Shown one piece after another: positions 1-64,000 of a stretch of 64,000 nucleotides of DNA. The notes beneath the pieces were generated by a model. The model had not been told where the DNA came from, did no database searches, and saw only the letters and a program-made list of their open reading frames with translations. The first letter of the stretch is position 1, and every line of letters begins with the position of its first letter. The stretch comes from Lewinellaceae bacterium SD302 (lineage in GTDB: Bacteria > Bacteroidota > Bacteroidia > Chitinophagales > Saprospiraceae), in NCBI GenBank assembly GCA_002591745.1, contig PDLQ01000016.1:1-64000 (forward strand). Reading direction: 5' to 3'. A program made the position numbers and the translations under genes.

Positions 1-863
1 ATGAAGACTTCGACTGCTGCTTCCAGGTCGGCTACGATGATGGTGTAGTTGGTGGTGAGCATTACGGTGTTTCCGAAATCGTCACTTCCTTCGTACTCTA
101 CGGTAATGGGGTAGGTGCCGGGTACGGTGGGGGCGGGTACGATAGCGCGGAAACGCAGGTCGGCACCCGGACCAGCGTTGGCCGGGCTGTTGGTGATACC
201 GTAACGACTGTCATCCCACTCATGATTGCTAAAAGGAGCGTCGCCAATATTTTGTAACCGATATTCCCGGTAGAGCGGGGTGCCGGGTGCCACGGTGATG
301 GTGTTGGGGGTCGTGTTGGGAGCCACCGGACAGGAAGCCAGATCAGTAGTATCCACACAAAAGCCTTCCGCTTCGAGGATGAAAACTTCCACTTGTGCTT
401 CCGGCCCTGCTACTTTGAAGTCATAATTATCCGTAACGGTCAGAGAATTACCAGCCAGGTTCTCAATCGTCGCGCTCACGGTAGGAGTAACCATACGCGC
501 CGTGGTTTCGGCAGGAAAAACGCGGTTGGTGACATAAGTGCCGCCAGGGGGTATGGTGATGGCCGAAACTGGCAGGATAGTCCCCCGATCACTGTCATCG
601 ATGAGCACCGAATTGACCGTTCCGGCCGAATTATTCGCGATGCGATAGGTAATAATTATTTGCCCATCCTGGCCGGGGATATAGACGAGATTGTCATTAC
701 CATCAGGTACGTTGATGCAATCCGTATCGGGGTCATTGACGGGAAAAGTACACTGGTCATCCGCCAGCCCGATAGAGGCGCTGACCGTGACGTTCTGAGC
801 GGTCAGCGGGCCGACGGATAAAACCAGTGCGATAAAAGCAACGAATAGGTAGAATTTGGACAT
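1..863 (-). CDS. secreted repeat (DUF11/CARDB-like) protein, N-terminal part
   Basis: The reading frame starts at 863 and stays open to the left edge of the window, so only the first 287 codons are visible. The N-terminus MSKFYLFVAFIALVLSVG followed by PLTAQ is a clear signal peptide with a signal-peptidase I site after TAQ. The rest is rich in Thr, Asp, Pro and Gly with alternating beta-strand patterns. It contains phrases typical of DUF11/CARDB-type surface repeats: 'VPGQ.G.I.I.YRI.NNS' near residue 55, a second module near 150 with paired Cys, and a 'TYPITVEYEG.DDFGN' strand near 250. In this phylum such proteins normally end in a T9SS sorting domain, which would lie outside the window. 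Function is unknown; adhesin or surface-layer role is inference. Confidence 0.75.
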   Translation of the reverse strand, partial: MSKFYLFVAFIALVLSVGPLTAQNVTVSASIGLADDQCTFPVNDPDTDCINVPDGNDNLVYIPGQDGQIIITYRIANNSAGTVNSVLIDDSDRGTILPVSAITIPPGGTYVTNRVFPAETTARMVTPTVSATIENLAGNSLTVTDNYDFKVAGPEAQVEVFILEAEGFCVDTTDLASCPVAPNTTPNTITVAPGTPLYREYRLQNIGDAPFSNHEWDDSRYGITNSPANAGPGADLRFRAIVPAPTVPGTYPITVEYEGSDDFGNTVMLTTNYTIIVADLEAAVEVF

Positions 864-989
864 AGGCGAGTTTCTTATGGTCCAAAGTTCTTGCCTCGTT
901 AGTGGGCTCGCCTCACCCAATCGGGTGGGTTAGGTGGAATCAGTTCATGATAACCACATTGTGGCCTCACGCAAAGTGCGTAATTGGCA

Positions 990-1166
990 AGGTTTCATGC
1001 GGACGACGCAGAAGAGCTGAGGTATATCTTTGGCTATCGTCGTTCCCGCCGAGGGGCGGGTATTTTGAATACTGCGCTGAGAAATTGAAACGCAGCGCCC
1101 TTCGGCGCGTCAGGAATAATCATTAAACTGACCTTTGCTCATCGGCACTCTCTGCGTGAAACCTCG
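990..1166. repeat. dispersed hairpin repeat with terminal inverted repeats, copy 1
   Basis: The 317-nt gap between the genes ending at 864 and 1181 holds this element. Its ends are inverted copies (AGGTTTCATGCG at the left, GCGTGAAACCT at the right). Inside lie two GC hairpins, CCCGCCGAGGGGCGGG and GCGCCCTTCGGCGCG, separated by a GCGCTGAG word. The same order recurs at 3722-3929 and, inverted, at 62636-62846. A 74-codon ORF at 902-1126 crosses it but shows no protein-like character. Confidence 0.7.
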
Positions 1167-1180
1167 TATGGTATGCTCGC

Positions 1181-3652
1181 CTAAAAAATCACCCGTACAT
1201 CCGTCCCCTTTTCAACGCTCACTTCCAGTCGCCCTTGTAGCTGCTTGGTTAAGGTCTGGATGAGCAAAGTACCGAAGGAATCCGTGGCATCCGTCAGCAA
1301 TTGGCCGGAGCCTGGCCCGTCGTCGGCCACCCGTAGCGTGGTCAGTTTGTGCTCCCTTTTCAGGCTTACCCAAAGTTGACCACTCGAGCGGTTTTGGTAA
1401 GCATATTTGATGGAGTTCGTGACCAATTCGTTGGCAATAAGGCCCAGGGGAATTAGTCGGTCGATATCGATGGACACTTCGTCAAAATCCGTGATGAGTT
1501 CAATTTTTGTTTCCGGCCCGGCGTAGGAAGCCAGTAGTTCCCCGGTGAGTCTTTCCAGGTAATCCTTGGCGGGGATAGTGGGCGTCACGCTGTCCTGCAA
1601 ATAAAGCCCCTGGTGGATAATGGCCATGGAACGCACCCGACTGCGGCCCATTTGCAGGGCATTCAGGGCAGTAGGGTCTTCCACGTAATTACTCTGCAGA
1701 GAAAGGAGAGAGCTGATGATCTGCAGGTTGTTTTTTACACGGTGGTGAATTTCCTTGAGCAGGGTATCTTTTTCGGCTAACGAAGTAGCAATGATCTCGT
1801 TCTGAACGGAAATTCGACGGCGTTGGCGGCTAACGAACCAGAGTAAGGTACCCGTAACGGCCAGCCCGGCCAATGTTAGTCCGATGATCCAGCGCTGGCG
1901 GCGCAGACTGGCGGAACTGAGCTTTTCTTCCAGTTCCAGGCGGCTTATTTCTTCTTCTTTTTCTTTCAGATTGAAACGGGTCTCCATTTCGCTCATGGCT
2001 TCGTTACGTTTGCGGACCGTCAGGCTGTCATTGTAGTCCAGGTAGATCGCCAGGTAGTGGTTGATCGAGTCATTATTGGAAATTTTCACCAGGGAAGTCA
2101 GCATTTGGCCATACACCTGAACCTGACTTTCCAGGTGGCCGATCTGATCCACCAGTTTACGGGCTCTCCACAGATGCGGCAAAGCCCGTTCGGGCTGCCC
2201 CAGTTCTTCGTAAGCATTGGCTATCGCATGTTCGGAGGCCAGTTGCTGATTGGGGTTACCTACCTCGGAAAAAATCACATTCGCTTCTCTCGCCAGTTCG
2301 AGTGCTTTCTCCGGTTGGCTATTCGATGAATAGTACTGTGCGAAGTTGGTCAGGCTAAGCGCCAGCCTAGGTCGGAAAGTAACTCCTTGCGCCCGGGCGA
2401 TTTCAATGCTCTTCTCGTAATAGTAGATTGTGCTGTCGTGTTGTCCTAAATCTCCAAAACAAGCTGCCAGGTTAACTATCGGGTTAAATTTGCGGCCATG
2501 ATCTTCGAGCAATTTTTCCGAACGGCGAAAATATTCGATCGCTCCTTCCGGATCTTTCATCCTTCGTTTGGCAATCGCCATGGTATTCAGCCCGTCACCT
2601 TGTATGGACTTGTCACTAGTTTTGCGAGCGGCTTCGTAACTGGCTTGGCCGTGTTCAAATACTTTGTCGTAATTCCCGGTAGGAGAATAGTAATGGGCCA
2701 GGTTGCTGTGAACTGCACTGATTTGTGAGTAGTTTTCTGACCCCCGCAAATATTCCAACGCGGTATGGCTATCCGCCCGGGCCGCCGCGTAATTCCCCCG
2801 GCGCATCTGCATCCGCGCCAGTTCAAAGTGATAGACTCCGAGTGGCTCATCTTTTCCGTATTGTTCGGCAATTTTATGCAGGGTGTCCAGGGTGCGTACA
2901 ATTAAGGCGGTATCCGGTCCGCGCCGGATGCTGTGTAAACGATCCCTCACTTCGGTCATTTCCGGGTATGGATCAGCTTCGGCTTCAGCTTCGGTCTGAG
3001 CCAGCAGCCCGCTGCAGAAAAGCATGGCCAACAGTACCATCAATTTGCGGACCAGGCGCAAGCAGGCCAGTCGACTATTGGCACCCAGTTTAGCGAAAAG
3101 ACTTTTCTGGTAGGTCTTCACCGTGTTGATGCTAACGTCAAGCTCATCACTCACCTGCTGGTAGGTTAGTCCCTTGTCCAGGTGGCATAGCACCTCGTAT
3201 TCCCTGGGTGTCAGGTCATTGGCCAGTTTGCCGTTCAGTTTATTCAAGCCGGGTAGGTCGCCCTCTTTTTCACTGGCGTGTTTGTGCAGGGCCAACTCTA
3301 TGGCGGATAACAGATCACGCTCGTTGAAGGGTTTGACGATGTAACCGTAAGGCAGGGTTTGTCCGGCAGCACTCAGGGTGTTGCGGTCGGAATAAGCCGT
3401 CAGGAAAACGAAAGGGATTTTATGACGGTCTCGGATGTGGTGAGCCAGGTCGATGCCATTTTTAGTGCCTTTTACATTGATGTCGAGCAAAGCCAGGTCT
3501 GGGCGGCGATTAACGAGTAAATCCAGGGCCTCGTCACCATTGGGTGTACTACCGGCAATGCGGTAGCCGAGGCGACGTAGGGTCAGTTCAATTTCGGTGG
3601 CAACGAGGGCTTCGTCTTCTACGATCAGGATGCTGGGGGCGGCTGTTTGCAT
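1181..3652 (-). CDS. response regulator (REC-LuxR HTH) fused to TPR sensor histidine kinase
   Basis: A single 823-residue frame holds two normally separate signalling proteins. Residues 5-120 are a REC domain (acidic pair E12/D13, phosphoacceptor D57, T85, K107). Residues 146-204 are a LuxR/GerE helix-turn-helix. Residues 205-219 ([16 protein letters not shown]) look exactly like the signal peptide of a Bacteroidota histidine kinase. About 220-545 is a TPR array, 546-585 a coiled coil, 588-607 a transmembrane helix followed by RQRRR, and 632-823 a HisKA_2/HATPase kinase ([11 protein letters not shown] with H636/H637, N-box around N741, G-box DDGPGSG at 778). Topology is consistent: REC-HTH inside, TPR outside, kinase inside. 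The kinase alone could also start at an in-frame ATG at 3040 (M205). No stop separates the halves, so this is either a real hybrid or a lost stop codon. Confidence 0.9.
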
Positions 3653-3721
3653 ACCAACAAGATCGTGGTTTTTTGGAAAGCGGTACTCACCCTTTCGGGT
3701 GAGGTGGTTTTAGCCGCCATT

Positions 3722-3929
3722 TTAGCGAGGGGCTCACGCGAAAAACACGGAAGTGGCATACGATTGTTTTAAATGCTGCCTGTTCCGCCGACGAGCGGTT
3801 TTTTGGGTTATCTGTTCAGGGGAATCAAAAAATTATATGCCTCTTTAATTGCAGCGCACGTCGGCGCGTGGGAAGAAACATGATGCTTCGTCCGCCCCTT
3901 CTGCGCCATCAGCGTGAAATCCTCGTTAG
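3722..3929. repeat. dispersed hairpin repeat with terminal inverted repeats, copy 2
   Basis: This element fills most of the 341-nt gap between 3653 and 3993. Left end TTAGCGAGGGGCTCACGCGA and right end CAGCGTGAAATCCTCGTTAG are imperfect inverted repeats. Inside are GTTCCGCCGACGAGCGG and GCAGCGCACGTCGGCGCGT, corresponding in order to the two hairpins of the copies at 990-1166 and 62636-62846. It overlaps the longest possible 5' extension of the kinase-like gene to its right, which argues against that upstream start. Confidence 0.65.
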
Positions 3930-3993
3930 ATTTGCCTTAATACAAACACATCCATATCACTATCTTCCGCCCCACTACCAATTGACCAGCCAA

Positions 3994-5019
3994 ATGACCG
4001 ATCACGAAAATATTATGACCGATACCGGAATGCAATATTTCTTCACGGAAGAAAGCTTCCTGGTTATCGAAATATACCTGGATAACCACGGCCTACTGAA
4101 GTCAGGCGAAAAGCTTGTAAAAGTCAATTCCGCTGGAGCAGGCAACATGAATCTCACCCTGCGCCTGGAAACAAATCGCGGCAGTTACATCCTCAAACAA
4201 TCCCGGCCCTACGTGGAAAAATATCCCCAGGTGGATGCGCCGATAGAGCGGGTATTGACCGAGGCTGCCTTTCTACAACGGATAGCTAAAGAAGAAATGC
4301 TTGCTAAACGCTCGCCAGACCTTTTAAATCTGGATGCCCAAAATTACGCCCTGTTCATGCAGGACCTGGGCCATGGCAGTGACCTTTCGATTGCCTACGC
4401 CAAAGACCTGCAATTACGGGAAGTTACCCTGGAAGGACTGATCGACTACCTGTCCGTCCTACATGCCCAGCCAGTAGCGGACTTCCCTGGGAACCTGCCG
4501 CTGCGAAGATTGAATCACGAACACATCTTCGTCTTCCCTTACCTGGACGCTGCCACTACCGGTCTCGATTTGGATACAATCATACCCGGCCTGGCCGCGA
4601 TTGCCAAAGACTTTAGAGCCGATGAAAAACTACGCGCCACCACTGCAGACATCGGAGAACGTTACCTCGCCGCCGGTCCCTGTCTGCTGCACGGCGATTT
4701 CTACCCCGGCTCCTGGCTGGAGGTTGATCAGCAGACCTACGTGATCGACGCCGAATTCGCTCACCCTGGCCGACCGGAGTATGACTTGGGTGTAATGATC
4801 GCTCACCTGCATTTTGCGGGAGTAGAGACCAGTCTGATCGACCGATTACGCGAACGCTACCAACGACCGCAGGATTTTGAACCGGAATTGGTAGAGCGGT
4901 TCGCGGGTCTGGAACTTATTCGCCGTCTCATCGGCCTAGCGCAGCTACCGTTGGATGCCGATCTCGAACAAAGAAGAGCATGGCTGGAATTGGGCCGTTC
5001 TTACGTATTGAATGCCTAA
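3994..5019 (+). CDS. aminoglycoside-phosphotransferase-fold kinase, MTR-kinase-like
   Basis: This is a 341-residue APH-fold small-molecule kinase. The catalytic loop HGDFYPGSW (H233, D235) and metal-binding VIDAEFAHPG (D252) followed by EYDLG are close to the corresponding HGDLHTGS and D.EFA..G...D.G of methylthioribose kinase (MtnK). The substrate could be methylthioribose or another sugar or alcohol; no mtnA partner is nearby. The frame is open from an ATG at 3868, but that leader lies in a dispersed repeat and has no family character. ATG at 3994 or 4015 is more likely. The stop lies next to the following ADP-ribosylglycohydrolase gene, so the two are probably one transcript, and a joint role on a ribosyl substrate is possible but unproven. 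Confidence 0.75.
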   Translation: MTDHENIMTDTGMQYFFTEESFLVIEIYLDNHGLLKSGEKLVKVNSAGAGNMNLTLRLETNRGSYILKQSRPYVEKYPQVDAPIERVLTEAAFLQRIAKEEMLAKRSPDLLNLDAQNYALFMQDLGHGSDLSIAYAKDLQLREVTLEGLIDYLSVLHAQPVADFPGNLPLRRLNHEHIFVFPYLDAATTGLDLDTIIPGLAAIAKDFRADEKLRATTADIGERYLAAGPCLLHGDFYPGSWLEVDQQTYVIDAEFAHPGRPEYDLGVMIAHLHFAGVETSLIDRLRERYQRPQDFEPELVERFAGLELIRRLIGLAQLPLDADLEQRRAWLELGRSYVLNA

Positions 5020-5029
5020 ATTCCCGGTC

Positions 5030-6352
5030 ATGAAAAACCTGCTCTGCTTTCTCGCGTTCATCCTGCTTTTCTCTTGCGAAGACAAGGTGGCCCGCAATCC
5101 TGGCCCCAAACCGGTATCCGCTAAATTAGCTGCCAATGACTATTGGCATTACCAGGATACCTCGCTGACCGAAACGGTACTCTACGATAAAGTCTTCGGT
5201 ATGCTCGTCGGCTCCGCCATCGGGGACGCCCTTGGTGCCCCTACCGAAATGTGGTTGCGTGGGCAGATCGAAGAGGAATATGGCTTTGTGGACAGTTTCG
5301 ACATCGTCCTGCGCGAACCCAGTGCCGAAGGCCCCTGGGGCCGTAACCTGCCCGCCGGGGCCGGAACCGACGACACCCGCTGGAAAGAGTTGGCCATCGA
5401 CTACCTCCTCACCCAACCTAATCACGTACTAAGTACCAATGATTTCGCAGAATTTGTCAATGAGCAATACGCTATTCAGCTAGACGACCTGAAAAATACC
5501 GAAGGCCTGGAGCCAGAACCTTACACCGCTGCCATTCGCCGCTTCGAATGGTTGCAGGAATGGGCTCGCGTCACCCGCGCCTATGAAAGCGGTGACATAG
5601 ACCTTTACCGCGACGCTCTCAATCGCTTCTACGGCGGCGAAATGGCCTGTGCCGGCTTGCTCTACGCCTCGGCCATCGGAGCCTACTTTCCGGGCAAACC
5701 GGAGGAAGCTTACACGGCCATGCATGACCTGGCTATTTTCGATCTCGGCTATGCCCGGGACATTAGTGCACTGGGTGCCGCTCTTACTGCTCTGGCCTTC
5801 CGCGATTCACTGACTAATGATAGCATCAGACACCATATGATTACCATCGATCCTGAAGGTTATTTCGATGCCCGTTTACTCAGCCGGCTAGCCTACCAGC
5901 AGTTTCAGCGGGCCGAACGCATCGTGCGCCTTACTGATCAAATCGACACGACGCTGGTGGCCCGACTGGCTGCTCAGGAGTTGCCCCCGGATTTTCGGGG
6001 AGACACCATCGAATACGTACGCCTGCAGGAAGCCTATCGCCTGCTGGACGAAAACGCTCAGGATATTCCCTTTCACGCCGGGGAGATTTTTCTCGTTTCC
6101 CTTACCGGCATGCTGTATCATCGGCTGGACTTTAGTGGAGCCATTGAATTTATTGTCAACTATGGCCGCGATAACGACACCTCAGCAGCACTTGTGGGAG
6201 CAATTTTAGGGGCTTATCATGGCGCGGCGGCCTTGCCTGCGGAGCAGCGGGAACTAGTCGTAGAAGTTAACCGTGAAGTGCTGAACATCGACCTGGAAGA
6301 ACTGGCCCGAGAGTTGACGGAGCAAATTTTGGCGCGGCGACCCTCCTCCTAG
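5030..6352 (+). CDS. ADP-ribosylglycohydrolase family lipoprotein
   Basis: The 440-residue product starts MKNLLCFLAFILLFSCEDK, a lipoprotein signal with lipobox FSC. An ATG six codons upstream (5012) overlaps the kinase gene by 8 nt and would also work. The mature part shows the DraG/ADP-ribosylglycohydrolase metal-site signatures in order: VGSAIGDALGAPTE, then GAGTDDTRW, and near the C-terminus GRDNDTSAALVGAILG (usually GGD.DT.AA). Family members remove ADP-ribose from proteins or small molecules. The lipid anchor puts this one outside the cytoplasm, which is unusual for intracellular ADP-ribosylation turnover and suggests scavenging or detoxification. Coupled to the upstream kinase. Confidence 0.85.
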   Translation: MKNLLCFLAFILLFSCEDKVARNPGPKPVSAKLAANDYWHYQDTSLTETVLYDKVFGMLVGSAIGDALGAPTEMWLRGQIEEEYGFVDSFDIVLREPSAEGPWGRNLPAGAGTDDTRWKELAIDYLLTQPNHVLSTNDFAEFVNEQYAIQLDDLKNTEGLEPEPYTAAIRRFEWLQEWARVTRAYESGDIDLYRDALNRFYGGEMACAGLLYASAIGAYFPGKPEEAYTAMHDLAIFDLGYARDISALGAALTALAFRDSLTNDSIRHHMITIDPEGYFDARLLSRLAYQQFQRAERIVRLTDQIDTTLVARLAAQELPPDFRGDTIEYVRLQEAYRLLDENAQDIPFHAGEIFLVSLTGMLYHRLDFSGAIEFIVNYGRDNDTSAALVGAILGAYHGAAALPAEQRELVVEVNREVLNIDLEELARELTEQILARRPSS

Positions 6353-6553
6353 TCAGTACTGTAGAGGAATTTTAACGAATCTATCTGGCCTGACGTAGTT
6401 GGGCGTGGCGGTGCTGAAGAGAAAACAATGATAAATGTTGATCAGCATAAATACTTAGACAAAAACAGTCTTCAGCCCGCCTCCTGCGTCGAGCGTACTG
6501 ACGAGGAGAAGAGGTTCCGTGAACGAAGCCGCTCCTTCCGCGTTAATCCTTCC

Positions 6554-8128
6554 ATGACGAAAAATGTCTCTCCTTCTGACAACTCCGCCGTACGACAACG
6601 GGTGAAAAATCTCCTCACCGCCCTGACCGATGGCCTCTACGAGCGCGAAGAGGCCGTTCGCCTGGCTTTTCTCACTGCCGCAGCCGGGGAAAGCATCTTT
6701 TTACTTGGTCCTCCCGGGGTGGGCAAGAGCCTTATTGCCCGCCGCCTGAAGCATGCCTTCGCTGACGGAACTTCCTTTGAGTACCTGATGAGCAAATTCA
6801 CCACACCGGACGAGATATTCGGCCCGATCTCCATCAAAAAACTCAAGGAGAATGACCAGTACGAGCGGCTAACCGAAAAGTACCTGCCCGGTGCCAATAT
6901 TGTTTTTCTAGACGAAATATGGAAAGCCGGCCCTGCCATTCAGAATGCCCTGTTAACCATTCTCAATGAACGAATCTACCGCAACGGAGATCAGGATTTA
7001 CAAGTCAACATACGGGGCATTATCACGGCAAGTAACGAACTGCCACCCCGTAACCAGAGCCTGGAACCCATTTGGGACCGCTTTTTGCTGCGTCTTGAAG
7101 TAGGGAAGATCAAGCGCTTCGATAATTTTATCGGCATGATCACCAGTACGGAAGATGTCTACGCCGATGAGATCGAGGCTGGGCTGAAATTGCGGGAAGC
7201 AGAATTGGACGATTGGTCCGCCGCCATTGACGCCGTTGAAGTGCCCGCCGAAGTATTGAACGTCATCCAGTTGATCAACATCGGCATTTCAAATTACAAC
7301 GCCCAGCCTAACCACGCTGACCGCCAGATCAAAATTTACGACCGCCGCTGGAAAAAGATCATCCGACTCCTCCGGGCTTCTGCTTTCCTGAACGGCCGTG
7401 ATAAAGTAGATCTCATGGACTGCTTTTTGGCCCAGCACTGTCTGTGGAATACCCCCGAGCACCGGGAAGTGGTCCGTGAAATCATCATTGACTCGGTCCG
7501 CCGCCACGGCTACTCTCTGGCCGTAAACCTCAACGGGCTGAAGAGAGAAATCAGTGATTTCGAAAAAGAAGTAACCGCCGAAACTCAAGTGCCTCACGTT
7601 ACCCAGATCGATCAACTCAAGCCCGTTCAGGAATCCTACTACGAACTCGAGCGCGCTGGCGCGGAATTCAAAGGCCGCTATTTGAGCATTGAGCAATTCC
7701 GCCAACTGGACCTCGAAGAGTTCAAAGGAGCCAACTACTACGACGACGAACTACGCCTCATCAATAAGATCCTCACCCGTAAAGGCAGCAAAGAAAACAC
7801 TGTCGAGCTTAGCTACAACGGCCGCGAACTGATCCTGCCACTCCTTACTCAAAAAGCCGAACACCGTCAACTTATTCGCAAGGAGCCACACCCCGTCCTT
7901 ACGGCCCACTGGGACGAGCGGATGGATCGTCTCAATCACTACCTCGCCGAGCAGGAGAAAAAACTGAAAGAAAATAGTCCCGCAGAATTAGAAGGGTTGG
8001 CCGAAAACCTCTTTGTTGATCAAAGTCTCAGCGAGATCGTCACGAGTAACCTGGAAGCAGTACGACGCAGTTTACAAGAACTCAAGCTACGATTAGAGAA
8101 AGTACATTTTGCTTACGCAGGGGTCTGA
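6554..8128 (+). CDS. ravA: RavA-type MoxR AAA+ ATPase
   Basis: The 524-residue product follows E. coli RavA closely: LYEREEAVRLAFLTAAAGES, then Walker A GPPGVGKS (residues 52-59), FEYLMSKFTTPDE.FGP, Walker B IVFLDEIWKAGPAI, sensor 1 ASNELPP, and the sensor-2 region DRRWKKIIRLLRASAF. The frame is open from 6428, but the first 42 codons (RERSRSFRVNPS) are outside the family, so ATG 6554 is preferred. The C-terminal 200 residues include a coiled coil and are less conserved, as expected for the LARA-like insertion. MoxR ATPases usually sit beside a VWA-domain partner (ViaA). None is adjacent here; the next gene is an unknown acidic protein. Role inferred: chaperone-like remodelling with a partner encoded elsewhere. 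Confidence 0.85.
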   Translation: MTKNVSPSDNSAVRQRVKNLLTALTDGLYEREEAVRLAFLTAAAGESIFLLGPPGVGKSLIARRLKHAFADGTSFEYLMSKFTTPDEIFGPISIKKLKENDQYERLTEKYLPGANIVFLDEIWKAGPAIQNALLTILNERIYRNGDQDLQVNIRGIITASNELPPRNQSLEPIWDRFLLRLEVGKIKRFDNFIGMITSTEDVYADEIEAGLKLREAELDDWSAAIDAVEVPAEVLNVIQLINIGISNYNAQPNHADRQIKIYDRRWKKIIRLLRASAFLNGRDKVDLMDCFLAQHCLWNTPEHREVVREIIIDSVRRHGYSLAVNLNGLKREISDFEKEVTAETQVPHVTQIDQLKPVQESYYELERAGAEFKGRYLSIEQFRQLDLEEFKGANYYDDELRLINKILTRKGSKENTVELSYNGRELILPLLTQKAEHRQLIRKEPHPVLTAHWDERMDRLNHYLAEQEKKLKENSPAELEGLAENLFVDQSLSEIVTSNLEAVRRSLQELKLRLEKVHFAYAGV

Positions 8129-8347
8129 AGAGGATGAAAATTAGAGGATAGGCGATTAGACGAAGGGCTTTTTGAAGCTCGGGATTTTCATTGACATTGC
8201 TACTTTGAAGTAACGAGTTTTTATATGTTACAGGTTTTGAATTAAGTTTGCTGGCACTTGTCACCTGACAAGCTTAATTCGACGTACCTTCAAACGGTAC
8301 TTTGAAATTCAAGGAATTCGCTTAATTTAGCCCAAAAGCAAGTAAAA
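8129..8347. other. intergenic region with CATTGCTACTTTG motif and CTTTGAA palindrome
   Basis: No gene is seen. CATTGCTACTTTG at 8195-8207 is an exact copy of the 13-mer repeated across the window. At 8301-8315 a TACTTTGAAATTCAAGG word nearly matches the perfect CTTTGAAATTCAAAG palindrome at 34672-34686. It sits about 35 nt before the start of the downstream gene, so it may be part of that gene's promoter or operator. Confidence 0.4.
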
Positions 8348-9079
8348 ATGTCCGCCTACTACCGTACCATCAATGGCCAACGCTATGATGCTGATCTTTT
8401 AGAAATGGCCGAAGGATTGATGGAAGGCCACGGAGACGGGCGCCTTTCAAAAGCCGACGTAGAAGCCCTTTGGGAAGCCGCCTTCGACGGTATGGGGATG
8501 ACAGCCGTAGAAATGGCTACCCTGAACTACATCCGTGAAAACGAAAACCCGACCCGGCCGGCCAAGGAATGGCTGGATGAGCAGGGCATCGGTAAAGGCG
8601 AAAAAAATACTTCCCTGGGTGATGCGGGCAAAACCTCCGCCGAAATGGACATCCAGGGTTTGCGCCTGATGCGGTTCTTTCCCGATGAGATCAAGGCACA
8701 GGAAGAACTCGGGGGGGGCGTTGCTTTCGTAGCGGCCTTCCAGTCTGCCTTGGCGATGATCTTTCAACCCGAACACGATAATGAGTCCCCTTATTCCGTT
8801 ATTAAATCCACGGAATTCGAAGAAGAAGGTAAGTTGGAGGAACACGACGAGATCACTGAAAAGTTATCGGATCTACTCGATTATGGTGTACTGTTCCTCG
8901 TCCCTATGGATACGCCACCCAATCCGGACGCCAACATGGATTACTACCCGCCGGAGAACGGTGAAAAAGTGGCCGATAACTGGATCTTCAATCTCACCCT
9001 CGATGAGCTTTCCGACCATCTGTACTGGATGGTGATTCCGCGAAACGGAGATAAGCCATACGTTTACGGGTTTAATTAA
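8348..9079 (+). CDS. uncharacterised acidic cytoplasmic protein
   Basis: A 243-residue product that I do not recognise. It has no signal peptide or membrane segment and is strongly acidic. Residues 23-40 (EGHGDGRLSKADVEALWE) resemble half of an EF-hand loop and recur in softer form as 'TAVEMATLNYI' a little later, suggesting a small helical repeat near the N-terminus. The C-terminal half contains 'YSVIKSTEFEEEG' and a long acidic helix, ending with aromatic-rich 'LYWMVIPRNGDKPYVYG'. Codon usage looks normal for the window. It follows the RavA-type gene by 219 nt, which includes a repeat motif, so it likely has its own promoter. No function can be proposed from sequence alone. Confidence 0.75.
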   Translation: MSAYYRTINGQRYDADLLEMAEGLMEGHGDGRLSKADVEALWEAAFDGMGMTAVEMATLNYIRENENPTRPAKEWLDEQGIGKGEKNTSLGDAGKTSAEMDIQGLRLMRFFPDEIKAQEELGGGVAFVAAFQSALAMIFQPEHDNESPYSVIKSTEFEEEGKLEEHDEITEKLSDLLDYGVLFLVPMDTPPNPDANMDYYPPENGEKVADNWIFNLTLDELSDHLYWMVIPRNGDKPYVYGFN

Positions 9080-9178
9080 TAATGAGTTTTTAAGTCTTAA
9101 AGTTATTGAGTTGCCGCGTTCGCGCAGATGCCGCTTCGGCAACCCAATAGCGCAGAACTTTCAACTCAATAGTTTTCC

Positions 9179-9790
9179 ATGTCTTTTCACACCATCATTT
9201 TCGACCTCGGTAACGTCCTCATCGGCTGGAATCCGCGAAATTTGTACAACAAGGTTTTCGCTACTCCTGAGGAAGCGGACTGGTTCGTTAGCAACATCGT
9301 CACGCTCGACTGGAACGAAGAGCAGGATAAAGGACGTCTCGCCGCCGAAGCTACCGAATCACTGGTTGCAGAATATCCCAAATGGGAAGCGGAAATCCGA
9401 ATGTATTACGATCGTTTCCACGAGCATTTCAGCGGGCCGATCCAGGGTAGTGTCGAAATCCTGAAAGCGCTGGAAGCTTCCGGCGACTATCGCTTACTGG
9501 CCCTTACGAACTGGAGCGCCGAGTATTTCCCCTGGGCCAGAGAAAATTTCAGTTTCCTCGATATTTTCGAGCATATCACCGTCTCCGGAGAGATCAAAAT
9601 GAAAAAGCCGGAGCCCCGGATCTATGAGCACATCCGCCAGGCATACGACCTCGATGATTTTTCGGGCTGTCTGTTCATCGACGATAGCGAGCGAAACGTA
9701 GTCGCCGCCCGGGCGGCCGGTCTGGAGAGTATTCGATTCGTTGGTGCCGAGGCTTTACGGGAAGAATTGACGGCGCGAGGAATTTTGTAA
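9179..9790 (+). CDS. HAD-family phosphatase (YihX-like)
   Basis: A 203-residue HAD hydrolase. Motif I is IIFDLGNVLIGWNP (nucleophile D9), the DLGNV form seen in YihX-like sugar phosphatases. Motif II is LLALTNWS. The Lys motif is KMKKPEPRIYEH and motif IV is CLFIDDSERNVVAA. A helical cap lies between motifs I and II (residues 15-100), typical of subclass IA. Substrate is likely a small phosphorylated sugar or nucleotide, which cannot be specified. The gene ends at 9790 directly against the convergent methyltransferase stop at 9791, with no spacer. Confidence 0.88.
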   Translation: MSFHTIIFDLGNVLIGWNPRNLYNKVFATPEEADWFVSNIVTLDWNEEQDKGRLAAEATESLVAEYPKWEAEIRMYYDRFHEHFSGPIQGSVEILKALEASGDYRLLALTNWSAEYFPWARENFSFLDIFEHITVSGEIKMKKPEPRIYEHIRQAYDLDDFSGCLFIDDSERNVVAARAAGLESIRFVGAEALREELTARGIL

Positions 9791-10729
9791 TTATGTGTTT
9801 CCGCTGATCAGCCAACAGCGATGCGGCTGTCGCTTCCGATAATCCGGTGGATTAGTTTGCTTGCTGATCTCTTTAAATTGGGCCAGCGCGGATAAGGCTT
9901 CCTCGTCAAGACGGAAGCGACGATTATAGGTGCTGAAATAAATTTTACCGCCCGAGGCGAGTCGTTTCAAACAGTCCTGGATGAGTTTCAGGTGATCGCG
10001 CTGCACGTCCAGTACTTCGCTCATAGCTTTGGAATTACTGAAGGTAGGCGGATTTAGGATGATGATGTCGTATTGAGTTTCGGCGGCTTCTGCCAGCCAG
10101 GCTTTTACGTCGGCACGGATGAAACCGTAGTTTTTCGGGTCGGCCCCATTGGCGGCGAAATTGCGCTTACCCCACTCCAGGTAAGTGTTTGAAAGGCTGA
10201 TACTGTCTACCCGCGTTGCACCTCCCAGGGTGGCATAGACGCTGAATGAGCAGGTGTAGGCAAAGAGATTCAATACTCGTTTGCCTTCTGTTTCCTGGCC
10301 GACCATTAGGCGAGTCTGACGGTGGTCCGGGAACAGCCCGGTATCCAGATAGTCGGTTAGATTGACCAGGAAAGTGACGGTGTTTTCCACTACCTCAAAT
10401 TGCCGTTCCACCCAGGCGAGTTTGTCGTATTGTTTACCTCCTTTAGCTTGCTTACGAAGCTTGAAAAAAATATTGTCACGCCCGACGCTCAGGGTTTCCA
10501 TAATGGTCTCCCGGTAAAATTGCCGGGTATCAGCCCATTCATCATCGGTGGGTTCTGTTCCTTTTTTTGCGTAGATGGCAACGTAAAGATTATCGGCGTA
10601 GCGGTCGATGGTCAACGGATGCTCATCCAGGTCGGCATCGTAGATCCGGTAAACTTCCAGCTGTTGGCGGCGGGCCCATTTGTCGTAGTGACGGGCCATT
10701 TTTTTGAGGCGGTTCTGGAAGTCGGTCAT
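9791..10729 (-). CDS. class I SAM-dependent methyltransferase, RlmK-like (23S rRNA)
   Basis: A 312-residue product matching the RlmK half of E. coli RlmL. The N-terminus NRLKKMARHYDKWARRQQL then YRIYDADLDEHPLTIDRY is the RlmK/RlmI signature. Motif I is VLNLFAYTCSFSVYA, and the catalytic-site motif is NPPTFSNSKAM (usually DPPTFSNSK). RlmK makes m7G2069 in 23S rRNA; here the RlmL (m2G) half is absent from the polypeptide, which is common outside Gammaproteobacteria. Cytoplasmic. Convergent with the HAD gene, with abutting stop codons and no terminator between them, so antisense read-through is likely. Confidence 0.85.
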   Translation of the reverse strand: MTDFQNRLKKMARHYDKWARRQQLEVYRIYDADLDEHPLTIDRYADNLYVAIYAKKGTEPTDDEWADTRQFYRETIMETLSVGRDNIFFKLRKQAKGGKQYDKLAWVERQFEVVENTVTFLVNLTDYLDTGLFPDHRQTRLMVGQETEGKRVLNLFAYTCSFSVYATLGGATRVDSISLSNTYLEWGKRNFAANGADPKNYGFIRADVKAWLAEAAETQYDIIILNPPTFSNSKAMSEVLDVQRDHLKLIQDCLKRLASGGKIYFSTYNRRFRLDEEALSALAQFKEISKQTNPPDYRKRQPHRCWLISGNT

Positions 10730-10840
10730 TTAATAGCAGGTATCATAGTCAGTAGTATGGTAGCAGGGAACTCCCAGTTCATATTTTCAAAAGCGTAGCG
10801 CCATTATGTCTTTTGGACTTCAAAGTAGCAAGGTGGACAA

Positions 10841-12142
10841 TCACCGCTCATCCAGCCGCCCCGCCTCCATCTCCGTCCGTGGCTCGATGAAGTAAACGAT
10901 GTAGATGTCGCGCTTTCCGAGGCCTTCCTTGCGGTCGCTGCTCAGGAAACCGGTGAAGGTGTCCGGGGCCAGGCGAAAATGGGTGTCATTGCCAGCCGAG
11001 TTAAGCGGTAGGCCGGGATTTTCCGGCCGCAAGAAGCGATCCGTTTCCGGAACGTAGAAACTGCGCAGCACGTCGAAGCCGCCTACGGTGAAAGCCGGAT
11101 TGTTGCTGCTGTAGTAGATCGTTTGTCCGTCGCGGGCCAGGAATGGAGTGGTTTCGTCGTAGGCCGTATTGACGTCCGCGCCGAGGTTCTGAGGGGGTAA
11201 CCAGTTGCCGCGATTGTCCTTTACCAGGCGGTAGAGATCCAGACCCCCATAGCCACCGGGGCGGCTGCTACTGAAGTAGATCTCATTATCGGCGTAGAAG
11301 AAAGGAGTGACGTCTCCCATGGCCGGGCTGATTGGTACGTCCAATCGTAAAGTCGTAAACTCCCGGTTGCCGCCGGCCTGAAATGTGTCGATGAGGTAAG
11401 CGCCATTTACCTCAGTCTCCCCGCGAAAGTAGTAGAGTTCGTCGCCGTCTTTACTGATGTCCAGCAGCAGCTCGTGCTGAGGACTCATCAAAAAGGTGTG
11501 TAATGGGCGGGGAATGCTCCATTCGGTGGCTTCGAGTTCGGTGAGGAGGATGTCGCTCTGGTCCCGGTCAGTTGTATTTCCCAGTCCCGGATTAGCGGGC
11601 CGTACGGCACTGAAGTACACCCTGGCTACTCCGGTGGGGCTGGGTACCGGCCCAAACTCATCATCGGAAGAATTGACCTGGGCACCGAGATTCTCCACCA
11701 CCATGCCGTCCGGACTAAACGAGCGGCGCAGACCGTTATCACACATCCGGATCAGGTTAATGGTGAGGCGTCGCTCTTCGGCTCCTTTTGGTAATGAGCG
11801 CAGATAGCGTTTATAGTTGGTGCCCGCTTCGGCGAAGCGATGTTGAGCGTGGTAAAGCCGGCCCAGGTAGAACCAGGCGGATGGATAGTCGACGTCTTTT
11901 CCTACACTCAGCCCCTTCAACAATTCCTCCGACTGCTCCAGTTGGTTGAGTTGAAAGTAGGATACGGCCAGCAACAATGCTGCCTGTTCGTTATTCTTGA
12001 CCAGGTTTCGAGTGCCGGTGATGGTGCGTACGGTACTTTCGTAGTCCCCCTGGCTGAAGAAATATTCGGCTCGCTCCAACTTGGCCTGGGCAAAGAGCGA
12101 GAAAGTCAGAAAGAATAGGAAGAGCTGGAGGTACAGCTTCAC
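10841..12142 (-). CDS. exported TPR / PD40 beta-propeller protein
   Basis: A GTG at 12142 gives a clean signal peptide (KLYLQLFLFFLTFSLFAQ, cleavage after FAQ) and a 433-residue product. The frame is open to 12232, but that extension (MWPIIGPGALVV) would bury the signal. Residues 20-155 are TPR-like helices. From about 165 there are PD40/WD40-like blades: VYFSAVRP, LYYFRGE, IYFSSSRPGGYGGLDLYR, IYYSSNNP, GFLSSDRKEGLGKRDIYIV. Similar TPR-PD40 proteins in Bacteroidota usually end in an OmpA peptidoglycan-binding domain (PorE-like, T9SS-associated); here the protein stops after the propeller. A periplasmic scaffold role is inferred. Confidence 0.8.
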   Translation of the reverse strand: MKLYLQLFLFFLTFSLFAQAKLERAEYFFSQGDYESTVRTITGTRNLVKNNEQAALLLAVSYFQLNQLEQSEELLKGLSVGKDVDYPSAWFYLGRLYHAQHRFAEAGTNYKRYLRSLPKGAEERRLTINLIRMCDNGLRRSFSPDGMVVENLGAQVNSSDDEFGPVPSPTGVARVYFSAVRPANPGLGNTTDRDQSDILLTELEATEWSIPRPLHTFLMSPQHELLLDISKDGDELYYFRGETEVNGAYLIDTFQAGGNREFTTLRLDVPISPAMGDVTPFFYADNEIYFSSSRPGGYGGLDLYRLVKDNRGNWLPPQNLGADVNTAYDETTPFLARDGQTIYYSSNNPAFTVGGFDVLRSFYVPETDRFLRPENPGLPLNSAGNDTHFRLAPDTFTGFLSSDRKEGLGKRDIYIVYFIEPRTEMEAGRLDER

Positions 12143-12240
12143 GGTTGTTGTTTTTGGGAAAGGGGTAAAGTACGAAGAAAAGCTTGGGTTAGCTAAGACC
12201 ACAAGGGCACCGGGGCCTATAATAGGCCACAAGAAATTAC

Positions 12241-13608
12241 TTAGTGCACTTGGTGCAGCTTATGCTTTTGCGGTTCGGCTACCAGACTAGCTGCCACCAA
12301 ACCATCTTTTCCGATACCGTCCAGTTGTAAGTCAACTACGTGATTCACCCAGCTGTCTTCCAATTCGATGCTGATTTTGACGTAATTATCTGTAAATCCG
12401 GTGAGCAAGCCTTCGGTCTTACTTTTTTCCAGTAGCACCTTGCGGGTCTGGCCCAGGAAGCGACGGTAGAAAGCCAATCGTTTTTTCTCGCTCAGGATGT
12501 TGAGCATTTCGTTCCGCCGGCGACGTTCCGGCAGCGGCACCTGGTTGGGCATAGTGGCCGCCGGGGTATTGTCGCGCTGGCTGTAGGTGAAGACGTGGAA
12601 GTAGGTAACGTCGAGCTCCCGGAGGAACTCATACGTCTCCAGGAAATCATCTTCCGTCTCGCCGGGGAATCCGACGATCACGTCCACGCCGATGCAGCAG
12701 TGAGGCATGACGCTACGGATGTGTTCTACCCGCTCGGCGTACAGTTCCCGCTTGTAACGGCGGCGCATTTCCCGCAATTGCTTGTTGTTGCCACTCTGGA
12801 GCGGCATGTGGAAGTGTGGAGCAAAGCGTTGTGAGCCGGCGACGAAGTCGATGATCTCGTCCGTACACAAATTCGGCTCGATACTACTGATGCGGAAGCG
12901 CTCGATGCCGTCGACTCTGTCCAGTTCACGGATAAGGTCAATGAACAGGGCTTCTTTCTTCGGCCGAATTCCTTCAATGACCTCGGTGCCGTTGCCGAAG
13001 TCGCCAATGTTTACGCCGGTCAGTACAACTTCGCGGGTACCCATTTTAGCGATCTCGCGGGCGTCATTTACGACTTTTTCTACCGTAGAACTACGACTGG
13101 CACCCCTGGCCAGGGGAATGGTACAAAAACTACATTTGTAATCACAGCCGTCCTGTACTTTCAGGAAAGAGCGGGTGCGGTCACCGAAGCTGAAACTGTG
13201 GACGAACTCATTGGCTCTTTGCACCTCGCCGGCCCTTACCATACCTTTACTGCCGCCAATCTGCACGGCTTCTATGAAGTCCAGAATATTGAACTTCTCG
13301 GCAGCACCGAGGACCAGATCAACGCCTTCAATGTTGGCGATCTCATCCGGCTTGAGTTGTGCATAACAACCCACCACGATCACCCGCGCCTGGGGATTGA
13401 GCTTCATGGCCCTCCGCACGATATTGCGGCACTTGCGGTCGGCAAACTCCGTTACCGAGCAGGTGTTGACCACGTATATGTCCGCCCCTTCGTGGAATTT
13501 TATTTCCTCAAAGCCGGCTTCGGAAAACTGCCGCCCGATGGCGGAGGTCTCGCTATAGTTGAGCTTGCAGCCCAGGGTGTAAAATGCGACGGTGCCTAAT
13601 GTTGACAT
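12241..13608 (-). CDS. mtaB: tRNA t6A37 methylthiotransferase
   Basis: A 455-residue radical-SAM methylthiotransferase. The N-terminal UPF0004 domain has the cluster cysteines in YTLGCKLNYSE, VNTCSVTEFADRK and VVGCYAQ. The radical-SAM core has DGCDYKCSFCTIPLARG (CxxxCxxC) at about residue 155. The C-terminal TRAM-like part covers about 375-440. The short GCKLN motif and lack of other extension place it in the MtaB branch (ms2t6A37) rather than MiaB or RimO. Two [4Fe-4S] clusters are expected. Its promoter lies directly against the start codon, so the mRNA is probably leaderless. Confidence 0.92.
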   Translation of the reverse strand: MSTLGTVAFYTLGCKLNYSETSAIGRQFSEAGFEEIKFHEGADIYVVNTCSVTEFADRKCRNIVRRAMKLNPQARVIVVGCYAQLKPDEIANIEGVDLVLGAAEKFNILDFIEAVQIGGSKGMVRAGEVQRANEFVHSFSFGDRTRSFLKVQDGCDYKCSFCTIPLARGASRSSTVEKVVNDAREIAKMGTREVVLTGVNIGDFGNGTEVIEGIRPKKEALFIDLIRELDRVDGIERFRISSIEPNLCTDEIIDFVAGSQRFAPHFHMPLQSGNNKQLREMRRRYKRELYAERVEHIRSVMPHCCIGVDVIVGFPGETEDDFLETYEFLRELDVTYFHVFTYSQRDNTPAATMPNQVPLPERRRRNEMLNILSEKKRLAFYRRFLGQTRKVLLEKSKTEGLLTGFTDNYVKISIELEDSWVNHVVDLQLDGIGKDGLVAASLVAEPQKHKLHQVH

Positions 13609-13612
13609 GGTG

Positions 13613-13620
13613 CAAAGGTA
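13613..13620 (-). promoter_or_regulatory. -7 element TACCTTTG for mtaB
   Basis: Read on the minus strand, TACCTTTG matches the Bacteroidota sigma-70 consensus TAnnTTTG and ends five nt before the mtaB ATG. Transcription would begin about at the start codon, giving a leaderless or nearly leaderless mRNA. No strong -33 TTG is seen. Confidence 0.55.
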
Positions 13621-13725
13621 CAGCTAATTAAGATCGAATACAGTCGGGTGGTACGAAAAATCGACTTTAAAATGACGTGTTGCACCGAGCCGAAGTAGGC
13701 TGCTTCGTCGCGTCATAAAACTGTT

Positions 13726-13917
13726 GTGAAAAAGATAAGATTTTTAGCCGGCAACCTTAGTATTATTGGAATGTTGGGCTTCCAGGTAAGACTTTATGAA
13801 ATACTGATCGGCCATTTAGACTCCCTCAGGATCGGGATTTTACTGGTCTTCGGTGCTGTTTTGATTCGCGCTGGCGCGAGTCGTTACATCATAGAGCGAA
13901 AAATGGATCAGAACTGA
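13726..13917 (+). CDS. possible small two-helix membrane protein
   Basis: A 63-residue ORF from a GTG start (MKKIRFLAGNL). It has two hydrophobic stretches (residues 7-28 and 36-52) linked by a short polar loop and a charged tail ERKMDQN. It lies in an otherwise empty gap between mtaB and the insertion sequence. The basic N-terminus and clean hydrophobic pattern support a real membrane peptide, but there is no recognisable family. Confidence 0.35.
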   Translation: MKKIRFLAGNLSIIGMLGFQVRLYEILIGHLDSLRIGILLVFGAVLIRAGASRYIIERKMDQN

Positions 13918-13989
13918 CTGTATGATTATTTTATAATTTCTTTATTTCTATAGGATATGGAAGTACTAAATTATAGTTGTACGGACTCT

Positions 13990-15179
13990 CATACTACTGG
14001 ACATTTTTCAAAATCGGTGGATCGTCTGGCTGAATAAGAGTAATAATGTAGGTGATGAACTTAGGGAATGAGGAGCAAAGAGGAGTGATTATACTTAGGC
14101 CTTTTCGGAAGATCGATTCAGCCGGATAGATACTACCGTCTGCAAACTGGATTCGACGGATTGTTGACTTTATTTTCCAGGCACAACGGATGGTGAGGGC
14201 GTAGGCCAGACACACGAGGCTCATCAGTAAGTTACTCTTTTGAGGCGGTTGTAGATTGATCGCCTCCAGATTAAACCCGTTTGACTTGAGGTGAAAGAAC
14301 AGACACTCAATACGCCAACGCTTTACGTACTGATCGACCGTTTTACGAACCGGACGAATCGGTGTCAGAAACATAATCACCTCCTCACCTGGTGTCCGTT
14401 TAGGGTTGGGACGCATAGACAGATAGTAAGCCTTTCCCTCTAAGATTATCTGCTTGCGTACGAACTTGTTGTTGTGAAAACACCTATCGTACATCTCTTG
14501 ATACGTCTTGCCGGGAGCGGCGTCGACAGCTTCAAAGTAGTTGCCGAACCTCAGCCTGATGACAAAATTTATCTTGTTCTCTCTCAAGTAGTTGAACCAC
14601 TTCTTACCGATATACTCACGGTCCGCCAATAAGGTCATTCCACTGAGATCAAAGTATTTGATCGCTTCACCAAAGAGTTCTTCTCGTTCAGCTTGGCTGG
14701 AAGATCCGATCTTGCTGAGTTGCTTCCAGTAAATAGGAATGGCAACCGTTCCAGCCAAAACACTAAGGACCATATAGTGGTACTTTTGATCACCGCGTCT
14801 CCAACTTGTCCCGTCCAAGAGTAAATGAGTAAAGCGTAAGCGACGCAAGCTTCTAGAAATCTGACGCTGAACATCGAGTTGAAAGTCTGCTTTATCTTGC
14901 CAATCGAGGAAGAAACGGGCAAACCTTCGATAGTGACTATGTGGCTGTACGTCTGTATTACCAAGAACCATGGCAACGTAATCTTTAAGCTTCCAAAGGT
15001 TAACTGTTCTTGCGATTAGAATCAGTTGGACAATCAAGTGAAGATTACGAACGGCACCAAGGCCGTAGTTATCATAAAGTGCAGTAAATTTACGCAGCTG
15101 TGGGGTAGGCATATCTGGGCGTTATGGTAAACACCAAGATAACGCTTACCCTACGCTTTTTGAAATGCCCAGTAGTGTG
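13990..15179. mobile_element. complete IS4-family insertion sequence (1190 bp) with 9-bp target duplication
   Basis: The element is bounded by inverted repeats CATACTACTGGACATTT (left) and, reading inward, CACACTACTGGGCATTT (right). It is flanked by a perfect 9-bp direct repeat ACGGACTCT at 13981-13989 and 15180-15188. It carries one intact transposase. Intact ends, duplication and open transposase all indicate a recent insertion. It landed about 90 bp beyond the 3' end of a decayed lipoprotein gene. Confidence 0.93.
13994..15112 (-). CDS. IS4-family DDE transposase
   Basis: A 372-residue transposase filling the insertion element. The IS4 YREK signature is exact: Y-2-R-3-E-6-K in YVKRWRIECLFFHLK. 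The first catalytic Asp is in HLLLDGTSWRRG, the second in MTLLADREYIGKKW, and the Glu is in RIECLF. The N-terminal basic region (1-100) is the DNA-binding part. The reading frame is undamaged, so the element may be mobile. Confidence 0.93.
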   Translation of the reverse strand: MPTPQLRKFTALYDNYGLGAVRNLHLIVQLILIARTVNLWKLKDYVAMVLGNTDVQPHSHYRRFARFFLDWQDKADFQLDVQRQISRSLRRLRFTHLLLDGTSWRRGDQKYHYMVLSVLAGTVAIPIYWKQLSKIGSSSQAEREELFGEAIKYFDLSGMTLLADREYIGKKWFNYLRENKINFVIRLRFGNYFEAVDAAPGKTYQEMYDRCFHNNKFVRKQIILEGKAYYLSMRPNPKRTPGEEVIMFLTPIRPVRKTVDQYVKRWRIECLFFHLKSNGFNLEAINLQPPQKSNLLMSLVCLAYALTIRCAWKIKSTIRRIQFADGSIYPAESIFRKGLSIITPLCSSFPKFITYIITLIQPDDPPILKNVQ

Positions 15180-15220
15180 ACGGACTCTACTATTAAGGGC
15201 ATCATACACTAAAATGAGAA

Positions 15221-15251
15221 TCACCCCGTCACGATATTTGTAGCGGGGTGA
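15221..15251 (-). terminator. probable terminator of the lipoprotein/protease operon
   Basis: TCACCCCG and CGGGGTGA form a perfect 8-bp stem with a 15-nt loop just downstream of the minus-strand stop at 15278. A T-rich stretch (TTCTCATTTTAG) follows on the minus strand. It sits between the gene and the insertion site. Confidence 0.55.
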
Positions 15252-15277
15252 CTTTATTTTAAGGGATGCAATAGATA

Positions 15278-15867
15278 CTATTCACGCAAATGAAAGGCAT
15301 CGAAATAGCCATTAGTTAACGAGACCGTAGGAGGGGTAAGATCTTCTTGACCAACGGAAAATGCGTTGCGCACGAAATGCATCTCAAAGGAAAATTTTAA
15401 CGTTTGGGTATCATTGTCCCAACTGTCGATTACCATCCAACTCAATTGGTCAGGGTCTTCTACGTAAGAGGCGACGAAGACGTCGGAGAACATAGACAAT
15501 ATCTCAGCGGTAGGAAAATCAGTAGGACATCGATCACCGAAACACGTAGTTATTACTTCAAGTGTATCTCCGATTTTGTTCACTGGAACATTATTAAGTG
15601 AAACAGAAGGATCTGCAAATGGTGTAGAGCAATATCGCATTGCCGTCCCCACCAAAAAGTCCGGTGGCAATTCAGGAGCCATTAATACACCTCCTCGACT
15701 TACTCTGGTCTTACCATTGTAGTCCACAATAACATCACCTGTTCATTTTTTGTTACACCATCACCATGAATTGCACATTCAGAAATCTCTACTGGTTCAT
15801 CCTTTACACAACCAAAGATGAATACTGTTATCACCAATCACAAGATCGTATTTACTGAATTTTTCAT
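15278..15867 (-). pseudogene. decayed lipoprotein, tandem paralogue of the neighbouring gene
   Basis: The conserved 3' part is open as a 149-codon ORF (15278-15727), paralogous along its length to the adjacent lipoprotein: shared VDYNG, RYCS, IGDTL, RCPTDFPT, DPDQ.SW and TVSLTNGY. The 5' part can still be read from ATG 15867 as MKNSVNTIL-stop-LVITVFIFGCVKDE, a lipoprotein signal with lipobox FGC interrupted by an in-frame TGA at codon 10. A second lesion, about one base missing just after an A6 run (near 15742-15755), is needed to join that part to TGDVIVDYNG. Two independent disruptions make it a pseudogene. The IS4 element is close by. Confidence 0.8.
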
Positions 15868-15884
15868 TGTTTAATTGATATTGA

Positions 15885-16478
15885 TTACTCATCAAGCGCG
15901 TATGCATTGAGGTAGCCATTAGTCAAACTTACTGTTAAAGGCGCTATGTCCTCATCAAAGCCTGCGGCAACGGATTCTCGAACAAAGTAAAGTTCGAAAG
16001 AATAACGCAATGATTTAGTTGCCGAGTTCCAACTATTTACAACCAGCCAGCTTTCTTGATCTGGGTCTATAATGTATGACGATACAAAAATATCACCGTT
16101 GTAAGATAAAATCCTTCCAGTTGGGAAATCAGTCGGACAACGGTCAAGAGTGCATCTAGGTTTAACAGATAATGTGTCACCAATAGTTGTGACTGGTATA
16201 TAACGGATGGAAATAACAGGATCCGTATAGAAAGAACTACAATACCTTCCTATAGACGTTACAGTACCATATTCTTCAAAGTCCGAGGCATAAAGTATTC
16301 CTGCGACCCCTTCTCTAGTTGAACCATTATAATCGACAATGAGCTCACCCGTAGAATACTTTTCTAATACATCTCCGAAGACTCCACATTCGGGGATTTC
16401 CTTGGGATCTTCTTTAGAACAAGTAGAAATAGTCATTGTAACAATTGCCCAGAACAAAATGATTGTCAAATTTCTCAT
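15885..16478 (-). CDS. lipoprotein translationally coupled to a T9SS metalloprotease
   Basis: A 197-residue product beginning MRNLTIILFWAIVTMTISTC, a lipoprotein signal with lipobox STC (Cys20). The mature domain is a beta-rich fold of unknown family with four further Cys that may pair (ECGVF, RYCSS, PRCTL, DRCPT). The start codon overlaps the stop of the upstream metalloprotease gene (ATGA), so the two were translated together. A damaged second copy lies immediately downstream. Tight coupling to a secreted protease would fit a membrane-anchored inhibitor, protective protein or partner, but this is inference only. Confidence 0.75.
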   Translation of the reverse strand: MRNLTIILFWAIVTMTISTCSKEDPKEIPECGVFGDVLEKYSTGELIVDYNGSTREGVAGILYASDFEEYGTVTSIGRYCSSFYTDPVISIRYIPVTTIGDTLSVKPRCTLDRCPTDFPTGRILSYNGDIFVSSYIIDPDQESWLVVNSWNSATKSLRYSFELYFVRESVAAGFDEDIAPLTVSLTNGYLNAYALDE

Positions 16479-18632
16479 TGCTTAATAAATTTAACAGTAA
16501 GTGATTCTTGACCTGATTCAAAATTGACAAAGTACATTCCTGAAATAAGGTCTGTTACGTCCACCGTTCGCGAATTATTCTCAAACGGACTTATGTTGCC
16601 GGTGATGATTGTAGCACCAGCCAAGTTTTTAATTCTATACTTGATCAACTTTTCAGTAGCATGCCATTCTTCCGAGAAAGCGAACTGAAGAAAATTGCTG
16701 GCTGGATTGGGAAAAACTTTAATATCGGCTGCAACCTTTACTCCATTACGATCAGAGTCGGACCCTCCGCCACCAAAGCACTGTTGAGTCGGATCTGGAC
16801 ATAACTCATCGAATTCAAAAAACATGAAAGTTTCAGTATCTGTTTCATCATTCGTTGGGTCACCGTCGCCATCGTCGCATCTGGCGAAGAGTTGAACGAA
16901 AAAATCCTCGTTACTACCTGGGAAACTAACGGTTGTTGTAAGCGAACTACCACTTCCGGCAAAGGTGAAGTTAAAACCATCCGTGCTGGTAAACCATTCG
17001 TACACCACGGTACCATTATCGCAGCCACTACTGCTGGCAGAGAGTTGTACCGATTGTCCGTCGGTTGCCTCTGGTGTTCCAGTAGTAATATTCGCCGAGA
17101 AAACACAGGCCGCCGTGAAGTTACAGGCGATGTCTTCGGCGTTTTCTTGGATGATTCTGGCGTTATCTTCTTCTTCGGAGCCTAATATGTCATCTGGATA
17201 GAATGGAATGTCTAGGGGGAGGTTTAGGGAATACCTCTAAAGATAATAGAGGTTCCACCCATCGTATTGCTTTTGTTCAATTCCTCCTACTGAAAACATG
17301 TTAGTCACGTACATTTCACTACGTCCAATCAAATCGCAATCGTAGGCCATACTTGCGTGCGCATATGCAGGGTCTCTACCATCAATAGCTTGTACAAGAG
17401 GGGCATCAAAATCAAAATTTGGCGAATCATCATCAGGCTCGCAGGCTCTGGTCCAAGGTGTAGATTCATGGGCTGCCCCGAATAAATGACCTAATTCGTG
17501 CGGAAAAGATTTAATATCAAGTACTTGTTCAACAGAAAGAATTGTCTTGTAAGCAGGAGGACCAAAAGACTCTTGTAAAATGTTTACCTGATTTTCACCA
17601 CTTGGTAATTCGATAGTTTCAGTATCTAGTATTTGGCCTGCGGCACCTCCAATTCCTTCATACACGTTTCCTGTGAAAATCGCTACGTAGTCAGCAGCAT
17701 TAGAGATACGATCGCTTTCTATAATTGCATTTAAAACTTGATTGGGTTGTATAGGCAAGTCATCAGTTGGATCGGATAAAACGTCAGCACCTATTGCTGC
17801 CATGTCTGAGTTTATTCTATCACCTCCATCAAGGTTTGGATCGACATTCTCATTAAATTCATTGAATCGCGAGACCCCTGCCAAATCGGCTCGAATGCTT
17901 AATCCAGTATTTTGTAGGATTAGATTCAATTGGTCTACCGCCGCCTGAGCCGTCTGGTTCATGTCCAAACCAGTAGCCTCAGCAGCATTTGTAAACATTA
18001 CGAGGATACGCATGTACGAATCAAAACAATTGTTGTTTGTTATACTTTCCGTGCCATTAACAACGTCACGATCTTTGTCATTTTGAACTGGAGCGGAACT
18101 ACCAGATGATCCTCCTCCGGTGTTATCTACGCCAACCGTAGTACAGGTTGGGCCGGTCGAGGTAGTATCGTGACAAATTTGGTGGAGAACACTCAAGCCA
18201 GGCAGAGCAGCCGTTATCGAATAATTCTCTCCCTTGTACCCCATCGATCCAAGCAAGGCACCTTGCACAACACGCAAAGATGCATAGCTGGTAATGTCAT
18301 CGTTAATGGTACCCCGCACCAGAAAGTTTGAAGTATCTTGACTTTCCAGATGACCGACGTTTAAAATCATCGGACCAGTAGATGTTTTGCCGGGCACAAC
18401 TAAGTTAACACTGTCATTGTTGACGAGCATTTGGTACAAGGAAGCAACACTTACTGCTTCCGCGTAGCAGAATTCTGCCTTGCCGACAAAGGACTGAATA
18501 CTGTTCCCGGCAATTTGCGCCTGACTCTGTGAAAGCCCGCCACTCGGCAGGGAACTAAACAATGGGGGGGGATTGAGAGAAAAGGGAAGCCGCAATTAGA
18601 AGCAGCATTAAGCTGAGTAGCACTTTTGTCAT
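16475..18632 (-). pseudogene. T9SS-secreted metzincin metalloprotease, interrupted by a poly-C frameshift and an in-frame TAG
   Basis: The intact design is: ATG 18632, signal peptide (MTKVLLSLMLLLIAASLFSQ), prodomain, catalytic domain with HELGHLFGAAH (the HExxHxxGxxH metzincin zinc site), a PKD-like segment, and a type A T9SS sorting domain (FPNPASNFLQF to FIKQ). Two lesions break it. A C8 run at 18571-18578 shifts the frame right after the signal peptide; seven C would restore it. A single TAG at 17237-17239 separates the catalytic ORF (17237-18595) from the C-terminal ORF (16475-17008), both in the same frame with open sequence between. Either this is a pseudogene, or the poly-C run is a slippage switch, or one lesion is a sequencing error. 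Downstream lipoprotein overlaps by ATGA. Confidence 0.8.
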
Positions 18633-18731
18633 TGGTTAAAAGGGTTTGGTTTTAATTTTCTAGAGAGCAATGAGCTACCATGATTATAAGGCTTTTTTAG
18701 CAATTGTCAAATAATAACGATACTAAATTTT

Positions 18732-19238
18732 ATGAAAGCCAACTTCACCCGCCACCTGGCCGAACTTGACGAAGATCAGCTCCGCCACGAACTTAACGAA
18801 TTGTACGGTCGCTTCGACAACGTCCGTGATTATTATAAAATGGAGCTGGCCGGCGACACCGAAGTGGTAGTGACCAAATACAAGAAAAAGATCCACCACT
18901 GTTTCTTCCCCGGCCGGGGGCGTGGCAAACGGGCGCGGAGCCAAAGCCGGGCTCTAATCAAAGAATTTCGCCAGATCAGCATCTTTCCGGCCGATGTGCT
19001 GGAGTTGGAAATTCACCGCACCCAGGCCATGGTCGACTGGATCATCAAATGGTACAACGAAAGCGACGCTTACTTTAACAGCCTCCAAACGGCCTTCGAG
19101 GCCTGCTGCAAAGCTACCGTAGCGCAGCAGCTGGAAGATCGCTACCAGGACCAGCTCAGGGGAATCGCCCAGACGTACCAGGGCTACCGGCGTAGAGGTG
19201 GGCGGAGTTTAGAAGGGATCTATTTGCGGTTTTTCTAA
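18732..19238 (+). CDS. DUF6155-like small helical protein
   Basis: A 168-residue cytoplasmic protein, mostly helical and highly charged. It starts MKANFTRHLAELDEDQLRHEL and has the central FFPGRGRGKRARSQSRALIKEF, a basic patch that could bind nucleic acid. It resembles the DUF6155 family by length and by the 'L..EL..LY..F..V..YY' N-terminus, but this is from memory of family character, not a search. No function is known. Stand-alone gene; a TGAATCATT repeat tract follows it. Confidence 0.7.
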   Translation: MKANFTRHLAELDEDQLRHELNELYGRFDNVRDYYKMELAGDTEVVVTKYKKKIHHCFFPGRGRGKRARSQSRALIKEFRQISIFPADVLELEIHRTQAMVDWIIKWYNESDAYFNSLQTAFEACCKATVAQQLEDRYQDQLRGIAQTYQGYRRRGGRSLEGIYLRFF

Positions 19239-19292
19239 TGAATCATCAGATCATTCTATCATTGAATCATTCTAACATTGAATCATTAGATC
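19239..19292. repeat. AATCATT-type repeat tract between convergent genes
   Basis: Imperfect iterations of AATCATTnnATCATTGAATCATT. The same word family appears at 19859-19945, 47483-47510 and 53318-53409. No coding potential. Confidence 0.5.
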
Positions 19293-19293
19293 A

Positions 19294-19818
19294 TCAATTC
19301 CCTAACGGTAACCGCAAAAACTGACACAGTACCCCACCGGCCAAAGCCAGTGTAACTACCCAGTAGCCCGTATGAATGGCCGGTAGTCTCCAACCCGTTT
19401 GGGCGAAATTGGCGTGGGTTGCCAGGATAGGCCCGACGAACATCAACCCGAAAAAGCCGCCGTGCATGGCGCCGTGGCCAAAGTGCATATGCCGGGTATA
19501 CATTCCGTACTTGGCATCCAGGGCATTGAGGTCGGTCCACAGGGCGCTGTTCACGTCGTTCCATTCGGGCAGCATCCCGAACATGCCCGAGAGGCCATAC
19601 TGGTGGATAACAACCATTTGTAGCATGAGGCAAACCAGGAAAGCGAAAACGTAGGCCAGGCCCATCGTCTTGAACATATTTGCGTTTTTGATGTCCTCGT
19701 CGCTTAGGCCCACGAGGCCTTGCCAGGTCTTGCCAAACAGTGGTCCGTACCAGATTGCCCCCACGAAAAATGGGATAAGAGCGACCACGAAGGCCAGCCA
19801 GAAGTTGAGTGGAAACAT
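19294..19818 (-). CDS. DUF1761 membrane protein
   Basis: A 174-residue integral membrane protein with four predicted helices (about residues 6-24, 51-72, 115-134, 145-166). The N-terminal FFVGAIWYGPLFGKTW is the DUF1761 signature. A His-rich loop RHMHFGHGAMHGG precedes helix 3. Function of the family is unknown. An alternative frame over the same DNA (19286-19633) is a shadow. Confidence 0.82.
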   Translation of the reverse strand: MFPLNFWLAFVVALIPFFVGAIWYGPLFGKTWQGLVGLSDEDIKNANMFKTMGLAYVFAFLVCLMLQMVVIHQYGLSGMFGMLPEWNDVNSALWTDLNALDAKYGMYTRHMHFGHGAMHGGFFGLMFVGPILATHANFAQTGWRLPAIHTGYWVVTLALAGGVLCQFLRLPLGN

Positions 19819-20300
19819 AGTGTAGGTGGTTTTAATTCTTGCTTCAATTTACGAAGGAATTCTAATGATCGAATGAGGTAATGACTAAATGATCGTATCG
19901 TAAGGCCCATTGAATCATTAATTCACTATCTCACTCTATCATTGTTGATTGCCAAAATGACAGCCTTCGGCCGAATCCACTTACATTCCGTCAGTTCACG
20001 GGACCTGGAACGGCCTTTGTAATTTGTGGGGTGGCTAGCAAAGTAGCAAGGTTCAAAGTTGGAACGTTGAACTTTTGTACGTAGGCCCAGGGTCGAGGAC
20101 CTCCGGTCCGAGGTACTTGTTAGAGCGGTAATTCAGCCTTCTGATTTTACGTTTTGCTGAATTGAAAGCGCTCTCTGTACTTTACCGACCTTGCTACTTT
20201 ACCTTCGGTGATCGTCCCTACGGTCCTCGGAGTTGAAGCCAAAAAAGTACACGTTAAACTGCATCTAAACTTCAATTTCCAAACTCTAACATCTATCAAA
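19819..20300. other. 482-nt intergenic region rich in dispersed motifs
   Basis: No gene seen. 19859-19945 carries AATCATT-type repeats. CAAAGTAGCA occurs at 20039-20048, and a near copy TTGCTACTTTAC at 20191 faces it, so the two form an inverted pair around 140 nt. A word GATCGTCCCTACGGTCCTCGGAG followed by TTGAAGCC (20210-20240) recurs at 62504-62532 and, inverted and diverged, at 31157-31196. The htpG promoter must lie in the last 60 nt but no clear consensus is visible. Confidence 0.45.
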
Positions 20301-22178
20301 ATGGCTAAAGGAAAAATATCCGTATCCACTGAGAATATCTTCCCGATCATCAAGCAATTCCTGTACTCCGATCAGGAGATCTTTTTGCGGGAACTCATAG
20401 CTAACGCTACCGATGCTACCTCGAAGTTGAAGACCATGCACTCCAAAGGGGAGTTCAAGGGTGAACTTGGTGAACTGAAGCTGGAAGTAAAAATTGATAA
20501 AGAAGCTAAAACGCTGACCATCTCCGATCACGGTATCGGGATGACCCAGGAGGAGGTGAAACGATACCTTAATCAAGTGGCCCTTTCCAGCGCTCAGGAG
20601 TTCGTGGAAAAGTATCAGGACGACGCCAGCGTGATCGGCCATTTCGGTCTTGGTTTTTACTCTGCATTTATGGTGGCCGACAAGGTGGAAGTAATCACCA
20701 AGTCTTATCAGGCAGAAGGTGATGAAGCTACTTACTGGGCCTGTGAGGGTGACCCTTCCTACCAGATCAAAAAGGCAAAGCGCGAGGAGCGGGGTACCGA
20801 CGTGATCCTGCACATCAGTGCCGACAGCGAGCAGTTCCTGGAAGACAGTGAGATAGAAGGTCTGCTGAACAAGTACTGTAAGTTCCTGCCCTTCCCGATC
20901 CAGTTCGGCATGAAAACGGAAACCTTTGAGGTCGAAGCAGAGAACGAAGGCGATGAGCCGGAAAGCAAGGAAATTGAGGTTCCGAACATCATTAATAACC
21001 CCGACCCGCTCTGGAAAAAGCAACCGAGCGAACTGACCGACGAAGACTACGTAGCTTTTTATAAAGAACTACACCCCTTCAGCCCGGACCCGATGTTCTG
21101 GATTCACCTTAATATCGATTACCCCTTCAACTTGACGGGTGTACTGTATTTCCCTAAACTGGGTAACGCGCTAACCGACAACCAGCGTAACAAAATCAGT
21201 CTTTACAGCAATCAGGTCTACGTTACTGACGATGTCAAGGAGATCGTACCCGAATTCCTGACCCTGCTGCACGGCGTTATCGACAGTCCAGACATACCAT
21301 TGAATGTTTCCCGCTCCTACCTTCAGGCCGACGGCAACGTTAAGAAAATCACCGGTTACATCACCAAAAAGGTAGCCGACAAACTGAACGAACTCTTCAA
21401 GGAAGACCGTAAAGTCTACGAGGAAAAATGGAGCGATCTGGGCCTTTTCGTTAAGTACGGTATGATCACCGAGGATAAATTCTACGACCGGGCGAAGAAA
21501 TCAGCTTTGCTTAAGAACACCGACGGAAAATTCTTCACCCTGGCCGAATACCAGGAGCGTATCGCCGCCAACCAAACCGATAAGCACGATAAGGTCATCG
21601 CCATCTACACCAACAATGCCGATGTTCAGCACTCCCCAATTCAGGGTGCTAAGGACCGTGGTTACGATGTACTGGTGCTGGACCAGGGGATGATTGACAG
21701 TCCCTTCATCCAGACGCTGGAGCGTAAGGAGGAAGGCTGGACCTTTGTCCGTGTAGACAGCGCTACCCCCGATCAACTTGTACAAAAGGACGAGGAGATC
21801 GAGAACTTGCTCGGCGAAGAAGAAACCGAAAAGGTCAAGGAACTCTACACGGAGATCGTTGGCAGTAACGGCACCGTAGAAGTCAAGCCCTTGGGTACCA
21901 CTGACCAAGTCGTACAGATCGTCAAGCCAGAATTCATGCGCCGCATGATGGAAATGCAGGCTATGCAGGGAATGGACACCAGTATGTTCCCGGATACCTA
22001 CCAGGTGATCGTAAACGCCAACAACCCCCTGGTCAAAGAACGCCTCCTGGCCGAAGCTGATGAAGAGGCTCGCAAGGAAAAAGCCGATTACCTTTATAAA
22101 CTCGCCTTGGTCAGTCAGCAAATGCTGAGTGGAGAGGAGTTGACTAAGTTTGTGCAACGGAGTCTGAATAGAGTTTAA
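20301..22178 (+). CDS. htpG: molecular chaperone HtpG (Hsp90)
   Basis: A 625-residue Hsp90. ATG 20301 is chosen because MAKGKISVSTENIFPIIKQF is the family start; the frame is open 31 codons further upstream without similarity. ATPase motifs: LRELIANATDA (Bacteroidota form of EL.SNA.DA, here with A for S), DHGIGMT and HFGLGFYSAFMV. The middle domain has NVSRSYLQ (usually NVSRE.LQ). The C-terminal dimerisation region ends after QRSLNRV. Cytosolic ATP-dependent chaperone, usually heat-induced. Confidence 0.95.
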   Translation: MAKGKISVSTENIFPIIKQFLYSDQEIFLRELIANATDATSKLKTMHSKGEFKGELGELKLEVKIDKEAKTLTISDHGIGMTQEEVKRYLNQVALSSAQEFVEKYQDDASVIGHFGLGFYSAFMVADKVEVITKSYQAEGDEATYWACEGDPSYQIKKAKREERGTDVILHISADSEQFLEDSEIEGLLNKYCKFLPFPIQFGMKTETFEVEAENEGDEPESKEIEVPNIINNPDPLWKKQPSELTDEDYVAFYKELHPFSPDPMFWIHLNIDYPFNLTGVLYFPKLGNALTDNQRNKISLYSNQVYVTDDVKEIVPEFLTLLHGVIDSPDIPLNVSRSYLQADGNVKKITGYITKKVADKLNELFKEDRKVYEEKWSDLGLFVKYGMITEDKFYDRAKKSALLKNTDGKFFTLAEYQERIAANQTDKHDKVIAIYTNNADVQHSPIQGAKDRGYDVLVLDQGMIDSPFIQTLERKEEGWTFVRVDSATPDQLVQKDEEIENLLGEEETEKVKELYTEIVGSNGTVEVKPLGTTDQVVQIVKPEFMRRMMEMQAMQGMDTSMFPDTYQVIVNANNPLVKERLLAEADEEARKEKADYLYKLALVSQQMLSGEELTKFVQRSLNRV

Positions 22179-22208
22179 ATCAATTCAAGATTTTAGATTC
22201 AGGATTTT

Positions 22209-22260
22209 AGATTTTAGATTGCCGTACGAGCGTATACGCCGTGCGAGCAATCTAAAATCT
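22209..22260. repeat. perfect 14-bp inverted repeat between htpG and lpxH
   Basis: AGATTTTAGATTGC at 22209-22222 and its exact complement GCAATCTAAAATCT at 22247-22260 enclose a 24-nt GC-rich loop. Further GATTTTAGATT words flank both sides (22187-22290), making the whole gap an AT-rich repeat cluster. It may end htpG transcription, though no run of T follows directly. Confidence 0.55.
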
Positions 22261-22292
22261 TGAATCAAAAATCCGGAATCTAAAATTTTCAA

Positions 22293-23033
22293 ATGCCCAT
22301 CTACTTCGCCTCCGACTTCCACCTAGGCATCGACGCCAAGCACTCCACACAGGAGCGGGAGCGGCGCGTGGTAGCCTGGCTGGAACATTGCCGCCAGGAT
22401 GCAGAAGCTGTTTACTTAGTTGGTGACTTATTTGAGTTCTGGTTCGAGTGGAAAAGAGTCATTCCAAAAGGCTACGTCCGTTTCCTGGGTAAACTGGCCG
22501 AGTTGGTGGACCAGGGTATTGATGTACATGTCTTTACGGGTAACCACGACATGTGGCTTTTTGATTACCTGGAAACGGAGATTGGCGTAAAGCTTCATCG
22601 TCAGCCAATTGAAATCACCTTACAGGGAAAGAACTTCCTGATCGGCCACGGCGACGGACTCGGTCCGGGTGATCATGGCTACAAGCGCCTTAAAAAGCTC
22701 TTTGCTTTTAAACCCGCCCAGTGGCTACTGGCGCGTTTTCACCCCAATTTTACGATGTGGATCGCCTACTTCTGGAGTGGGTTCAGCCGCAGTTCCCAAC
22801 CCGCCGAAGCAGAATTTTTGGGCGCTGAAAAAGAGTGGCTGGCGGTGTACAGCGAAAAGAAACTTGCCCAGAACCCCAGCCTGGATTATTGCATCTTCGG
22901 CCATCGCCACCTACCCATCGATCATACTTTGAGTAACGGCAGGAGCCGCTACCTGAATCTGGGGGAGTGGCTGCATTATTATACCTACGTTCGCCTGGAG
23001 GACGGGGAGTGTACTTTGCTTACTTGGAAATAG
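22293..23033 (+). CDS. lpxH: UDP-2,3-diacylglucosamine diphosphatase
   Basis: A 246-residue calcineurin-like phosphoesterase of lipid A synthesis. Metal motifs in order: SDFHLG (D8, H10), LVGDLFEFWFEW, FTGNHD (N, H), IGHGDGLGPGD, and FGHRH. GDLFEFW and GHGDGLGPGD are diagnostic of LpxH. Acts at the inner membrane, cleaving UDP-diacylglucosamine to lipid X and UMP. Its presence confirms an LPS-producing outer membrane. Confidence 0.92.
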   Translation: MPIYFASDFHLGIDAKHSTQERERRVVAWLEHCRQDAEAVYLVGDLFEFWFEWKRVIPKGYVRFLGKLAELVDQGIDVHVFTGNHDMWLFDYLETEIGVKLHRQPIEITLQGKNFLIGHGDGLGPGDHGYKRLKKLFAFKPAQWLLARFHPNFTMWIAYFWSGFSRSSQPAEAEFLGAEKEWLAVYSEKKLAQNPSLDYCIFGHRHLPIDHTLSNGRSRYLNLGEWLHYYTYVRLEDGECTLLTWK

Positions 23034-23232
23034 GAGTCAGGATCACCGTTGGTCGCTATGCTTCCTCGGTTTTGGGAAATAGGAGCCGAGCGGGTTGCGT
23101 CCCAGGGACGTGTACACGCTACGCTTTATTCCTACTGAAGGTCAGACTGCATAGCAGTCGGACTGTCGCGCTGGCTCTTATTTCTAAAAGCGCAGCACTC
23201 CTATCTCCTATTTCTTAGCTGGCAAAGTAGCA
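23028..23232. repeat. intergenic repeat with GAAATAGGAG ends and CAAAGTAGCA motif
   Basis: GAAATAGGAG at 23028 and CTCCTATTTC near 23207 are inverted ends. The right part (TAAAAGCGCAGCACTCCTA) is nearly identical to 40494-40514 (TAAAATCGCAGCGCTCCTA). CAAAGTAGCA follows at 23223. The inner part contains small hairpins such as GACTGCATAGCAGTC. No coding potential. Confidence 0.5.
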
Positions 23233-23237
23233 GCGCT

Positions 23238-26200
23238 TTACCGAAGAATCGAAACATCTCCCCGGTAGAGCAAGGTCCGCCCATCCAGGAAACTCACTTC
23301 GATCATGTAGACGTAGACGCCGGTACTGGCTGGTTTTTCCCGGTACATACCGTCCCAGAGTTGAATACCGTCCAGACAGTTCGGTTCCAGGCTGGTAGCT
23401 TCGTATATCTGACCGCCCCAGCGATCAAAGATCCGTACGAAGTTGACTGATTGTACGCCTAGACAGGCGAAAATGCGGAAGTCCTCATTACGCCCGTCAC
23501 GGTTGGGGCTGAATACGTTCGGGATGTAGACATTACGATTAGCATCCACCTCCACGAAGATATCGGCGAAGGCTTGACAGCCATTGGCATTAGTTACCTG
23601 GAAGGTGTAATCCGTGCTCTCTAGCGGGAAAATCGTCGGTGCGCGTACGGTGTCGCTGCTCAGGAAATCTCCCGGTGTCCACAAGAAGTCGTAAACATCT
23701 CCAGCCGGGCTGATGATCGGATTGAGCACCGTCAGACTATCGCCCAACTCGATCAAAATACTTTCCGGCAGATCCACCAGAATTTGCGGCGGCTGATTCA
23801 CGCTGAAGGTATCGCTGACCGAACAACCGACCGTATCGAATACCGTCACTACGGTCTGACCGGCAAAGGTCGTCCCTGGCTGGGTAACCGGAATCTGGAA
23901 ACCATCGTTATTCACGCTAAAGCTGAAGTCAGCAAACTCGCTGCTGCGGCCACCGAAAGCCGTATCGATCAGTACGAGTGTCGTCTCTCCGAAACACAAT
24001 GGCTCCTCGATAGGCAGCAGGCTGAAGGTAATCGGCGTCGGCTCACCAATGGTGTAGCTCAATTCATCGGTACAGCCCTTTATGTCGGTCACGGTCACGT
24101 TGTAGGTGCCGGGAGACAGGTTCGTGGCCGTACTTGAACTAGGCGGGGCGACCCCGCCACTCCAGGTGTAAGGCTCAGTTAATAAGGGGTTATTGTTGCC
24201 ACTCGATACGAATACACTGATAATACCGTCGGTATCCCCGGCACAGCTCACGGCCGTGGTGGTTTCCAGGTCATTCAGACTCAACACTAACTCATCTGGT
24301 TCGGTAACTTCAACAACCTGCTGACGAGCACATCCGTTGGCGTCCGTAACGTTGGCGGTGTAAATGCCGGCAGAAAGGTTATCCTCAATGGGGGTAGTAT
24401 TACCACTACCTACCCAGAAAAAGTCGAAGGGTTGTGTTCCACCCATCGGGTCCAGGGTGATCATACCATCACTCAGGCCGTTACAACTTACTGGCTCGAT
24501 CTCCACACCGATTACGATCTCCTCCGGACTCTGAATGGTGTCGGAAAAAGTAACTCCACAAGATCCGTCGGTGATGTCTACGGAAATTTCACCGCGACAT
24601 AGCATATCCACCATACTGGTAGCTACACCGAGTTCGGTATCTCCGTTACTCCAAACAAAGTTGAAGGTGCCGTTCGTCCCGTCGCTGTAATTGGCCATGA
24701 CGGTAGCCGCACCGTTACAGGTTACGTCGTCAGGGCAAGTCACGGGTACCAGACTGGTAAACTCTGCCGTAATGCTCGGGGGGTCCGGCAAGACGATGGT
24801 GTCGACTAATGGCGTACAGTCATTAGCATCTACAACGGTCACGAAATAAGTACCGGCTGCCAGACTGGTCAGTGGATTAATCGTGCCCGGTTCGTTCGGG
24901 TTGGTTGACCAGGTATAAGTGTAAGGCGGCGTGCCACCACTCGGGAACAGTTGAATGCGACCATTACTCTCACCGGGGCAGGTAGGCGTTTGCACCTGTA
25001 CACTATCGAGGGCAACCAGGCCAGGACTCAATACACAAGCCGTATCTATCGTAAAACAAGCGTCTACTGCGGTGATGGTTACGGTGTAGCAGCCGGGCGC
25101 AAGGTTAGTGATTGTTGTGGTGTTGGGGCCAGTGGCAATGATGTCGCCGTCCTCATTAGCCCACTGATAGGTGCTGATGGGCCCGCTACCGTCGGTGGCC
25201 ACTACGGTCAGTTCTCCATCGGTGGATTCCGGGCAGCTCACGAAAGTATCGTCGAAAGCGGTAATGATCGGTCCCTGAGGGGAGGAAATGTCAAAAGTTT
25301 CGATTTGTTCACAGCCGTTAGCGTCGGTTACGGTCACCATAAAATTGGTGCCGGCCACCAAACCGGTTGCGGTACTGTCCAAGTCAGCCGTAGAAGACCA
25401 AGCGTACGTATAAGGGTAAACCCCACCGTCGACCACTACGGTAGCCGTACCATCGGAACCTGTCTCACAGGTTTCGTTGGTGGTGATCACTTCGGTAATC
25501 TGAAGCAAGGTAGGCTCTTCAATAGTGAAGGTAGTATCGATGGTGCAACCTTCGTCATCCGTCATCGTCAAGGTGTAGCTGTCTGGGCCGAGATTATCGA
25601 TTTCGGTAGTGGTGATCGTATTCGTTGGTACAGGGGCGTTGGCGCTCCACACAAAAGTATAGGGCAGGTCGGGCATGCCGCCGGGGCCGTTAAAGGTCGT
25701 TACACCGGTAGCAAAAATAGAGCCGTTGTCATCGCCGAAGCACTGTACGTCTTCCACTACGGCATTGACCGAAAGTATCTTGTCTGCCAGCACGTTGAAG
25801 CTGGAGATCGCCTCACAGCCGTTATCGTCGGTTACGGTGACTTCATAGAAGCCGGGGTCCAGATTGTCCAGGGTGACCATTGTACCCGTGGCCATTTCAT
25901 TGTTAGACCAGCTAAAGGTATAATCACCAGACATCGTCGTTCCGCCAGAAGCAGAGATGGTGATCGATCCGTCTTCGGAGCCGGAGCAGGTAGCGTCGGT
26001 AACTGCATCATCGGGTTCCATCGGAAGAACTAATACGCGAGCCGGGTCACCAAGGGGTAAAGCGGCTTCTACGGTACAGCCGGTAGGGGAAGTAACCGTT
26101 ACCTCATAAGTGAAAGGAGCGTCCAATCCGGTAATGCAAGCTGTATTGGCGGCCGTATTGTTCCAGTTAAAGGTATAACCGGCGGCAACCGGGTCATCTA

Positions 26201-27953
26201 CTACAAAGCCGTCGAGAGTTACCTGAATACAGATCACTCCATCGCTTAGCCCGAAGCAGGACGGAAGGGTGTCCAGAATTGAAAGTCCCAATGCCGGTGG
26301 TGCAAAAACTTCCACGGTATCCTGTACGATGTCACCGTTGCAATCTTCTACCCGGGTGGCATAAATACCCGCACCAAGCCCACAGAATTCTACTTCGCTC
26401 GGGCTGCCCGAAATCATCGTTACGGGCTCGAATGGATTGTTCATCGGTGCGATCTGGCGGTAGGTGATCTCATAATCTGTACATCCACCGGCGGCAATCA
26501 CGTTGATACACCCGTCGAGGGAACCCTGACAAGAAATACTATCAGTCGTTACATCTACGAAGAAAGGATCGGAGGAAAGACATACCGTGCCATTATTTAT
26601 AATAAAGCCGGCATTGGAATTCGTGAGCGTAGAAACCTCGATCGGAATTGGCATATCCGTAAAGGTCAGCGGACTACACTCGCCCAGGTCGCCGATAGCC
26701 GTAAAGCATAATTCATAGATCTCGTCACCGTCCACCAGGGTTTGCCCCGTACCCGTCAGGTCGGTATATGTTACCCGGCCCGTACCGTTTGGCTGGCTAC
26801 CTCCGGCGGAAAGAGGTCCGTTTATACTTCCACTGGTGAAGCCGGGAAGGTTACCCGGGGTCGTAATACTGGTCATTTCCAATACGGTCGGATCGTAGCT
26901 GAGCGAATGCTGAAAGCCCAGTACGTCCACGAAACCGGCTACCGTGGCCGAAACGCAAAACATTTCCCCTGGCAAATGATTCTCAAACGGAAAAGTAAAG
27001 GTCACCGCGTCACAACTACCCTGATCCACTACGCGGGAAGCCTCACAGGACTTGCCGTCCTCTACGGTAATGCGGTAGTCGCCAGGTTGGGGAACGGTAT
27101 AGTTAATTACTTCGTCGTGGCCCACGCCGGCCACAATGGCCGTACCGGTGATCGTGGGGTCGCTGGTCAGTTCGATAGTTACGTTGTACTCATTGCCTGG
27201 AAGCAGTTCGGGCAGGCCGCCGCGTACGCGGAAACTACCCTCACAACCCGTCTGTACCGCATCGTTAATCTCGATCTCGTTCAAATAAGCCACGGCAAAA
27301 GTGGCGGAGATATTCAGGTCCAGACACTGTCCGGGCGGATTGGCCGGATTATTGTTCTCCCGCTCGTAAACGGCCAGTTGGCTTATTGGGTCAAGAGCAT
27401 CGAAGGTGATCGGAGCAAAGTGTACGATCCTGGGTACCGGGGCACCGGCAACTGGAAAGGCTCCCTGAATCTGACCCAGGTTCCAGAACCAGCCGTCTCC
27501 GTCCAGGTCCGCTCCACTATCTACAAAAAAGCCGAAAGGGGAGGCGATCACCTCGCTGTTCAATACGCAGGGGTCGGCGGCGATGTCTTCCAGTGCCGGT
27601 CCTTCGGTAGTAGGGGGGCAATCGAATAGCGCGTAACCTATCCCTGCCGGGGTAGTGTTCACGGGGTCACCGTTCAGACTAATGCTACCGTTGTCATGGT
27701 TGATGAAAATACTGTCGCCAAAACAGAGGAAGATCGTATCCGGGGTCGCATCATTACTTTGGCCGATGAAGGGCCCGAAATTTTGAATCACCCCCGCATC
27801 CTGTCCGGCGCAGGGCATCCGGGCAATACCATCCTCCACGGCCTCTCGGTCCACGGGAATGAAGGTGGGGTTTTGGGCTAACAAAGTAGCAGTGCCAGTA
27901 AATAACAGGGAAAAGCACAGCATGGCGACCGCGCGAGTTAAACTTAGTTTCAT
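23238..27953 (-). CDS. giant SprB-repeat surface protein with CHU_C (T9SS type B) C-terminus
   Basis: A 1571-residue secreted protein. Signal peptide: MKLSLTRAVAMLCFSLLF and on to LLAQ. A Lewinella-type N-domain (FGPFIGQSNDATPDTIFLCFGD) covers about 50-230. A cohesin-like domain lies at about 320-455 (GFQHSLSYDPTVLEM). Then come about eleven SprB/PKD-like repeats of the form C.G..DG.I......GG..PY.Y.WS...........L..G.Y.VTVTD..GC, roughly 460-1400. The C-terminal 85 residues (VYIPNVFSPNRDGRNEDF, FDRWGG, WDG, TGVYVYMIE) are the gliding-motility-associated CHU_C domain that directs T9SS export and surface attachment. Likely an adhesin or gliding-related filament. Long plus-strand ORFs across it are shadows. 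Confidence 0.93.
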   Translation of the reverse strand: MKLSLTRAVAMLCFSLLFTGTATLLAQNPTFIPVDREAVEDGIARMPCAGQDAGVIQNFGPFIGQSNDATPDTIFLCFGDSIFINHDNGSISLNGDPVNTTPAGIGYALFDCPPTTEGPALEDIAADPCVLNSEVIASPFGFFVDSGADLDGDGWFWNLGQIQGAFPVAGAPVPRIVHFAPITFDALDPISQLAVYERENNNPANPPGQCLDLNISATFAVAYLNEIEINDAVQTGCEGSFRVRGGLPELLPGNEYNVTIELTSDPTITGTAIVAGVGHDEVINYTVPQPGDYRITVEDGKSCEASRVVDQGSCDAVTFTFPFENHLPGEMFCVSATVAGFVDVLGFQHSLSYDPTVLEMTSITTPGNLPGFTSGSINGPLSAGGSQPNGTGRVTYTDLTGTGQTLVDGDEIYELCFTAIGDLGECSPLTFTDMPIPIEVSTLTNSNAGFIINNGTVCLSSDPFFVDVTTDSISCQGSLDGCINVIAAGGCTDYEITYRQIAPMNNPFEPVTMISGSPSEVEFCGLGAGIYATRVEDCNGDIVQDTVEVFAPPALGLSILDTLPSCFGLSDGVICIQVTLDGFVVDDPVAAGYTFNWNNTAANTACITGLDAPFTYEVTVTSPTGCTVEAALPLGDPARVLVLPMEPDDAVTDATCSGSEDGSITISASGGTTMSGDYTFSWSNNEMATGTMVTLDNLDPGFYEVTVTDDNGCEAISSFNVLADKILSVNAVVEDVQCFGDDNGSIFATGVTTFNGPGGMPDLPYTFVWSANAPVPTNTITTTEIDNLGPDSYTLTMTDDEGCTIDTTFTIEEPTLLQITEVITTNETCETGSDGTATVVVDGGVYPYTYAWSSTADLDSTATGLVAGTNFMVTVTDANGCEQIETFDISSPQGPIITAFDDTFVSCPESTDGELTVVATDGSGPISTYQWANEDGDIIATGPNTTTITNLAPGCYTVTITAVDACFTIDTACVLSPGLVALDSVQVQTPTCPGESNGRIQLFPSGGTPPYTYTWSTNPNEPGTINPLTSLAAGTYFVTVVDANDCTPLVDTIVLPDPPSITAEFTSLVPVTCPDDVTCNGAATVMANYSDGTNGTFNFVWSNGDTELGVATSMVDMLCRGEISVDITDGSCGVTFSDTIQSPEEIVIGVEIEPVSCNGLSDGMITLDPMGGTQPFDFFWVGSGNTTPIEDNLSAGIYTANVTDANGCARQQVVEVTEPDELVLSLNDLETTTAVSCAGDTDGIISVFVSSGNNNPLLTEPYTWSGGVAPPSSSTATNLSPGTYNVTVTDIKGCTDELSYTIGEPTPITFSLLPIEEPLCFGETTLVLIDTAFGGRSSEFADFSFSVNNDGFQIPVTQPGTTFAGQTVVTVFDTVGCSVSDTFSVNQPPQILVDLPESILIELGDSLTVLNPIISPAGDVYDFLWTPGDFLSSDTVRAPTIFPLESTDYTFQVTNANGCQAFADIFVEVDANRNVYIPNVFSPNRDGRNEDFRIFACLGVQSVNFVRIFDRWGGQIYEATSLEPNCLDGIQLWDGMYREKPASTGVYVYMIEVSFLDGRTLLYRGDVSILR

Positions 27954-28126
27954 ACAACACTAGGATTTCGTCGGCTATCGAAGAAAATGAATAATCGAAG
28001 CAGACGGTATGGAGAAGGACACCATAAAACATGTCCTTCCCTGGGATTATCTTCGGTAAAACGCGCTTAAGCGGGCCAAAAGTACCAAAGGGGTGTTAAA
28101 AAGTAACGAGCCTTTTAAAAGAACTC

Positions 28127-29410
28127 CTAAACCGTGATGCCTTCGTACAATGGAAAGTTCGCCATGAATGCGTGAACTTCTCCTTTGATCTCGGGGTGCA
28201 GCGCTTTGTTGTCGATGTCACTGATCACGGCATCGATCCAGGCTACGGTCTTGCGGCAGTCATCTTCGGTGAAACCACGGGTAGTCACCGCGGCCGTACC
28301 GATCCGGATTCCGGAGGTTACCATGGCCGACTTCTGGTCGAAAGGAACCATATTTTTGTTCAGGGTGATGTCGGCTGCGCCCAGGGCTTCTTCGGCTTGC
28401 TTGCCCGTCACCTCCTTGTTGCTAAGGTCGATGAGCATACTGTGGTTGTCGGTACCACCGGAAATAATGTGGTAGCCGCGCTCCACCAGGGCGTCGGCCA
28501 TCGCCTGGGCGTTGGCAATCACTTGCTTGCCGTAATCTTTCCAGCTGTCTTGCAGACATTCTCCGAAAGCGACGGCCTTTGCGGCAATTACGTGCTCCAG
28601 CGGCCCGCCCTGCATACCAGGGAATACTGCACCATTCAGAATACGGCTCATCGGGAAAGGCTTGCCACTTTTAAAGGTCTTGCCGAAAGGATTTGGAAAG
28701 TCCTTACCCATCATGATAATACCACCGCGTGGTCCACGCAGCGTTTTGTGGGTAGTTGAGGTCACGATGTGGCAGTGCGGCATCGGGTCATTCAGTAGTC
28801 CGGCAGCGATCAGTCCGGCGGGGTGGGCAATGTCGGCCAAAAGCAGGGCACCAACCTCATCGGCAATTTCCCGGAAGCGGGCATAGTTCCAGTCACGGCT
28901 GTAGGCACTGGCCCCGCAAATGATCATTTTAGGTTGTACCTCGCGGGCTTTTTCAGCCACTTTGTCCATGTCAACGAGCCCGGTAGCTTCCTCGACTCCG
29001 TAAAAGTGAGCGTCGAAGTGTTTGCCGCTAAAATTGGCGGGGTGGCCGTGGCTCAGGTGACCGCCGTGGGCCAGGCTGAAACCAAGAGTTTTGTCACTTG
29101 GTTTGAGGCAGGCCAAGAAGACTGCCGCATTGGCCTGGGCTCCGGAGTGCGGCTGCACATTGGCATACTCGGCACCGAAGAGTTCGCACAGGCGATCAAT
29201 GGCCAATTGCTCAATCTTGTCCACTACCTCACAGCCGCCGTAATAGCGTTTGCCGGGGTAACCTTCGGCGTATTTATTGGTCAGGCAACTCCCCATTGCC
29301 TCAATGACGGCAGCAGAGGTGAAATTTTCCGAAGCGATCAGTTCAATACCATTACGCTGACGGGCTAACTCCTGATCAATCAATTCAAAAACACGGGTAT
29401 CGCGGGCCAT
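28127..29410 (-). CDS. glyA: serine hydroxymethyltransferase
   Basis: A 427-residue PLP enzyme converting serine and tetrahydrofolate to glycine and methylene-THF. ATG 29410 ([19 protein letters not shown]) is the family start; the frame is open 18 codons further. Motifs: [36 protein letters not shown], and the PLP lysine in [22 protein letters not shown] word about 40 nt upstream is a plausible -7 element. Divergent from the phosphatase at 29519. Confidence 0.95.
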
Positions 29411-29518
29411 ATTCCAGTTACTTTCGTTATGAAAACGCAAAAGTACGGTAATTGAGCCAAGCACTTACAATTTACTTTGTGACAAATTTGTTTCTTTTGG
29501 GACCGCATCACACACTCA

Positions 29519-31156
29519 ATGATTAAAATACCAGCCCAAAAACTCCTTCTCCTCCTCCTGCTCGTCAGTCTCGCCACCGCAGTACAGGCCGAAACCGGCC
29601 GTTACCGCCTCAGTTGGCGCGATGACCCGGCCACTACCATGACCATCGGCTTCGAGTTTAGCGCCGGCCGTGAGGTCTATGTGGCTTTAGGAGAAAGATT
29701 CGGCGGCACTGACCCTGCTGCCTACCCGATCAAAGTGGGGCCCGCCAAAACGACTATCGCGAAAGGGATGCGAACTTGCTTCGTAAGACTTAGCGGACTT
29801 AACCCGGAAACGGTCTACCATTTTATCGTAGTGGATGATCTGGGCGTGAGCAGACCGATGTCTTTTGAAACGGCTCCCAATCGGATTGATCGTCGACTTA
29901 GTTTCATTGCCGGAGGAGACAGCCGTAACCATCGCGAATCCCGTCAGCACAGCAACCGAATGGTGGCCAAGTTGCGCCCCCACGGTGTCATTTTTTCCGG
30001 AGATATGACCAATACGGACGGGCCAACCGAATGGAAAGAATGGCTGGACGACTGGCAGCTCACTATCTCCCCCGATGGCCGTCTTTATCCCATCATCCCC
30101 GCCCGGGGGAATCATGAGTCCGATAATGAAGGTATCGCAGAACTATTTGACGTACCGAACCCCAATATTTACTATTCCCTTAATTTCTGTGACGGCATGT
30201 TTACCTTGCTGACACTAAACAGCATGATTCCAGTTCAGGGCGATCAACTCAACTGGTTAAAGCGGGAATTGAACAAATACAGCCGCAGTATCTGGAAAAT
30301 GACCCAGTACCACAATGCCATGCGCCCCCACACGTCCCAAAAATTGGAACGTGATGATCTGGTGAAATTCTGGGCTCCCGTTTTCTACAAATACGGAGTA
30401 GACCTGGTCATGGAAAGTGATGCCCACGTGGTGAAGCAGACTTACCCGATTCGGCCCGGCGGTGGATTGGACAGTGACGAAGGCTTCATTCGTGATAACG
30501 CTCGTGGAACCACCTACATCGGAGAAGGGGGATGGGGTGCTCCGTTACGTGCCAATAATGATAACAAGGAATGGACCATCGCCAGCGGTCGCTTCAATCA
30601 GATCAAATGGATTTGGGTCAATGCCAATCAGCTGGAGATCCGCACCGTGATGACCGACGAAAGCAGAAATGCTGCTCCTGTCTCTGAATCCAATCGCTTT
30701 TCCGTTCCCCGTGGGCTCAAACTCTGGATGCCGGTTGGTAGCGAAGCCCTGGTACTGACTAAGGGTATGAACGGCGCGGTGGCAACGGCGGCACCACCTG
30801 TTAATCGTCCTCCCGGAAATCGGCCACCTTCCATTCGACCGGGTGTGACCAACTCGCCCACGGGCATTACGCCTACCTCGCCATCGGTAGCCAAGCCGGT
30901 AAAGAGTAACGGTATTGTGAGACCAAACAGTGAATATCAGGTGGACATTGAGTTCATCACCACCAAAACCGGCCCCGTGGAAGTTATTGTAATCACCAGT
31001 GAAATGCGACTCTTCGAAAAACGGATACTCCCCGCTCGCGGTCCCGGTCCCTACGAGGAAAGGGTAGAGTTCCCCGAGTTTCCCCATGGGATCGAATGGC
31101 AGCTGATTGTGAAAAGCCACGGCCAGGTTATACAGAAGTACACCTTGAAGTACTAG
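29519..31156 (+). CDS. secreted purple-acid-phosphatase-like metallophosphoesterase
   Basis: A 545-residue exported protein. It has a signal peptide (KLLLLLLLVSLATAVQAE), an N-terminal fibronectin-III-like domain (30-120, ending 'LSGLNPETVYHFIVVDD'), and a calcineurin-like phosphatase domain (125-340) with GGDSRNHRE, IFSGDMTNTD, ARGNHESD, QYHNAM and ESDAHVV. The first motif is GDS rather than DxH and the last is DAHVV rather than GHxH, as in the purple acid phosphatase-like branch. A Pro-rich linker (about 410-455) leads to a C-terminal beta-sandwich that resembles an attachment module but lacks a classical T9SS signal. Probably a periplasmic or surface phosphatase. Confidence 0.82.
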   Translation: MIKIPAQKLLLLLLLVSLATAVQAETGRYRLSWRDDPATTMTIGFEFSAGREVYVALGERFGGTDPAAYPIKVGPAKTTIAKGMRTCFVRLSGLNPETVYHFIVVDDLGVSRPMSFETAPNRIDRRLSFIAGGDSRNHRESRQHSNRMVAKLRPHGVIFSGDMTNTDGPTEWKEWLDDWQLTISPDGRLYPIIPARGNHESDNEGIAELFDVPNPNIYYSLNFCDGMFTLLTLNSMIPVQGDQLNWLKRELNKYSRSIWKMTQYHNAMRPHTSQKLERDDLVKFWAPVFYKYGVDLVMESDAHVVKQTYPIRPGGGLDSDEGFIRDNARGTTYIGEGGWGAPLRANNDNKEWTIASGRFNQIKWIWVNANQLEIRTVMTDESRNAAPVSESNRFSVPRGLKLWMPVGSEALVLTKGMNGAVATAAPPVNRPPGNRPPSIRPGVTNSPTGITPTSPSVAKPVKSNGIVRPNSEYQVDIEFITTKTGPVEVIVITSEMRLFEKRILPARGPGPYEERVEFPEFPHGIEWQLIVKSHGQVIQKYTLKY

Positions 31157-31241
31157 AGTTTCAACTCCGTGGAGTTTGCGACGACGATCACCGAGGTCAT
31201 CGGCGCCAGCTAATGTATCGAGTATATAAAAACGGAACGAA

Positions 31242-31751
31242 CTAGTTCTCGGGACGTCGGTAAGTCAGGGTATTACCCCGTCCGACGTAGGAAAGGGTGA
31301 GTACATCATTCGATAGGTCCATCAGATAAAAGCAACGATCTTCATCTTCATCGCCACTCAGCTTGAGATAGGGACCCGGGGCGGCGTCGGTCTTATCGCA
31401 ATCGGTGGTCATGCGGTAGCTGCTTTCGCTTACTTTTTTTCCACCATAGAATTCGCGGTAGCTGCCTTCCTCAATTTCGATAACGGAACTGGGGTCGTCG
31501 GTAGATTGCCAGCGGCCACTGATGGCCATACCCATTCCATCAATACCTACTTCTTCGATCAATCGGTCGATTCCGCTGGGATTATTCGTGTCATCGAGGG
31601 GGTGAACGTCATTCACGGCATCTATTTCCGTGCTAGCGTCAGTATCCGGGGAGACGGCAACCACCGTAGATTCATTCGTAGTGTCCGGGCCCGGATCGCC
31701 ACAGGCGGCAAGTAGCAGGAAGAGAGAAAGTATGGGCAGTAGCTTCGACAT
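31242..31751 (-). CDS. small lipoprotein of unknown function
   Basis: A 169-residue product with a lipoprotein signal MSKLLPILSLFLLLAACGD (lipobox AAC, Cys17). An acidic low-complexity linker follows (about 18-75). The C-terminal domain (about 80-165) is beta-rich: GRWQSTDDPSSVIEIEEGSY to CFYLMDLSNDVLTLSYVGRGN. That pattern is like the lipocalin-style 'GRW.S..DP.S.IEI..G' domains common in Bacteroidota lipoproteins. Two Cys may form a disulfide. Function unknown. Confidence 0.75.
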   Translation of the reverse strand: MSKLLPILSLFLLLAACGDPGPDTTNESTVVAVSPDTDASTEIDAVNDVHPLDDTNNPSGIDRLIEEVGIDGMGMAISGRWQSTDDPSSVIEIEEGSYREFYGGKKVSESSYRMTTDCDKTDAAPGPYLKLSGDEDEDRCFYLMDLSNDVLTLSYVGRGNTLTYRRPEN

Positions 31752-31868
31752 TATTCGTGTATTTATATAGGTTCACTGTAAGTCTAACTTACTTGCGGCA
31801 GATCGCGTTCATTCTAATCGCCCTTTACCAACAGAAACTGCATTCCCGGGATATGGAGTCAGATCATT

Positions 31869-32552
31869 TTAGTAGCCCATGACCTTGGCTGCTTTCTTTG
31901 TAGCGACTACCCCCAATAATAGTACAAGCCCGTAAGCCAGCCCGTAAATGCAGACCGTAAACATGGCTACTTTGTTAGTCATAATAGAACCAATATCCTG
32001 GAAAACAGCCATCGGGCGAGTTAATAAATCCCAGCTATTCCAGCGGAGCACCCGGCCTAAATAAATGCCGAAACCACAGAGGGGAAAGAGGAGGCCGGAT
32101 AGCCATTTGTTCCGGCTCGACCAACTGCGCCAGCCGTAAGAGCGGGCTGCTGCCAGTACTGCCCACCCGCCGAGTAATAGACCCGTACCCATACAACTGG
32201 CGAAGGTGAGGACGTCGTACCAATAGGGAACATGGGCGCGGGGCCGCAGGTGAATGACATCGCTGATGACGTAAGGTGCGTTGGGTAAAAACAGTAACCA
32301 AAAAGCGGTAAGTGTGTACCGAAATATCTTGGAGGAAGCAGTTTCCGCCAAGCGAATAAAAAGATAGGGGAGGGCCGCCAGGATCAGGTTCCAGCCAAAG
32401 AAAAACAGGGTGTTCCCGCTGCGGATGAAGGGGAAATCGATGAGTAACCTCCAGTCGGTGGGGTGAAAGTGGAAGAAGCGGAAGAGGATAAGACTTGCGC
32501 AAATTGCTAGTGAAGTAAGCGCGAGGGAGTCGGATTTTTTGAGGCTTTTCAT
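31869..32552 (-). CDS. DUF1361 membrane protein
   Basis: A 227-residue integral membrane protein with about six helices. The loop FLPNAPYVISDVIHLRPR with the following YWYD is the DUF1361 hallmark, and GFGIYLGRVLRWNSWDLL is the second conserved block. Function of the family is unknown. It has its own short 5' region next to a long inverted-repeat element. Confidence 0.85.
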   Translation of the reverse strand: MKSLKKSDSLALTSLAICASLILFRFFHFHPTDWRLLIDFPFIRSGNTLFFFGWNLILAALPYLFIRLAETASSKIFRYTLTAFWLLFLPNAPYVISDVIHLRPRAHVPYWYDVLTFASCMGTGLLLGGWAVLAAARSYGWRSWSSRNKWLSGLLFPLCGFGIYLGRVLRWNSWDLLTRPMAVFQDIGSIMTNKVAMFTVCIYGLAYGLVLLLGVVATKKAAKVMGY

Positions 32553-32576
32553 TTTAATGTTTTGGTTTTTATGATG

Positions 32577-33012
32577 GCATGCCGCTCTTGCATGCCGCTC
32601 TTGCTCAAACAGTATTGAGTTCGGTCCCCGCTCCGTTCCAATGTGTTTATCAAGCGTTAGAGCTGCTCAAAGCGACATGCTCGGGCTCCGAACCTGAAGA
32701 CCGTTAAAAGCAACCGCAAACGATTAAGTTTGGAGGACCGGACATTAGCGCTGGTAGCTCAAAACGTACCGAAAAGGCGTTAAGAAAGAAATACTGTTTG
32801 AGCGAGCTAAAAGCTTAGGAACGGAGATGAATTATTTGGCAATCAAAAAAAAATAGTCGTAGAGGTGGAGCTTTGGGCGAGTTTATTTCTTTTAGCTTTT
32901 TTGGTACGTTTTGAGCGTTAAGCCAGCGGTACAGTCCTAGAATTTTTTTGCTTCGTTTTTTTTTTTCGATGGAAAAAAATGAAGTCGCCGAAGGCATGCA
33001 AGAGCGGCATGC
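32577..33012. repeat. nested inverted-repeat element filling a 508-nt intergenic gap
   Basis: GCATGCCGCTCTTGCATGC starting at 32577 is repeated in inverse as GCATGCAAGAGCGGCATGC at 32994-33012. Inside, GCTCAAAACGTACC (32757-32770) pairs exactly with GGTACGTTTTGAGC (32903-32916). Between them is GTGGAGCTTTGGGCGAGTTT, a wording typical of dispersed non-coding repeats in this phylum, then a T-rich tract. No protein is encoded (a short ORF at 32815-33060 shows no family). It looks like a composite or degraded dispersed repeat rather than an IS. Confidence 0.6.
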
Positions 33013-33060
33013 AAGCGTAGCGCTACTAGGCAATTCTACAAAGCCACGCCTCAAAGCCAC

Positions 33061-34659
33061 TCACTCCACCCCTAAATCCCGTTCAAACCCCCTCAACCGC
33101 CTCCCTCCTCGCCAGTCCGCGTAATTCCAGGAACGCCAATCGTGGTAGATGAAATGGTGAGGGTTCAATTTGTAGGGCCGGTTTTGCCACAGCATGTCAC
33201 TACTAGTTTCGGGCTGGTTCGGGAAGAGCAATACGGAGAGTATTTCCCGGTCTGCGAGCAGGAAAGCATTCTTTTCCAGTTCATAACTTAGAATATGCTG
33301 ACGATCCAGCCGCTCGGTGGGTACGTAAGCCAGGTTATAGCGGGTGATCACCCCGTCCCAGTTTACGGCGGCCAGAGCCAGAAAGCAGAGCCAGGCGGCC
33401 AATCCATTGTTGTGTAGCAGATAGGTCAGGCTGAGGCGGCCGTCTACCTTTCGGTATAGCGTGTAGAGGCCAATGAGGATCAATAACAGGAAAAAGAAGA
33501 CCTGAACGCGGCCCCAGGCCAGACCGTACTCGCCGATATATAGCCCATTGCGAATGCCCACGGAGAGCGCTAATAACGCATTTTGACCGATCCAGAGGAA
33601 AGACAGTCTTCGCAACTCAGGCACGCGGGGGTAAAAATTAAGCAAGCCCCGGAAGAAAACGATCACCACCAACATGGCCATTAAAATTGAGGCAATCAGC
33701 AGGTAGGTGCCAGAGTGAACGAACTGACTCAATTCCGCTGCCGTGCGTTCTGCGCTGCCCAGCCACACGTTGCCCAGATCGGTAAGATTGACGATTAAGA
33801 GTAAACCATTCAGCGCCAGGAAGGTGCCACGGGCCAATTCGTATTCGTGCTTCAAGCCCATGATTTTCGGTCGGGCAAATGGTTGTAGGAAGATGTTTTG
33901 CTGATCTCCTCGGCGGGGGATATCATCTCGGAAACTTGCGCCGATTTTGGCCAGCAAACTCTCACCGTGGCGTGGAAAAAGCATGAAGGCTCCAAGCAGG
34001 CAGCCCCAGATCAGCGTGGCGATGGTCCAAAGGGAAACGTACTGCCCCAACTGGGTCAACTGCCCGAAGAAGCGACCAATAGCCGGATTAGCCAAGGCAT
34101 AAATGAAGAGAAAGGGTAGCACGATGAGCCCCGGAATCAGCACGTAGCGAAGTCGGAAATCCGGGTTCTCCCGGCGACTGGAAACCTGGTCGCGCCAGTG
34201 CATTAATAAATCTACGGGGCCTCGGAAAAAGCTGATTATTCCCAGCAAGAAACCAAACCAGATAAAACGTATTTCCCTGACCCGCGCCACGCCAATCGTC
34301 AGTAGTAGGCTGATTATATGGGCTGCGCTGGCCAGCCAGGTATTAACAATCACCACGGAAATAGCCGAGAACAATAGCCCGGCCGCCGCTACGGCAAAGA
34401 GCGGCCTTGCCTTAAGTTCCGGCTGGGTTTTTAGAAAGAAGAACAGGAGCAGGGCGTCGAAGAGCAGTACGTTCAGACCTACTTCACCGTGGTGAAAGAG
34501 AAAGGCGTAGGAGAGGCCTAATACAATACTTAGGACGGCTTTGTTTTTGGCTAAAAAGCTTGCCCGGCCTGAAGGTGAGTCGGACGAGGTAGCAGTGCTC
34601 CTGGATCCGGAAGAGACGGATGCCTGCGAACCGAAAAGAGTGGAGTTAGAAATATTCAT
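33061..34659 (-). CDS. DUF4173 (DUF4153-like) polytopic membrane protein
   Basis: A 532-residue protein with about twelve membrane helices and a soluble C-terminal tail (about 430-532) rich in Trp, Tyr and Arg. The central YELARGTFLALNGLLLIVNLTDLGNVW and RVQVFFFLLLILIGLY blocks are DUF4173 signatures. The first 35 residues are Ser-rich and cytoplasmic. It is the last gene of a minus-strand cluster with a membrane protein and a winged-helix regulator, a common arrangement in Bacteroidota. A perfect palindrome CTTTGAAATTCAAAG lies just upstream. Function unknown. Confidence 0.8.
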   Translation of the reverse strand: MNISNSTLFGSQASVSSGSRSTATSSDSPSGRASFLAKNKAVLSIVLGLSYAFLFHHGEVGLNVLLFDALLLFFFLKTQPELKARPLFAVAAAGLLFSAISVVIVNTWLASAAHIISLLLTIGVARVREIRFIWFGFLLGIISFFRGPVDLLMHWRDQVSSRRENPDFRLRYVLIPGLIVLPFLFIYALANPAIGRFFGQLTQLGQYVSLWTIATLIWGCLLGAFMLFPRHGESLLAKIGASFRDDIPRRGDQQNIFLQPFARPKIMGLKHEYELARGTFLALNGLLLIVNLTDLGNVWLGSAERTAAELSQFVHSGTYLLIASILMAMLVVIVFFRGLLNFYPRVPELRRLSFLWIGQNALLALSVGIRNGLYIGEYGLAWGRVQVFFFLLLILIGLYTLYRKVDGRLSLTYLLHNNGLAAWLCFLALAAVNWDGVITRYNLAYVPTERLDRQHILSYELEKNAFLLADREILSVLLFPNQPETSSDMLWQNRPYKLNPHHFIYHDWRSWNYADWRGGRRLRGFERDLGVE

Positions 34660-34671
34660 ATTTTAAAAGTG

Positions 34672-34686
34672 CTTTGAAATTCAAAG
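34672..34686. promoter_or_regulatory. operator candidate: palindrome CTTTGAAATTCAAAG
   Basis: A perfect 7+1+7 palindrome 12 nt upstream of the DUF4173 start. A related palindrome sits before the membrane-protein gene that begins this cluster (TACTTTG-5-CAAAGTA at 35726-35744), and a near copy lies at 8301-8315. The adjacent winged-helix regulator is the obvious candidate to bind it; this is inference. Confidence 0.45.
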
Positions 34687-34749
34687 TTTAGAAATAAATT
34701 TTTTGTCTCTCTTTCGGCCATCTCTTCCGGAGAGGGCAGGGCAAGAGGT

Positions 34750-35070
34750 CTATTCGTCCCGCAGTTTTACAAATGCTTCCAATTCGGCCAAGTGCTTATC
34801 AAAAGCGACTCGTCCTGCTTCGGTAGCCCGGTAGCTGGTTTTTGGTTTGTCGTCGACGAATTTTTTCTCTGTCTCGATCAATTCGGCTTTAGTGAGAGCC
34901 TTGAGGTGACTGGCCAGCCCGCCGTCCGTTAACTGTAATGCTTCGCGTAGGCTGACAAAATCTACCCATTCGTTCACAATCAGTACGGCCATAATGCCCA
35001 TGCGCGTCCGGTGATTGAAGAGCTGATTAAGATTGATGATGGATTTGGATAAGCTGGCAGTCAGTTTCAC
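34750..35070 (-). CDS. winged-helix transcriptional regulator
   Basis: A 106-residue MarR/ArsR-like regulator of the HTH_45/winged-helix class: FNHRTRMGIMAVLIVNEWVDFVSLREALQLTDGGLASHLKALTKAELIETEK, then a wing (KPKTSYRATEAGRVAF). GTG 35070 is preferred as start: it overlaps the upstream stop (GTGA), indicating translational coupling. A start at 35097 would lie inside the upstream gene. Such regulators in this phylum are encoded with membrane proteins and often autoregulate; the palindromes at 34672 and 35726 are likely targets. Confidence 0.85.
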   Translation of the reverse strand: MKLTASLSKSIINLNQLFNHRTRMGIMAVLIVNEWVDFVSLREALQLTDGGLASHLKALTKAELIETEKKFVDDKPKTSYRATEAGRVAFDKHLAELEAFVKLRDE

Positions 35071-35720
35071 GCGCGATCGTATTTTTGGTACATCCACACC
35101 CCGTAAGCAATGTGCAGGAAGCCAAAGCCCACCGCCCAGAAGTACAGTCCGTAACCGATGAAAAATGCGGAAATTAGTCCCAGCACTACCTCCATATAAC
35201 CGAGATAGCTCAGTTCTTCCCGGGCGTAGCGGCTACCATTGATCAACGCCAGGCCGTAAAAGATCAGGGTAATGGGCGCAATGAGTCCACCGTGCTGATG
35301 ATACAGCAGCGCTAGGCTGAACACCCCGCCAACGACCAACGGTACGCAAAGGTGAAACAGTAATTGGTAAGCCTTCGTATGAAACAGCTCCTGACCGTGG
35401 GCTTTTGCCCGGCGACTAGTAAAGTAAAAACCGCATAAGAGAGCTCCCAACAGGGTCAGTATGCCCGTTAAAGCGATGAAGGGCAAAGGCTGGATTCCCC
35501 AGGGATGATTTTCTGAGTAACCACGACCGTAGGAAAAAAATACTACGTAATAACCACCCACAAAACGATAGGCCATTACCGTTGCCACGCCTAACAAAGC
35601 ACAAATCCCTGCCCCGATTCCCGAAAGTCCGCTCAGTCCGATAAAGTAACGGGAGCGTTCCATCAACCCCCGTATTTCCCGCAGGTCATTGATCGGATTG
35701 GCAATAGATCTGGCTTGCAT
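35067..35720 (-). CDS. membrane protein coupled to a winged-helix regulator
   Basis: A 217-residue membrane protein with about six helices, starting MQARSIANPINDLREIRGLMERS. The short cytoplasmic N-terminus 'I..LREIR.LMERS..FI.LSGLSGI.AG' is a recurring feature of this otherwise unnamed family in Bacteroidota. A GTG 18 nt upstream is less likely because it falls inside the palindrome at 35726-35744. The stop overlaps the GTG of the regulator gene. Probably a sensor or regulated membrane component for the regulator; function unknown. Confidence 0.78.
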   Translation of the reverse strand: MQARSIANPINDLREIRGLMERSRYFIGLSGLSGIGAGICALLGVATVMAYRFVGGYYVVFFSYGRGYSENHPWGIQPLPFIALTGILTLLGALLCGFYFTSRRAKAHGQELFHTKAYQLLFHLCVPLVVGGVFSLALLYHQHGGLIAPITLIFYGLALINGSRYAREELSYLGYMEVVLGLISAFFIGYGLYFWAVGFGFLHIAYGVWMYQKYDRA

Positions 35721-35725
35721 AAAAG

Positions 35726-35744
35726 TACTTTGAAACACAAAGTA
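35726..35744. promoter_or_regulatory. operator candidate: TACTTTG-N5-CAAAGTA
   Basis: Perfect 7-bp arms with a 5-nt spacer, immediately upstream of the ATG at 35720. The arms share the CTTTG/CAAAG half-site with the palindrome before the DUF4173 gene. The position next to the start codon suits repression of the cluster by its own winged-helix regulator. Confidence 0.5.
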
Positions 35745-35881
35745 AAGCTCAAATTATGGGTTTTGCAAGGGAAGAGTCAATTTTTCCACTAAAGAGCAAG
35801 TCCCGTTAGAGCAGGGGGGCTTACTACATTACCATCGGTGGTTGTCGCAGCCGATAAAGCTGCCAGTCGAAGTTTCGCCGA

Positions 35882-36424
35882 TCACTGAGCCACGTAACAA
35901 CCGATCATGACATAAACCAAAGCAGTAGGTACTGTGCCGAGCAAGCAGTAAAGCATCACCCGGCCGAAACTAAGCGAGGTCGTGGCGGAGAGAAAAAGAA
36001 TACTCTCGGCCAGTACCGGTATCGGCCTGCTGATGATCAGGGCGATGGCTCCCCATTTTTTCCAGAATGTTTCCGCACCCTTCCTTTTGCTTTGTGGAAA
36101 TTTTTTCTCTAACCAGATTTTTCCACGCCGGGCTACCAGGAAGCCTGCGGCATTACCCGCCATTAGACCGATGACGGATAGAAGCAGACCAGGCCAAAGG
36201 CTGAACAGCAAGCCATTCACGACCATAACGGCACTACTGGGTGTGGGTAGGAACGCATCGGCAGCCAGTAGACTAAAACTGGCGGTTATGGTAAGGTAAC
36301 TGGCTTCGGTCAGCACACTTTTTGGGTCGGTCAGCAAGTCCAGGTTCTGCCATTCCGCCCAGCAGTAGATGATCGTAGTCAGGCTAAATAGCAGAATCAC
36401 TAGGATAAATCCAGAACGGATCAA
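35882..36424 (-). CDS. VTT-domain (TVP38/DedA-like) membrane protein
   Basis: A 180-residue polytopic membrane protein of the SNARE-associated/VTT family: FLPTPSSAVMVVNGLLFSLWPGLLLSVIGLMAGNAAGFLVAR, then a basic loop, then ISRPIPVLAESILFLSATTSLSFGRVMLYCLLGTVPTAL. DedA/VTT proteins act in lipid-carrier recycling or scrambling and membrane homeostasis. The start is a TTG at 36424 overlapping the TGA of the upstream fusion gene (TTGA), so translation is presumably coupled to it. No better start is available without losing the first helix. Confidence 0.78.
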   Translation of the reverse strand: MIRSGFILVILLFSLTTIIYCWAEWQNLDLLTDPKSVLTEASYLTITASFSLLAADAFLPTPSSAVMVVNGLLFSLWPGLLLSVIGLMAGNAAGFLVARRGKIWLEKKFPQSKRKGAETFWKKWGAIALIISRPIPVLAESILFLSATTSLSFGRVMLYCLLGTVPTALVYVMIGCYVAQ

Positions 36425-39400
36425 CGTCTTAAGGTTACGGCATAAACGTTGTTGTCGGCGTAACTGCCTACCGGGCCGGCTGTTTGTGGTCCGTTGGCGT
36501 GAATACCTCCGATCATGTGGCCGATGACAATGGGGCCATCACCGGACAGTGTGTTAAAATCGATAATTTCCGGAAATCCGGATAGGGTAGAAATATTGCT
36601 AGCAGGAATAAATACAGCGTTAGCCCCGATCCAACTGGGTAAAGATTGTTTGAAGGGCTGGATATATTCAGTGATTATTCCAGACACATTATCGTGGGTA
36701 ATCGTGCTAATGGTACGGGTGAATGGTAATGGTTGCTCCGGGTCGGTGATTAGGGAATCGTTTCTGTACTGGTAGCCACCAATACCACCGAGCAAGGAGG
36801 TATACATTTTATTGGCCGTTCGATCGTACAGTAATACTTGACCGCATTCGTAAAGACCGACTTTTAATTCCGTCTCTTTAACCTCAGCAGTCAATCCATT
36901 TATGGTAATCGGGTGGGTAAAAGCCAGGTCGCTTGCATTAAAGACACCTCCGTAGACATCGAGACCTATACGACCATTGCCACGCGCTGCCGGTACTACG
37001 TTTAGGTCACGACGATGAAATTCGGAGTTTGCTCCGCTACTCCCGTCAGGAGCGCTGATCTCGTTTTGATCGGTGATCTCAAAACCGCTATCGGTGGCGA
37101 CTATTTTAAATGTTCGAATCTTCTCGGTGTATTCTCCGGTAAGTCCGGGTTTGTACATGCCGGGGTAATTCTGACCAAAAACCACGTAGAACGTATCATT
37201 GATCATATGCATCTCGCCGCCGGTAACCCGGAAGTTCTCGTTCTCGATCTGATGAAAAATGAGTTCGTCAATCGGATCCTTTTGTACCACAGATCTAACC
37301 AATTCACCGAGGGAGATACGCGTGAGATAAGGGAAGGTCTGGTAACAGCTATCCGTACCATCCTGCCCAGTACACGAAGAGCCATAGCCGCCAATGGTAT
37401 ATAGGTAGCCTTCCGTTTGCTCAAAACCCATATTAGTTGAGGATAACGACGCACGGAATCGTTCCGGTAGAATGCTGGAATATATTTTTACTTCAGGGCT
37501 GTCGAGTGTTCTGGAATCAATAACGTAGATAGAATCATTGGACTGGGCACTTGGAAAGGTAGCATCCTGCCCTTCCGTACCGTGAAAACCGTTGGTCCGG
37601 CCGCCGAGTACAACCCAGAAGTCATCGTAAGTAGCAAAAGTATAAGATTGAAACCCAGTAGTTAATTTGGCAACGGGCTCAACGCTTAAGGTATAAGGGA
37701 CGGATTGACTGTCACTATTACTAGCGGTTGTACCTACGGAGATCATTTCTTCCGGCGTAACGTTATTATCACCCTTTTCCGTGCGGCAGGAAGACAGCCC
37801 CAGTACTAACAACAGTAATAAAGTAGCCTGTTGGGCCGCATTAATAGTCTTGCGGCACCAGGCCTGGATGAGTTGTCGTCTGCTGGCCGAAAGGTCACGG
37901 GTTCTGGGCATATAGCTGGAATCGCCAAAGGTTTTGGTCTCCAGGCGACCCAATAGCCGGCGAGCAGAATCAACACCCCCCCATTGTTCCGGGTCGTAGA
38001 GGGATCTGACCTGGTCCATGGCGGGGTACAATACGTGGTAAGGCTTGAAAACATGATCGTAGATGACCTCGAAAGTCAGGTTCTCGTTGCCTACCGGCTC
38101 GGCCGCCGAGGGGTCCACAAAATAATTGCTGTAGTCCTCGTTGGGCAGTACTCTTACCTGAGCCACAACCATTGGAGAATTATTCAGATCCTGAAAAGTA
38201 GAGATTCCCATGGCCTGCTCTTCGGTCACCACCGCGAAGCGGAAGGACCCGGGTTCCCGTACGTCTGCTACCACCCGTAATTCATCCATACAGGTGATCA
38301 GGGATTTGGTTACGGTATTCTTGTAAGCGTCGGGCAATGGAATTGTAGCACAACTGAGCATGTAAAATTTCTGAACGGATGGGTCTGGCAATTCGGTAAG
38401 AACTTTACCCCGGTGAATGATCTGGAAAACCGACTCGGTCAGATCATCACCGTTATAGCGAAATGTAGAGACAGTAGTGGATTGGCCGGATGTAATTACC
38501 TGTTCGGTATAGAGGGTACGTTTATTATTGACGATCCCGTAAGGCGCTTCACTGAAAAGAATACTTGTGGGGCTAAAAGTTGGCGGTCCAGTTTTCTGGG
38601 GCACCATGGTGAAGAAATCAGAGGAATCTGTTTTCACAATGAGCGTGCCACCGTTAGGGTATTCGGGATTGGCATTTGAAAGAACGGCATACAAGGGATC
38701 TTCCAAAATTACATCCACCATACCCCTGAGGGGAGTATCAAAAACGGTCGTACTGGGGTCGGCACTGATTTTACCGGTACTTACGTCAATGTAATGATCG
38801 TTTGCGGGGTTGCCGTAAGGAAGGTCGTCGCAGATTAGTACGGGAGAAGGGTCTGCTGCGTTTTTACCCACGTAAAGCGATAGTTTACCGCCTACTTGGG
38901 TAAAGTAGCTTGTCAACGCTTTACTGACGTCGATGGAGAAGACGTGTTGCGCGGTGGGAGAGGCCGAACTCTGGTAATCCTGTAATCGGCAAATTATCGG
39001 CGACAAGGACTGAGGTAAATGACCACCTAATGGAGCGTCTGTCCAACCGACGGTCTTTTGCGCTAACATCGGTGCCATACTGATTTCTCGCCCCACCGTG
39101 ATGGAATCATAATCCGGCATTGCAGGATCCTGTTCTTCTCCGTACCAGGGAGCGATCGTACCGGCCACCGGGCACTGCCGCTCATTGAGCATGTTGAAAA
39201 AGCTGGTTTTCGCATCCTGAGCGTAAAGCGCAGCCCATTCCTCGGAATTATTCAGGGGGTGAATGCCGGCGGACATAGTATACCGTACCAGAATACCTTT
39301 TGGCTGCCCAAGCCTGCTGTCTATATTATCACTCAGAAAGGACATGTAGGCGGGGTCACCGACAAAATCATCGCTAAAGGGCATTACACACTGGAAAACC

Positions 39401-40230
39401 GCGGCACCTCCCGGATTGATTACCATGCTTTGCGAGCCGTCCTTCTCGTACACCCCCGCGTAGAAACATTCATAAGCGTTCCCGCCGGCATCCAGCCGGG
39501 TGGCCGAAGCTTTGGTTGGCTTACTGCCGGAGCCGGTATAACTTCCATCCGTTAGCTTTCGATAAAAAATCGGTTTGCCATCGGCGTCTCTCAGTAAAAG
39601 GTTGTCGGCAAATATCTGCGACCCCGGAGAGGAACCCTCGGATTTGACGTCCGTCATCACGGCAGTGGTCTTAACGTCACCCAATTCTTTATTGTCTCCC
39701 GGAATGATACCGTCGTTGGGCGGATGCGGCCAACGGAAATAGGAAAAGGAACCGTACTTCTTGGAATCTCCGAGCAGTCTCCGGGCAAAATCGGAGCTGG
39801 TCGTCTGCCCGACGGAAACGTAATTGCCCGGGCTGAAGGTCAGTCCGGTGATGCGTACATTGTCGGACCACATACTCATGCTGCCAAAGTAATTCCAGTA
39901 AGCCGGGGTGACTGAGGCATCCACATAATTACCGGAATTAGACGGAGATTGATGTTTAAACTCATCCTGATTCTTCTTCATCCACTCGATGAGGTCCAGC
40001 GGGGAAGAAAATTTTTCCTCCAGGCAGCTGTTGAGTTCGACTTTCTTAGAATCGAAGGTGCGTAAGTGCGGGCAAGCCGAACCACTCAGGTGCGGGCAGG
40101 GGGATTCGCGAAAAAGATAGTTGTTGCTGCTACCGGGGTCGGAACTGGAATAATCATCGTTGTTGCCGGTACCGACGTTGACGCGCATGACGCCATTAAA
40201 GTGTATACGGGGGAAATTAAATACGCTCAT
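36421..40230 (-). CDS. VioB-N-terminal-like domain fused to a lipobox and Kelch-like beta-propeller
   Basis: A 1269-residue frame in two parts. Residues 1-790 resemble the N-terminal half of VioB (violacein pathway): MSVFNFPRIHFNGVMRVNVGTGNNDD at the start (VioB: FPRIHF.G..RVN..T.N.D) and SYMPRTRDLSASRR near 780 (VioB: YYMPSTRELSAPK). The ferritin-like C-terminal half of VioB is missing. Instead residues 796-815 (INAAQQATLLLLLVLGLSSC) form a lipoprotein-type signal with lipobox LSSC at Cys815. Residues about 850-1269 are a Kelch-like propeller (FWVVLGGRTNGFHG, YLYTIGGYG, FYVVFGQNYPG). An out-of-frame ATG CGG CCC AAC AGG at the junction would start a typical lipoprotein signal after one indel, so a fusion by frameshift is possible. 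Function unknown. Confidence 0.8.
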   Translation of the reverse strand: MSVFNFPRIHFNGVMRVNVGTGNNDDYSSSDPGSSNNYLFRESPCPHLSGSACPHLRTFDSKKVELNSCLEEKFSSPLDLIEWMKKNQDEFKHQSPSNSGNYVDASVTPAYWNYFGSMSMWSDNVRITGLTFSPGNYVSVGQTTSSDFARRLLGDSKKYGSFSYFRWPHPPNDGIIPGDNKELGDVKTTAVMTDVKSEGSSPGSQIFADNLLLRDADGKPIFYRKLTDGSYTGSGSKPTKASATRLDAGGNAYECFYAGVYEKDGSQSMVINPGGAAVFQCVMPFSDDFVGDPAYMSFLSDNIDSRLGQPKGILVRYTMSAGIHPLNNSEEWAALYAQDAKTSFFNMLNERQCPVAGTIAPWYGEEQDPAMPDYDSITVGREISMAPMLAQKTVGWTDAPLGGHLPQSLSPIICRLQDYQSSASPTAQHVFSIDVSKALTSYFTQVGGKLSLYVGKNAADPSPVLICDDLPYGNPANDHYIDVSTGKISADPSTTVFDTPLRGMVDVILEDPLYAVLSNANPEYPNGGTLIVKTDSSDFFTMVPQKTGPPTFSPTSILFSEAPYGIVNNKRTLYTEQVITSGQSTTVSTFRYNGDDLTESVFQIIHRGKVLTELPDPSVQKFYMLSCATIPLPDAYKNTVTKSLITCMDELRVVADVREPGSFRFAVVTEEQAMGISTFQDLNNSPMVVAQVRVLPNEDYSNYFVDPSAAEPVGNENLTFEVIYDHVFKPYHVLYPAMDQVRSLYDPEQWGGVDSARRLLGRLETKTFGDSSYMPRTRDLSASRRQLIQAWCRKTINAAQQATLLLLLVLGLSSCRTEKGDNNVTPEEMISVGTTASNSDSQSVPYTLSVEPVAKLTTGFQSYTFATYDDFWVVLGGRTNGFHGTEGQDATFPSAQSNDSIYVIDSRTLDSPEVKIYSSILPERFRASLSSTNMGFEQTEGYLYTIGGYGSSCTGQDGTDSCYQTFPYLTRISLGELVRSVVQKDPIDELIFHQIENENFRVTGGEMHMINDTFYVVFGQNYPGMYKPGLTGEYTEKIRTFKIVATDSGFEITDQNEISAPDGSSGANSEFHRRDLNVVPAARGNGRIGLDVYGGVFNASDLAFTHPITINGLTAEVKETELKVGLYECGQVLLYDRTANKMYTSLLGGIGGYQYRNDSLITDPEQPLPFTRTISTITHDNVSGIITEYIQPFKQSLPSWIGANAVFIPASNISTLSGFPEIIDFNTLSGDGPIVIGHMIGGIHANGPQTAGPVGSYADNNVYAVTLRR

Positions 40231-40349
40231 AACTGGACAGTAGGTGGGTTGATCTGTCCAGTAAAATAAAAAGGGCAGCTGCTTTAGAGGAGGGAGATTG
40301 TGAAAATCAGGTATTTTTACCTACCTAAACAGGTGTTTTTGTTGGGCTT

Positions 40350-40416
40350 CAAAGTAGCAATGCTAATCGATTAAATACCGCTCGTCATCAGGCCTTAATT
40401 GAGCAATGCTACTTTG
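40350..40416. repeat. facing pair of CAAAGTAGCA motifs
   Basis: CTTCAAAGTAGCAATGC (40347-40363) faces GCAATGCTACTTTGAAG (40403-40419) across about 40 nt, forming a 10-bp core inverted repeat with the TTGAAG flank also matching. It lies in the 297-nt gap between carB and the VioB-like fusion gene. Could form a hairpin or be bound as a dimer site. Confidence 0.55.
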
Positions 40417-40429
40417 AAGTCGAAAAGAA

Positions 40430-40527
40430 AAAAGCACTGCGTTCTTAGAAATAGAAGCTAAGACGCAAGCAGTCCTAGGTCTGTCCTGTTTTATAAAATC
40501 GCAGCGCTCCTAGTTCTTGTTTCCAAA
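40430..40527. repeat. dispersed intergenic repeat (second copy of the 23028-23216 type)
   Basis: TTAGAAATAGAAGCTAAG at the left and CGCAGCGCTCCTAGTTCTTGTTTCC at the right correspond in order and inversion to the ends of the element after lpxH. No coding potential; it abuts the carB stop. Confidence 0.45.
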
Positions 40528-43365
40528 TTACCGCGTCAGGTAAAGACTCCGGTTCTTATCCAGTTCCCGGAAGAAAGGATCCGTCATATCCACCACGAAG
40601 CGAATACCTTCTCCGGTAGATTTCATCTCTGGTCCCAGCTGCTTGTCCACGTTCGGGAATTTATTGAAACTGAAGACAGGCACCTTGATGGCGTAACCAC
40701 TCGGCTGAGGATGGATGTCGAAGTCGCTCAGCTTGTGGCTGCCCAGCATGACCTTGGTGGCAATGTTGAGGTAGGGAACCTTGTATGCCTTGGCAATAAA
40801 GGGGGTAGTGCGACTAGCGCGAGGGTTAGCTTCGATGACGTACACAATTTCCTCTCCGGTTTCCTTGTCCGTTTTGATGGCGAACTGGATGTTGATGAGG
40901 CCTTTGATCTCAAGGGCGAAGGCTAATTTCTCGGCGTACTCCCGCATCTTGTTTACGGCTTCTACGCTGAGGCTGTAAGTGGGCAGCACGGCGCTGGAGT
41001 CACCGGAGTGAATGCCGGCCGGCTCGATGTGCTCCATGATGCCCATTATGTGAACTTGCTCACCATCGCAGATGGCATCGATCTCAGCTTCCTTGGCGCG
41101 GTCCAGGAAGTGGTCGACCAGCACGACATTGTCCGGGCTCTTTTTGAAAATCTTCAGTACGTGACGTTCCAGTTCGGCGTCGTTGATCACGATCCGCATG
41201 TCCTGCCCACCGAGTACGTAGCTGGGGCGTACCAGTACGGGGTAACCCACGCGATTGGCCACTTCCAGAGCCTGGTCGGCATCCTTGGCCGTGCCGAAGT
41301 TGGGGTATGGGATTTCGAGCTCCTTGAGCATATTGGAGAAGCGGCCGCGGTCTTCGGCCAGGTCCAGACTGTCGTAGCTGGAACCGATGATCCTGATGCC
41401 CCGGTTGTGTAACTCTTCGGCCAGCTTCAGTGCGGTCTGTCCGCCGAGCTGTACGATGATGCCCTCCGGTTTTTCGAGGTCGATGATCTCCTTCAGGTGT
41501 TCCCAAAAAACGGGTTCGAAGTATAGTTTGTTGGCTGTATCAAAATCGGTGGAGACGGTCTCCGGATTACAATTGACCATGATGGCCTCGTAGCCGGCTT
41601 CCTGAACAGCTTTCAGGCCGTGGACGCAGCAGTAGTCGAATTCAATGCCCTGGCCGATACGGTTCGGGCCGGAACCAAGCACGATCACCTTCTTACGGTC
41701 GGAGACGATGGATTCATTCTCCTGGTCGAAAGTGGAGTAGAAGTAAGGCGTTTTGGCTTCGAACTCGGCGGCGCAGGTATCTACCATCTTATAGGTTCGG
41801 CGAATACCTAGCTCGTAACGGCGGTTGGTCACCTGATCGACGTCATCGATCCGGAGTAACCAGGCGATCTGTTGGTCGGAATATCCGACTTCTTTCAACT
41901 CACGGAAAAAACCCTCGGGAATGTCTTCCGGCACGTTGTAGCGCATGACCTCGGTATCGTAGTCGACCAGTCGTTTGATCTGGTTGATGAACCAGGGGTC
42001 AATTTTCGTCAGTTTGTGAATGGTCTTGCGCGGTACACCCAGGCGCAGGGCGTCTTTAAGGCGGAAGAGGCGGTCGTCGCTGACCTTTTCCAGTCGCTCC
42101 AGAATGTCGTCGGTCTTAATCCATTCTTTCTTGTCGGCTCCGAGTCCGGCACGACCGTTTTCCAGGGATTGGCAGGCCTTCTGCAGCGCTTCCAGGAAAT
42201 TGCGGCCAATACCCATCACCTCACCCACGGATTTCATCTGCAGTCCCAGCTTATGGTCGGCACCGGGAAATTTATTGAAGTTCCAGCGGGGGATTTTCAC
42301 GATAACGTAGTCCAGCGTCGGCTCGAAGTAGGCCGAGGTGGTACCGGTAATCTGGTTTTTTAGTTCACCCAGGGTGTAGCCGAGGGCCAGTTTGGCGGCG
42401 ATTTTGGCAATCGGGTAACCGGTCGCCTTGGATGCCAGGGCGGAGGAACGACTCACCCGCGGGTTGATCTCAATGACGATCAGTTCTTCCGTCTCCGGAT
42501 TCTGGCTGAATTGGATGTTACAGCCACCGGCAAAGTTGCCCATGCTACGCATAGCGAGGATGGCCTGGTTACGCATATCCTGGTAGGCGGTGTCGCTCAA
42601 CGTCATGGCCGGGGCCACGGTGATACTGTCGCCGGTATGGATACCCATGGGGTCGAAGTTCTCGACCGCACAGATGATCACTACGTTGTTGTCGGCGTCG
42701 CGCAGCAATTCCAATTCAAATTCTTTCCAGCCCAGTACGGCTTTGTCGATCAGTACTTCGTGGGTGGGACTGGCTTCCAGTCCACGGCGTAGCATTTCCG
42801 GAAAATCGTCTTCGTGGTGGCAAAAACCGCCGCCGAAACCACCCAGGGTATAGCTGGGGCGAATCACCAGTGGAAAGCCGATTTCCTGGGCTGCTTCCAT
42901 TCCTTCCAGGAAGGAGTTGGCGATTTGGGCCGGGGCGCATTTCAGGCCAATGCTCTCCATGTGCAGGCGAAAGGCTTCACGATTCTCAGCCAGCTCGATG
43001 GCTTCGAGGTCAACGCCAATCAGTTTGGCATCATACTTTTCCCACAGACCGACCTCACCGCACTCGATGGCCAGGTTCAGTGCCGTTTGGCCACCCATGG
43101 TCGGCAGCACGTGGGTGATGTCTTTTTCTTTGAGGATCTGCTCTACGCTCTCGGTCGTTAGCGGCAGCAGGTAGATATTCTCGGCCGTCATCGGATCGGT
43201 CATGATAGTGGCCGGGTTGGGGTTGATGATGGTTACCTCAATCCCCTCTTCACGGAGGGATTTAGCGGCTTGGGTGCCGGAGTAATCGAATTCACAGGCT
43301 TGGCCTATGATAATGGGGCCGCTACCGATGATCAGTACGGAACGAATGGAAGTATCCTTTGGCAT
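40528..43365 (-). CDS. carB: carbamoyl-phosphate synthase large subunit, lacking the MGS allosteric domain
   Basis: A 945-residue CarB. Both ATP-grasp halves are intact: N-half VLIIGSGPIIIGQACEFDYSGTQA and PSYTLGGFGGGF, C-half VIVLGSGPNRIGQGIEFDYCCVHG and PSYVLGGQDM. It makes carbamoyl phosphate for pyrimidines and arginine from ammonia delivered by CarA (not in this window). E. coli CarB is 1073 residues. This one stops right after FNKFPNVDKQLGPEMKSTGE plus a short tail, so the C-terminal methylglyoxal-synthase-like regulatory domain is absent. Control by UMP, IMP or ornithine through that domain is therefore not expected. Own promoter upstream. Confidence 0.95.
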   Translation of the reverse strand: MPKDTSIRSVLIIGSGPIIIGQACEFDYSGTQAAKSLREEGIEVTIINPNPATIMTDPMTAENIYLLPLTTESVEQILKEKDITHVLPTMGGQTALNLAIECGEVGLWEKYDAKLIGVDLEAIELAENREAFRLHMESIGLKCAPAQIANSFLEGMEAAQEIGFPLVIRPSYTLGGFGGGFCHHEDDFPEMLRRGLEASPTHEVLIDKAVLGWKEFELELLRDADNNVVIICAVENFDPMGIHTGDSITVAPAMTLSDTAYQDMRNQAILAMRSMGNFAGGCNIQFSQNPETEELIVIEINPRVSRSSALASKATGYPIAKIAAKLALGYTLGELKNQITGTTSAYFEPTLDYVIVKIPRWNFNKFPGADHKLGLQMKSVGEVMGIGRNFLEALQKACQSLENGRAGLGADKKEWIKTDDILERLEKVSDDRLFRLKDALRLGVPRKTIHKLTKIDPWFINQIKRLVDYDTEVMRYNVPEDIPEGFFRELKEVGYSDQQIAWLLRIDDVDQVTNRRYELGIRRTYKMVDTCAAEFEAKTPYFYSTFDQENESIVSDRKKVIVLGSGPNRIGQGIEFDYCCVHGLKAVQEAGYEAIMVNCNPETVSTDFDTANKLYFEPVFWEHLKEIIDLEKPEGIIVQLGGQTALKLAEELHNRGIRIIGSSYDSLDLAEDRGRFSNMLKELEIPYPNFGTAKDADQALEVANRVGYPVLVRPSYVLGGQDMRIVINDAELERHVLKIFKKSPDNVVLVDHFLDRAKEAEIDAICDGEQVHIMGIMEHIEPAGIHSGDSSAVLPTYSLSVEAVNKMREYAEKLAFALEIKGLINIQFAIKTDKETGEEIVYVIEANPRASRTTPFIAKAYKVPYLNIATKVMLGSHKLSDFDIHPQPSGYAIKVPVFSFNKFPNVDKQLGPEMKSTGEGIRFVVDMTDPFFRELDKNRSLYLTR

Positions 43366-43399
43366 AACAAGTGGGAGTGACGGGTCTGGAATTCGGCCG

Positions 43400-43407
43400 C
43401 GAAGATA
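43400..43407 (-). promoter_or_regulatory. -7 element TATCTTCG for carB
   Basis: On the minus strand TATCTTCG lies 35 nt before the carB ATG, a one-base variant of TAnnTTTG. A CAAAGTAGCAATG motif is 30 nt further upstream. Confidence 0.4.
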
Positions 43408-43436
43408 GGGTGTTTTTATGGGTTTTTTTTGGCTAT

Positions 43437-43479
43437 CAAAGTAGCAATGTTTGTGAGTGGCTGAAGCCTTGCTACTTTG
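43437..43479. repeat. facing pair of CAAAGTAGCA motifs
   Basis: GGCTATCAAAGTAGCAATG (43431-43449) faces CCTTGCTACTTTGAAGCC (43467-43484) with about 20 nt between, a near-perfect 16-bp hairpin arm. It lies between carB and the aminotransferase gene, upstream of the carB -7 element. Confidence 0.55.
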
Positions 43480-43607
43480 AAGCCATAAAATTTACCACTA
43501 AGCTCATTAAGTACATAGAAGTACGATTTTCTGAGCGCAGTGCGTTCCGAAATGTGTAGGCATAACTGAACGATTTGCTTATGCACCGCACTCCTTGTGC
43601 TTAATGC

Positions 43608-44807
43608 TTAACCACCCAATACTAACTTTAAAATCTCCACTGCTCGCAAAACCTCTTCTTCCGTATTGTAGTAATGCACGCTCAGCCGCAAGGCCCATTC
43701 CACTCCTTGCTCCCGGAAGTGGAACTGGTCGTTGGCAATACCGCTGGTGGAGGCGTTGAGCCCCCCTTGCTGTAACTGGGCCACGGTTTCCGCCGCCGTT
43801 AGCCCTGTATCCACATCAAATAGCAGGATGCCGGTTTGGTGTTCTTCTTGATTAACAAAGTAGCAATGTTCACGAAGAAACGGTAGTTTTCCGCACTCGA
43901 CCGATAGCCGATTGGCCAGCATGATTACCCGTTTTTGAATGAAATCTATCCCGACTTCATTGAGATACTCCGTCGCCAGGGCTGCGCCTGTCTGCAGAGC
44001 TTTACTGCTTTCCCACATTTCAAAGCGGGCGGCGGTCTCGTCCAGCTCATATTTGTCTGGTGCCGTCCATCTGGCTCCCTGGAGGTCCATACCGGTCGGT
44101 TCCATTCCCGCCGCCAGCACCCGGTCGGAGACGTAGAGGAAACCAATACCTCGAGGCCCGCGCATATACTTCCGAAAGGTAGCACTCAGAAAATCGCAAG
44201 CGATCTCGTTTACGTCCAGCGGTAATTGCCCGGCGCTCTGGCAGGCATCCACGGCATAAAGGACGTCGTATTGCCGGCAAAGCCGACCTGCGGCAATAAT
44301 ATCCTGGGCGCGCCCGCTGTTCGTCGGAACGTGGGTGATGCTCACCAGGCGGGGCAGAGGGCCGGTTGCGAGCCGTTTCGCCAATCGTTCCGGGTCATAG
44401 CCAGATACTCCTTCGGGCAGGATTTCAACTTTCACCCCCCGCTTTTTGGCCAACTGTAAAAAATAGAGGTGATTACTGACGTAGTCACTCTTAGTCGTCA
44501 GGACGATGTCTCCGGGCTGCCAATCAATGGAACTCAACCCGCGGTCAAAGGCTTCGGTAGCGCTACCGGCACGGGCGATGTTTTCGGGTCGGCAGTTGAG
44601 GTATCGAGCCAGTTGAATGTAGAAGTTGTCCAGTTGCTCCTTGTAGTCCCGGGCAATCTCGTAAGCACCAACTCGTCCTTCCTCGGTGAGGTATTCGACC
44701 ATGCCTGTGGTAACTGCCTGGGTAGGGAGAGAGCCACCGGCATTATTAAAGTGGATCAGGTCCGGAGTGATGGCAGTGTTTTGGCGAATTTGCGGGAGGC
44801 TGGGCAT
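43608..44807 (-). CDS. class V aminotransferase / cysteine-desulfurase-like PLP enzyme
   Basis: A 399-residue fold-type I PLP enzyme. FNNAGGSLPTQAV is the N-terminal signature, VSITHVPTNSGRAQDI and YAVDACQSAGQLPLDV bind the cofactor, and the PLP Lys is in LSATFRKYMRGPRGIGFLYV. C-terminal SVHYYNTEEEV is the usual small-domain end. Substrate unclear: closest in feel to cysteine lyase, isopenicillin-epimerase-like members of the family rather than IscS/SufS, since no active-site Cys loop is seen. It follows alaS by 12 nt and is probably co-transcribed. Residues REHCYFVNQ are encoded by a copy of the CAAAGTAGCAATG motif. Confidence 0.82.
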   Translation of the reverse strand: MPSLPQIRQNTAITPDLIHFNNAGGSLPTQAVTTGMVEYLTEEGRVGAYEIARDYKEQLDNFYIQLARYLNCRPENIARAGSATEAFDRGLSSIDWQPGDIVLTTKSDYVSNHLYFLQLAKKRGVKVEILPEGVSGYDPERLAKRLATGPLPRLVSITHVPTNSGRAQDIIAAGRLCRQYDVLYAVDACQSAGQLPLDVNEIACDFLSATFRKYMRGPRGIGFLYVSDRVLAAGMEPTGMDLQGARWTAPDKYELDETAARFEMWESSKALQTGAALATEYLNEVGIDFIQKRVIMLANRLSVECGKLPFLREHCYFVNQEEHQTGILLFDVDTGLTAAETVAQLQQGGLNASTSGIANDQFHFREQGVEWALRLSVHYYNTEEEVLRAVEILKLVLGG

Positions 44808-44819
44808 GGTGGTTCGGGT

Positions 44820-47441
44820 TTATACCTTCTCCTTCCCTGCCGCAATTGCCGCATCAAGTCCACCGGCGTCTTTTCCTCCTGCCGTAGCAAAGAAGGGCTG
44901 GCCGCCGCCGCCGCCTTTGATGTTCCGGGCGATCTCACGAATGATGTTGCCGGCGTGCAACTCTTTGCTTTCGGTCAATTCCTTACTGATAGAAAGGGTC
45001 AGCATTGGCTTTCCATCATTCTCGCTACCGATGAGGATGAAGGCATCACCCAATTCTTTTTCCAGGTTGAAGACCATCGTTTTAATGGTCGCCGCGTCGC
45101 TGATATCCACACGGGTAGCGATGACGTTCACGCCATTGATCACTTCCACGGATTTCAGTAGCTCGCCTTTGAGATTTCCGGCCTGAGCTGCTTTGAGTTT
45201 TTCCAGTTCTTTTTTGAGCTGGCGGTTTTCGTCTTGCAGGGAAGCTACGCTCTTAACCACGTCCTGGCTATTCTTCAAGAGACCGCGCAGCTCTACAAGG
45301 GTATCCATTTCTCCGTTGACCTTCGCCAGGGCAACTTCACCGACCACGGCTTCGATCCGGCGGATACCGGCGGCCAGTGAGCTTTCGCTGTCGATCTTGA
45401 ACAAGCCCAACTCGCCGGTATGAGGAACGTGAGTACCACCACAGAGCTCGGAGGAAAATTCGGGGTCAAAAGTGATGATGCGCACGCTATCGCCGTACTT
45501 CTCACCAAAAAGCATCATGGCGCCGCTTTCTTTGGCCTCGGCGATCGGTACGTCACGGCGCTCGATCAGCGGTATATTCTGGCGGATTTTTTCGTTGACG
45601 AGATCCTCGACCCGCTGTAATTCTTCGGTAGAGGGCCGCTCGAAGTGACTGAAGTCGAAGCGCACCCGCTTAGACCGTACGTCCTGCCCTTTCTGCACAG
45701 CGTGTTTGCCCAGTACCTCGTGGAGGGCAGCGTGCAGCAGGTGAGCCGCAGTATGGTGCTGGCTGGTGGCCTGGCGGTTGCCGGCGTGGACCTTGGCAAT
45801 TACAAGTCCGTCCGGCGTCTCGGGTAGTTTTTTGACGAGGTGGATCGTCAGGTCGTTTTCTTTCTGGGTGTCGTAGACCGGAATGTCCTCACCGTCTACG
45901 GTCAGGGTACCTTTGTCTCCGGCCTGTCCACCGCTTTCTCCGTAGAAAGGAGTACGGTCCAGCACGACTTGGTACTGCGGTTTACCTTTCAGTTCCACGG
46001 TGCGGTACTTGGTGATGCGTGCATCGTCGGCCTCCAGTTGGTCGTAGCCGATGAAGACGCTTTCAACGTCCTCGCCTACGCTGATCCAGTCGCCTACGGA
46101 TTTGGCGGCATCGGCTTTACTACGGTCTTTCTGTGCCTTGAGGGCAGTTTCGAAACCGGCTTCGTCAACACGCTTACCCTGTTCTTCGGCCAGCAGCCGA
46201 GTCAGGTCGATGGGGAATCCAAAAGTGTCGTAGAGTTCGAAAGCGGCGGCTCCGTCGATTACGCCGTCTTTAGCCTCCAGATCAGCAAAGCGACTTAGGC
46301 CCTTATCCAGGGTTTGCAGGAAAGATTTTTCTTCCCCTTCGATGATCTTGGCGATCTGATCTTTTTGCTGGGCCAGTTCGGGAAAGGCGGCACCCATCTC
46401 ATTCACCAGCATCGGAATGAGTTTGAAGAGGAAGGGCGACTTCACGTCCAGAAAAGAGAAGTAGTAACGCACGGCCCGGCGCAGAATACGACGCACCACA
46501 TACCCGGCACCGGTGTTGCTGGGCAGCTGGCCGTCAGCAATGGTGAAAGCCACGGCCCTCAAGTGATCGGCGACTACGCGCATAGCCATGTCAGCCTTGG
46601 CCTCGGTAGCGTAGCTGCCGCCGTACTTGTGGCCGGAGAGTTCTTCGATCTGGCTCAGGATCGGGGTGAAAATATCGGTATCGTAGGTGGCTTGCTTGCC
46701 CTGCAGAATCATACAGAGGCGTTCAAAACCCATGCCGGTATCCACGTGGCGTTCGGGTAAGTTCTCCAGGCTACCGTCCGCCAGGCGATTAAACTGGATG
46801 AAGACGTTATTCCAGATTTCTACGACGCCGCTATCGTCGATGTTTACTAGGTCGCGACCGTTTACTTTGAGTCTCTCTTCCCGGCTACGGGTGTCCACGT
46901 GAATCTCGGTACAGGGGCCGCAGGGGCCGGTTTCCCCCATTTCCCAAAAGTTGTCTTTTTTGTTGCCCAGCAGGATGCGTTCTTCCGGCAGGAATTTTAG
47001 CCAGACTTGCTTGGCCTCATCGTCGCGGGGAACGCCTTCTTCCGACGCTCCTTCGAAAACGGTGGCGTAGATAAGTTCCGGGTCGATGCCCAGTCGCTCG
47101 GTCAGCAATTTCCAGCTCCAGGTAATGGCCTCTTCCTTAAAATAATCGCCGAATGACCAGTTGCCCAGCATCTCGAACATGGTGTGGTGGGTGCCGTCAC
47201 GCCCTACGTCTTCCAAATCGTTATGCTTGCCACTGACCCGCATACATTTCTGGGTATCCGCCACTCGGCGACTATCCGGGGTCTTGTTGCCCAGGAAGAA
47301 ATCCTTGAACTGGTTCATCCCCGCATTGGTAAACAGCAGGGTCGGGTCATTCTTGTTCACGATCGGGCTGGAGGGCACGATCTTATGGCCTTGTTCGGAA
47401 AAAAAATCCAGGTAGGCGCGGCGAATTTCGTTGGCGGTCAT
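44820..47441 (-). CDS. alaS: alanyl-tRNA synthetase
   Basis: An 873-residue AlaRS. ATG 47441 (MTANEIRRAYLDFFSEQGH) is chosen because it is the universal family start; the frame runs nine codons further. Motifs: catalytic TLLFTNAGMNQFKD, KCMRVSGKHNDLEDVG, the editing-domain zinc residues HHTAAHLLHAAL and CGGTHVPHTGELG, and the C-terminal DHHA1 oligomerisation segment GGGGGQPFFATAGGKDAGGL. Full length with both editing and C-Ala parts. TACCTTTG promoter lies just upstream. Confidence 0.96.
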   Translation of the reverse strand: MTANEIRRAYLDFFSEQGHKIVPSSPIVNKNDPTLLFTNAGMNQFKDFFLGNKTPDSRRVADTQKCMRVSGKHNDLEDVGRDGTHHTMFEMLGNWSFGDYFKEEAITWSWKLLTERLGIDPELIYATVFEGASEEGVPRDDEAKQVWLKFLPEERILLGNKKDNFWEMGETGPCGPCTEIHVDTRSREERLKVNGRDLVNIDDSGVVEIWNNVFIQFNRLADGSLENLPERHVDTGMGFERLCMILQGKQATYDTDIFTPILSQIEELSGHKYGGSYATEAKADMAMRVVADHLRAVAFTIADGQLPSNTGAGYVVRRILRRAVRYYFSFLDVKSPFLFKLIPMLVNEMGAAFPELAQQKDQIAKIIEGEEKSFLQTLDKGLSRFADLEAKDGVIDGAAAFELYDTFGFPIDLTRLLAEEQGKRVDEAGFETALKAQKDRSKADAAKSVGDWISVGEDVESVFIGYDQLEADDARITKYRTVELKGKPQYQVVLDRTPFYGESGGQAGDKGTLTVDGEDIPVYDTQKENDLTIHLVKKLPETPDGLVIAKVHAGNRQATSQHHTAAHLLHAALHEVLGKHAVQKGQDVRSKRVRFDFSHFERPSTEELQRVEDLVNEKIRQNIPLIERRDVPIAEAKESGAMMLFGEKYGDSVRIITFDPEFSSELCGGTHVPHTGELGLFKIDSESSLAAGIRRIEAVVGEVALAKVNGEMDTLVELRGLLKNSQDVVKSVASLQDENRQLKKELEKLKAAQAGNLKGELLKSVEVINGVNVIATRVDISDAATIKTMVFNLEKELGDAFILIGSENDGKPMLTLSISKELTESKELHAGNIIREIARNIKGGGGGQPFFATAGGKDAGGLDAAIAAGKEKV

Positions 47442-47465
47442 GCGGGAAACAAATTTTAGAAGCGG

Positions 47466-47473
47466 CAAAGGTA
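47466..47473 (-). promoter_or_regulatory. -7 element TACCTTTG for alaS
   Basis: On the minus strand TACCTTTG sits 24 nt before the alaS ATG and matches TAnnTTTG exactly. The same octamer precedes mtaB and purF. Confidence 0.55.
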
Positions 47474-48029
47474 ATGTATCGGCAATGATTGAATGATATA
47501 ATGAGGCAATGTTTAAATGGTGTAGCGCTTCTTGATTCTATCGTCAGATCATCTACTCGACTTATCGTTTTTTTGGGTCTTCAAAGTAGCAGGGCTGGTT
47601 ACGAGTTCGTCGGCCGGGGGGGGGGGGGGCTGTCGTCATCAAAGGAATGATCGTAATCCACTTGGCGTAAGAGCTCAGTTTTTTACTCACCTTGCTACTT
47701 TGTTAATCCAAAAATACACTCACCCTTAAGGCCGGAAACTGAATGTAAGTTTCACTACCCGGCGTTTTTGGCAGCTTCCATTATTCGCAATAAGCCCTTG
47801 CTTGCTCAACTCTTATCTTAGTTTCAGGGGAGAAAGTGTTCTTCGAATAATAGCCATCCGCGAAAAAGCAAGCTGATGATCGCCTTTATGGATGTTGAAG
47901 CTACCCTCGAATGCTCGATTATTGTAAACCCATGCAGAATTTTTTATTTTCAGAAAGGTGATAGGTTCGTGTTTTGAACACAAATATTCTCATAAAAGTT
48001 ACATTGTTGATAAGTTTTCTTTCTTCTTC
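47474..48029. other. long intergenic region with poly-G tract and motif pair
   Basis: No gene is supported between alaS and the M23 peptidase. It starts with AATGATTGAATGATATAATGAGG (AATCATT-type repeat). CAAAGTAGCA at 47582-47591 and TGCTACTTTG at 47693-47702 face each other across 101 nt, with a 14-G run at 47616-47629 between them. From 47710 to 48029 nothing recognisable is seen. ORFs at 47532-47729 and 47974-48168 have no family character and unusual starts. Confidence 0.5.
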
Positions 48030-48062
48030 TTGGGTTATATGGGGAGATAATATTTACATTTG
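48030..48062 (+). promoter_or_regulatory. promoter of the M23 peptidase gene (TTG-N22-TACATTTG)
   Basis: TTG at 48030-48032 and TACATTTG at 48055-48062 fit the Bacteroidota consensus with a slightly long 22-nt spacer. This implies an untranslated leader of about 155 nt before ATG 48226. Confidence 0.45.
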
Positions 48063-48225
48063 TAGGCATTCGACCCACAAGGCTTTTCCTTCTAACGGGT
48101 CGCTTGGGATTAATAGGCGCATTACAATACCAACGAAAACGTCGAACGCAGATTTATCATTTTGCTGATCATCAGCGATTTACGTCTTTGAGTAGTGGGC
48201 TATTTTTGAAGTAATTAAACCGTCT

Positions 48226-49215
48226 ATGAGACGCGAGAAATACGTCTTTAATCGTCAGACCCTTCAATACGAGAAGGTTGTTGAACCTTTAAAGCACACG
48301 GTACTCCGCATCTTCGGCTTTGTCTGTGCCGCCTCCTTTACGGCCCTGATTATGCTGATGTTAACGCACCGGTACCTTCCCAGCCCCGCCGAGCGGCTGT
48401 TGATGCAGGAGAATGATATTCTGCGCAGCGAAATCGCGCAAACCGACCAAGATATCGCCGCACTCGAAAAGGTTGTCAATAACCTGCAAGATCGCGATGC
48501 CTACGTCTACCGGGCCATGTTCAAAATGAACCCCATCGATGATAACGTCTGGAACGGCGGTATTGGTGGTCACGACCGCTACGACGAACTGCGTGAACTG
48601 CCCCGAACCGGTGAGCACATGGCGCAATTGAAAGAAAAACTGGATGGCCTGAAAATGCGGATGAACCTGCAGAGCCGTTCCCTGGATTCCCTGACCATGA
48701 TGGCGGATAAAAAGGAAGAATTCCTGGCTGCCATACCCAGTATCCGCCCCGTCCGGGCCGATAAAGTGGGCCGTAAACTGCTGAGTCTTTCCGGCTATGG
48801 CTACCGAATCCACCCGATCTACAAGAAAAAGAGAATGCACTGGGGCGTTGATTTCAATGCCGTTAAGAATACGCCAATCCAGGCTACCGGTGCCGGTAAG
48901 GTAGAATTTGCCGGTAACCGCCGTGATGGCTACGGAAATGTAGTGATTATCAATCACGGATTCGGCTTTAAGACCCTCTACGCCCACATGGAAAAGGTGA
49001 TGGTGAAGAAAGGCGACAAGGTGAAGCGCAGCCAGCAGATCGGCCTCATCGGTAGCACTGGCCAGAGTACCGGCGACCACTTGCACTACGAAGTGATCAA
49101 GGATGGCCAGAAAGTCGACCCTATCCAGTACTGTACGGATGGGCTGACGCCTCAGGAGTACCAGGAACTGGTGCATATGGCTGAGCAGGAGAACCAATCG
49201 TTCGACGGAAACTAG
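48226..49215 (+). CDS. membrane-anchored M23 (LytM) peptidase
   Basis: A 329-residue protein: short cytoplasmic N-terminus with YVFNRQTLQYEKV, a transmembrane helix (about 30-50), a coiled coil (about 60-160), and a LytM/M23 domain (about 185-305). Zinc ligands are intact: MHWGVDF (H.x3.D) and DHLHYEV (HxH). The YVFN..TL.YEKV leader is typical of Bacteroidota M23 peptidases encoded beside alaS, as here. Active endopeptidase for peptidoglycan cross-links, acting in the periplasm during growth or division. Confidence 0.88.
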   Translation: MRREKYVFNRQTLQYEKVVEPLKHTVLRIFGFVCAASFTALIMLMLTHRYLPSPAERLLMQENDILRSEIAQTDQDIAALEKVVNNLQDRDAYVYRAMFKMNPIDDNVWNGGIGGHDRYDELRELPRTGEHMAQLKEKLDGLKMRMNLQSRSLDSLTMMADKKEEFLAAIPSIRPVRADKVGRKLLSLSGYGYRIHPIYKKKRMHWGVDFNAVKNTPIQATGAGKVEFAGNRRDGYGNVVIINHGFGFKTLYAHMEKVMVKKGDKVKRSQQIGLIGSTGQSTGDHLHYEVIKDGQKVDPIQYCTDGLTPQEYQELVHMAEQENQSFDGN

Positions 49216-49253
49216 GCTAGAAACTCGTTTCTGAAAATTAACTTACCACTTGC

Positions 49254-49284
49254 TTGTCAGTTATTTACAATAGCCCTATCTTTG
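49254..49284 (+). promoter_or_regulatory. strong Bacteroidota promoter (TTG-N20-TATCTTTG) for L25
   Basis: TTG at 49254-49256, 20-nt spacer, then TATCTTTG at 49277-49284, an exact TAnnTTTG. Transcription would start about 49290, giving a leader of about 30 nt before ATG 49321. It is the clearest promoter in the window. Confidence 0.75.
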
Positions 49285-49320
49285 CGGGCCGAAAGCGTCA
49301 AGCTGATAAAGAAACTGACA

Positions 49321-49947
49321 ATGCAAACTGTAGCCGTAACGGGTCAAGCCCGCCAATCACTCGGAAAAAAAGGAACTAAAGCCGTTCGTAAAGAAGGCGC
49401 CGCACCAGCCGTACTATACGGTAGCGGTGATCCCGTTCACTTCAGCGTTAAGCCGCTGGACGTACGTAGCCTCATTTACACGCCGGAATTTAAACTGGCC
49501 GAACTTACCGTTGACGGTAAGACTACCAAGGCCATCGTTAAAGAAGTACAATTCCATCCCGTAACCGACGAGATCATTCACATTGATTTCCTGGCCCTCC
49601 AGGACGGACACCCCATCAAGGTGAAAGTGCCCGTAGGCTTTAAAGGTACCAGCCCCGGCGTTCGTGCCGGTGGTAAGCTGCAGCAGGCTGTACGCCACAT
49701 CAAATTGAAGACTACGCCAGACAAGCTGGTTGATCGTATCACTATGGACATTAGTGGTCTGGAAATGGGTGACTCCATCCGTATTCGTGATATCGAAGCC
49801 GAAGAAGGTGTTGAGATCATTAATCCGGGCGGCCAGCCAGTTGCTACGGTTATCGTACCACGTGCCATGCGCTCCGCCGCTACCGCCGCTGCTAAGGCAG
49901 CCGATGGTGCTGCTGAAGATGATGGCGAAGAAGCTACCGAAGAGTAG
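49321..49947 (+). CDS. rplY: 50S ribosomal protein L25, CTC/TL5 type
   Basis: A 208-residue L25 with the C-terminal TL5/CTC extension. ATG 49321 (MQTVAVTGQARQSLGKKGTKAVRKEGAAPAVLYG) follows the promoter; the frame is open 13 codons upstream, but those would overlap the -7 element. The N-domain binds 5S rRNA; IIHIDFLALQDG and VPVGFKGTSPGVRAGGKLQQ are family blocks. The Ala/Glu/Asp-rich tail (about 180-208) is typical of Bacteroidota L25. Followed by a good intrinsic terminator. Confidence 0.95.
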   Translation: MQTVAVTGQARQSLGKKGTKAVRKEGAAPAVLYGSGDPVHFSVKPLDVRSLIYTPEFKLAELTVDGKTTKAIVKEVQFHPVTDEIIHIDFLALQDGHPIKVKVPVGFKGTSPGVRAGGKLQQAVRHIKLKTTPDKLVDRITMDISGLEMGDSIRIRDIEAEEGVEIINPGGQPVATVIVPRAMRSAATAAAKAADGAAEDDGEEATEE

Positions 49948-49989
49948 TCAAAGCACAACCACTAAGGTGGCGACCCGCCATCTCTCCGA

Positions 49990-50019
49990 AAGGGGTGAAG
50001 TCAAACGACTTCACCCCTT
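49990..50019 (+). terminator. intrinsic terminator after the L25 gene
   Basis: AAGGGGTGAAGTC and GACTTCACCCCTT form a perfect 13-bp stem with an AAAC loop, followed by CTTGTTATT. It stands 43 nt after the stop codon. Confidence 0.85.
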
Positions 50020-50136
50020 CTTGTTATTGGATTGTGAAAGAAAAGACTTTTTGGTGGACGGGACGGGTTATATTATTACACTCGTAAGTCTTGGGGGCCT
50101 CGGTCCCGAGAAACCGATAAAAATTGAATCTCCCCA

Positions 50137-50700
50137 ATGAATAACTTTCATTTCTCCTCTGCCCTCATGGCGTTGATTTTCCTGACTGGCTGTGGCATCT
50201 TCGTTCCTAGCGACGATTGGAATCGGGATGGCACTCGCACGGAACGAACCGATAACGAGCGCCCGCGCAATACCGGTAATAACGACCGCTATTCAGGCGA
50301 CGGAACGGAGACCCTGCGCAACCAGATCATCAACGATGCCGCCTCTCTGATCGGTACCAAATACCGCTACGGCGGCGTAAATCCCAGCAGCGGGATGGAC
50401 TGCTCAGGCTTGATGAATTATGTTTTCCAAAACGTTGGCATCACCCTACGGCGCTCATCTCGGGAGCAAGTGAAGGATGGTGAGAATATCCGCAAACGCG
50501 ATGCACGGCCGGGCGATCTGGTCTTTTTTAGCAAGGGAGGGCAGGTTTTTCACGTCGCATTGATCGTAGACTACGACGGCGAAGACCGTATGGAGGTCAT
50601 CCATTCAACCAGCTCTAAGGGCATCATTCGCCAGGAGATACTGAATAACTCTTACTGGACCCCTAAGATCAGTTCTTATCGGAATGTTATCGGTGGGTAG
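50137..50700 (+). CDS. NlpC/P60 family lipoprotein peptidase
   Basis: A 187-residue product with lipoprotein signal MNNFHFSSALMALIFLTGC (Cys19), a polar linker rich in Asn, Arg and Asp (20-60), and an NlpC/P60 domain (65-187). Catalytic triad is visible: Cys in GMDCSGLMNYVF, His in VFHVALIVD, third His in VIHSTSSKG. Such enzymes cut within peptidoglycan stem peptides. First gene of a cell-wall cluster with a TPR protein, DUF4292 lipoprotein and EnvC. Confidence 0.9.
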   Translation: MNNFHFSSALMALIFLTGCGIFVPSDDWNRDGTRTERTDNERPRNTGNNDRYSGDGTETLRNQIINDAASLIGTKYRYGGVNPSSGMDCSGLMNYVFQNVGITLRRSSREQVKDGENIRKRDARPGDLVFFSKGGQVFHVALIVDYDGEDRMEVIHSTSSKGIIRQEILNNSYWTPKISSYRNVIGG

Positions 50701-50750
50701 ATCAATCTTCGCCGTTCGGGCGTTATCATTTGGTACCTAAAGTTTCTGCT

Positions 50751-52382
50751 ATGCGCCTCGCGCAACTACTCTCATTTTCGTTACTGCTGATTTCCTCTGC
50801 ACTTTTTGCCCAGCCGGGTAGTGTCAGCCAGGCTGAAGTTGATGCGGCCAAGGCTTTCATCGAAGCAAAGCAAGCTGTATTACTGGGTGATCTGGAAAAA
50901 GCAGAAAGTCTTTTTCAAAAAATGAGTAAGGAGGATCCGGACAATGATGTTTTGCACTACGAACTCGGCCGGATTCATTACGTCAGCGAGGACAACCAGG
51001 AAGCTGTAAATGAACTCGAAAAGGCTTATGAACTCAATCCGACCGTAGCTTATGCGGGCTTACTCGGCGAACTTTATCAGGCTACCGGTCAATACCGGGA
51101 GGGTGCGAAATTGTTTAAGGATTTGGCGGACTCACAATCCCGGCCGGCCGATCAGCGGGAAGGACGGGGTAGCACCATTACTCAATCAGACCGAGAGTTG
51201 TTTCGCCTGCAACAAGCCGTTTTCCTGGTTCGTGCCCAAGAGATCGACAAAGCCATCGACGTTTACGATGACCTGGAAAAAGAATTGGGCATCAATCCTG
51301 AGTTAAGTCGTAAAAAGCACGCTCTCTACTTGGGGCTGGGCGATCAAAAACGCGCCGAGAAGGAACTATTGGCTTTGGTTGAGGCTTTTCCCCGGGATCT
51401 CGAGTACCGCCATTTACTGGCCGGCTACTACAGTTCTCAGGGGAAGCGTAATGATGCCAAAGATGTCTACCGCGAAATCCTGCGGATCGAACCGGCCGAT
51501 GTAAAGGCACAACTCGCCCTGGAAGATAGCGGTAAGCCCGGCCAGTTGCCAAACGGTGAAAACAACGGTAAGCTAATGGATTTAATGAGCCGTACCGACG
51601 TAGACTTAGACCTTAAAATTGGTAAATTGCTACCGATGGTACAGGCTGTTGCCAATACCGGCGACGCTAATATGGCCAGCGAAGGCTTAGCCCTGGCCGA
51701 CGAACTGGCACGAGTTCACCCCTCGGATGCCAAACCCATGGCCATGCGTGGAGACTTGTATTTTCACTCCGGCCAGTACCCTGAAGCTGCCGCTGCCTAT
51801 CGCCAGACGCTGGAACTGGATGATACCGTCTACCCGGTCTGGGAGCAGTACCTTCACTCGCTATACCTGGATAACCAGATGAAAGAATTGCGTGAGGAAG
51901 CCGAAAATGCCCTGGATGTATTTCCTAACCGCCCTTACGTTACCTTTTACTATGCATTGGGTGAAGCGGCTCGGGCCGATTTCGACGAGGCTGCCGGTTT
52001 GATGGAACAGGCTGTATTCATTTTCGGTGCTGCCAGTCCTGAAGCCGGTAATATGGCTCGTACTTATCAGGAGACGATCACCGCCTTGGGCGAAGGGAAA
52101 CTTCCTCAGTCTGGTAGTATCCCGGCGGGTGAAGGGCCTTTATCCGCCTATTTACTGGCGCGGGAAAATTATGACTCCGGTAAGCATGCCGAATCCTTGC
52201 AATTGCTGTCTGCTGCCGACCACGCCCGCAATACCAATGCTCTCCATCTGGAACTACTTGGCGACGCCATTCTGAAGACCTCCGGTGATAAAAATGCGGC
52301 GGCCGTCGCTTACGAAAGGGCAGAAAAGGCCGGAAGCAAGAGCCGCAGCCTACGCCGTAAGATCAGTGAAACCAAAAGCTAA
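50751..52382 (+). CDS. exported TPR protein
   Basis: A 543-residue product. ATG 50751 gives a clean signal peptide (MRLAQLLSFSLLLISSALFAQ); the frame is open seven codons upstream. The mature protein is a nearly continuous TPR array: 'AKAFIEAKQAVLLGDLEKAESLF', 'VLHYELGRIHY', 'LEYRHLLAGYYSSQGKRNDAK', 'PMAMRGDLYFHSGQYPEAAAAYRQTLEL'. It directly precedes the DUF4292 lipoprotein (9-nt gap) and EnvC-like gene, an order conserved in Bacteroidota. Likely a periplasmic scaffold for wall or envelope assembly. Confidence 0.88.
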   Translation: MRLAQLLSFSLLLISSALFAQPGSVSQAEVDAAKAFIEAKQAVLLGDLEKAESLFQKMSKEDPDNDVLHYELGRIHYVSEDNQEAVNELEKAYELNPTVAYAGLLGELYQATGQYREGAKLFKDLADSQSRPADQREGRGSTITQSDRELFRLQQAVFLVRAQEIDKAIDVYDDLEKELGINPELSRKKHALYLGLGDQKRAEKELLALVEAFPRDLEYRHLLAGYYSSQGKRNDAKDVYREILRIEPADVKAQLALEDSGKPGQLPNGENNGKLMDLMSRTDVDLDLKIGKLLPMVQAVANTGDANMASEGLALADELARVHPSDAKPMAMRGDLYFHSGQYPEAAAAYRQTLELDDTVYPVWEQYLHSLYLDNQMKELREEAENALDVFPNRPYVTFYYALGEAARADFDEAAGLMEQAVFIFGAASPEAGNMARTYQETITALGEGKLPQSGSIPAGEGPLSAYLLARENYDSGKHAESLQLLSAADHARNTNALHLELLGDAILKTSGDKNAAAVAYERAEKAGSKSRSLRRKISETKS

Positions 52383-52391
52383 AACTTATCC

Positions 52392-53174
52392 ATGAGATTA
52401 CTTCGTTTACTACCGCTGCTATCATTATTGCCACTGCTTCTCTACTCATCCTGTGGTACAAAGCGGCAAACGGACTCCAACGCGGATGATCCGATTGCCA
52501 CAATCTCTGCCGCTGAGAAAGTAATGCAGCAACTGGAAGTCAATCGCTTCACCGCCGAATGGATGGATGCCCGGGCCAGTCTGGATCTGGACAGTCCCGA
52601 GATGAGCGTTGGTGGAACGGCTTACATTCGCATGCAGAAGGATAAGAAAATCTGGATGAGCGTTAAGAAATTCGGTTTTGAAGCGGCCCGCGCGCTCATC
52701 ACTCCGGATTCTTTTTTCGTCATTAATCGACTTACCAACGAGTACACGGCCGAGCCACTCGGTTACGTAGAAGAGAAGTATAAGATTCCCGCCCGCTTCG
52801 ACTTGTTACAGGAAATCATCCTTGGAAATCCCATTTTCCTGGATCGCAATCTGGAGCTGAACAATGATGAAGATACTTATCGCCTTTCCGGTAACTCCGG
52901 TCGCTGGGCATCTGATTATTACATTAACGCAGAGACTTTCAAGCTCAATAGCATGCGACTGAAGGAAAGAGCTGAAAACCGCGTCCTAAATGTCTTTATG
53001 GACGACTACGAACTGACCGAAAACGGCCAGTCTTTCGCTGATAAGCGGGCTGTAGAGATCGAAAGCACCGAAACCGGCCTGGCTAAGATCACTTTGGATT
53101 TCAGCAAATTGACCTTTAATGAAGAGGTAAGTATGCCCTTCGTTGTGCCACGGAAATTTGATCGGGGTAAATAG
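52392..53174 (+). CDS. DUF4292 lipoprotein
   Basis: A 260-residue product with signal MRLLRLLPLLSLLPLLLYSSC (Cys21). The mature domain is an LolA/LolB-like half-barrel pattern: 'ARASLDLDSPEMSVGGTAYIRMQKDKKIWMSV', 'LITPDSFFVINRLTNEY', ending 'LTFNEEVSMPFVVPRKF'. This is the DUF4292 family; a role in lipid or lipoprotein handling at the outer membrane is inferred from the fold pattern. Co-transcribed with the TPR gene upstream. Confidence 0.85.
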   Translation: MRLLRLLPLLSLLPLLLYSSCGTKRQTDSNADDPIATISAAEKVMQQLEVNRFTAEWMDARASLDLDSPEMSVGGTAYIRMQKDKKIWMSVKKFGFEAARALITPDSFFVINRLTNEYTAEPLGYVEEKYKIPARFDLLQEIILGNPIFLDRNLELNNDEDTYRLSGNSGRWASDYYINAETFKLNSMRLKERAENRVLNVFMDDYELTENGQSFADKRAVEIESTETGLAKITLDFSKLTFNEEVSMPFVVPRKFDRGK

Positions 53175-53267
53175 CAATTGACTAGGTCAGGCCGGATAAA
53201 CTACTGTCGGCTTACATCTCAGGGCCCCTGCCCCGTGATGACGCATCGGCAGACGAGCTTGCTTTAT

Positions 53268-53409
53268 CATTGCTACTTTGAAGCTATAATGATAAAACGA
53301 ATGAGTATTCCCCAGTTCAATCACTGGATCATTCAATCATTAGATCATTAGATCATTGAATCATTGAATCATTGAATCATTGCTTCATTGAATCATTCAT
53401 TCAATCATT
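53268..53409. repeat. CATTGCTACTTTG motif followed by TGAATCATT tandem tract
   Basis: CATTGCTACTTTG at 53268-53280 is an exact copy of the recurring 13-mer. From 53318 to 53409 the sequence is an irregular tandem of AATCATTAGATCATTGAATCATTGAATC words (about six to seven units of 9-10 nt). It lies directly before the EnvC-like start and may influence its expression or simply be a repeat expansion. Confidence 0.6.
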
Positions 53410-53431
53410 ACGGATATGTTACCTTAGCAAC

Positions 53432-54619
53432 ATGACCGCTAAGTCGTTCAAATCGATACTACTTTTTCTTTGTCTGCTGGGCACCCTGAATCTCTGCGCC
53501 CAATCCGCCGAGGAGCTCAAGAACCGCCGGAATAAACTGATCCGTGACCTGAAATCCACCACCCAGCAACTGGACCGGACCAAGGCGCAAAAGAGTAAGG
53601 CTATCAAATCTTTGAATCTGTTACAACAACAGATCGAACAGCGAAGGGAGTTGATCGAAACGCTGAACCAGGAAGTAGAGCTGACCAATACCCGGATTGC
53701 CGATAACCAGGATATTTTAAATTCCCTGGGCCTTGATTTGGAAAGGATGCGGTCCGAATACGCTTCCACGCTGCGGGCGGCCTATCGCAATAAGATGACC
53801 AATGGTTGGCTGGGCTTCCTGCTTTCCGCCGATGGTTTTAACGACGCTTTTCGACGCTATAATTACCTGCGGCAGTACCAACGCTACCGTCGTAATCAGG
53901 GGCGACTGATCGTGGCCACTCAGGAAAGTATGCGCAGCCGTACTATCGAGCTGGAAATTCAGCGGGTGGAAAAGGAGGAATTGCTCATAGCCGCCAGCGA
54001 GCAAGGGCAAGAGTTGGAATCTGCCCTGCAAACCCAGGTCGGTCTGGTAGATGAATTGAGTGGTGAAGAAAAGAAGCTCTTCGCCCGCGTCAAACAACAG
54101 CAACGGGAACAGGCTGCTCTGGACGCCGCTATTGAAAAAGCCATTGCCGAAGAGATCGCAACGCGAGCCAGTAGCAAGCTGAGAAATAGTGGTGACGATT
54201 TTGAAGAAAATATACCGGCCATCGGCAAGAATTTCGCCGAACAAAGGGGGCATCTCAACTGGCCCGTCCAAGGGAGCGTTATCAAACCCTTCGGGAAGCA
54301 GCCGCATCCGGATGTTCCTTCGGTGACCATCTACAATGGCGGTATCGACCTGGACGCCACCGCCGGCGCCCGCGTGCAAGCTGTCTTTACTGGCAAAGTG
54401 ATCAGTATTCGCCAGATTCCCGGCTACCGAAATACGGTGATGGTACGACACGGTGATTACTATACCGTTTACTCGAACCTGGAAAAAGTGATCGTCATCG
54501 AAGGCGACGAAGTAGAGCTCGGCACGAGTCTGGGCTTCACCAGTCAGAACGGAGATCCTTTACATTTTGAACTGTGGCGGGGGAAGGAACGGCAAGACCC
54601 GGGGAGGTGGCTGCATTAG
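53432..54619 (+). CDS. envC: murein hydrolase activator EnvC-like
   Basis: A 395-residue protein. ATG 53432 gives signal peptide MTAKSFKSILLFLCLLGTLN to CAQ; upstream codons lie in the repeat tract. Residues 25-250 are long coiled coils (EELKNRRNKLIRDLKSTTQQ and on). The C-terminal LytM domain (about 275-395) is degenerate: the first zinc motif reads YNGGIDLDA (no His), and the last is LHFELW. Loss of metal ligands is the mark of EnvC/NlpD-type activators that switch on amidases rather than cut wall themselves. Typical end of the TPR-DUF4292-EnvC order. Confidence 0.9.
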   Translation: MTAKSFKSILLFLCLLGTLNLCAQSAEELKNRRNKLIRDLKSTTQQLDRTKAQKSKAIKSLNLLQQQIEQRRELIETLNQEVELTNTRIADNQDILNSLGLDLERMRSEYASTLRAAYRNKMTNGWLGFLLSADGFNDAFRRYNYLRQYQRYRRNQGRLIVATQESMRSRTIELEIQRVEKEELLIAASEQGQELESALQTQVGLVDELSGEEKKLFARVKQQQREQAALDAAIEKAIAEEIATRASSKLRNSGDDFEENIPAIGKNFAEQRGHLNWPVQGSVIKPFGKQPHPDVPSVTIYNGGIDLDATAGARVQAVFTGKVISIRQIPGYRNTVMVRHGDYYTVYSNLEKVIVIEGDEVELGTSLGFTSQNGDPLHFELWRGKERQDPGRWLH

Positions 54620-54737
54620 GAAGGGCGGAGCCCTTGAGAACGCTTTGCGTTAGTGGATGCACACAACCTAACGCGCAGCGTACTAACGCCACAGGTGCAT
54701 TAACGCGAGGAACGAGCACACCCTAACGCAAAGCGTA

Positions 54738-55511
54738 CTAAAGCCGCAGGCCATCATACCCGACTTCCACCCCTTCCGGCAACTCTAATTGTAATTGTGC
54801 ATGGGGCGGGAAGCGGTGACTCAGGTGCGTCAGAATTGTGCGTTCGGGAGCAATTTTTTTAATGACCTCCAGGGCTTCTTCCAGATTAAGGTGGCTGTGA
54901 TGTTCTTTGTGTTGCAGACAAGAAAGAACCAGAACTCGGAGGCCTTTCAGTAAGTCTAGGGCGGCTTGTTCGAGAAATTTTACGTCGGTGAGGTAGGCGA
55001 TGTCTTCGCAGCGGAAGCCAAGGATAGGCAGCCTGCCGTGGAGAACGGGGATTGTCGTAAATGCCATGCCGCCCAGTTGTAAACTTTGGCCGGCTTTGAT
55101 TTCGTGGAGGCTCAGGGTTGGAACGCCGGGATAGGGGTTATCCGAAAAGGCGTAGGCGAATCTGGATTTGATGTCGCCGATCACTCTGGGAAGGCCGTAA
55201 AGGGGGATGTTTTCTTTTTGGCGGAAGCAGTAGGGACGCAGGTCGTCCAGCCCGGCTACGTGGTCATTGTGCTCGTGACTGTAGAGTACAGCAGCCAGGT
55301 GGCCAAAACCGTGAGCCAGCATCTGTTGGCGAAAATCCGGCCCGGTGTCGATGACTACCATCTCACCGTTTTTGCTGAATACGGCGCTGTTGCGGAAACG
55401 ATTATCACGGGGGTCATTACTGCGGCAGGCAGCACAGTCGCAGCCGATCACCGGTACACCTTGTGAGGTTGCCGAGCCAAGGATCGTGAGTCTGAGCGCT
55501 TGCTTATTCAC
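54738..55511 (-). CDS. MBL-fold hydrolase, PhnP-like
   Basis: A 257-residue metallo-beta-lactamase-fold phosphodiesterase. TILGSATSQGVPVIGCDCAACRSND with its Cys cluster is the PhnP/Lip-like N-terminus. Metal motif YSHEHNDHVAGLDDLRP is intact; further ligands in VLHGRLP, YLTDVKF and LTHLSHRF. Probably acts on a cyclic or nucleotide phosphodiester. Its start overlaps the galE stop by 8 nt, so it is the last gene of the MutS-like/galE/MBL cluster. Confidence 0.88.
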   Translation of the reverse strand: MNKQALRLTILGSATSQGVPVIGCDCAACRSNDPRDNRFRNSAVFSKNGEMVVIDTGPDFRQQMLAHGFGHLAAVLYSHEHNDHVAGLDDLRPYCFRQKENIPLYGLPRVIGDIKSRFAYAFSDNPYPGVPTLSLHEIKAGQSLQLGGMAFTTIPVLHGRLPILGFRCEDIAYLTDVKFLEQAALDLLKGLRVLVLSCLQHKEHHSHLNLEEALEVIKKIAPERTILTHLSHRFPPHAQLQLELPEGVEVGYDGLRL

Positions 55512-56529
55512 CGGCCTTGCGTTGTTCCCAGGCCCAGGCTGAGGCCAGGATATCCTCTACGCTGCGTTGAGGGTGCCAGTTGAGTTCATTATTAGCTTTG
55601 TGGTTGTCGGAATAGACGGCTACGACATCTCCGGAGCGGCGAGGTCCAATTTCGTAATTCAATTTTTGCCCGGTGGTTTTCTCAAAGGCGTTAATCGCTT
55701 CCAGTACCGTCATGCCCTGGCCGAGGCCTAAATTGAACAGGGCCGGATTTTCTTTGACTTCTCCGGCCAGCAGGTATTCGAGGGCAAGGGTGTGAGCGTG
55801 GGCCAGGTCCATAATGTGAATGAAGTCGCGCACGCAGCTTCCGTCGCGGGTAGGGTAATCATTACCGAAAACGGTCATCTTTTCTCGCTTACCAGCGGCC
55901 ACTTCGGTGATGACGGGGACCAGGCTGGCGGCGGGGTTACGGGGGTCTTCTCCCATCAGTCCGCTGGGGTGAGCACCGGCGGGATTAAAATACCGGAGTA
56001 AAACCGTCGCAAAATCCGGCTGCGCTTTGCAGTAATGCTGCAGAATGTCTTCCCCCATTTGCTTGGTCAGTGCATAGGGGCTTTCGGCCTCCAGCCGGGG
56101 CGTGGATTCGGTAACGGGCAATTCTTCAGCGTTGCCGTAAACTGAGCAGGAACTGGAGAAAACGAAGTTGCCGTTGCCGTTATTTTGCTGACCTTCGATG
56201 ACGTTAAGTAGGCCATCCAGGTTATTACGGAAATATTCCAATGGTTTTTCCACGGATTCGCCGACCATTTTCAGGGCGGCGAAATGTATGAGGCCATCGA
56301 ACTGATGACGGGAGAAAAAATCCAGGGTCGCCGTCCGGTCGGATAGATCGATGCGATGATTAATTACGCGTTGGCCGGTAATTTTTTCGATAGCGGCCAG
56401 CGGTTTTTCGGAAGCATTGATCAGATTATCTAGACTGACCACGGAAAAGCCGTTTTCCAATAAGTCGACGATGGTGTGACTGCCGATGTAGCCGCAACCG
56501 CCGGTGACCAAAATATTTCCCTTGCTCAT
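55504..56529 (-). CDS. galE: UDP-glucose 4-epimerase
   Basis: A 341-residue short-chain dehydrogenase-type epimerase. NAD-binding ILVTGGCGYIGSHT, catalytic Ser in FSSSCSVYG, and YxxxK in YALTKQMGE. RYFNPAGAHPSGLMGEDP and FNLGLGQGMTVLEAI are GalE-specific. Interconverts UDP-glucose and UDP-galactose for surface polysaccharide. It follows the MutS-like gene by 27 nt. Confidence 0.95.
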   Translation of the reverse strand: MSKGNILVTGGCGYIGSHTIVDLLENGFSVVSLDNLINASEKPLAAIEKITGQRVINHRIDLSDRTATLDFFSRHQFDGLIHFAALKMVGESVEKPLEYFRNNLDGLLNVIEGQQNNGNGNFVFSSSCSVYGNAEELPVTESTPRLEAESPYALTKQMGEDILQHYCKAQPDFATVLLRYFNPAGAHPSGLMGEDPRNPAASLVPVITEVAAGKREKMTVFGNDYPTRDGSCVRDFIHIMDLAHAHTLALEYLLAGEVKENPALFNLGLGQGMTVLEAINAFEKTTGQKLNYEIGPRRSGDVVAVYSDNHKANNELNWHPQRSVEDILASAWAWEQRKAGE

Positions 56530-56556
56530 ACTGAAATGTTCAATGCTAAAAGTAGA

Positions 56557-58374
56557 CTATTCTTTCCGGATTTTTACTTCCTCTGCGGGAATTGCAATCC
56601 CCATTTTGGCCATCAGCAGAGTGGCGTTGAAGCTTTTACAGACCCCGGCCCGCAGCTTGTAGTCGAAAACCATATCCTGGCCTTCAGTCTGGATTTCCAT
56701 CGCATAATTTTCTACCCGACTACCGACTTCATTCTCCATTTCTGCCAGTTCGAGGTCGTGGGTGGCGATGATGCCGGCTCCTTTCGATTGAATTAGTTGG
56801 CGGATCAGCGCCCTTGCGCCTACGTGGCGGTCGCGCGAATTAGTTCCTTTCAAAATTTCGTCCAGTAAGAAGAAGACCTGTTTCTCCTTTGCTTCCACGG
56901 CGGCAATGATGGCTTTAAGTCGTTTTAGCTCGGCGAAAAAGCTACTGGTGCTTTCGTGGAGGGCATCCTGGGTACGCATACTCGTCCAAACCTGCATCTG
57001 GGGCAGCCTCATTTCGGAGGCACATACGGGTGCGCCACAGAGGGCCAGCACTACGTTGATGCCTACGGTCCTCAACCAGGTCGATTTGCCGGCCATATTA
57101 CTGCCGGTGACGAGGTGGATGTGGCCATCCGTTTCAATATTCAGGTCATTAGTCACCATGCTTTTCGGTTCCAGCAGAGGATGACCCAGGTGGCTGGCAA
57201 AGTAGCAATGTTCTTGGTGAACGTCAGCGAAAGCGAAATCCGGGCGGTTGAAATGAAGATTCGCCAGACTGACCAGAGCATCGATCTCCGCCAGGCTCTC
57301 GAACCAGGCGGGAAGGGATTTCCGATGCTCGCGTCTCCACCGTTCCAGGCGGGCGATCCACTGAACGCTCCAAAGACCGGATACTTCCAGGAGAGCAGAA
57401 AAGGCGTTGTAGCGCACATCCAGCTGACTGATGGCGTAACGTAGTTGCCGGGTAGCTGAACTGGCAGACCGACCCTGGCCAAGGATAGGTTTCTGCAGTT
57501 TTTGCAGTAAAGGGCTTTCCCAGTCCGTCGCTTCAATCTGTTCCAGCAAATCGGCGTAGTAACTCAGCACGCTGCCGGCCTGGGCGGTGAAAGTGTGTAC
57601 CCGGCTGATCTCTTCACCAAATTTTCGCATCACCAAGGCTACGGGAATGAGGCCAAACAACGCCATCTGCCAATTGGGTAGCATAAACAGGCCGACTACG
57701 GTAAGCACGAAAAATAGCGGTACAAACCAGCGGGCGGCCCGGAGTAGCGGTGTTCCATAGACCAGCTCCGGTTCTTCCAGCCAGAGCTGAAGGCGCTTCA
57801 GGTACTGAGGGTCGTCTTCCAGGTCGGCTCCCCTGGCCCGGAAGATATGGCACCATTCGGGCTCCTGACCCAGTTCCCGGATAGCTGCCTGGCGTTCCAG
57901 AACCACGGAGGTGGGAGCGGCTTCCAGTAAAGCATCAGCTAACCAGCGTTTGCCTACGGCGGTGACACAACGGTTGAGGTATTGGAAAAGTGAGTGTGGT
58001 CCGAAGAGGTCCAGATCTGCGGCGTAGGAATGCGTAAGGTCCAGAAATTCCTGACCGCCGTCAAATATGTCGAACTCGTGTTCCAGGGCCATCAATTCAC
58101 TGGCGGAAATAGCGGCCAGGTGCTCGGCCATTGCCGAAGCCCGATAAATAGCTTGGTGTTTTTTTACGCCATAGGCGAAAAGAGGAAGAAAGATCAGGGC
58201 ACCGGCCAGGCCGAAATACCACTGGTAACTCCATAATAAAATGACCAGGGCAACGAGTAAAAAAAATATCAGGAGACGGGCGTAGGAAAGTCGGTTATAA
58301 TGAGTGCGCAAGCGGGCAGCTTCGGCTTCGAATTTTTCCTGTTCGTCGATGTAGTGAGCGCGGGGTGAGTGCAT
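56557..58374 (-). CDS. membrane-anchored MutS-like ATPase
   Basis: A 605-residue MutS-family protein without the N-terminal mismatch-binding domain. Two adjacent hydrophobic helices (about 32-75) follow an N-terminal coiled coil, so it is probably attached to the inner membrane. The lever/clamp region covers about 100-380. The ABC-type ATPase has Walker A VTGSNMAGKSTWLRT, signature STSSFFAELKRL, Walker B FFLLDEILKGTNSRDRH, and ATHDLELAEM. This Bacteroidota branch is usually annotated only as MutS-related; its DNA target is unknown and mismatch repair is unlikely. The -7 TATCTTCG ends 5 nt before ATG, suggesting a leaderless mRNA. Confidence 0.85.
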   Translation of the reverse strand: MHSPRAHYIDEQEKFEAEAARLRTHYNRLSYARLLIFFLLVALVILLWSYQWYFGLAGALIFLPLFAYGVKKHQAIYRASAMAEHLAAISASELMALEHEFDIFDGGQEFLDLTHSYAADLDLFGPHSLFQYLNRCVTAVGKRWLADALLEAAPTSVVLERQAAIRELGQEPEWCHIFRARGADLEDDPQYLKRLQLWLEEPELVYGTPLLRAARWFVPLFFVLTVVGLFMLPNWQMALFGLIPVALVMRKFGEEISRVHTFTAQAGSVLSYYADLLEQIEATDWESPLLQKLQKPILGQGRSASSATRQLRYAISQLDVRYNAFSALLEVSGLWSVQWIARLERWRREHRKSLPAWFESLAEIDALVSLANLHFNRPDFAFADVHQEHCYFASHLGHPLLEPKSMVTNDLNIETDGHIHLVTGSNMAGKSTWLRTVGINVVLALCGAPVCASEMRLPQMQVWTSMRTQDALHESTSSFFAELKRLKAIIAAVEAKEKQVFFLLDEILKGTNSRDRHVGARALIRQLIQSKGAGIIATHDLELAEMENEVGSRVENYAMEIQTEGQDMVFDYKLRAGVCKSFNATLLMAKMGIAIPAEEVKIRKE

Positions 58375-58408
58375 GGGGGCGAAGATAGACGTTAGTCGGG
58401 TAGTATGG

Positions 58409-58472
58409 TAGTAGTGATAGTCTGGTAGTGGCAGTGACAGTAAGAGCGGCTATCACCAGACTATCATTACTA
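58409..58472. repeat. 18-bp inverted repeat in the divergent promoter region
   Basis: TAGTAGTGATAGTCTGGT (58409-58426) and ACCAGACTATCATTACTA (58455-58472) pair at 17 of 18 positions. It lies in the 250-nt gap between the MutS-like gene and the PRC-barrel gene. A diverged TAGTATGGTAG word recurs at 10750-10760. The remaining 150 nt up to the PRC-barrel start are AT-rich and presumably hold its promoter. Confidence 0.55.
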
Positions 58473-58624
58473 TCAAGTTGCTTAATTGTAATCAAAAAAG
58501 TGAAATTATCATTATTTGATTAAACTTTTTGCTTACTTAGCTTGTTATATAGTTGTAATTTGATTTAATAATAGCATAGTGAGCAGTTTTACAACTGTAG
58601 ATATGTGTCTAAAAATTTATAAAG

Positions 58625-58996
58625 ATGAATACCCGATTATTGAGCTCAAGCAGCATTACCGGAACCACCGTATACAACACCCGCAACGAGAAACTGGGTG
58701 AGATTAAAGATCTGATGATCAATGTCCATAACGGACATATCAATTATGCCGTGTTATCATTCGGCGGTTTCCTGGGATTAGGTGATAAATACTTCGCCGT
58801 GCCAATGGAGGCCTTTACGATCAACCGGGATAATGAAAACTTTGTCCTGAATGTATCCAAAGATCGCTTGGAAAATGCCCCGGGATTCGATAAAGACAAC
58901 TGGCCGAGCAGTACCGATGAAACGTACACCAATGACGTGTACCGCTACTACGATTTAGAGCGTAGCCGTGTAGTAAAACCTGAAATGGTCAGTTAA
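58625..58996 (+). CDS. PRC-barrel domain protein
   Basis: A 123-residue PRC-barrel protein: SSSITGTTVYNTRNEKLGEIKDLMI, then YAVLSFGGFLGLGDKYFAVPMEAF, the family's characteristic strand set. The C-terminal 45 residues are polar. Such small PRC-barrel proteins are often stress-induced and of unknown biochemical role. The AT-rich upstream region suggests regulated expression. Confidence 0.88.
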   Translation: MNTRLLSSSSITGTTVYNTRNEKLGEIKDLMINVHNGHINYAVLSFGGFLGLGDKYFAVPMEAFTINRDNENFVLNVSKDRLENAPGFDKDNWPSSTDETYTNDVYRYYDLERSRVVKPEMVS

Positions 58997-59068
58997 TAAA
59001 GAAGTCGCCTATCACGATGCCGTACCGACGTGGTCCCACGTTGATTACGGTGGCTTTGACAAGCCAGA

Positions 59069-59104
59069 AAAACCCTGTCTACCCTTTACGGTAGATGGGG
59101 TTTT
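59069..59104. terminator. bidirectional terminator between PRC-barrel and helicase genes
   Basis: AAAACCCTGTCTACC and GGTAGATGGGGTTTT form a 15-bp stem (one mismatch pair) with a CTTTAC loop, flanked by A-rich and T-rich arms. It serves both convergent genes; the helicase stop is at its right edge. Confidence 0.8.
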
Positions 59105-60431
59105 ACTTTTTCCATTTTTTATTGGATTTACGTTTGCCGCGTTTACGGCCACGCTTTTCTTCCAGTTCCCTGCGGGTCAGATTTACCTTACTATTGCGCT
59201 TGCTCTTATTGTGGTAAGCCCCGGCCTTGGTGGTATCTAACTTGACGCGGATGTTCGCCACCTTGTTGTCCGGCATTTCCTCGAGAATAAGCTGGTCGGA
59301 AATCTCGAGGTCTTCGGGGTTGGGGCGTACCACTAACTTGGTTTGCATCAATTCTTCGGCGTTGCTGAGCTTTTCTTCTTCGTAAGGGGCGTAGAGCGTG
59401 ATGGCTACTCCGCTTTTATCGGCCCGGCCGGTTCTTCCGATACGGTGCACATAATTCTCGGCTACTTCCGGCACATCCAGATTAATAACGTGAGAGACGT
59501 CGCTGAGGTCCAGGCCCCGACTCACCAGATCAGTGGCGATGAGCATACGCTTTTCTCCACTTTGAAAAGCACGTAAACTCTCGAAGCGATAATTCTGGCT
59601 CTTGTTTCCATGAATCACTGCTACTTTGCCAGGAAAAATACCCTCCAGTGTTTCGGCTACTACGTCAGCAAGGCGTTTGCCAGGGGCAAAAACCAGTACC
59701 CGGTGGAAGGTCTCCTTATCAGCCAACAGTCGTTTCAGTAAATTGACCTTAGTATTGAAGTTAGGTAAGGAATAGGCTACCTGCTCGATCTTCTCCAAAG
59801 GCGTTCCGGAGGGAGCAGCTTCAATGGTGTCGGGAAAATCAAAGCTTTCTTCAATAAACTGGCCGATCTCTGGAATAAGGGTAGCCGAGAATAACAGGTT
59901 CTGTCTTTTATCCGGCAACTGATCGAAGATACGTTGTAGCTGGGGGCGAAAGCCGAGCTCCAGCAGTTCGTCCATCTCATCGATGATCACCCGTTTGATG
60001 GCCTTGAAGTTGAGGGTACCATGAAGGGCTAAGTCCAGCGTGCGACCGGGGGTGCCGACCAGAATGTCCAGCCCCGCGTCTACCGCATCTTTTTGCTTGT
60101 TGATGTTGGCCCCGCCGTAAACACCGACGGTCACCACGTTCTGGTAAGTGGTGAGTCGCTCAATTTCTTCTACCACCTGTACCACTAGTTCGCGGGTGGG
60201 TACGATGATCAAAACCTGCGGGAAACGCTCCTTGCTGAATTTCCACAAACGCAGCACCGGCAGGAGGTAGGCGATGGTTTTCCCCGTACCGGTCTGGGCG
60301 ATGCCCACTACGTCGCGGCCGGACATGATGACCGGAAAAGCTTTTTCCTGAATGGGCGTCGGCGTAGTCAGTCCGGCGTCATCGAGGGCGCGGAGCTGTA
60401 GGTTGGAGAGATTAAGGTCTTGGAAAGTCAT
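59103..60431 (-). CDS. DEAD-box-type RNA helicase with DEMD motif II
   Basis: A 442-residue superfamily 2 helicase. Q motif TPTPIQEKAFP, motif I AQTGTGKT, Ia PTREL, Ib TPGRTLDL, motif II VIIDEMDELLELGF, III SATL, V TDLVSRGLDLSDV, VI HRIGRTGR. Motif II reads DEMD in place of DEAD, a variation in the third position. The C-terminal tail is Lys/Arg-rich (KRGRKRGKRKSNKKWKK), typical for RNA binding. Role in ribosome assembly or RNA decay is inferred. Transcribed after purF with a 53-nt gap. Confidence 0.9.
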   Translation of the reverse strand: MTFQDLNLSNLQLRALDDAGLTTPTPIQEKAFPVIMSGRDVVGIAQTGTGKTIAYLLPVLRLWKFSKERFPQVLIIVPTRELVVQVVEEIERLTTYQNVVTVGVYGGANINKQKDAVDAGLDILVGTPGRTLDLALHGTLNFKAIKRVIIDEMDELLELGFRPQLQRIFDQLPDKRQNLLFSATLIPEIGQFIEESFDFPDTIEAAPSGTPLEKIEQVAYSLPNFNTKVNLLKRLLADKETFHRVLVFAPGKRLADVVAETLEGIFPGKVAVIHGNKSQNYRFESLRAFQSGEKRMLIATDLVSRGLDLSDVSHVINLDVPEVAENYVHRIGRTGRADKSGVAITLYAPYEEEKLSNAEELMQTKLVVRPNPEDLEISDQLILEEMPDNKVANIRVKLDTTKAGAYHNKSKRNSKVNLTRRELEEKRGRKRGKRKSNKKWKK

Positions 60432-60484
60432 AGGATAAGTTAGCCTTTATCAGGGATAGATCCTGAACTAAATTCGACGGCACG

Positions 60485-62377
60485 TTAATACGCCCGGGCA
60501 TCATTGCCCTCGTAATAGTTTACGTACGATTGGTTTACCACCCGGGTCCCACCCGCCGTAGGGTAGTCGCCGTCAAAGTACCAACTCCCATTATTATTTG
60601 GGCAGGCTTCTTTGAGGTCCTCAACGGATTGGTAGATCACCTTTACCGGAAATTTGATCTCTTTGGGGGTAACGATCTCGGCAATCTTGTCGGAAACTTG
60701 CTCGTAGTCAAATTGGGCGTAAAGCTCTTTAACGGCATTGACCTGCTGGTCGATCGGTTTTGTCAACTCTTCCTGGCAGCGCTGGTAGACCTTCTTGAGC
60801 AATTTCTTCTTGCCGTTTTCCCTAAGTAGTTCCTCCACGGCGCGGAAGGCTACGAATTCACGCATTTTAGACATGTCGATGCCATAACAATCCGGATAGC
60901 GGATCTGGGGCGCGCTGGAAACGATCACCACTTTTTTTGGTCGCAGACGGCTGACGATGCTGATCACGCTGTCTCGCAACGTAGTACCACGGACGATACT
61001 GTCGTCCAGCAATACCAGCGTGTCTACCTCATTGCGCACGATGCCGTAAGTAACGTCATAAACGTGACTGACCATCTCATCACGACTGCTGGTGTCGGCA
61101 ATAAACGTACGGGTCTTTCCGTCCTTGACCACCAGTTTTTCATTGCGGACCTTGGTTTTCAGGATTTTGCTCAGTTTTCCTTTCTTGCCCTTTTTCTGGG
61201 CATTCTGGATTTTCTTTTTCTTCCATTTATCCAACTCAATTTCCAGTCCGTCGACCATGCCGTAAAAGGCAGTCTCGGCCGTATTGGGGATGTAGCTGAA
61301 AACAGTGTTGTCAAAATCGTAATCTACGGCTTTCAGCACCTTCTTGGCCAGGCGGACACCCAGTTCCTTACGCTCCAGATAAATGTCGCGGTCGGTACCC
61401 CGGCTGAAGTAAATCCGCTCAAAAGAACAGGCCGAACGGGGCAGGGGATCGATGAAGGGCTCCATCGTTACTGTCCCGTTTTTCTTAATGATGAGGGCAT
61501 GACCGGGTTCCACCTCCTGGATTTCGGTAATGTGCTTGTTGAACACGGTCTGCAGGGCAGGGCGCTCACTGGCTACGGCTACGAACTCTTCGTCATGGAA
61601 ATAAAAAGCGGGGCGGATGCCGGCGGGGTCGCGCATCACAAAAGCATCCCCGTGGCCCATCAGGCCACCCATTACGTAGCCGCCGTCGAATTTTTTACTG
61701 GCGCGGCGTAGCAATCTGGCCACATCCAGCTCTTCGGCAATCAGTTTGTTGATCTCCATATTGGAATAGCCTTCCGGCTTGTACCAGTTGTGGATGCGGT
61801 CTACCTCGTCGTCCAGAAAATGCCCGATCTTCTCGAGCACGGTGACGGTATCCGATCTTTCTTTAGGGTACTGGCCCAATTCTACCAGCTCTTTAAAGAG
61901 CTCGGTAACGTTGGTGAGGTTGAAGTTGCCGGCTACGATCAGGCAGCGGGTCATCCAGTTGCTCTGGCGCAGGAAAGGATGGCAGGTTTCGATATCGTTG
62001 CTACCGTGGGTGCCGTAGCGCAAGTGCCCCATCATTAGTTCACCGGTATAGGGCATATTGGCCTTCAGCCACTTTCCATCGTGTACCTTTTCAGGAGGAA
62101 TCTTGTCGAAGCGCCGGTAGACGCCTTTCCACAGGTGATCCAGGTAGTTCTTGTCGCTGCTACGCTTGCGGCTGATGAATTTTTTGCCTGGCTCCACATC
62201 AAATTTGATGGTAGCCATTCCGGCTCCGTCCTGTCCGCGGTTACGCATTTTGCGCATCAGCAGTTGTAGGCTTTTCAGCCCGTGGATGGGCGTACCGTAC
62301 TTCTCTTCGTAATAATCCAGGGGCTTGAGCAGCCGGATCATGGCTAGCCCGCATTCGTGGTGGATAATATCGCTCAT
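60485..62377 (-). CDS. purF: amidophosphoribosyltransferase, long Bacteroidota form
   Basis: A 630-residue PurF-type enzyme. The glutaminase half has HHECGLAMIRL (catalytic Cys9 after removal of a short leader), RGQDGAGM, HLRYGTHG and VAGNFNLTN. The PRPP half has VLLDDSIVRGTTLRDSV. A Lys-rich insert (about 390-425, KKKIQNAQKKGKKGKLSK) and a C-terminal extension (about 560-630) make it longer than the usual 470-510 residues. This long type is common in Bacteroidota, which often carry a second, standard PurF, so its role as the main enzyme of purine synthesis is likely but not certain. Confidence 0.88.
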   Translation of the reverse strand: MSDIIHHECGLAMIRLLKPLDYYEEKYGTPIHGLKSLQLLMRKMRNRGQDGAGMATIKFDVEPGKKFISRKRSSDKNYLDHLWKGVYRRFDKIPPEKVHDGKWLKANMPYTGELMMGHLRYGTHGSNDIETCHPFLRQSNWMTRCLIVAGNFNLTNVTELFKELVELGQYPKERSDTVTVLEKIGHFLDDEVDRIHNWYKPEGYSNMEINKLIAEELDVARLLRRASKKFDGGYVMGGLMGHGDAFVMRDPAGIRPAFYFHDEEFVAVASERPALQTVFNKHITEIQEVEPGHALIIKKNGTVTMEPFIDPLPRSACSFERIYFSRGTDRDIYLERKELGVRLAKKVLKAVDYDFDNTVFSYIPNTAETAFYGMVDGLEIELDKWKKKKIQNAQKKGKKGKLSKILKTKVRNEKLVVKDGKTRTFIADTSSRDEMVSHVYDVTYGIVRNEVDTLVLLDDSIVRGTTLRDSVISIVSRLRPKKVVIVSSAPQIRYPDCYGIDMSKMREFVAFRAVEELLRENGKKKLLKKVYQRCQEELTKPIDQQVNAVKELYAQFDYEQVSDKIAEIVTPKEIKFPVKVIYQSVEDLKEACPNNNGSWYFDGDYPTAGGTRVVNQSYVNYYEGNDARAY

Positions 62378-62405
62378 TGGGAAAAAAGTGGCTCCGTTAA
62401 GAATG

Positions 62406-62413
62406 CAAAGGTA
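62406..62413 (-). promoter_or_regulatory. -7 element TACCTTTG for purF
   Basis: On the minus strand TACCTTTG lies 28 nt before the purF ATG, identical to the elements before mtaB and alaS. Confidence 0.5.
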
Positions 62414-62635
62414 GGAAAGAAAAGAGCATGGAGAATAGAGGATGAAAAATAGACGCCAGCTTTACCGTGTCCCGACAAAGGCACGGCTACTTTAGCTAAC
62501 GCTGATCGTCCTTTGTCCTCGGAGTAGAAGCCATAATTATTGTTTTGACTAACAAAGTAGCAATGTCCTGGAACGCAGTCAGCTAAGGCTTACAGTATCC
62601 ATCTGTATCGTAGTAGCCACTGGTCATACAAGACG

Positions 62636-62846
62636 TAACGAGGACTTCACACGGAAGCCACGGAGGGAGCGGACGGAAACCGGCAATTCTTCCGACGCGC
62701 CGATGGGCGCTGCCTTTGTTAAGGATAAAGCAATACATTTCCTCAGCGGCCATGCCCACTTCACGACACCCGCCCGTCGGCGGGAATAGCGATAGCCAAA
62801 AACATTCGTCTCTTCCCTCCATGGCTTCCGTGTGAGATCTCGCTAG
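62636..62846. repeat. dispersed hairpin repeat with terminal inverted repeats, copy 3 (inverted)
   Basis: The best preserved copy. TAACGAGGACTTCACACGG continuing AAGCCACGGAGGG at the left pairs with CCCTCCATGGCTTCCGTGTG and AGATCTCGCTAG at the right (about 30-bp terminal inverted repeat). Inside, in inverse order, are CCGACGCGCCGATGGGCGC and CCCGCCCGTCGGCGGG, the two hairpins of the copies at 990 and 3722, and GGCTATCG beside the second. Confidence 0.75.
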
Positions 62847-62926
62847 CATAGCCACTACCTGATGCCAGAGACAATTTATTAGCAATTCCATCAACCTACT
62901 GAATGCTGCAGGAGCAAGAGGATTTA

Positions 62927-64000
62927 CTAATCTAACCGGATTCGATAATCCTTGGGGTACTTCACCTCGTAGCTGAAGCGCAGTTTTTCGCTACCGCCCG
63001 GAGGTAAATCGAGGCTCCATTTCAACAGTCCCGTTCGCTCGTTGTAGTCCGCCGTCTTGGGTACTTCCGCCTCTACGTCCACTTCCTTGTTGGCGGCTAC
63101 GGGAATTTGATCGGTAACCAACAGGTTGACGGGCTGGGCTTTGCTGTTGCGGACTTCGATTAGGTAGGCCCGACTCTGGTTGGCCTTGCCGGCAAAAAAG
63201 CCGCCGCGTTTGTTCACGCTCTCGTCCGTCTTGCGGCTGATGATGACGCCGGGGTCACGACCGAGGGAAAGAGTGAGGGTGTCGCTGGTATTACTTACGT
63301 CCAGTTGTGAAGAACCGAGATAGGTGCCTTCGAAGAAAAGTTGGAGTTCTCCGCTGATCAGGTCGTAGTGCTCCCAGTTCGCAACGGCGGCGGTCAGGTA
63401 AACCTCTGGCTGTAGCTTCGGAACGGCGAAATGTTGGAAAGTGGCCGGTACGGAATAGTTGCGAACTTCCACAGTACGGGACTCCCCGTCGGAAGGCACG
63501 TCGTAGGGCAGTTCGATCACAAAGGCAACGGTAGTGGCTCGCCGCTCTACCTGAACGGGTACGGGGGGTGGGGGAGGAGGCGTCCGGCTTTCCCGGCGGC
63601 GCTGGACCATATTGCTGCGGACAGCACCCGCACTTCTTCCCGTTACGACAACTTCGTCCAGCGTAGTTCCCTCATTCATACGGATGTCCTGAACCTGACC
63701 CGGTTTTATTAAGATCACCTGAGTATCGTAGCCAACGTAGCTAATCTCTAGCTTTTGCCGGTCGGTGGGAACCTGCAAAGTGAAGTTGCCATTGATGTCT
63801 GTGATCGTGCCAATTTCCATTCCTTCTACCAGTACACTGGCACCAATCAGAGCCTCATTGTTATCGCCATCGGTTACAACTCCGGTTACTTCCTTAAATC
63901 CATACTGAGTCTTTTTAGCGGTGGTTGGCACGTAAGTCGGTGGCCGCGTCCCGTTGCCCAGGCGCCAGACCGGTAGTTCCGGAGCGCTGGCAGACAGGCG
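62927..64000 (-). CDS. DUF4139 (mucoidy-inhibitor-like) protein with CarboxypepD_reg domain, C-terminal part
   Basis: The frame is open to the right edge (358 codons seen). A carboxypeptidase-regulatory-like beta-sandwich (FKEVTGVVTDGDNNEALIGASV to YDTQVILIKPGQ, then TTLDEVVVTGR) is followed by a Pro-rich linker and the DUF4139 domain, ending GLLKWSLDLPPGGSEKLRFSYEVKYPKD. DUF4139/MuiA-type proteins usually begin with DUF4140 and a coiled coil, which would lie outside the window. The inserted TonB-plug-like domain with VVVTGR is typical of Bacteroidota outer-membrane-related proteins. Likely exported; exact role unknown. Confidence 0.85.
   Translation of the reverse strand, partial: RLSASAPELPVWRLGNGTRPPTYVPTTAKKTQYGFKEVTGVVTDGDNNEALIGASVLVEGMEIGTITDINGNFTLQVPTDRQKLEISYVGYDTQVILIKPGQVQDIRMNEGTTLDEVVVTGRSAGAVRSNMVQRRRESRTPPPPPPVPVQVERRATTVAFVIELPYDVPSDGESRTVEVRNYSVPATFQHFAVPKLQPEVYLTAAVANWEHYDLISGELQLFFEGTYLGSSQLDVSNTSDTLTLSLGRDPGVIISRKTDESVNKRGGFFAGKANQSRAYLIEVRNSKAQPVNLLVTDQIPVAANKEVDVEAEVPKTADYNERTGLLKWSLDLPPGGSEKLRFSYEVKYPKDYRIRLD

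Follow-up and report, generated by a model that had tools for sequence, protein, structure and literature searches.

Introduction

Pasteurellaceae and Neisseriaceae, both pilus users, have words that mark self-DNA across the genome, and in H. influenzae uptake is reported to be independent of the orientation of the USS (PMC1939737, in the sections available). The available sections of PMC2397512 describe the Neisseria DUS as a feature of the core genome that lies in permissive places and is absent from recently acquired genes, with a spacing linked to recombination tract size and with inverted repeats that often act as terminators. Across a family, the DUS forms dialects (PMC3630211, in the portion accessible). 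In the Bacteroidota, Riemerella is described as naturally competent, with uptake in the absence of pilus homologues; R. columbina prefers its own DNA, and in its k-mer counts the top three words per length are A-rich, all according to the excerpted text of these reports.

Literature searches on DNA uptake sequences together with competence in Bacteroidetes returned nothing on point as judged by titles and the opening of abstracts, nor did a search on Lewinella with overrepresented words and uptake, and none of the papers listed for CAAAGTAGCA dealt with genome words by title. In this literature we found no report of a directional self-DNA word, nor of a self-DNA word in Bacteroidota. Here we describe the 10-mer CAAAGTAGCA of Lewinellaceae bacterium SD302, in its genome and in a 64-kb window, by which we mean the whole stretch of DNA analysed (64,000 nt).

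Results

Abundance of the word and its copies in the window

The window carries 17 exact copies of CAAAGTAGCA, 10 on the + and 7 on the - strand, against an expectation of 0.10 (sd 0.30) from 100 dinucleotide shuffles, and the 13-mer CAAAGTAGCAATG occurs seven times. In the whole genome (5.48 Mb) we counted 1344 copies, 669 forward and 675 reverse, which is 84 times the count of the reversed word over the same 5.48 Mb (16; 7 and 9). A first-pass annotation of the window had pointed out the over-representation and the seven full 13-mers and had proposed a count against a Markov background; all 17 copies and seven 13-mers are present, background is greatly exceeded across the genome, and against a Markov-3 background run on 819 kb the 10-mer ranks first among words (203 observed vs 3.4 expected). 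Sixteen of its 17 start positions are correct, and the one at 27892 is off by 10 from the true start at 27882. Its description of the copies as mostly intergenic also stands, with 12 of the 17 between genes, but its tally of seven sites at genes or gene edges comes down to five inside genes by our gene calls, which were made with our own hexamer script, not a published caller.

Between genes, the copies at 8198..8207 (-), 53271..53280 (-) and 62553..62562 (+) are part of the 13-mer, one copy lies at 10821..10830 (+), and that at 23223..23232 (+) sits in a convergent region. The copy at 20039..20048 (+) is ~160 bp from a split copy in the opposite orientation. Those at 40350..40359 (+, with the 13-mer) and 40407..40416 (-) face each other as inverted partners, 43437..43446 (+, with the 13-mer) faces 43470..43479 (-), and 47582..47591 (+), in the divergent region upstream of the alanyl-tRNA synthetase gene, shares this region with 47693..47702 (-) in the opposite orientation. 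Inside genes, the word occurs at 408..417 (-) in a predicted gene (3-863, -), at 27882..27891 (+) in a gene for a SprB/CHU_C surface protein, within its 5' end, at 43856..43865 (+, with the 13-mer; peptide HCYFV) in a class-V aminotransferase / cysteine-desulfurase-like gene, at 57198..57207 (+, with the 13-mer; peptide HCYFA) in a MutS-like gene, and at 59619..59628 (-; peptide KVAV) in a DEAD-box helicase gene. The copies at 43437 and 43856 form one of the few close same-strand pairs.

An extended motif with a nearly invariant core

CAAAGTAGCA is the core of a ~30 bp motif, T-tract-GRCT-N(1-2)-CAAAGTAGCA-RNGYY, which does not differ between the intergenic (116) and coding (86) copies compared and whose fuller pattern occurs 1011 times in the SD302 genome. 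The core is nearly invariant and the spacer between GRCT and the core is strictly 1-2 nt; tolerance is sharp, with 397 perfect cores having both flanks versus 79 for all 30 single-mismatch cores combined. Covariation was analysed in 500 copies divided into two spacer classes, where the stem tested paired no more than expected and a scan of flank pairs gave nothing beyond z 2.8; a stem-loop GRC:GYY was rejected on this lack of covariation. The missing covariation, the core and the strict spacer together support a role that the first-pass annotation had listed, that of a putative binding site read by a protein.

Gene context

About 42% of the copies lie within genes and the majority are intergenic. 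Tandem and divergent intergenic regions are enriched ~9-13-fold over coding sequence, and orientation relative to the nearest gene is slightly biased (238 co / 289 anti), both of which would suit a promoter, terminator or RNA element. Such an element is nevertheless highly improbable and already contradicted: besides the share of copies inside genes, the word hardly follows gene strand and keeps no fixed distance to gene starts, convergent regions hold 0.56 copies per kb versus 1.11 in tandem and 1.55 in divergent ones, the 500 copies lack covariation, and the window has no Rfam match at the gathering threshold. The Bacteroidota -7/-33 promoter consensus resembles the reverse complement TGCTACTTTG, but the logo has no outstanding -33 partner, and the absence of a fixed distance and of all but a slight orientation relative to genes further rules it out. 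A terminator was likewise rejected on the thinning in convergent regions and on the inverted pair 40350/40407, where a T-run precedes the arms and an A-run follows them.

Origin of the copies and the AA-flanked module

Around plain copies, the logo has faded out at ~25-28 bp, with no common unit beyond ~30 bp. Since the aligned flanks lose the motif, the copies do not belong to a single long repeat, an outcome that the first-pass annotation had considered. At the MutS-like copy (57198), 17 congeners with full-length matches align with no gap at the site, suggesting that this copy arose by substitution in place. Of 180 coding sites (chosen after leaving out, among 463 copies, the 29 that were off-motif, as was also done for one fine table), six had homologues over the site, four ungapped and two gapped; at one gapped site (C93), six of seven matches would allow insertion in its own gene. 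The helicase and aminotransferase copies, compared with solved structures, fall at or near gaps of 1-2 residues in seven of eight printed alignments, and such gap-prone loops cannot tell a substitution from an insertion. These few alignments indicate that at least some coding copies probably originated by substitution in place.

Some copies contain or adjoin an AA-flanked module of ~32 bp, and by a loose regular expression 45 of 67 such elements lie next to one motif half or both. In the window, the module parts the GRCT-N-C and AGTAGCA halves of the split copy at 20199..20234 (-), it accompanies a second split copy at 62492..62525 (-) adjoining the 62553 copy, and it occurs as a hairpin module with neither motif half at 31163..31196 (+; weak match, E 0.04). 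The module and the C93 site could speak for a mobile repeat, REP-like or derived from transposon ends, that spread with the word as its conserved core. We consider this very unlikely, given the fading logo, the apparent in-place origin of the MutS-like copy and the small number of modules (67 elements vs 527 words in 2.08 Mb); where testable in genes, the alignments appear to refute it largely, and the first-pass suggestion of a repeat-family core is not supported. REP/BIME repeats of RAYT transposases share with the word numerous intergenic copies, inverted pairs and GTAG in the core. The motif here, in contrast, shows no base-pair covariation, occurs in full inside coding genes and seems to have arisen in place at the best-compared site.

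Strand-specific spacing

On each strand, the copies keep apart from one another with a hard core of ~3 kb that is strand-specific. In 2.075 of 5.48 Mb (~13 kb masked; all 527 copies used), 43 same-strand pairs closer than 3 kb were observed where 220 were expected, whereas opposite-strand pairs numbered 207 against 224. The same-strand deficit is present in intergenic-intergenic, intergenic-coding and coding-coding pairs alike, and a pair regression gave same-strand rate ratios of 0.03-0.07 below 1.5 kb. The first-pass remark that the word has no strong strand preference therefore holds for the totals but not for the spacing. Opposite-strand copies cluster below 300 bp; facing pairs are favoured up to ~1.5 kb, and back-to-back pairs are depleted at 1-2 kb and favoured at 3-3.5 kb. 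In simulations with a 3 kb reach that we preset, the same-strand hole is reproduced, and directional coverage models retain close opposite-strand pairs whereas a non-directional model empties all close pairs; none of the four models simulated yields the cross-strand pattern, nor do they match how strongly copies attract each other below 300 bp.

This geometry bears on three further readings. The first is a Chi-like recombination or repair signal, in which a helicase-nuclease entering at DNA ends would read one strand and switch to recombination, so that each strand would need copies every few kb. Chi is likewise asymmetric and acts in a manner that varies with strand and direction, and such logic fits the same-strand redundancy. 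However, Chi is short and strand-skewed, and GCTGGTGG, which we take to be the Chi word, is clustered with no exclusion (CV 1.66; 100 + strand places of one genome), whereas the motif here is ~30 bp long, mostly intergenic, over-dispersed and unskewed: with the sign of contig GC skew as a stand-in for replication direction, positive contigs carry 169 + / 174 - copies and negative ones 73 + / 65 -. A Chi-like role is thus rather unlikely.

Second, a chromosome-organising or nucleoid protein may bind the word, loading or bridging DNA directionally every few kb. The even spacing (variance/mean 0.60 per 10 kb), the intergenic preference and the near independence of gene strand agree with it, but the clustering of opposite-strand copies below 300 bp, a defence island that lacks the word and the background counts in all 20 congeners (see below) do not, and those counts would demand an organising system novel to the species. 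Chromosome organisation, which the first-pass annotation had also named and on which contig GC skew shows no bias, keeps a small probability.

Third, each copy could be a pac-like packaging start from which a gene-transfer agent or prophage relative fills few-kb heads one way, giving a transfer advantage. By analogy, the directionality and ~3 kb reach might recall headful packaging that begins at a defined site. Such packaging would make facing pairs redundant, yet they are favoured, and we regard packaging as quite improbable.

Distribution and candidate machinery

The fuller motif pattern occurs at most once per genome in 394 other sampled genomes of the phylum, and CAAAGTAGCA is above background in none of 20 congeners. 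In 40 kb samples from ten of these, no comparable dialect word was found; GATTTTAGAC of one congener (G013) was rejected as a dialect word as it occurs in clusters. A collection-wide scan for CTTCAAAGTAGCAATG gave at least 53 stretches with one match each, possibly with the organism's own records left out, and 43 viral stretches have one match each. Within the genome, the longest copy-free stretch among the fetched DNA contains defence-type genes (three of 14 genes searched), a low-GC 20 kb stretch has zero copies, and copy density follows GC in a weak trend (rho 0.20, P 0.005, 204 windows). These limited data indicate that the word thins out where GC is low and is absent from the single defence island looked at. 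A second copy-free gap measures 23.9 kb.

For the T2SS/T4P ATPase, the PF00437 profile, the sole family searched, gave two short matches of 24.9 and 22.5 bits (curated cut-off 24.9 bits; true members in two other genomes 410-423 bits). The 24.9-bit match recurs in most congeners, and we read it as putatively UvrA-like. ComEC is present; since it is also present in all 18 congeners searched, it does not discriminate.

Discussion

We tentatively, and with limited confidence, explain the word as an address for self-DNA that is polar and read by a protein, most probably a signal for the uptake or transfer of DNA that molecular drive maintains. A sequence-specific DNA-binding protein would read the motif on double-stranded DNA and act in a polar way over a few kb on one side. 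Because one copy per strand per few kb would suffice under such one-sided action, a second nearby same-strand copy would be redundant and lost, and an opposite-strand copy would serve the other side and be kept. The likeliest process would be the preferential directional uptake or transfer of own DNA, through which copies would build up by molecular drive in the manner of the uptake words of Pasteurellaceae and Neisseriaceae. The more specific form, in which each copy serves one ~3 kb flank, the strands form two independent, evenly tiled sets, and a probable non-pilus DNA-transfer reader arose, or had its word changed, in one species, is possible, and we hold it with greater reserve.

In favour of the polar address we count abundance, strand balance, uniqueness, sharp tolerance, the apparent in-place origin, the same-strand spacing, the directional simulations and a strand balance and excess like those of known uptake words, as well as the defence-type genes in the longest gap and, from the excerpts available, the competence of Riemerella with no pilus. 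Against it stand the lack of a T2SS/T4P ATPase beyond two short PF00437 matches, the non-discriminating ComEC, the few testable in-place sites, the unreproduced cross-strand pattern, the USS sharing the contrast below 200 bp, and the background level of the word in congeners. Given the orientation-independent uptake of H. influenzae (PMC1939737, in the sections available), a polar effect would be new.

If the polar address is true, self-DNA words can arise within one lineage, here a species with no detected pilus ATPase and congeners at background, and the word could serve as bait DNA in a search for the machinery by which this phylum takes up or transfers DNA. The strand-specific exclusion over 3 kb can be measured, is absent from the available text of the uptake-word papers compared, and makes a directional mechanism directly testable.

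Comparison with uptake words

The USS is the closest in form. AAGTGCGGT, which we take to be the USS, occurs at 27-48 times its reversed-word control in five carrying genomes (1270-3035 vs 36-63), presumably Pasteurellaceae judging from the word, and equally on both strands. The USS and CAAAGTAGCA are both strand-balanced words of 9-10 bp with a similar excess, and in both an A/T-rich tract adjoins an invariant core. The USS, however, is common to a family, whereas CAAAGTAGCA was found in one species.

The word resembles the DUS as described in PMC2397512 (in the sections available), a word of the core genome that lies in permissive places and has a spacing linked to recombination tract size. 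Inverted repeats of the DUS often act as terminators, whereas CAAAGTAGCA is thinner in convergent intergenic regions. Shared DUS/USS dialects have no counterpart among the congeners (20 for CAAAGTAGCA; 40 kb from ten). The redundancy expected under orientation independence is also not what we see (same-strand 43 vs 220, opposite-strand 207 vs 224). Because orientation matters and no pilus ATPase was found, the word is not a classical DUS/USS.

The spacing separates them further. In our USS control (G530, 140 kb; G545, the 47 places on contig C2 out of 50 listed; G455, 100 listed + strand places; uniform null; only 148 copies in the two-strand part), pairs below 200 bp numbered 4 vs 11.5 expected on the same strand and 18 vs 11.4 on opposite strands, so at this range CAAAGTAGCA has the contrast in common with the USS. 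At 200-700 bp both kinds were thinned alike (same-strand 14 vs 28.7, opposite 15 vs 28.6), and beyond 700 bp the same-strand counts show no steady deficit (700-1000 bp, 21 vs 17.2; 1000-1500 bp, 18 vs 28.6; 1500-2000 bp, 37 vs 28.6). USS exclusion is weaker, shorter and strand-unspecific beyond 200 bp, in contrast to that of CAAAGTAGCA. What is new here is this geometry, a same-strand exclusion up to ~3 kb with no opposite-strand exclusion.

Abundance and species-specificity of the word

The first-pass annotation had counted 17 exact copies of the 10-mer CAAAGTAGCA in the window, and this count was borne out (10 on the + strand and 7 on the - strand, against a chance expectation of 0.10 per window; one listed coordinate was off by ten). 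Its description of the word as genome-wide also holds: the 5.48-Mb assembly of Lewinellaceae bacterium SD302 (147 contigs) carries 669 forward and 675 reverse copies, whereas the reversed word has 7 and 9. Extended by NNG, the 10-mer occurs 1266 times versus 3 for the control, and GRCT-N(1-2)-CAAAGTAGCA-NNG gives 505 and 506 copies versus 0 and 1. Among related genomes, a comparison that the annotation had proposed, each of 20 congeners holds 1 to 12 copies of the 10-mer, and each of 59 other genomes, these congeners included, holds 1 to 38, the maximum lying in an 11.2-Mb genome. The 13-mer pattern has at most 13 matches per genome among 397 other genomes of the family, and the full pattern occurs once in each of 8 of 394 other genomes of the phylum and in none of the rest. 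The congeners are distant (51-55% identity of the MutS-like protein over 17 full-length matches), and 40-kb samples from ten of them contained no dispersed 10-mer of like strength, with top scores of at most 13.7 versus a yardstick of 20.6-31.4 in three 40-kb samples of SD302. These sequence statistics establish a real, species-specific, protein-type address motif, kept at roughly one copy every few kilobases on each strand. Separately, AATGATTCAATG and its variants appear in 7 copies on a k-mer list of the window, and one congener (G013, stretch L107) has clustered GATTTTAGAC repeats, 9 copies in 20 kb.

Motif anatomy and placement

Across 202 copies, the motif consists of a T-rich tract (-12 to -7), G R C T, a spacer of 1 or 2 nt, CAAAGTAGCA and R N G Y Y, and it is identical between the 116 intergenic and 86 coding copies. 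Over 527 copies in 2.08 Mb, G stands at +12 in 94%, and the tract has at least four T in 55% versus 4% of random places. The spacer is 2 nt in 296 copies and 1 nt in 122, while lengths of 0, 3, 4 and 5 nt account for 0, 0, 1 and 1 copies (2.08 Mb). Where both flanks are present, there are 397 perfect cores versus 79 for all 30 single-mismatch cores pooled (A10C, 35; position 4, 22; A2G, 7). No base-pair covariation was found across 500 copies. Such anatomy would mark a site that a protein reads in double-stranded DNA, as against RNA or a hairpin.

Intergenic copies make up 270 of 463, though intergenic sequence is 13.9% of the total; densities per kb are 1.55 in divergent, 1.11 in tandem and 0.56 in convergent regions and 0.12 in coding sequence. 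Orientation relative to genes is near neutral (tandem, 87 anti and 69 co; coding, 102 and 91), with a slight bias over all 527 copies (289 anti versus 238 co). Coding copies prefer two frames, reading K-V-A and A-T-L (137/193), and avoid the TAG-containing frame (1/193, probably a gene-call error). In the divergent region preceding the alanyl-tRNA synthetase gene, a 14-G run (~47.61-47.63 kb of the window), possibly a slippage tract, adjoins two copies.

Strand geometry and spacing

Same-strand pairs closer than 3 kb number 39 versus 199 expected under a null preserving intergenic/coding class (463 copies, 1.82 Mb). With 527 copies in 2.08 Mb, the figures are 43 versus 220, and opposite-strand pairs stand at 207 versus 224; the same-strand deficit extends to every class (intergenic-intergenic 13/105, intergenic-coding 20/83, coding-coding 10/33). 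When pairs among 410 interior copies were fitted by regression, same-strand rate ratios were 0.03-0.07 below 1.5 kb, 0.19-0.38 at 1.5 to 3 kb, ~0.7 at 3 to 5 kb and ~1 farther out. Facing opposite-strand pairs were favoured 3.2-3.5-fold below 300 bp, declining to neutral by 2 kb. For back-to-back pairs the rate ratio was 2.5-4 below 300 bp, fell to 0.22-0.34 at 1-2 kb and rose to 1.7 at 3-3.5 kb. Mean same-strand spacing is 7.6 kb (CV 0.65), and a variance/mean ratio of 0.60 shows that the counts in 10-kb bins are under-dispersed. A binding site that organises the chromosome is an unlikely reading of the motif.

We simulated selection for coverage under four models with a 3-kb reach set by us, and the same-strand hole appeared in all four at this preset reach. 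Directional models keep close opposite-strand pairs, and the non-directional model empties these too, unlike the observed genome; none of the four reproduced the full cross-strand pattern. A site at which DNA packaging starts is an improbable reading of the motif.

The lowest-GC tenth of 204 windows has 1.71 copies per 10 kb versus ~2.7 (Spearman 0.20, P 0.005). In the sequence covered, the longest run with no copy is 25.6 kb (contig C60:29232-54845, stretches L189-L190). A search of 3 of the 14 genes called there identified DrmD-like and PDC-M16A/B-like defence genes, and the run probably has further ones. Another copy-free gap spans 23.9 kb, and a low-GC 20-kb stretch also has no copy. DUS, the Neisseria uptake words, are reportedly missing from recently acquired genes (PMC2397512).

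Split copies and the origin of coding copies

Some copies are split by a module of ~32 bp, CTCCGAGGA-x-GACGATCA-x-T, with AA on either side (~30-32 bp between the AAs) and mini-hairpins of C-GNA-G type that covary by eye. It lies within the motif (GRCT-N-C-AA(module)AA-AGTAGCA) or directly after it, and 2.08 Mb of the genome holds 73 matches in 67 elements, of which 45, under a permissive rule, border one or both motif halves. The window has split copies at 20199-20234 and 62492-62525 (both -) and a weakly matching hairpin module at 31163-31196 (+). Around the 21 elements that have both halves but lack an intact word (three being tandem arrays), there are 4 same-strand plain copies within 3 kb versus 15.5 expected, and 13 opposite. 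By class, each including some elements with their own intact word, the counts are 4/16.3 for both halves, 1/9.1 for the 5' half only, 3/8.2 for the 3' half only and 10/16.8 for neither. The same-strand deficit argues that split copies still act as copies, or did until recently. In appearance, the module resembles a miniature mobile element that targets AA within the motif. At module places seen in congeners, the flanks inspected lacked the word. In two congeners (G001, stretch L256, contig G001:C42; G017, stretch L259, contig G017:C6), the module sits in the anticodon-loop region of truncated tRNA-Ser(GGA) copies directly upstream of the intact gene, two in one congener and one in the other.

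The copy in the MutS-like gene (57198-57207, +) encodes HCYFA at a variable spot, where all 17 full-length congener matches differ and are gapless; matches in the remaining three congeners are partial or weak. Of 180 coding sites checked against the available congener DNA, 6 are spanned by homologues, four gapless, including one at 85% identity (KVA versus NVA), and two gapped. At the first gapped site, the gap is in the relative for 6 of 7 matches, which would permit insertion; at the second, both gaps are in the SD302 protein. The helicase copy (59619-59628, -; KVAV) and aminotransferase copy (43856-43865, +; HCYFV) occupy loops that align to solved structures with short gaps. Among coding copies, the MutS-like alignment and the site comparison make it clear that at least one arose in place.

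Uptake machinery and comparison with known words

ComEC is present in SD302 and in all 18 congeners searched. A search for the sole pilus family covered, the T2SS/T4P ATPase, revealed no such protein, yielding just two short matches (24.9 bits, equal to the cut-off, and 22.5 bits). Natural competence in the absence of pilus homologues is reported for two other Bacteroidota, Riemerella anatipestifer and R. columbina, the latter reportedly preferring its own DNA; we therefore keep a polar word for uptake or transfer as the first reading despite the missing pilus, tentatively and at somewhat less than an even chance.

Of 148 genomes from one order, 5 are rich in the Pasteurellaceae uptake word USS, AAGTGCGGT, with 1270-3035 copies versus 36-63 of the reversed word. 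In 148 copies from two USS-rich genomes, a uniform null predicts 28.7 same-strand pairs below 500 bp, and 10 are observed. The contrast below 200 bp resembles that of the SD302 word (same 4/11.5, opposite 18/11.4), but at 200 to 700 bp both orientations are thinned alike (14/28.7 and 15/28.6), and beyond 700 bp same-strand counts scatter (21/17.2, 18/28.6, 37/28.6, 58/57.3). Because two tested features of DUS and USS were not found for the SD302 word, it should not be filed as either. USS same-strand CVs are 0.82 (genome G530) and 1.00 (G455, + strand only), and the recombination word Chi has 1.66 (+ strand, one genome of the same order). A Chi-like signal is an unlikely reading of the SD302 word. 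Spacings below 0.4 of the mean make up 26% for USS in both G530 and G455 and 9.5% for the SD302 word versus 33% for an exponential, and the SD302 word is far more regular than the USS or Chi word.
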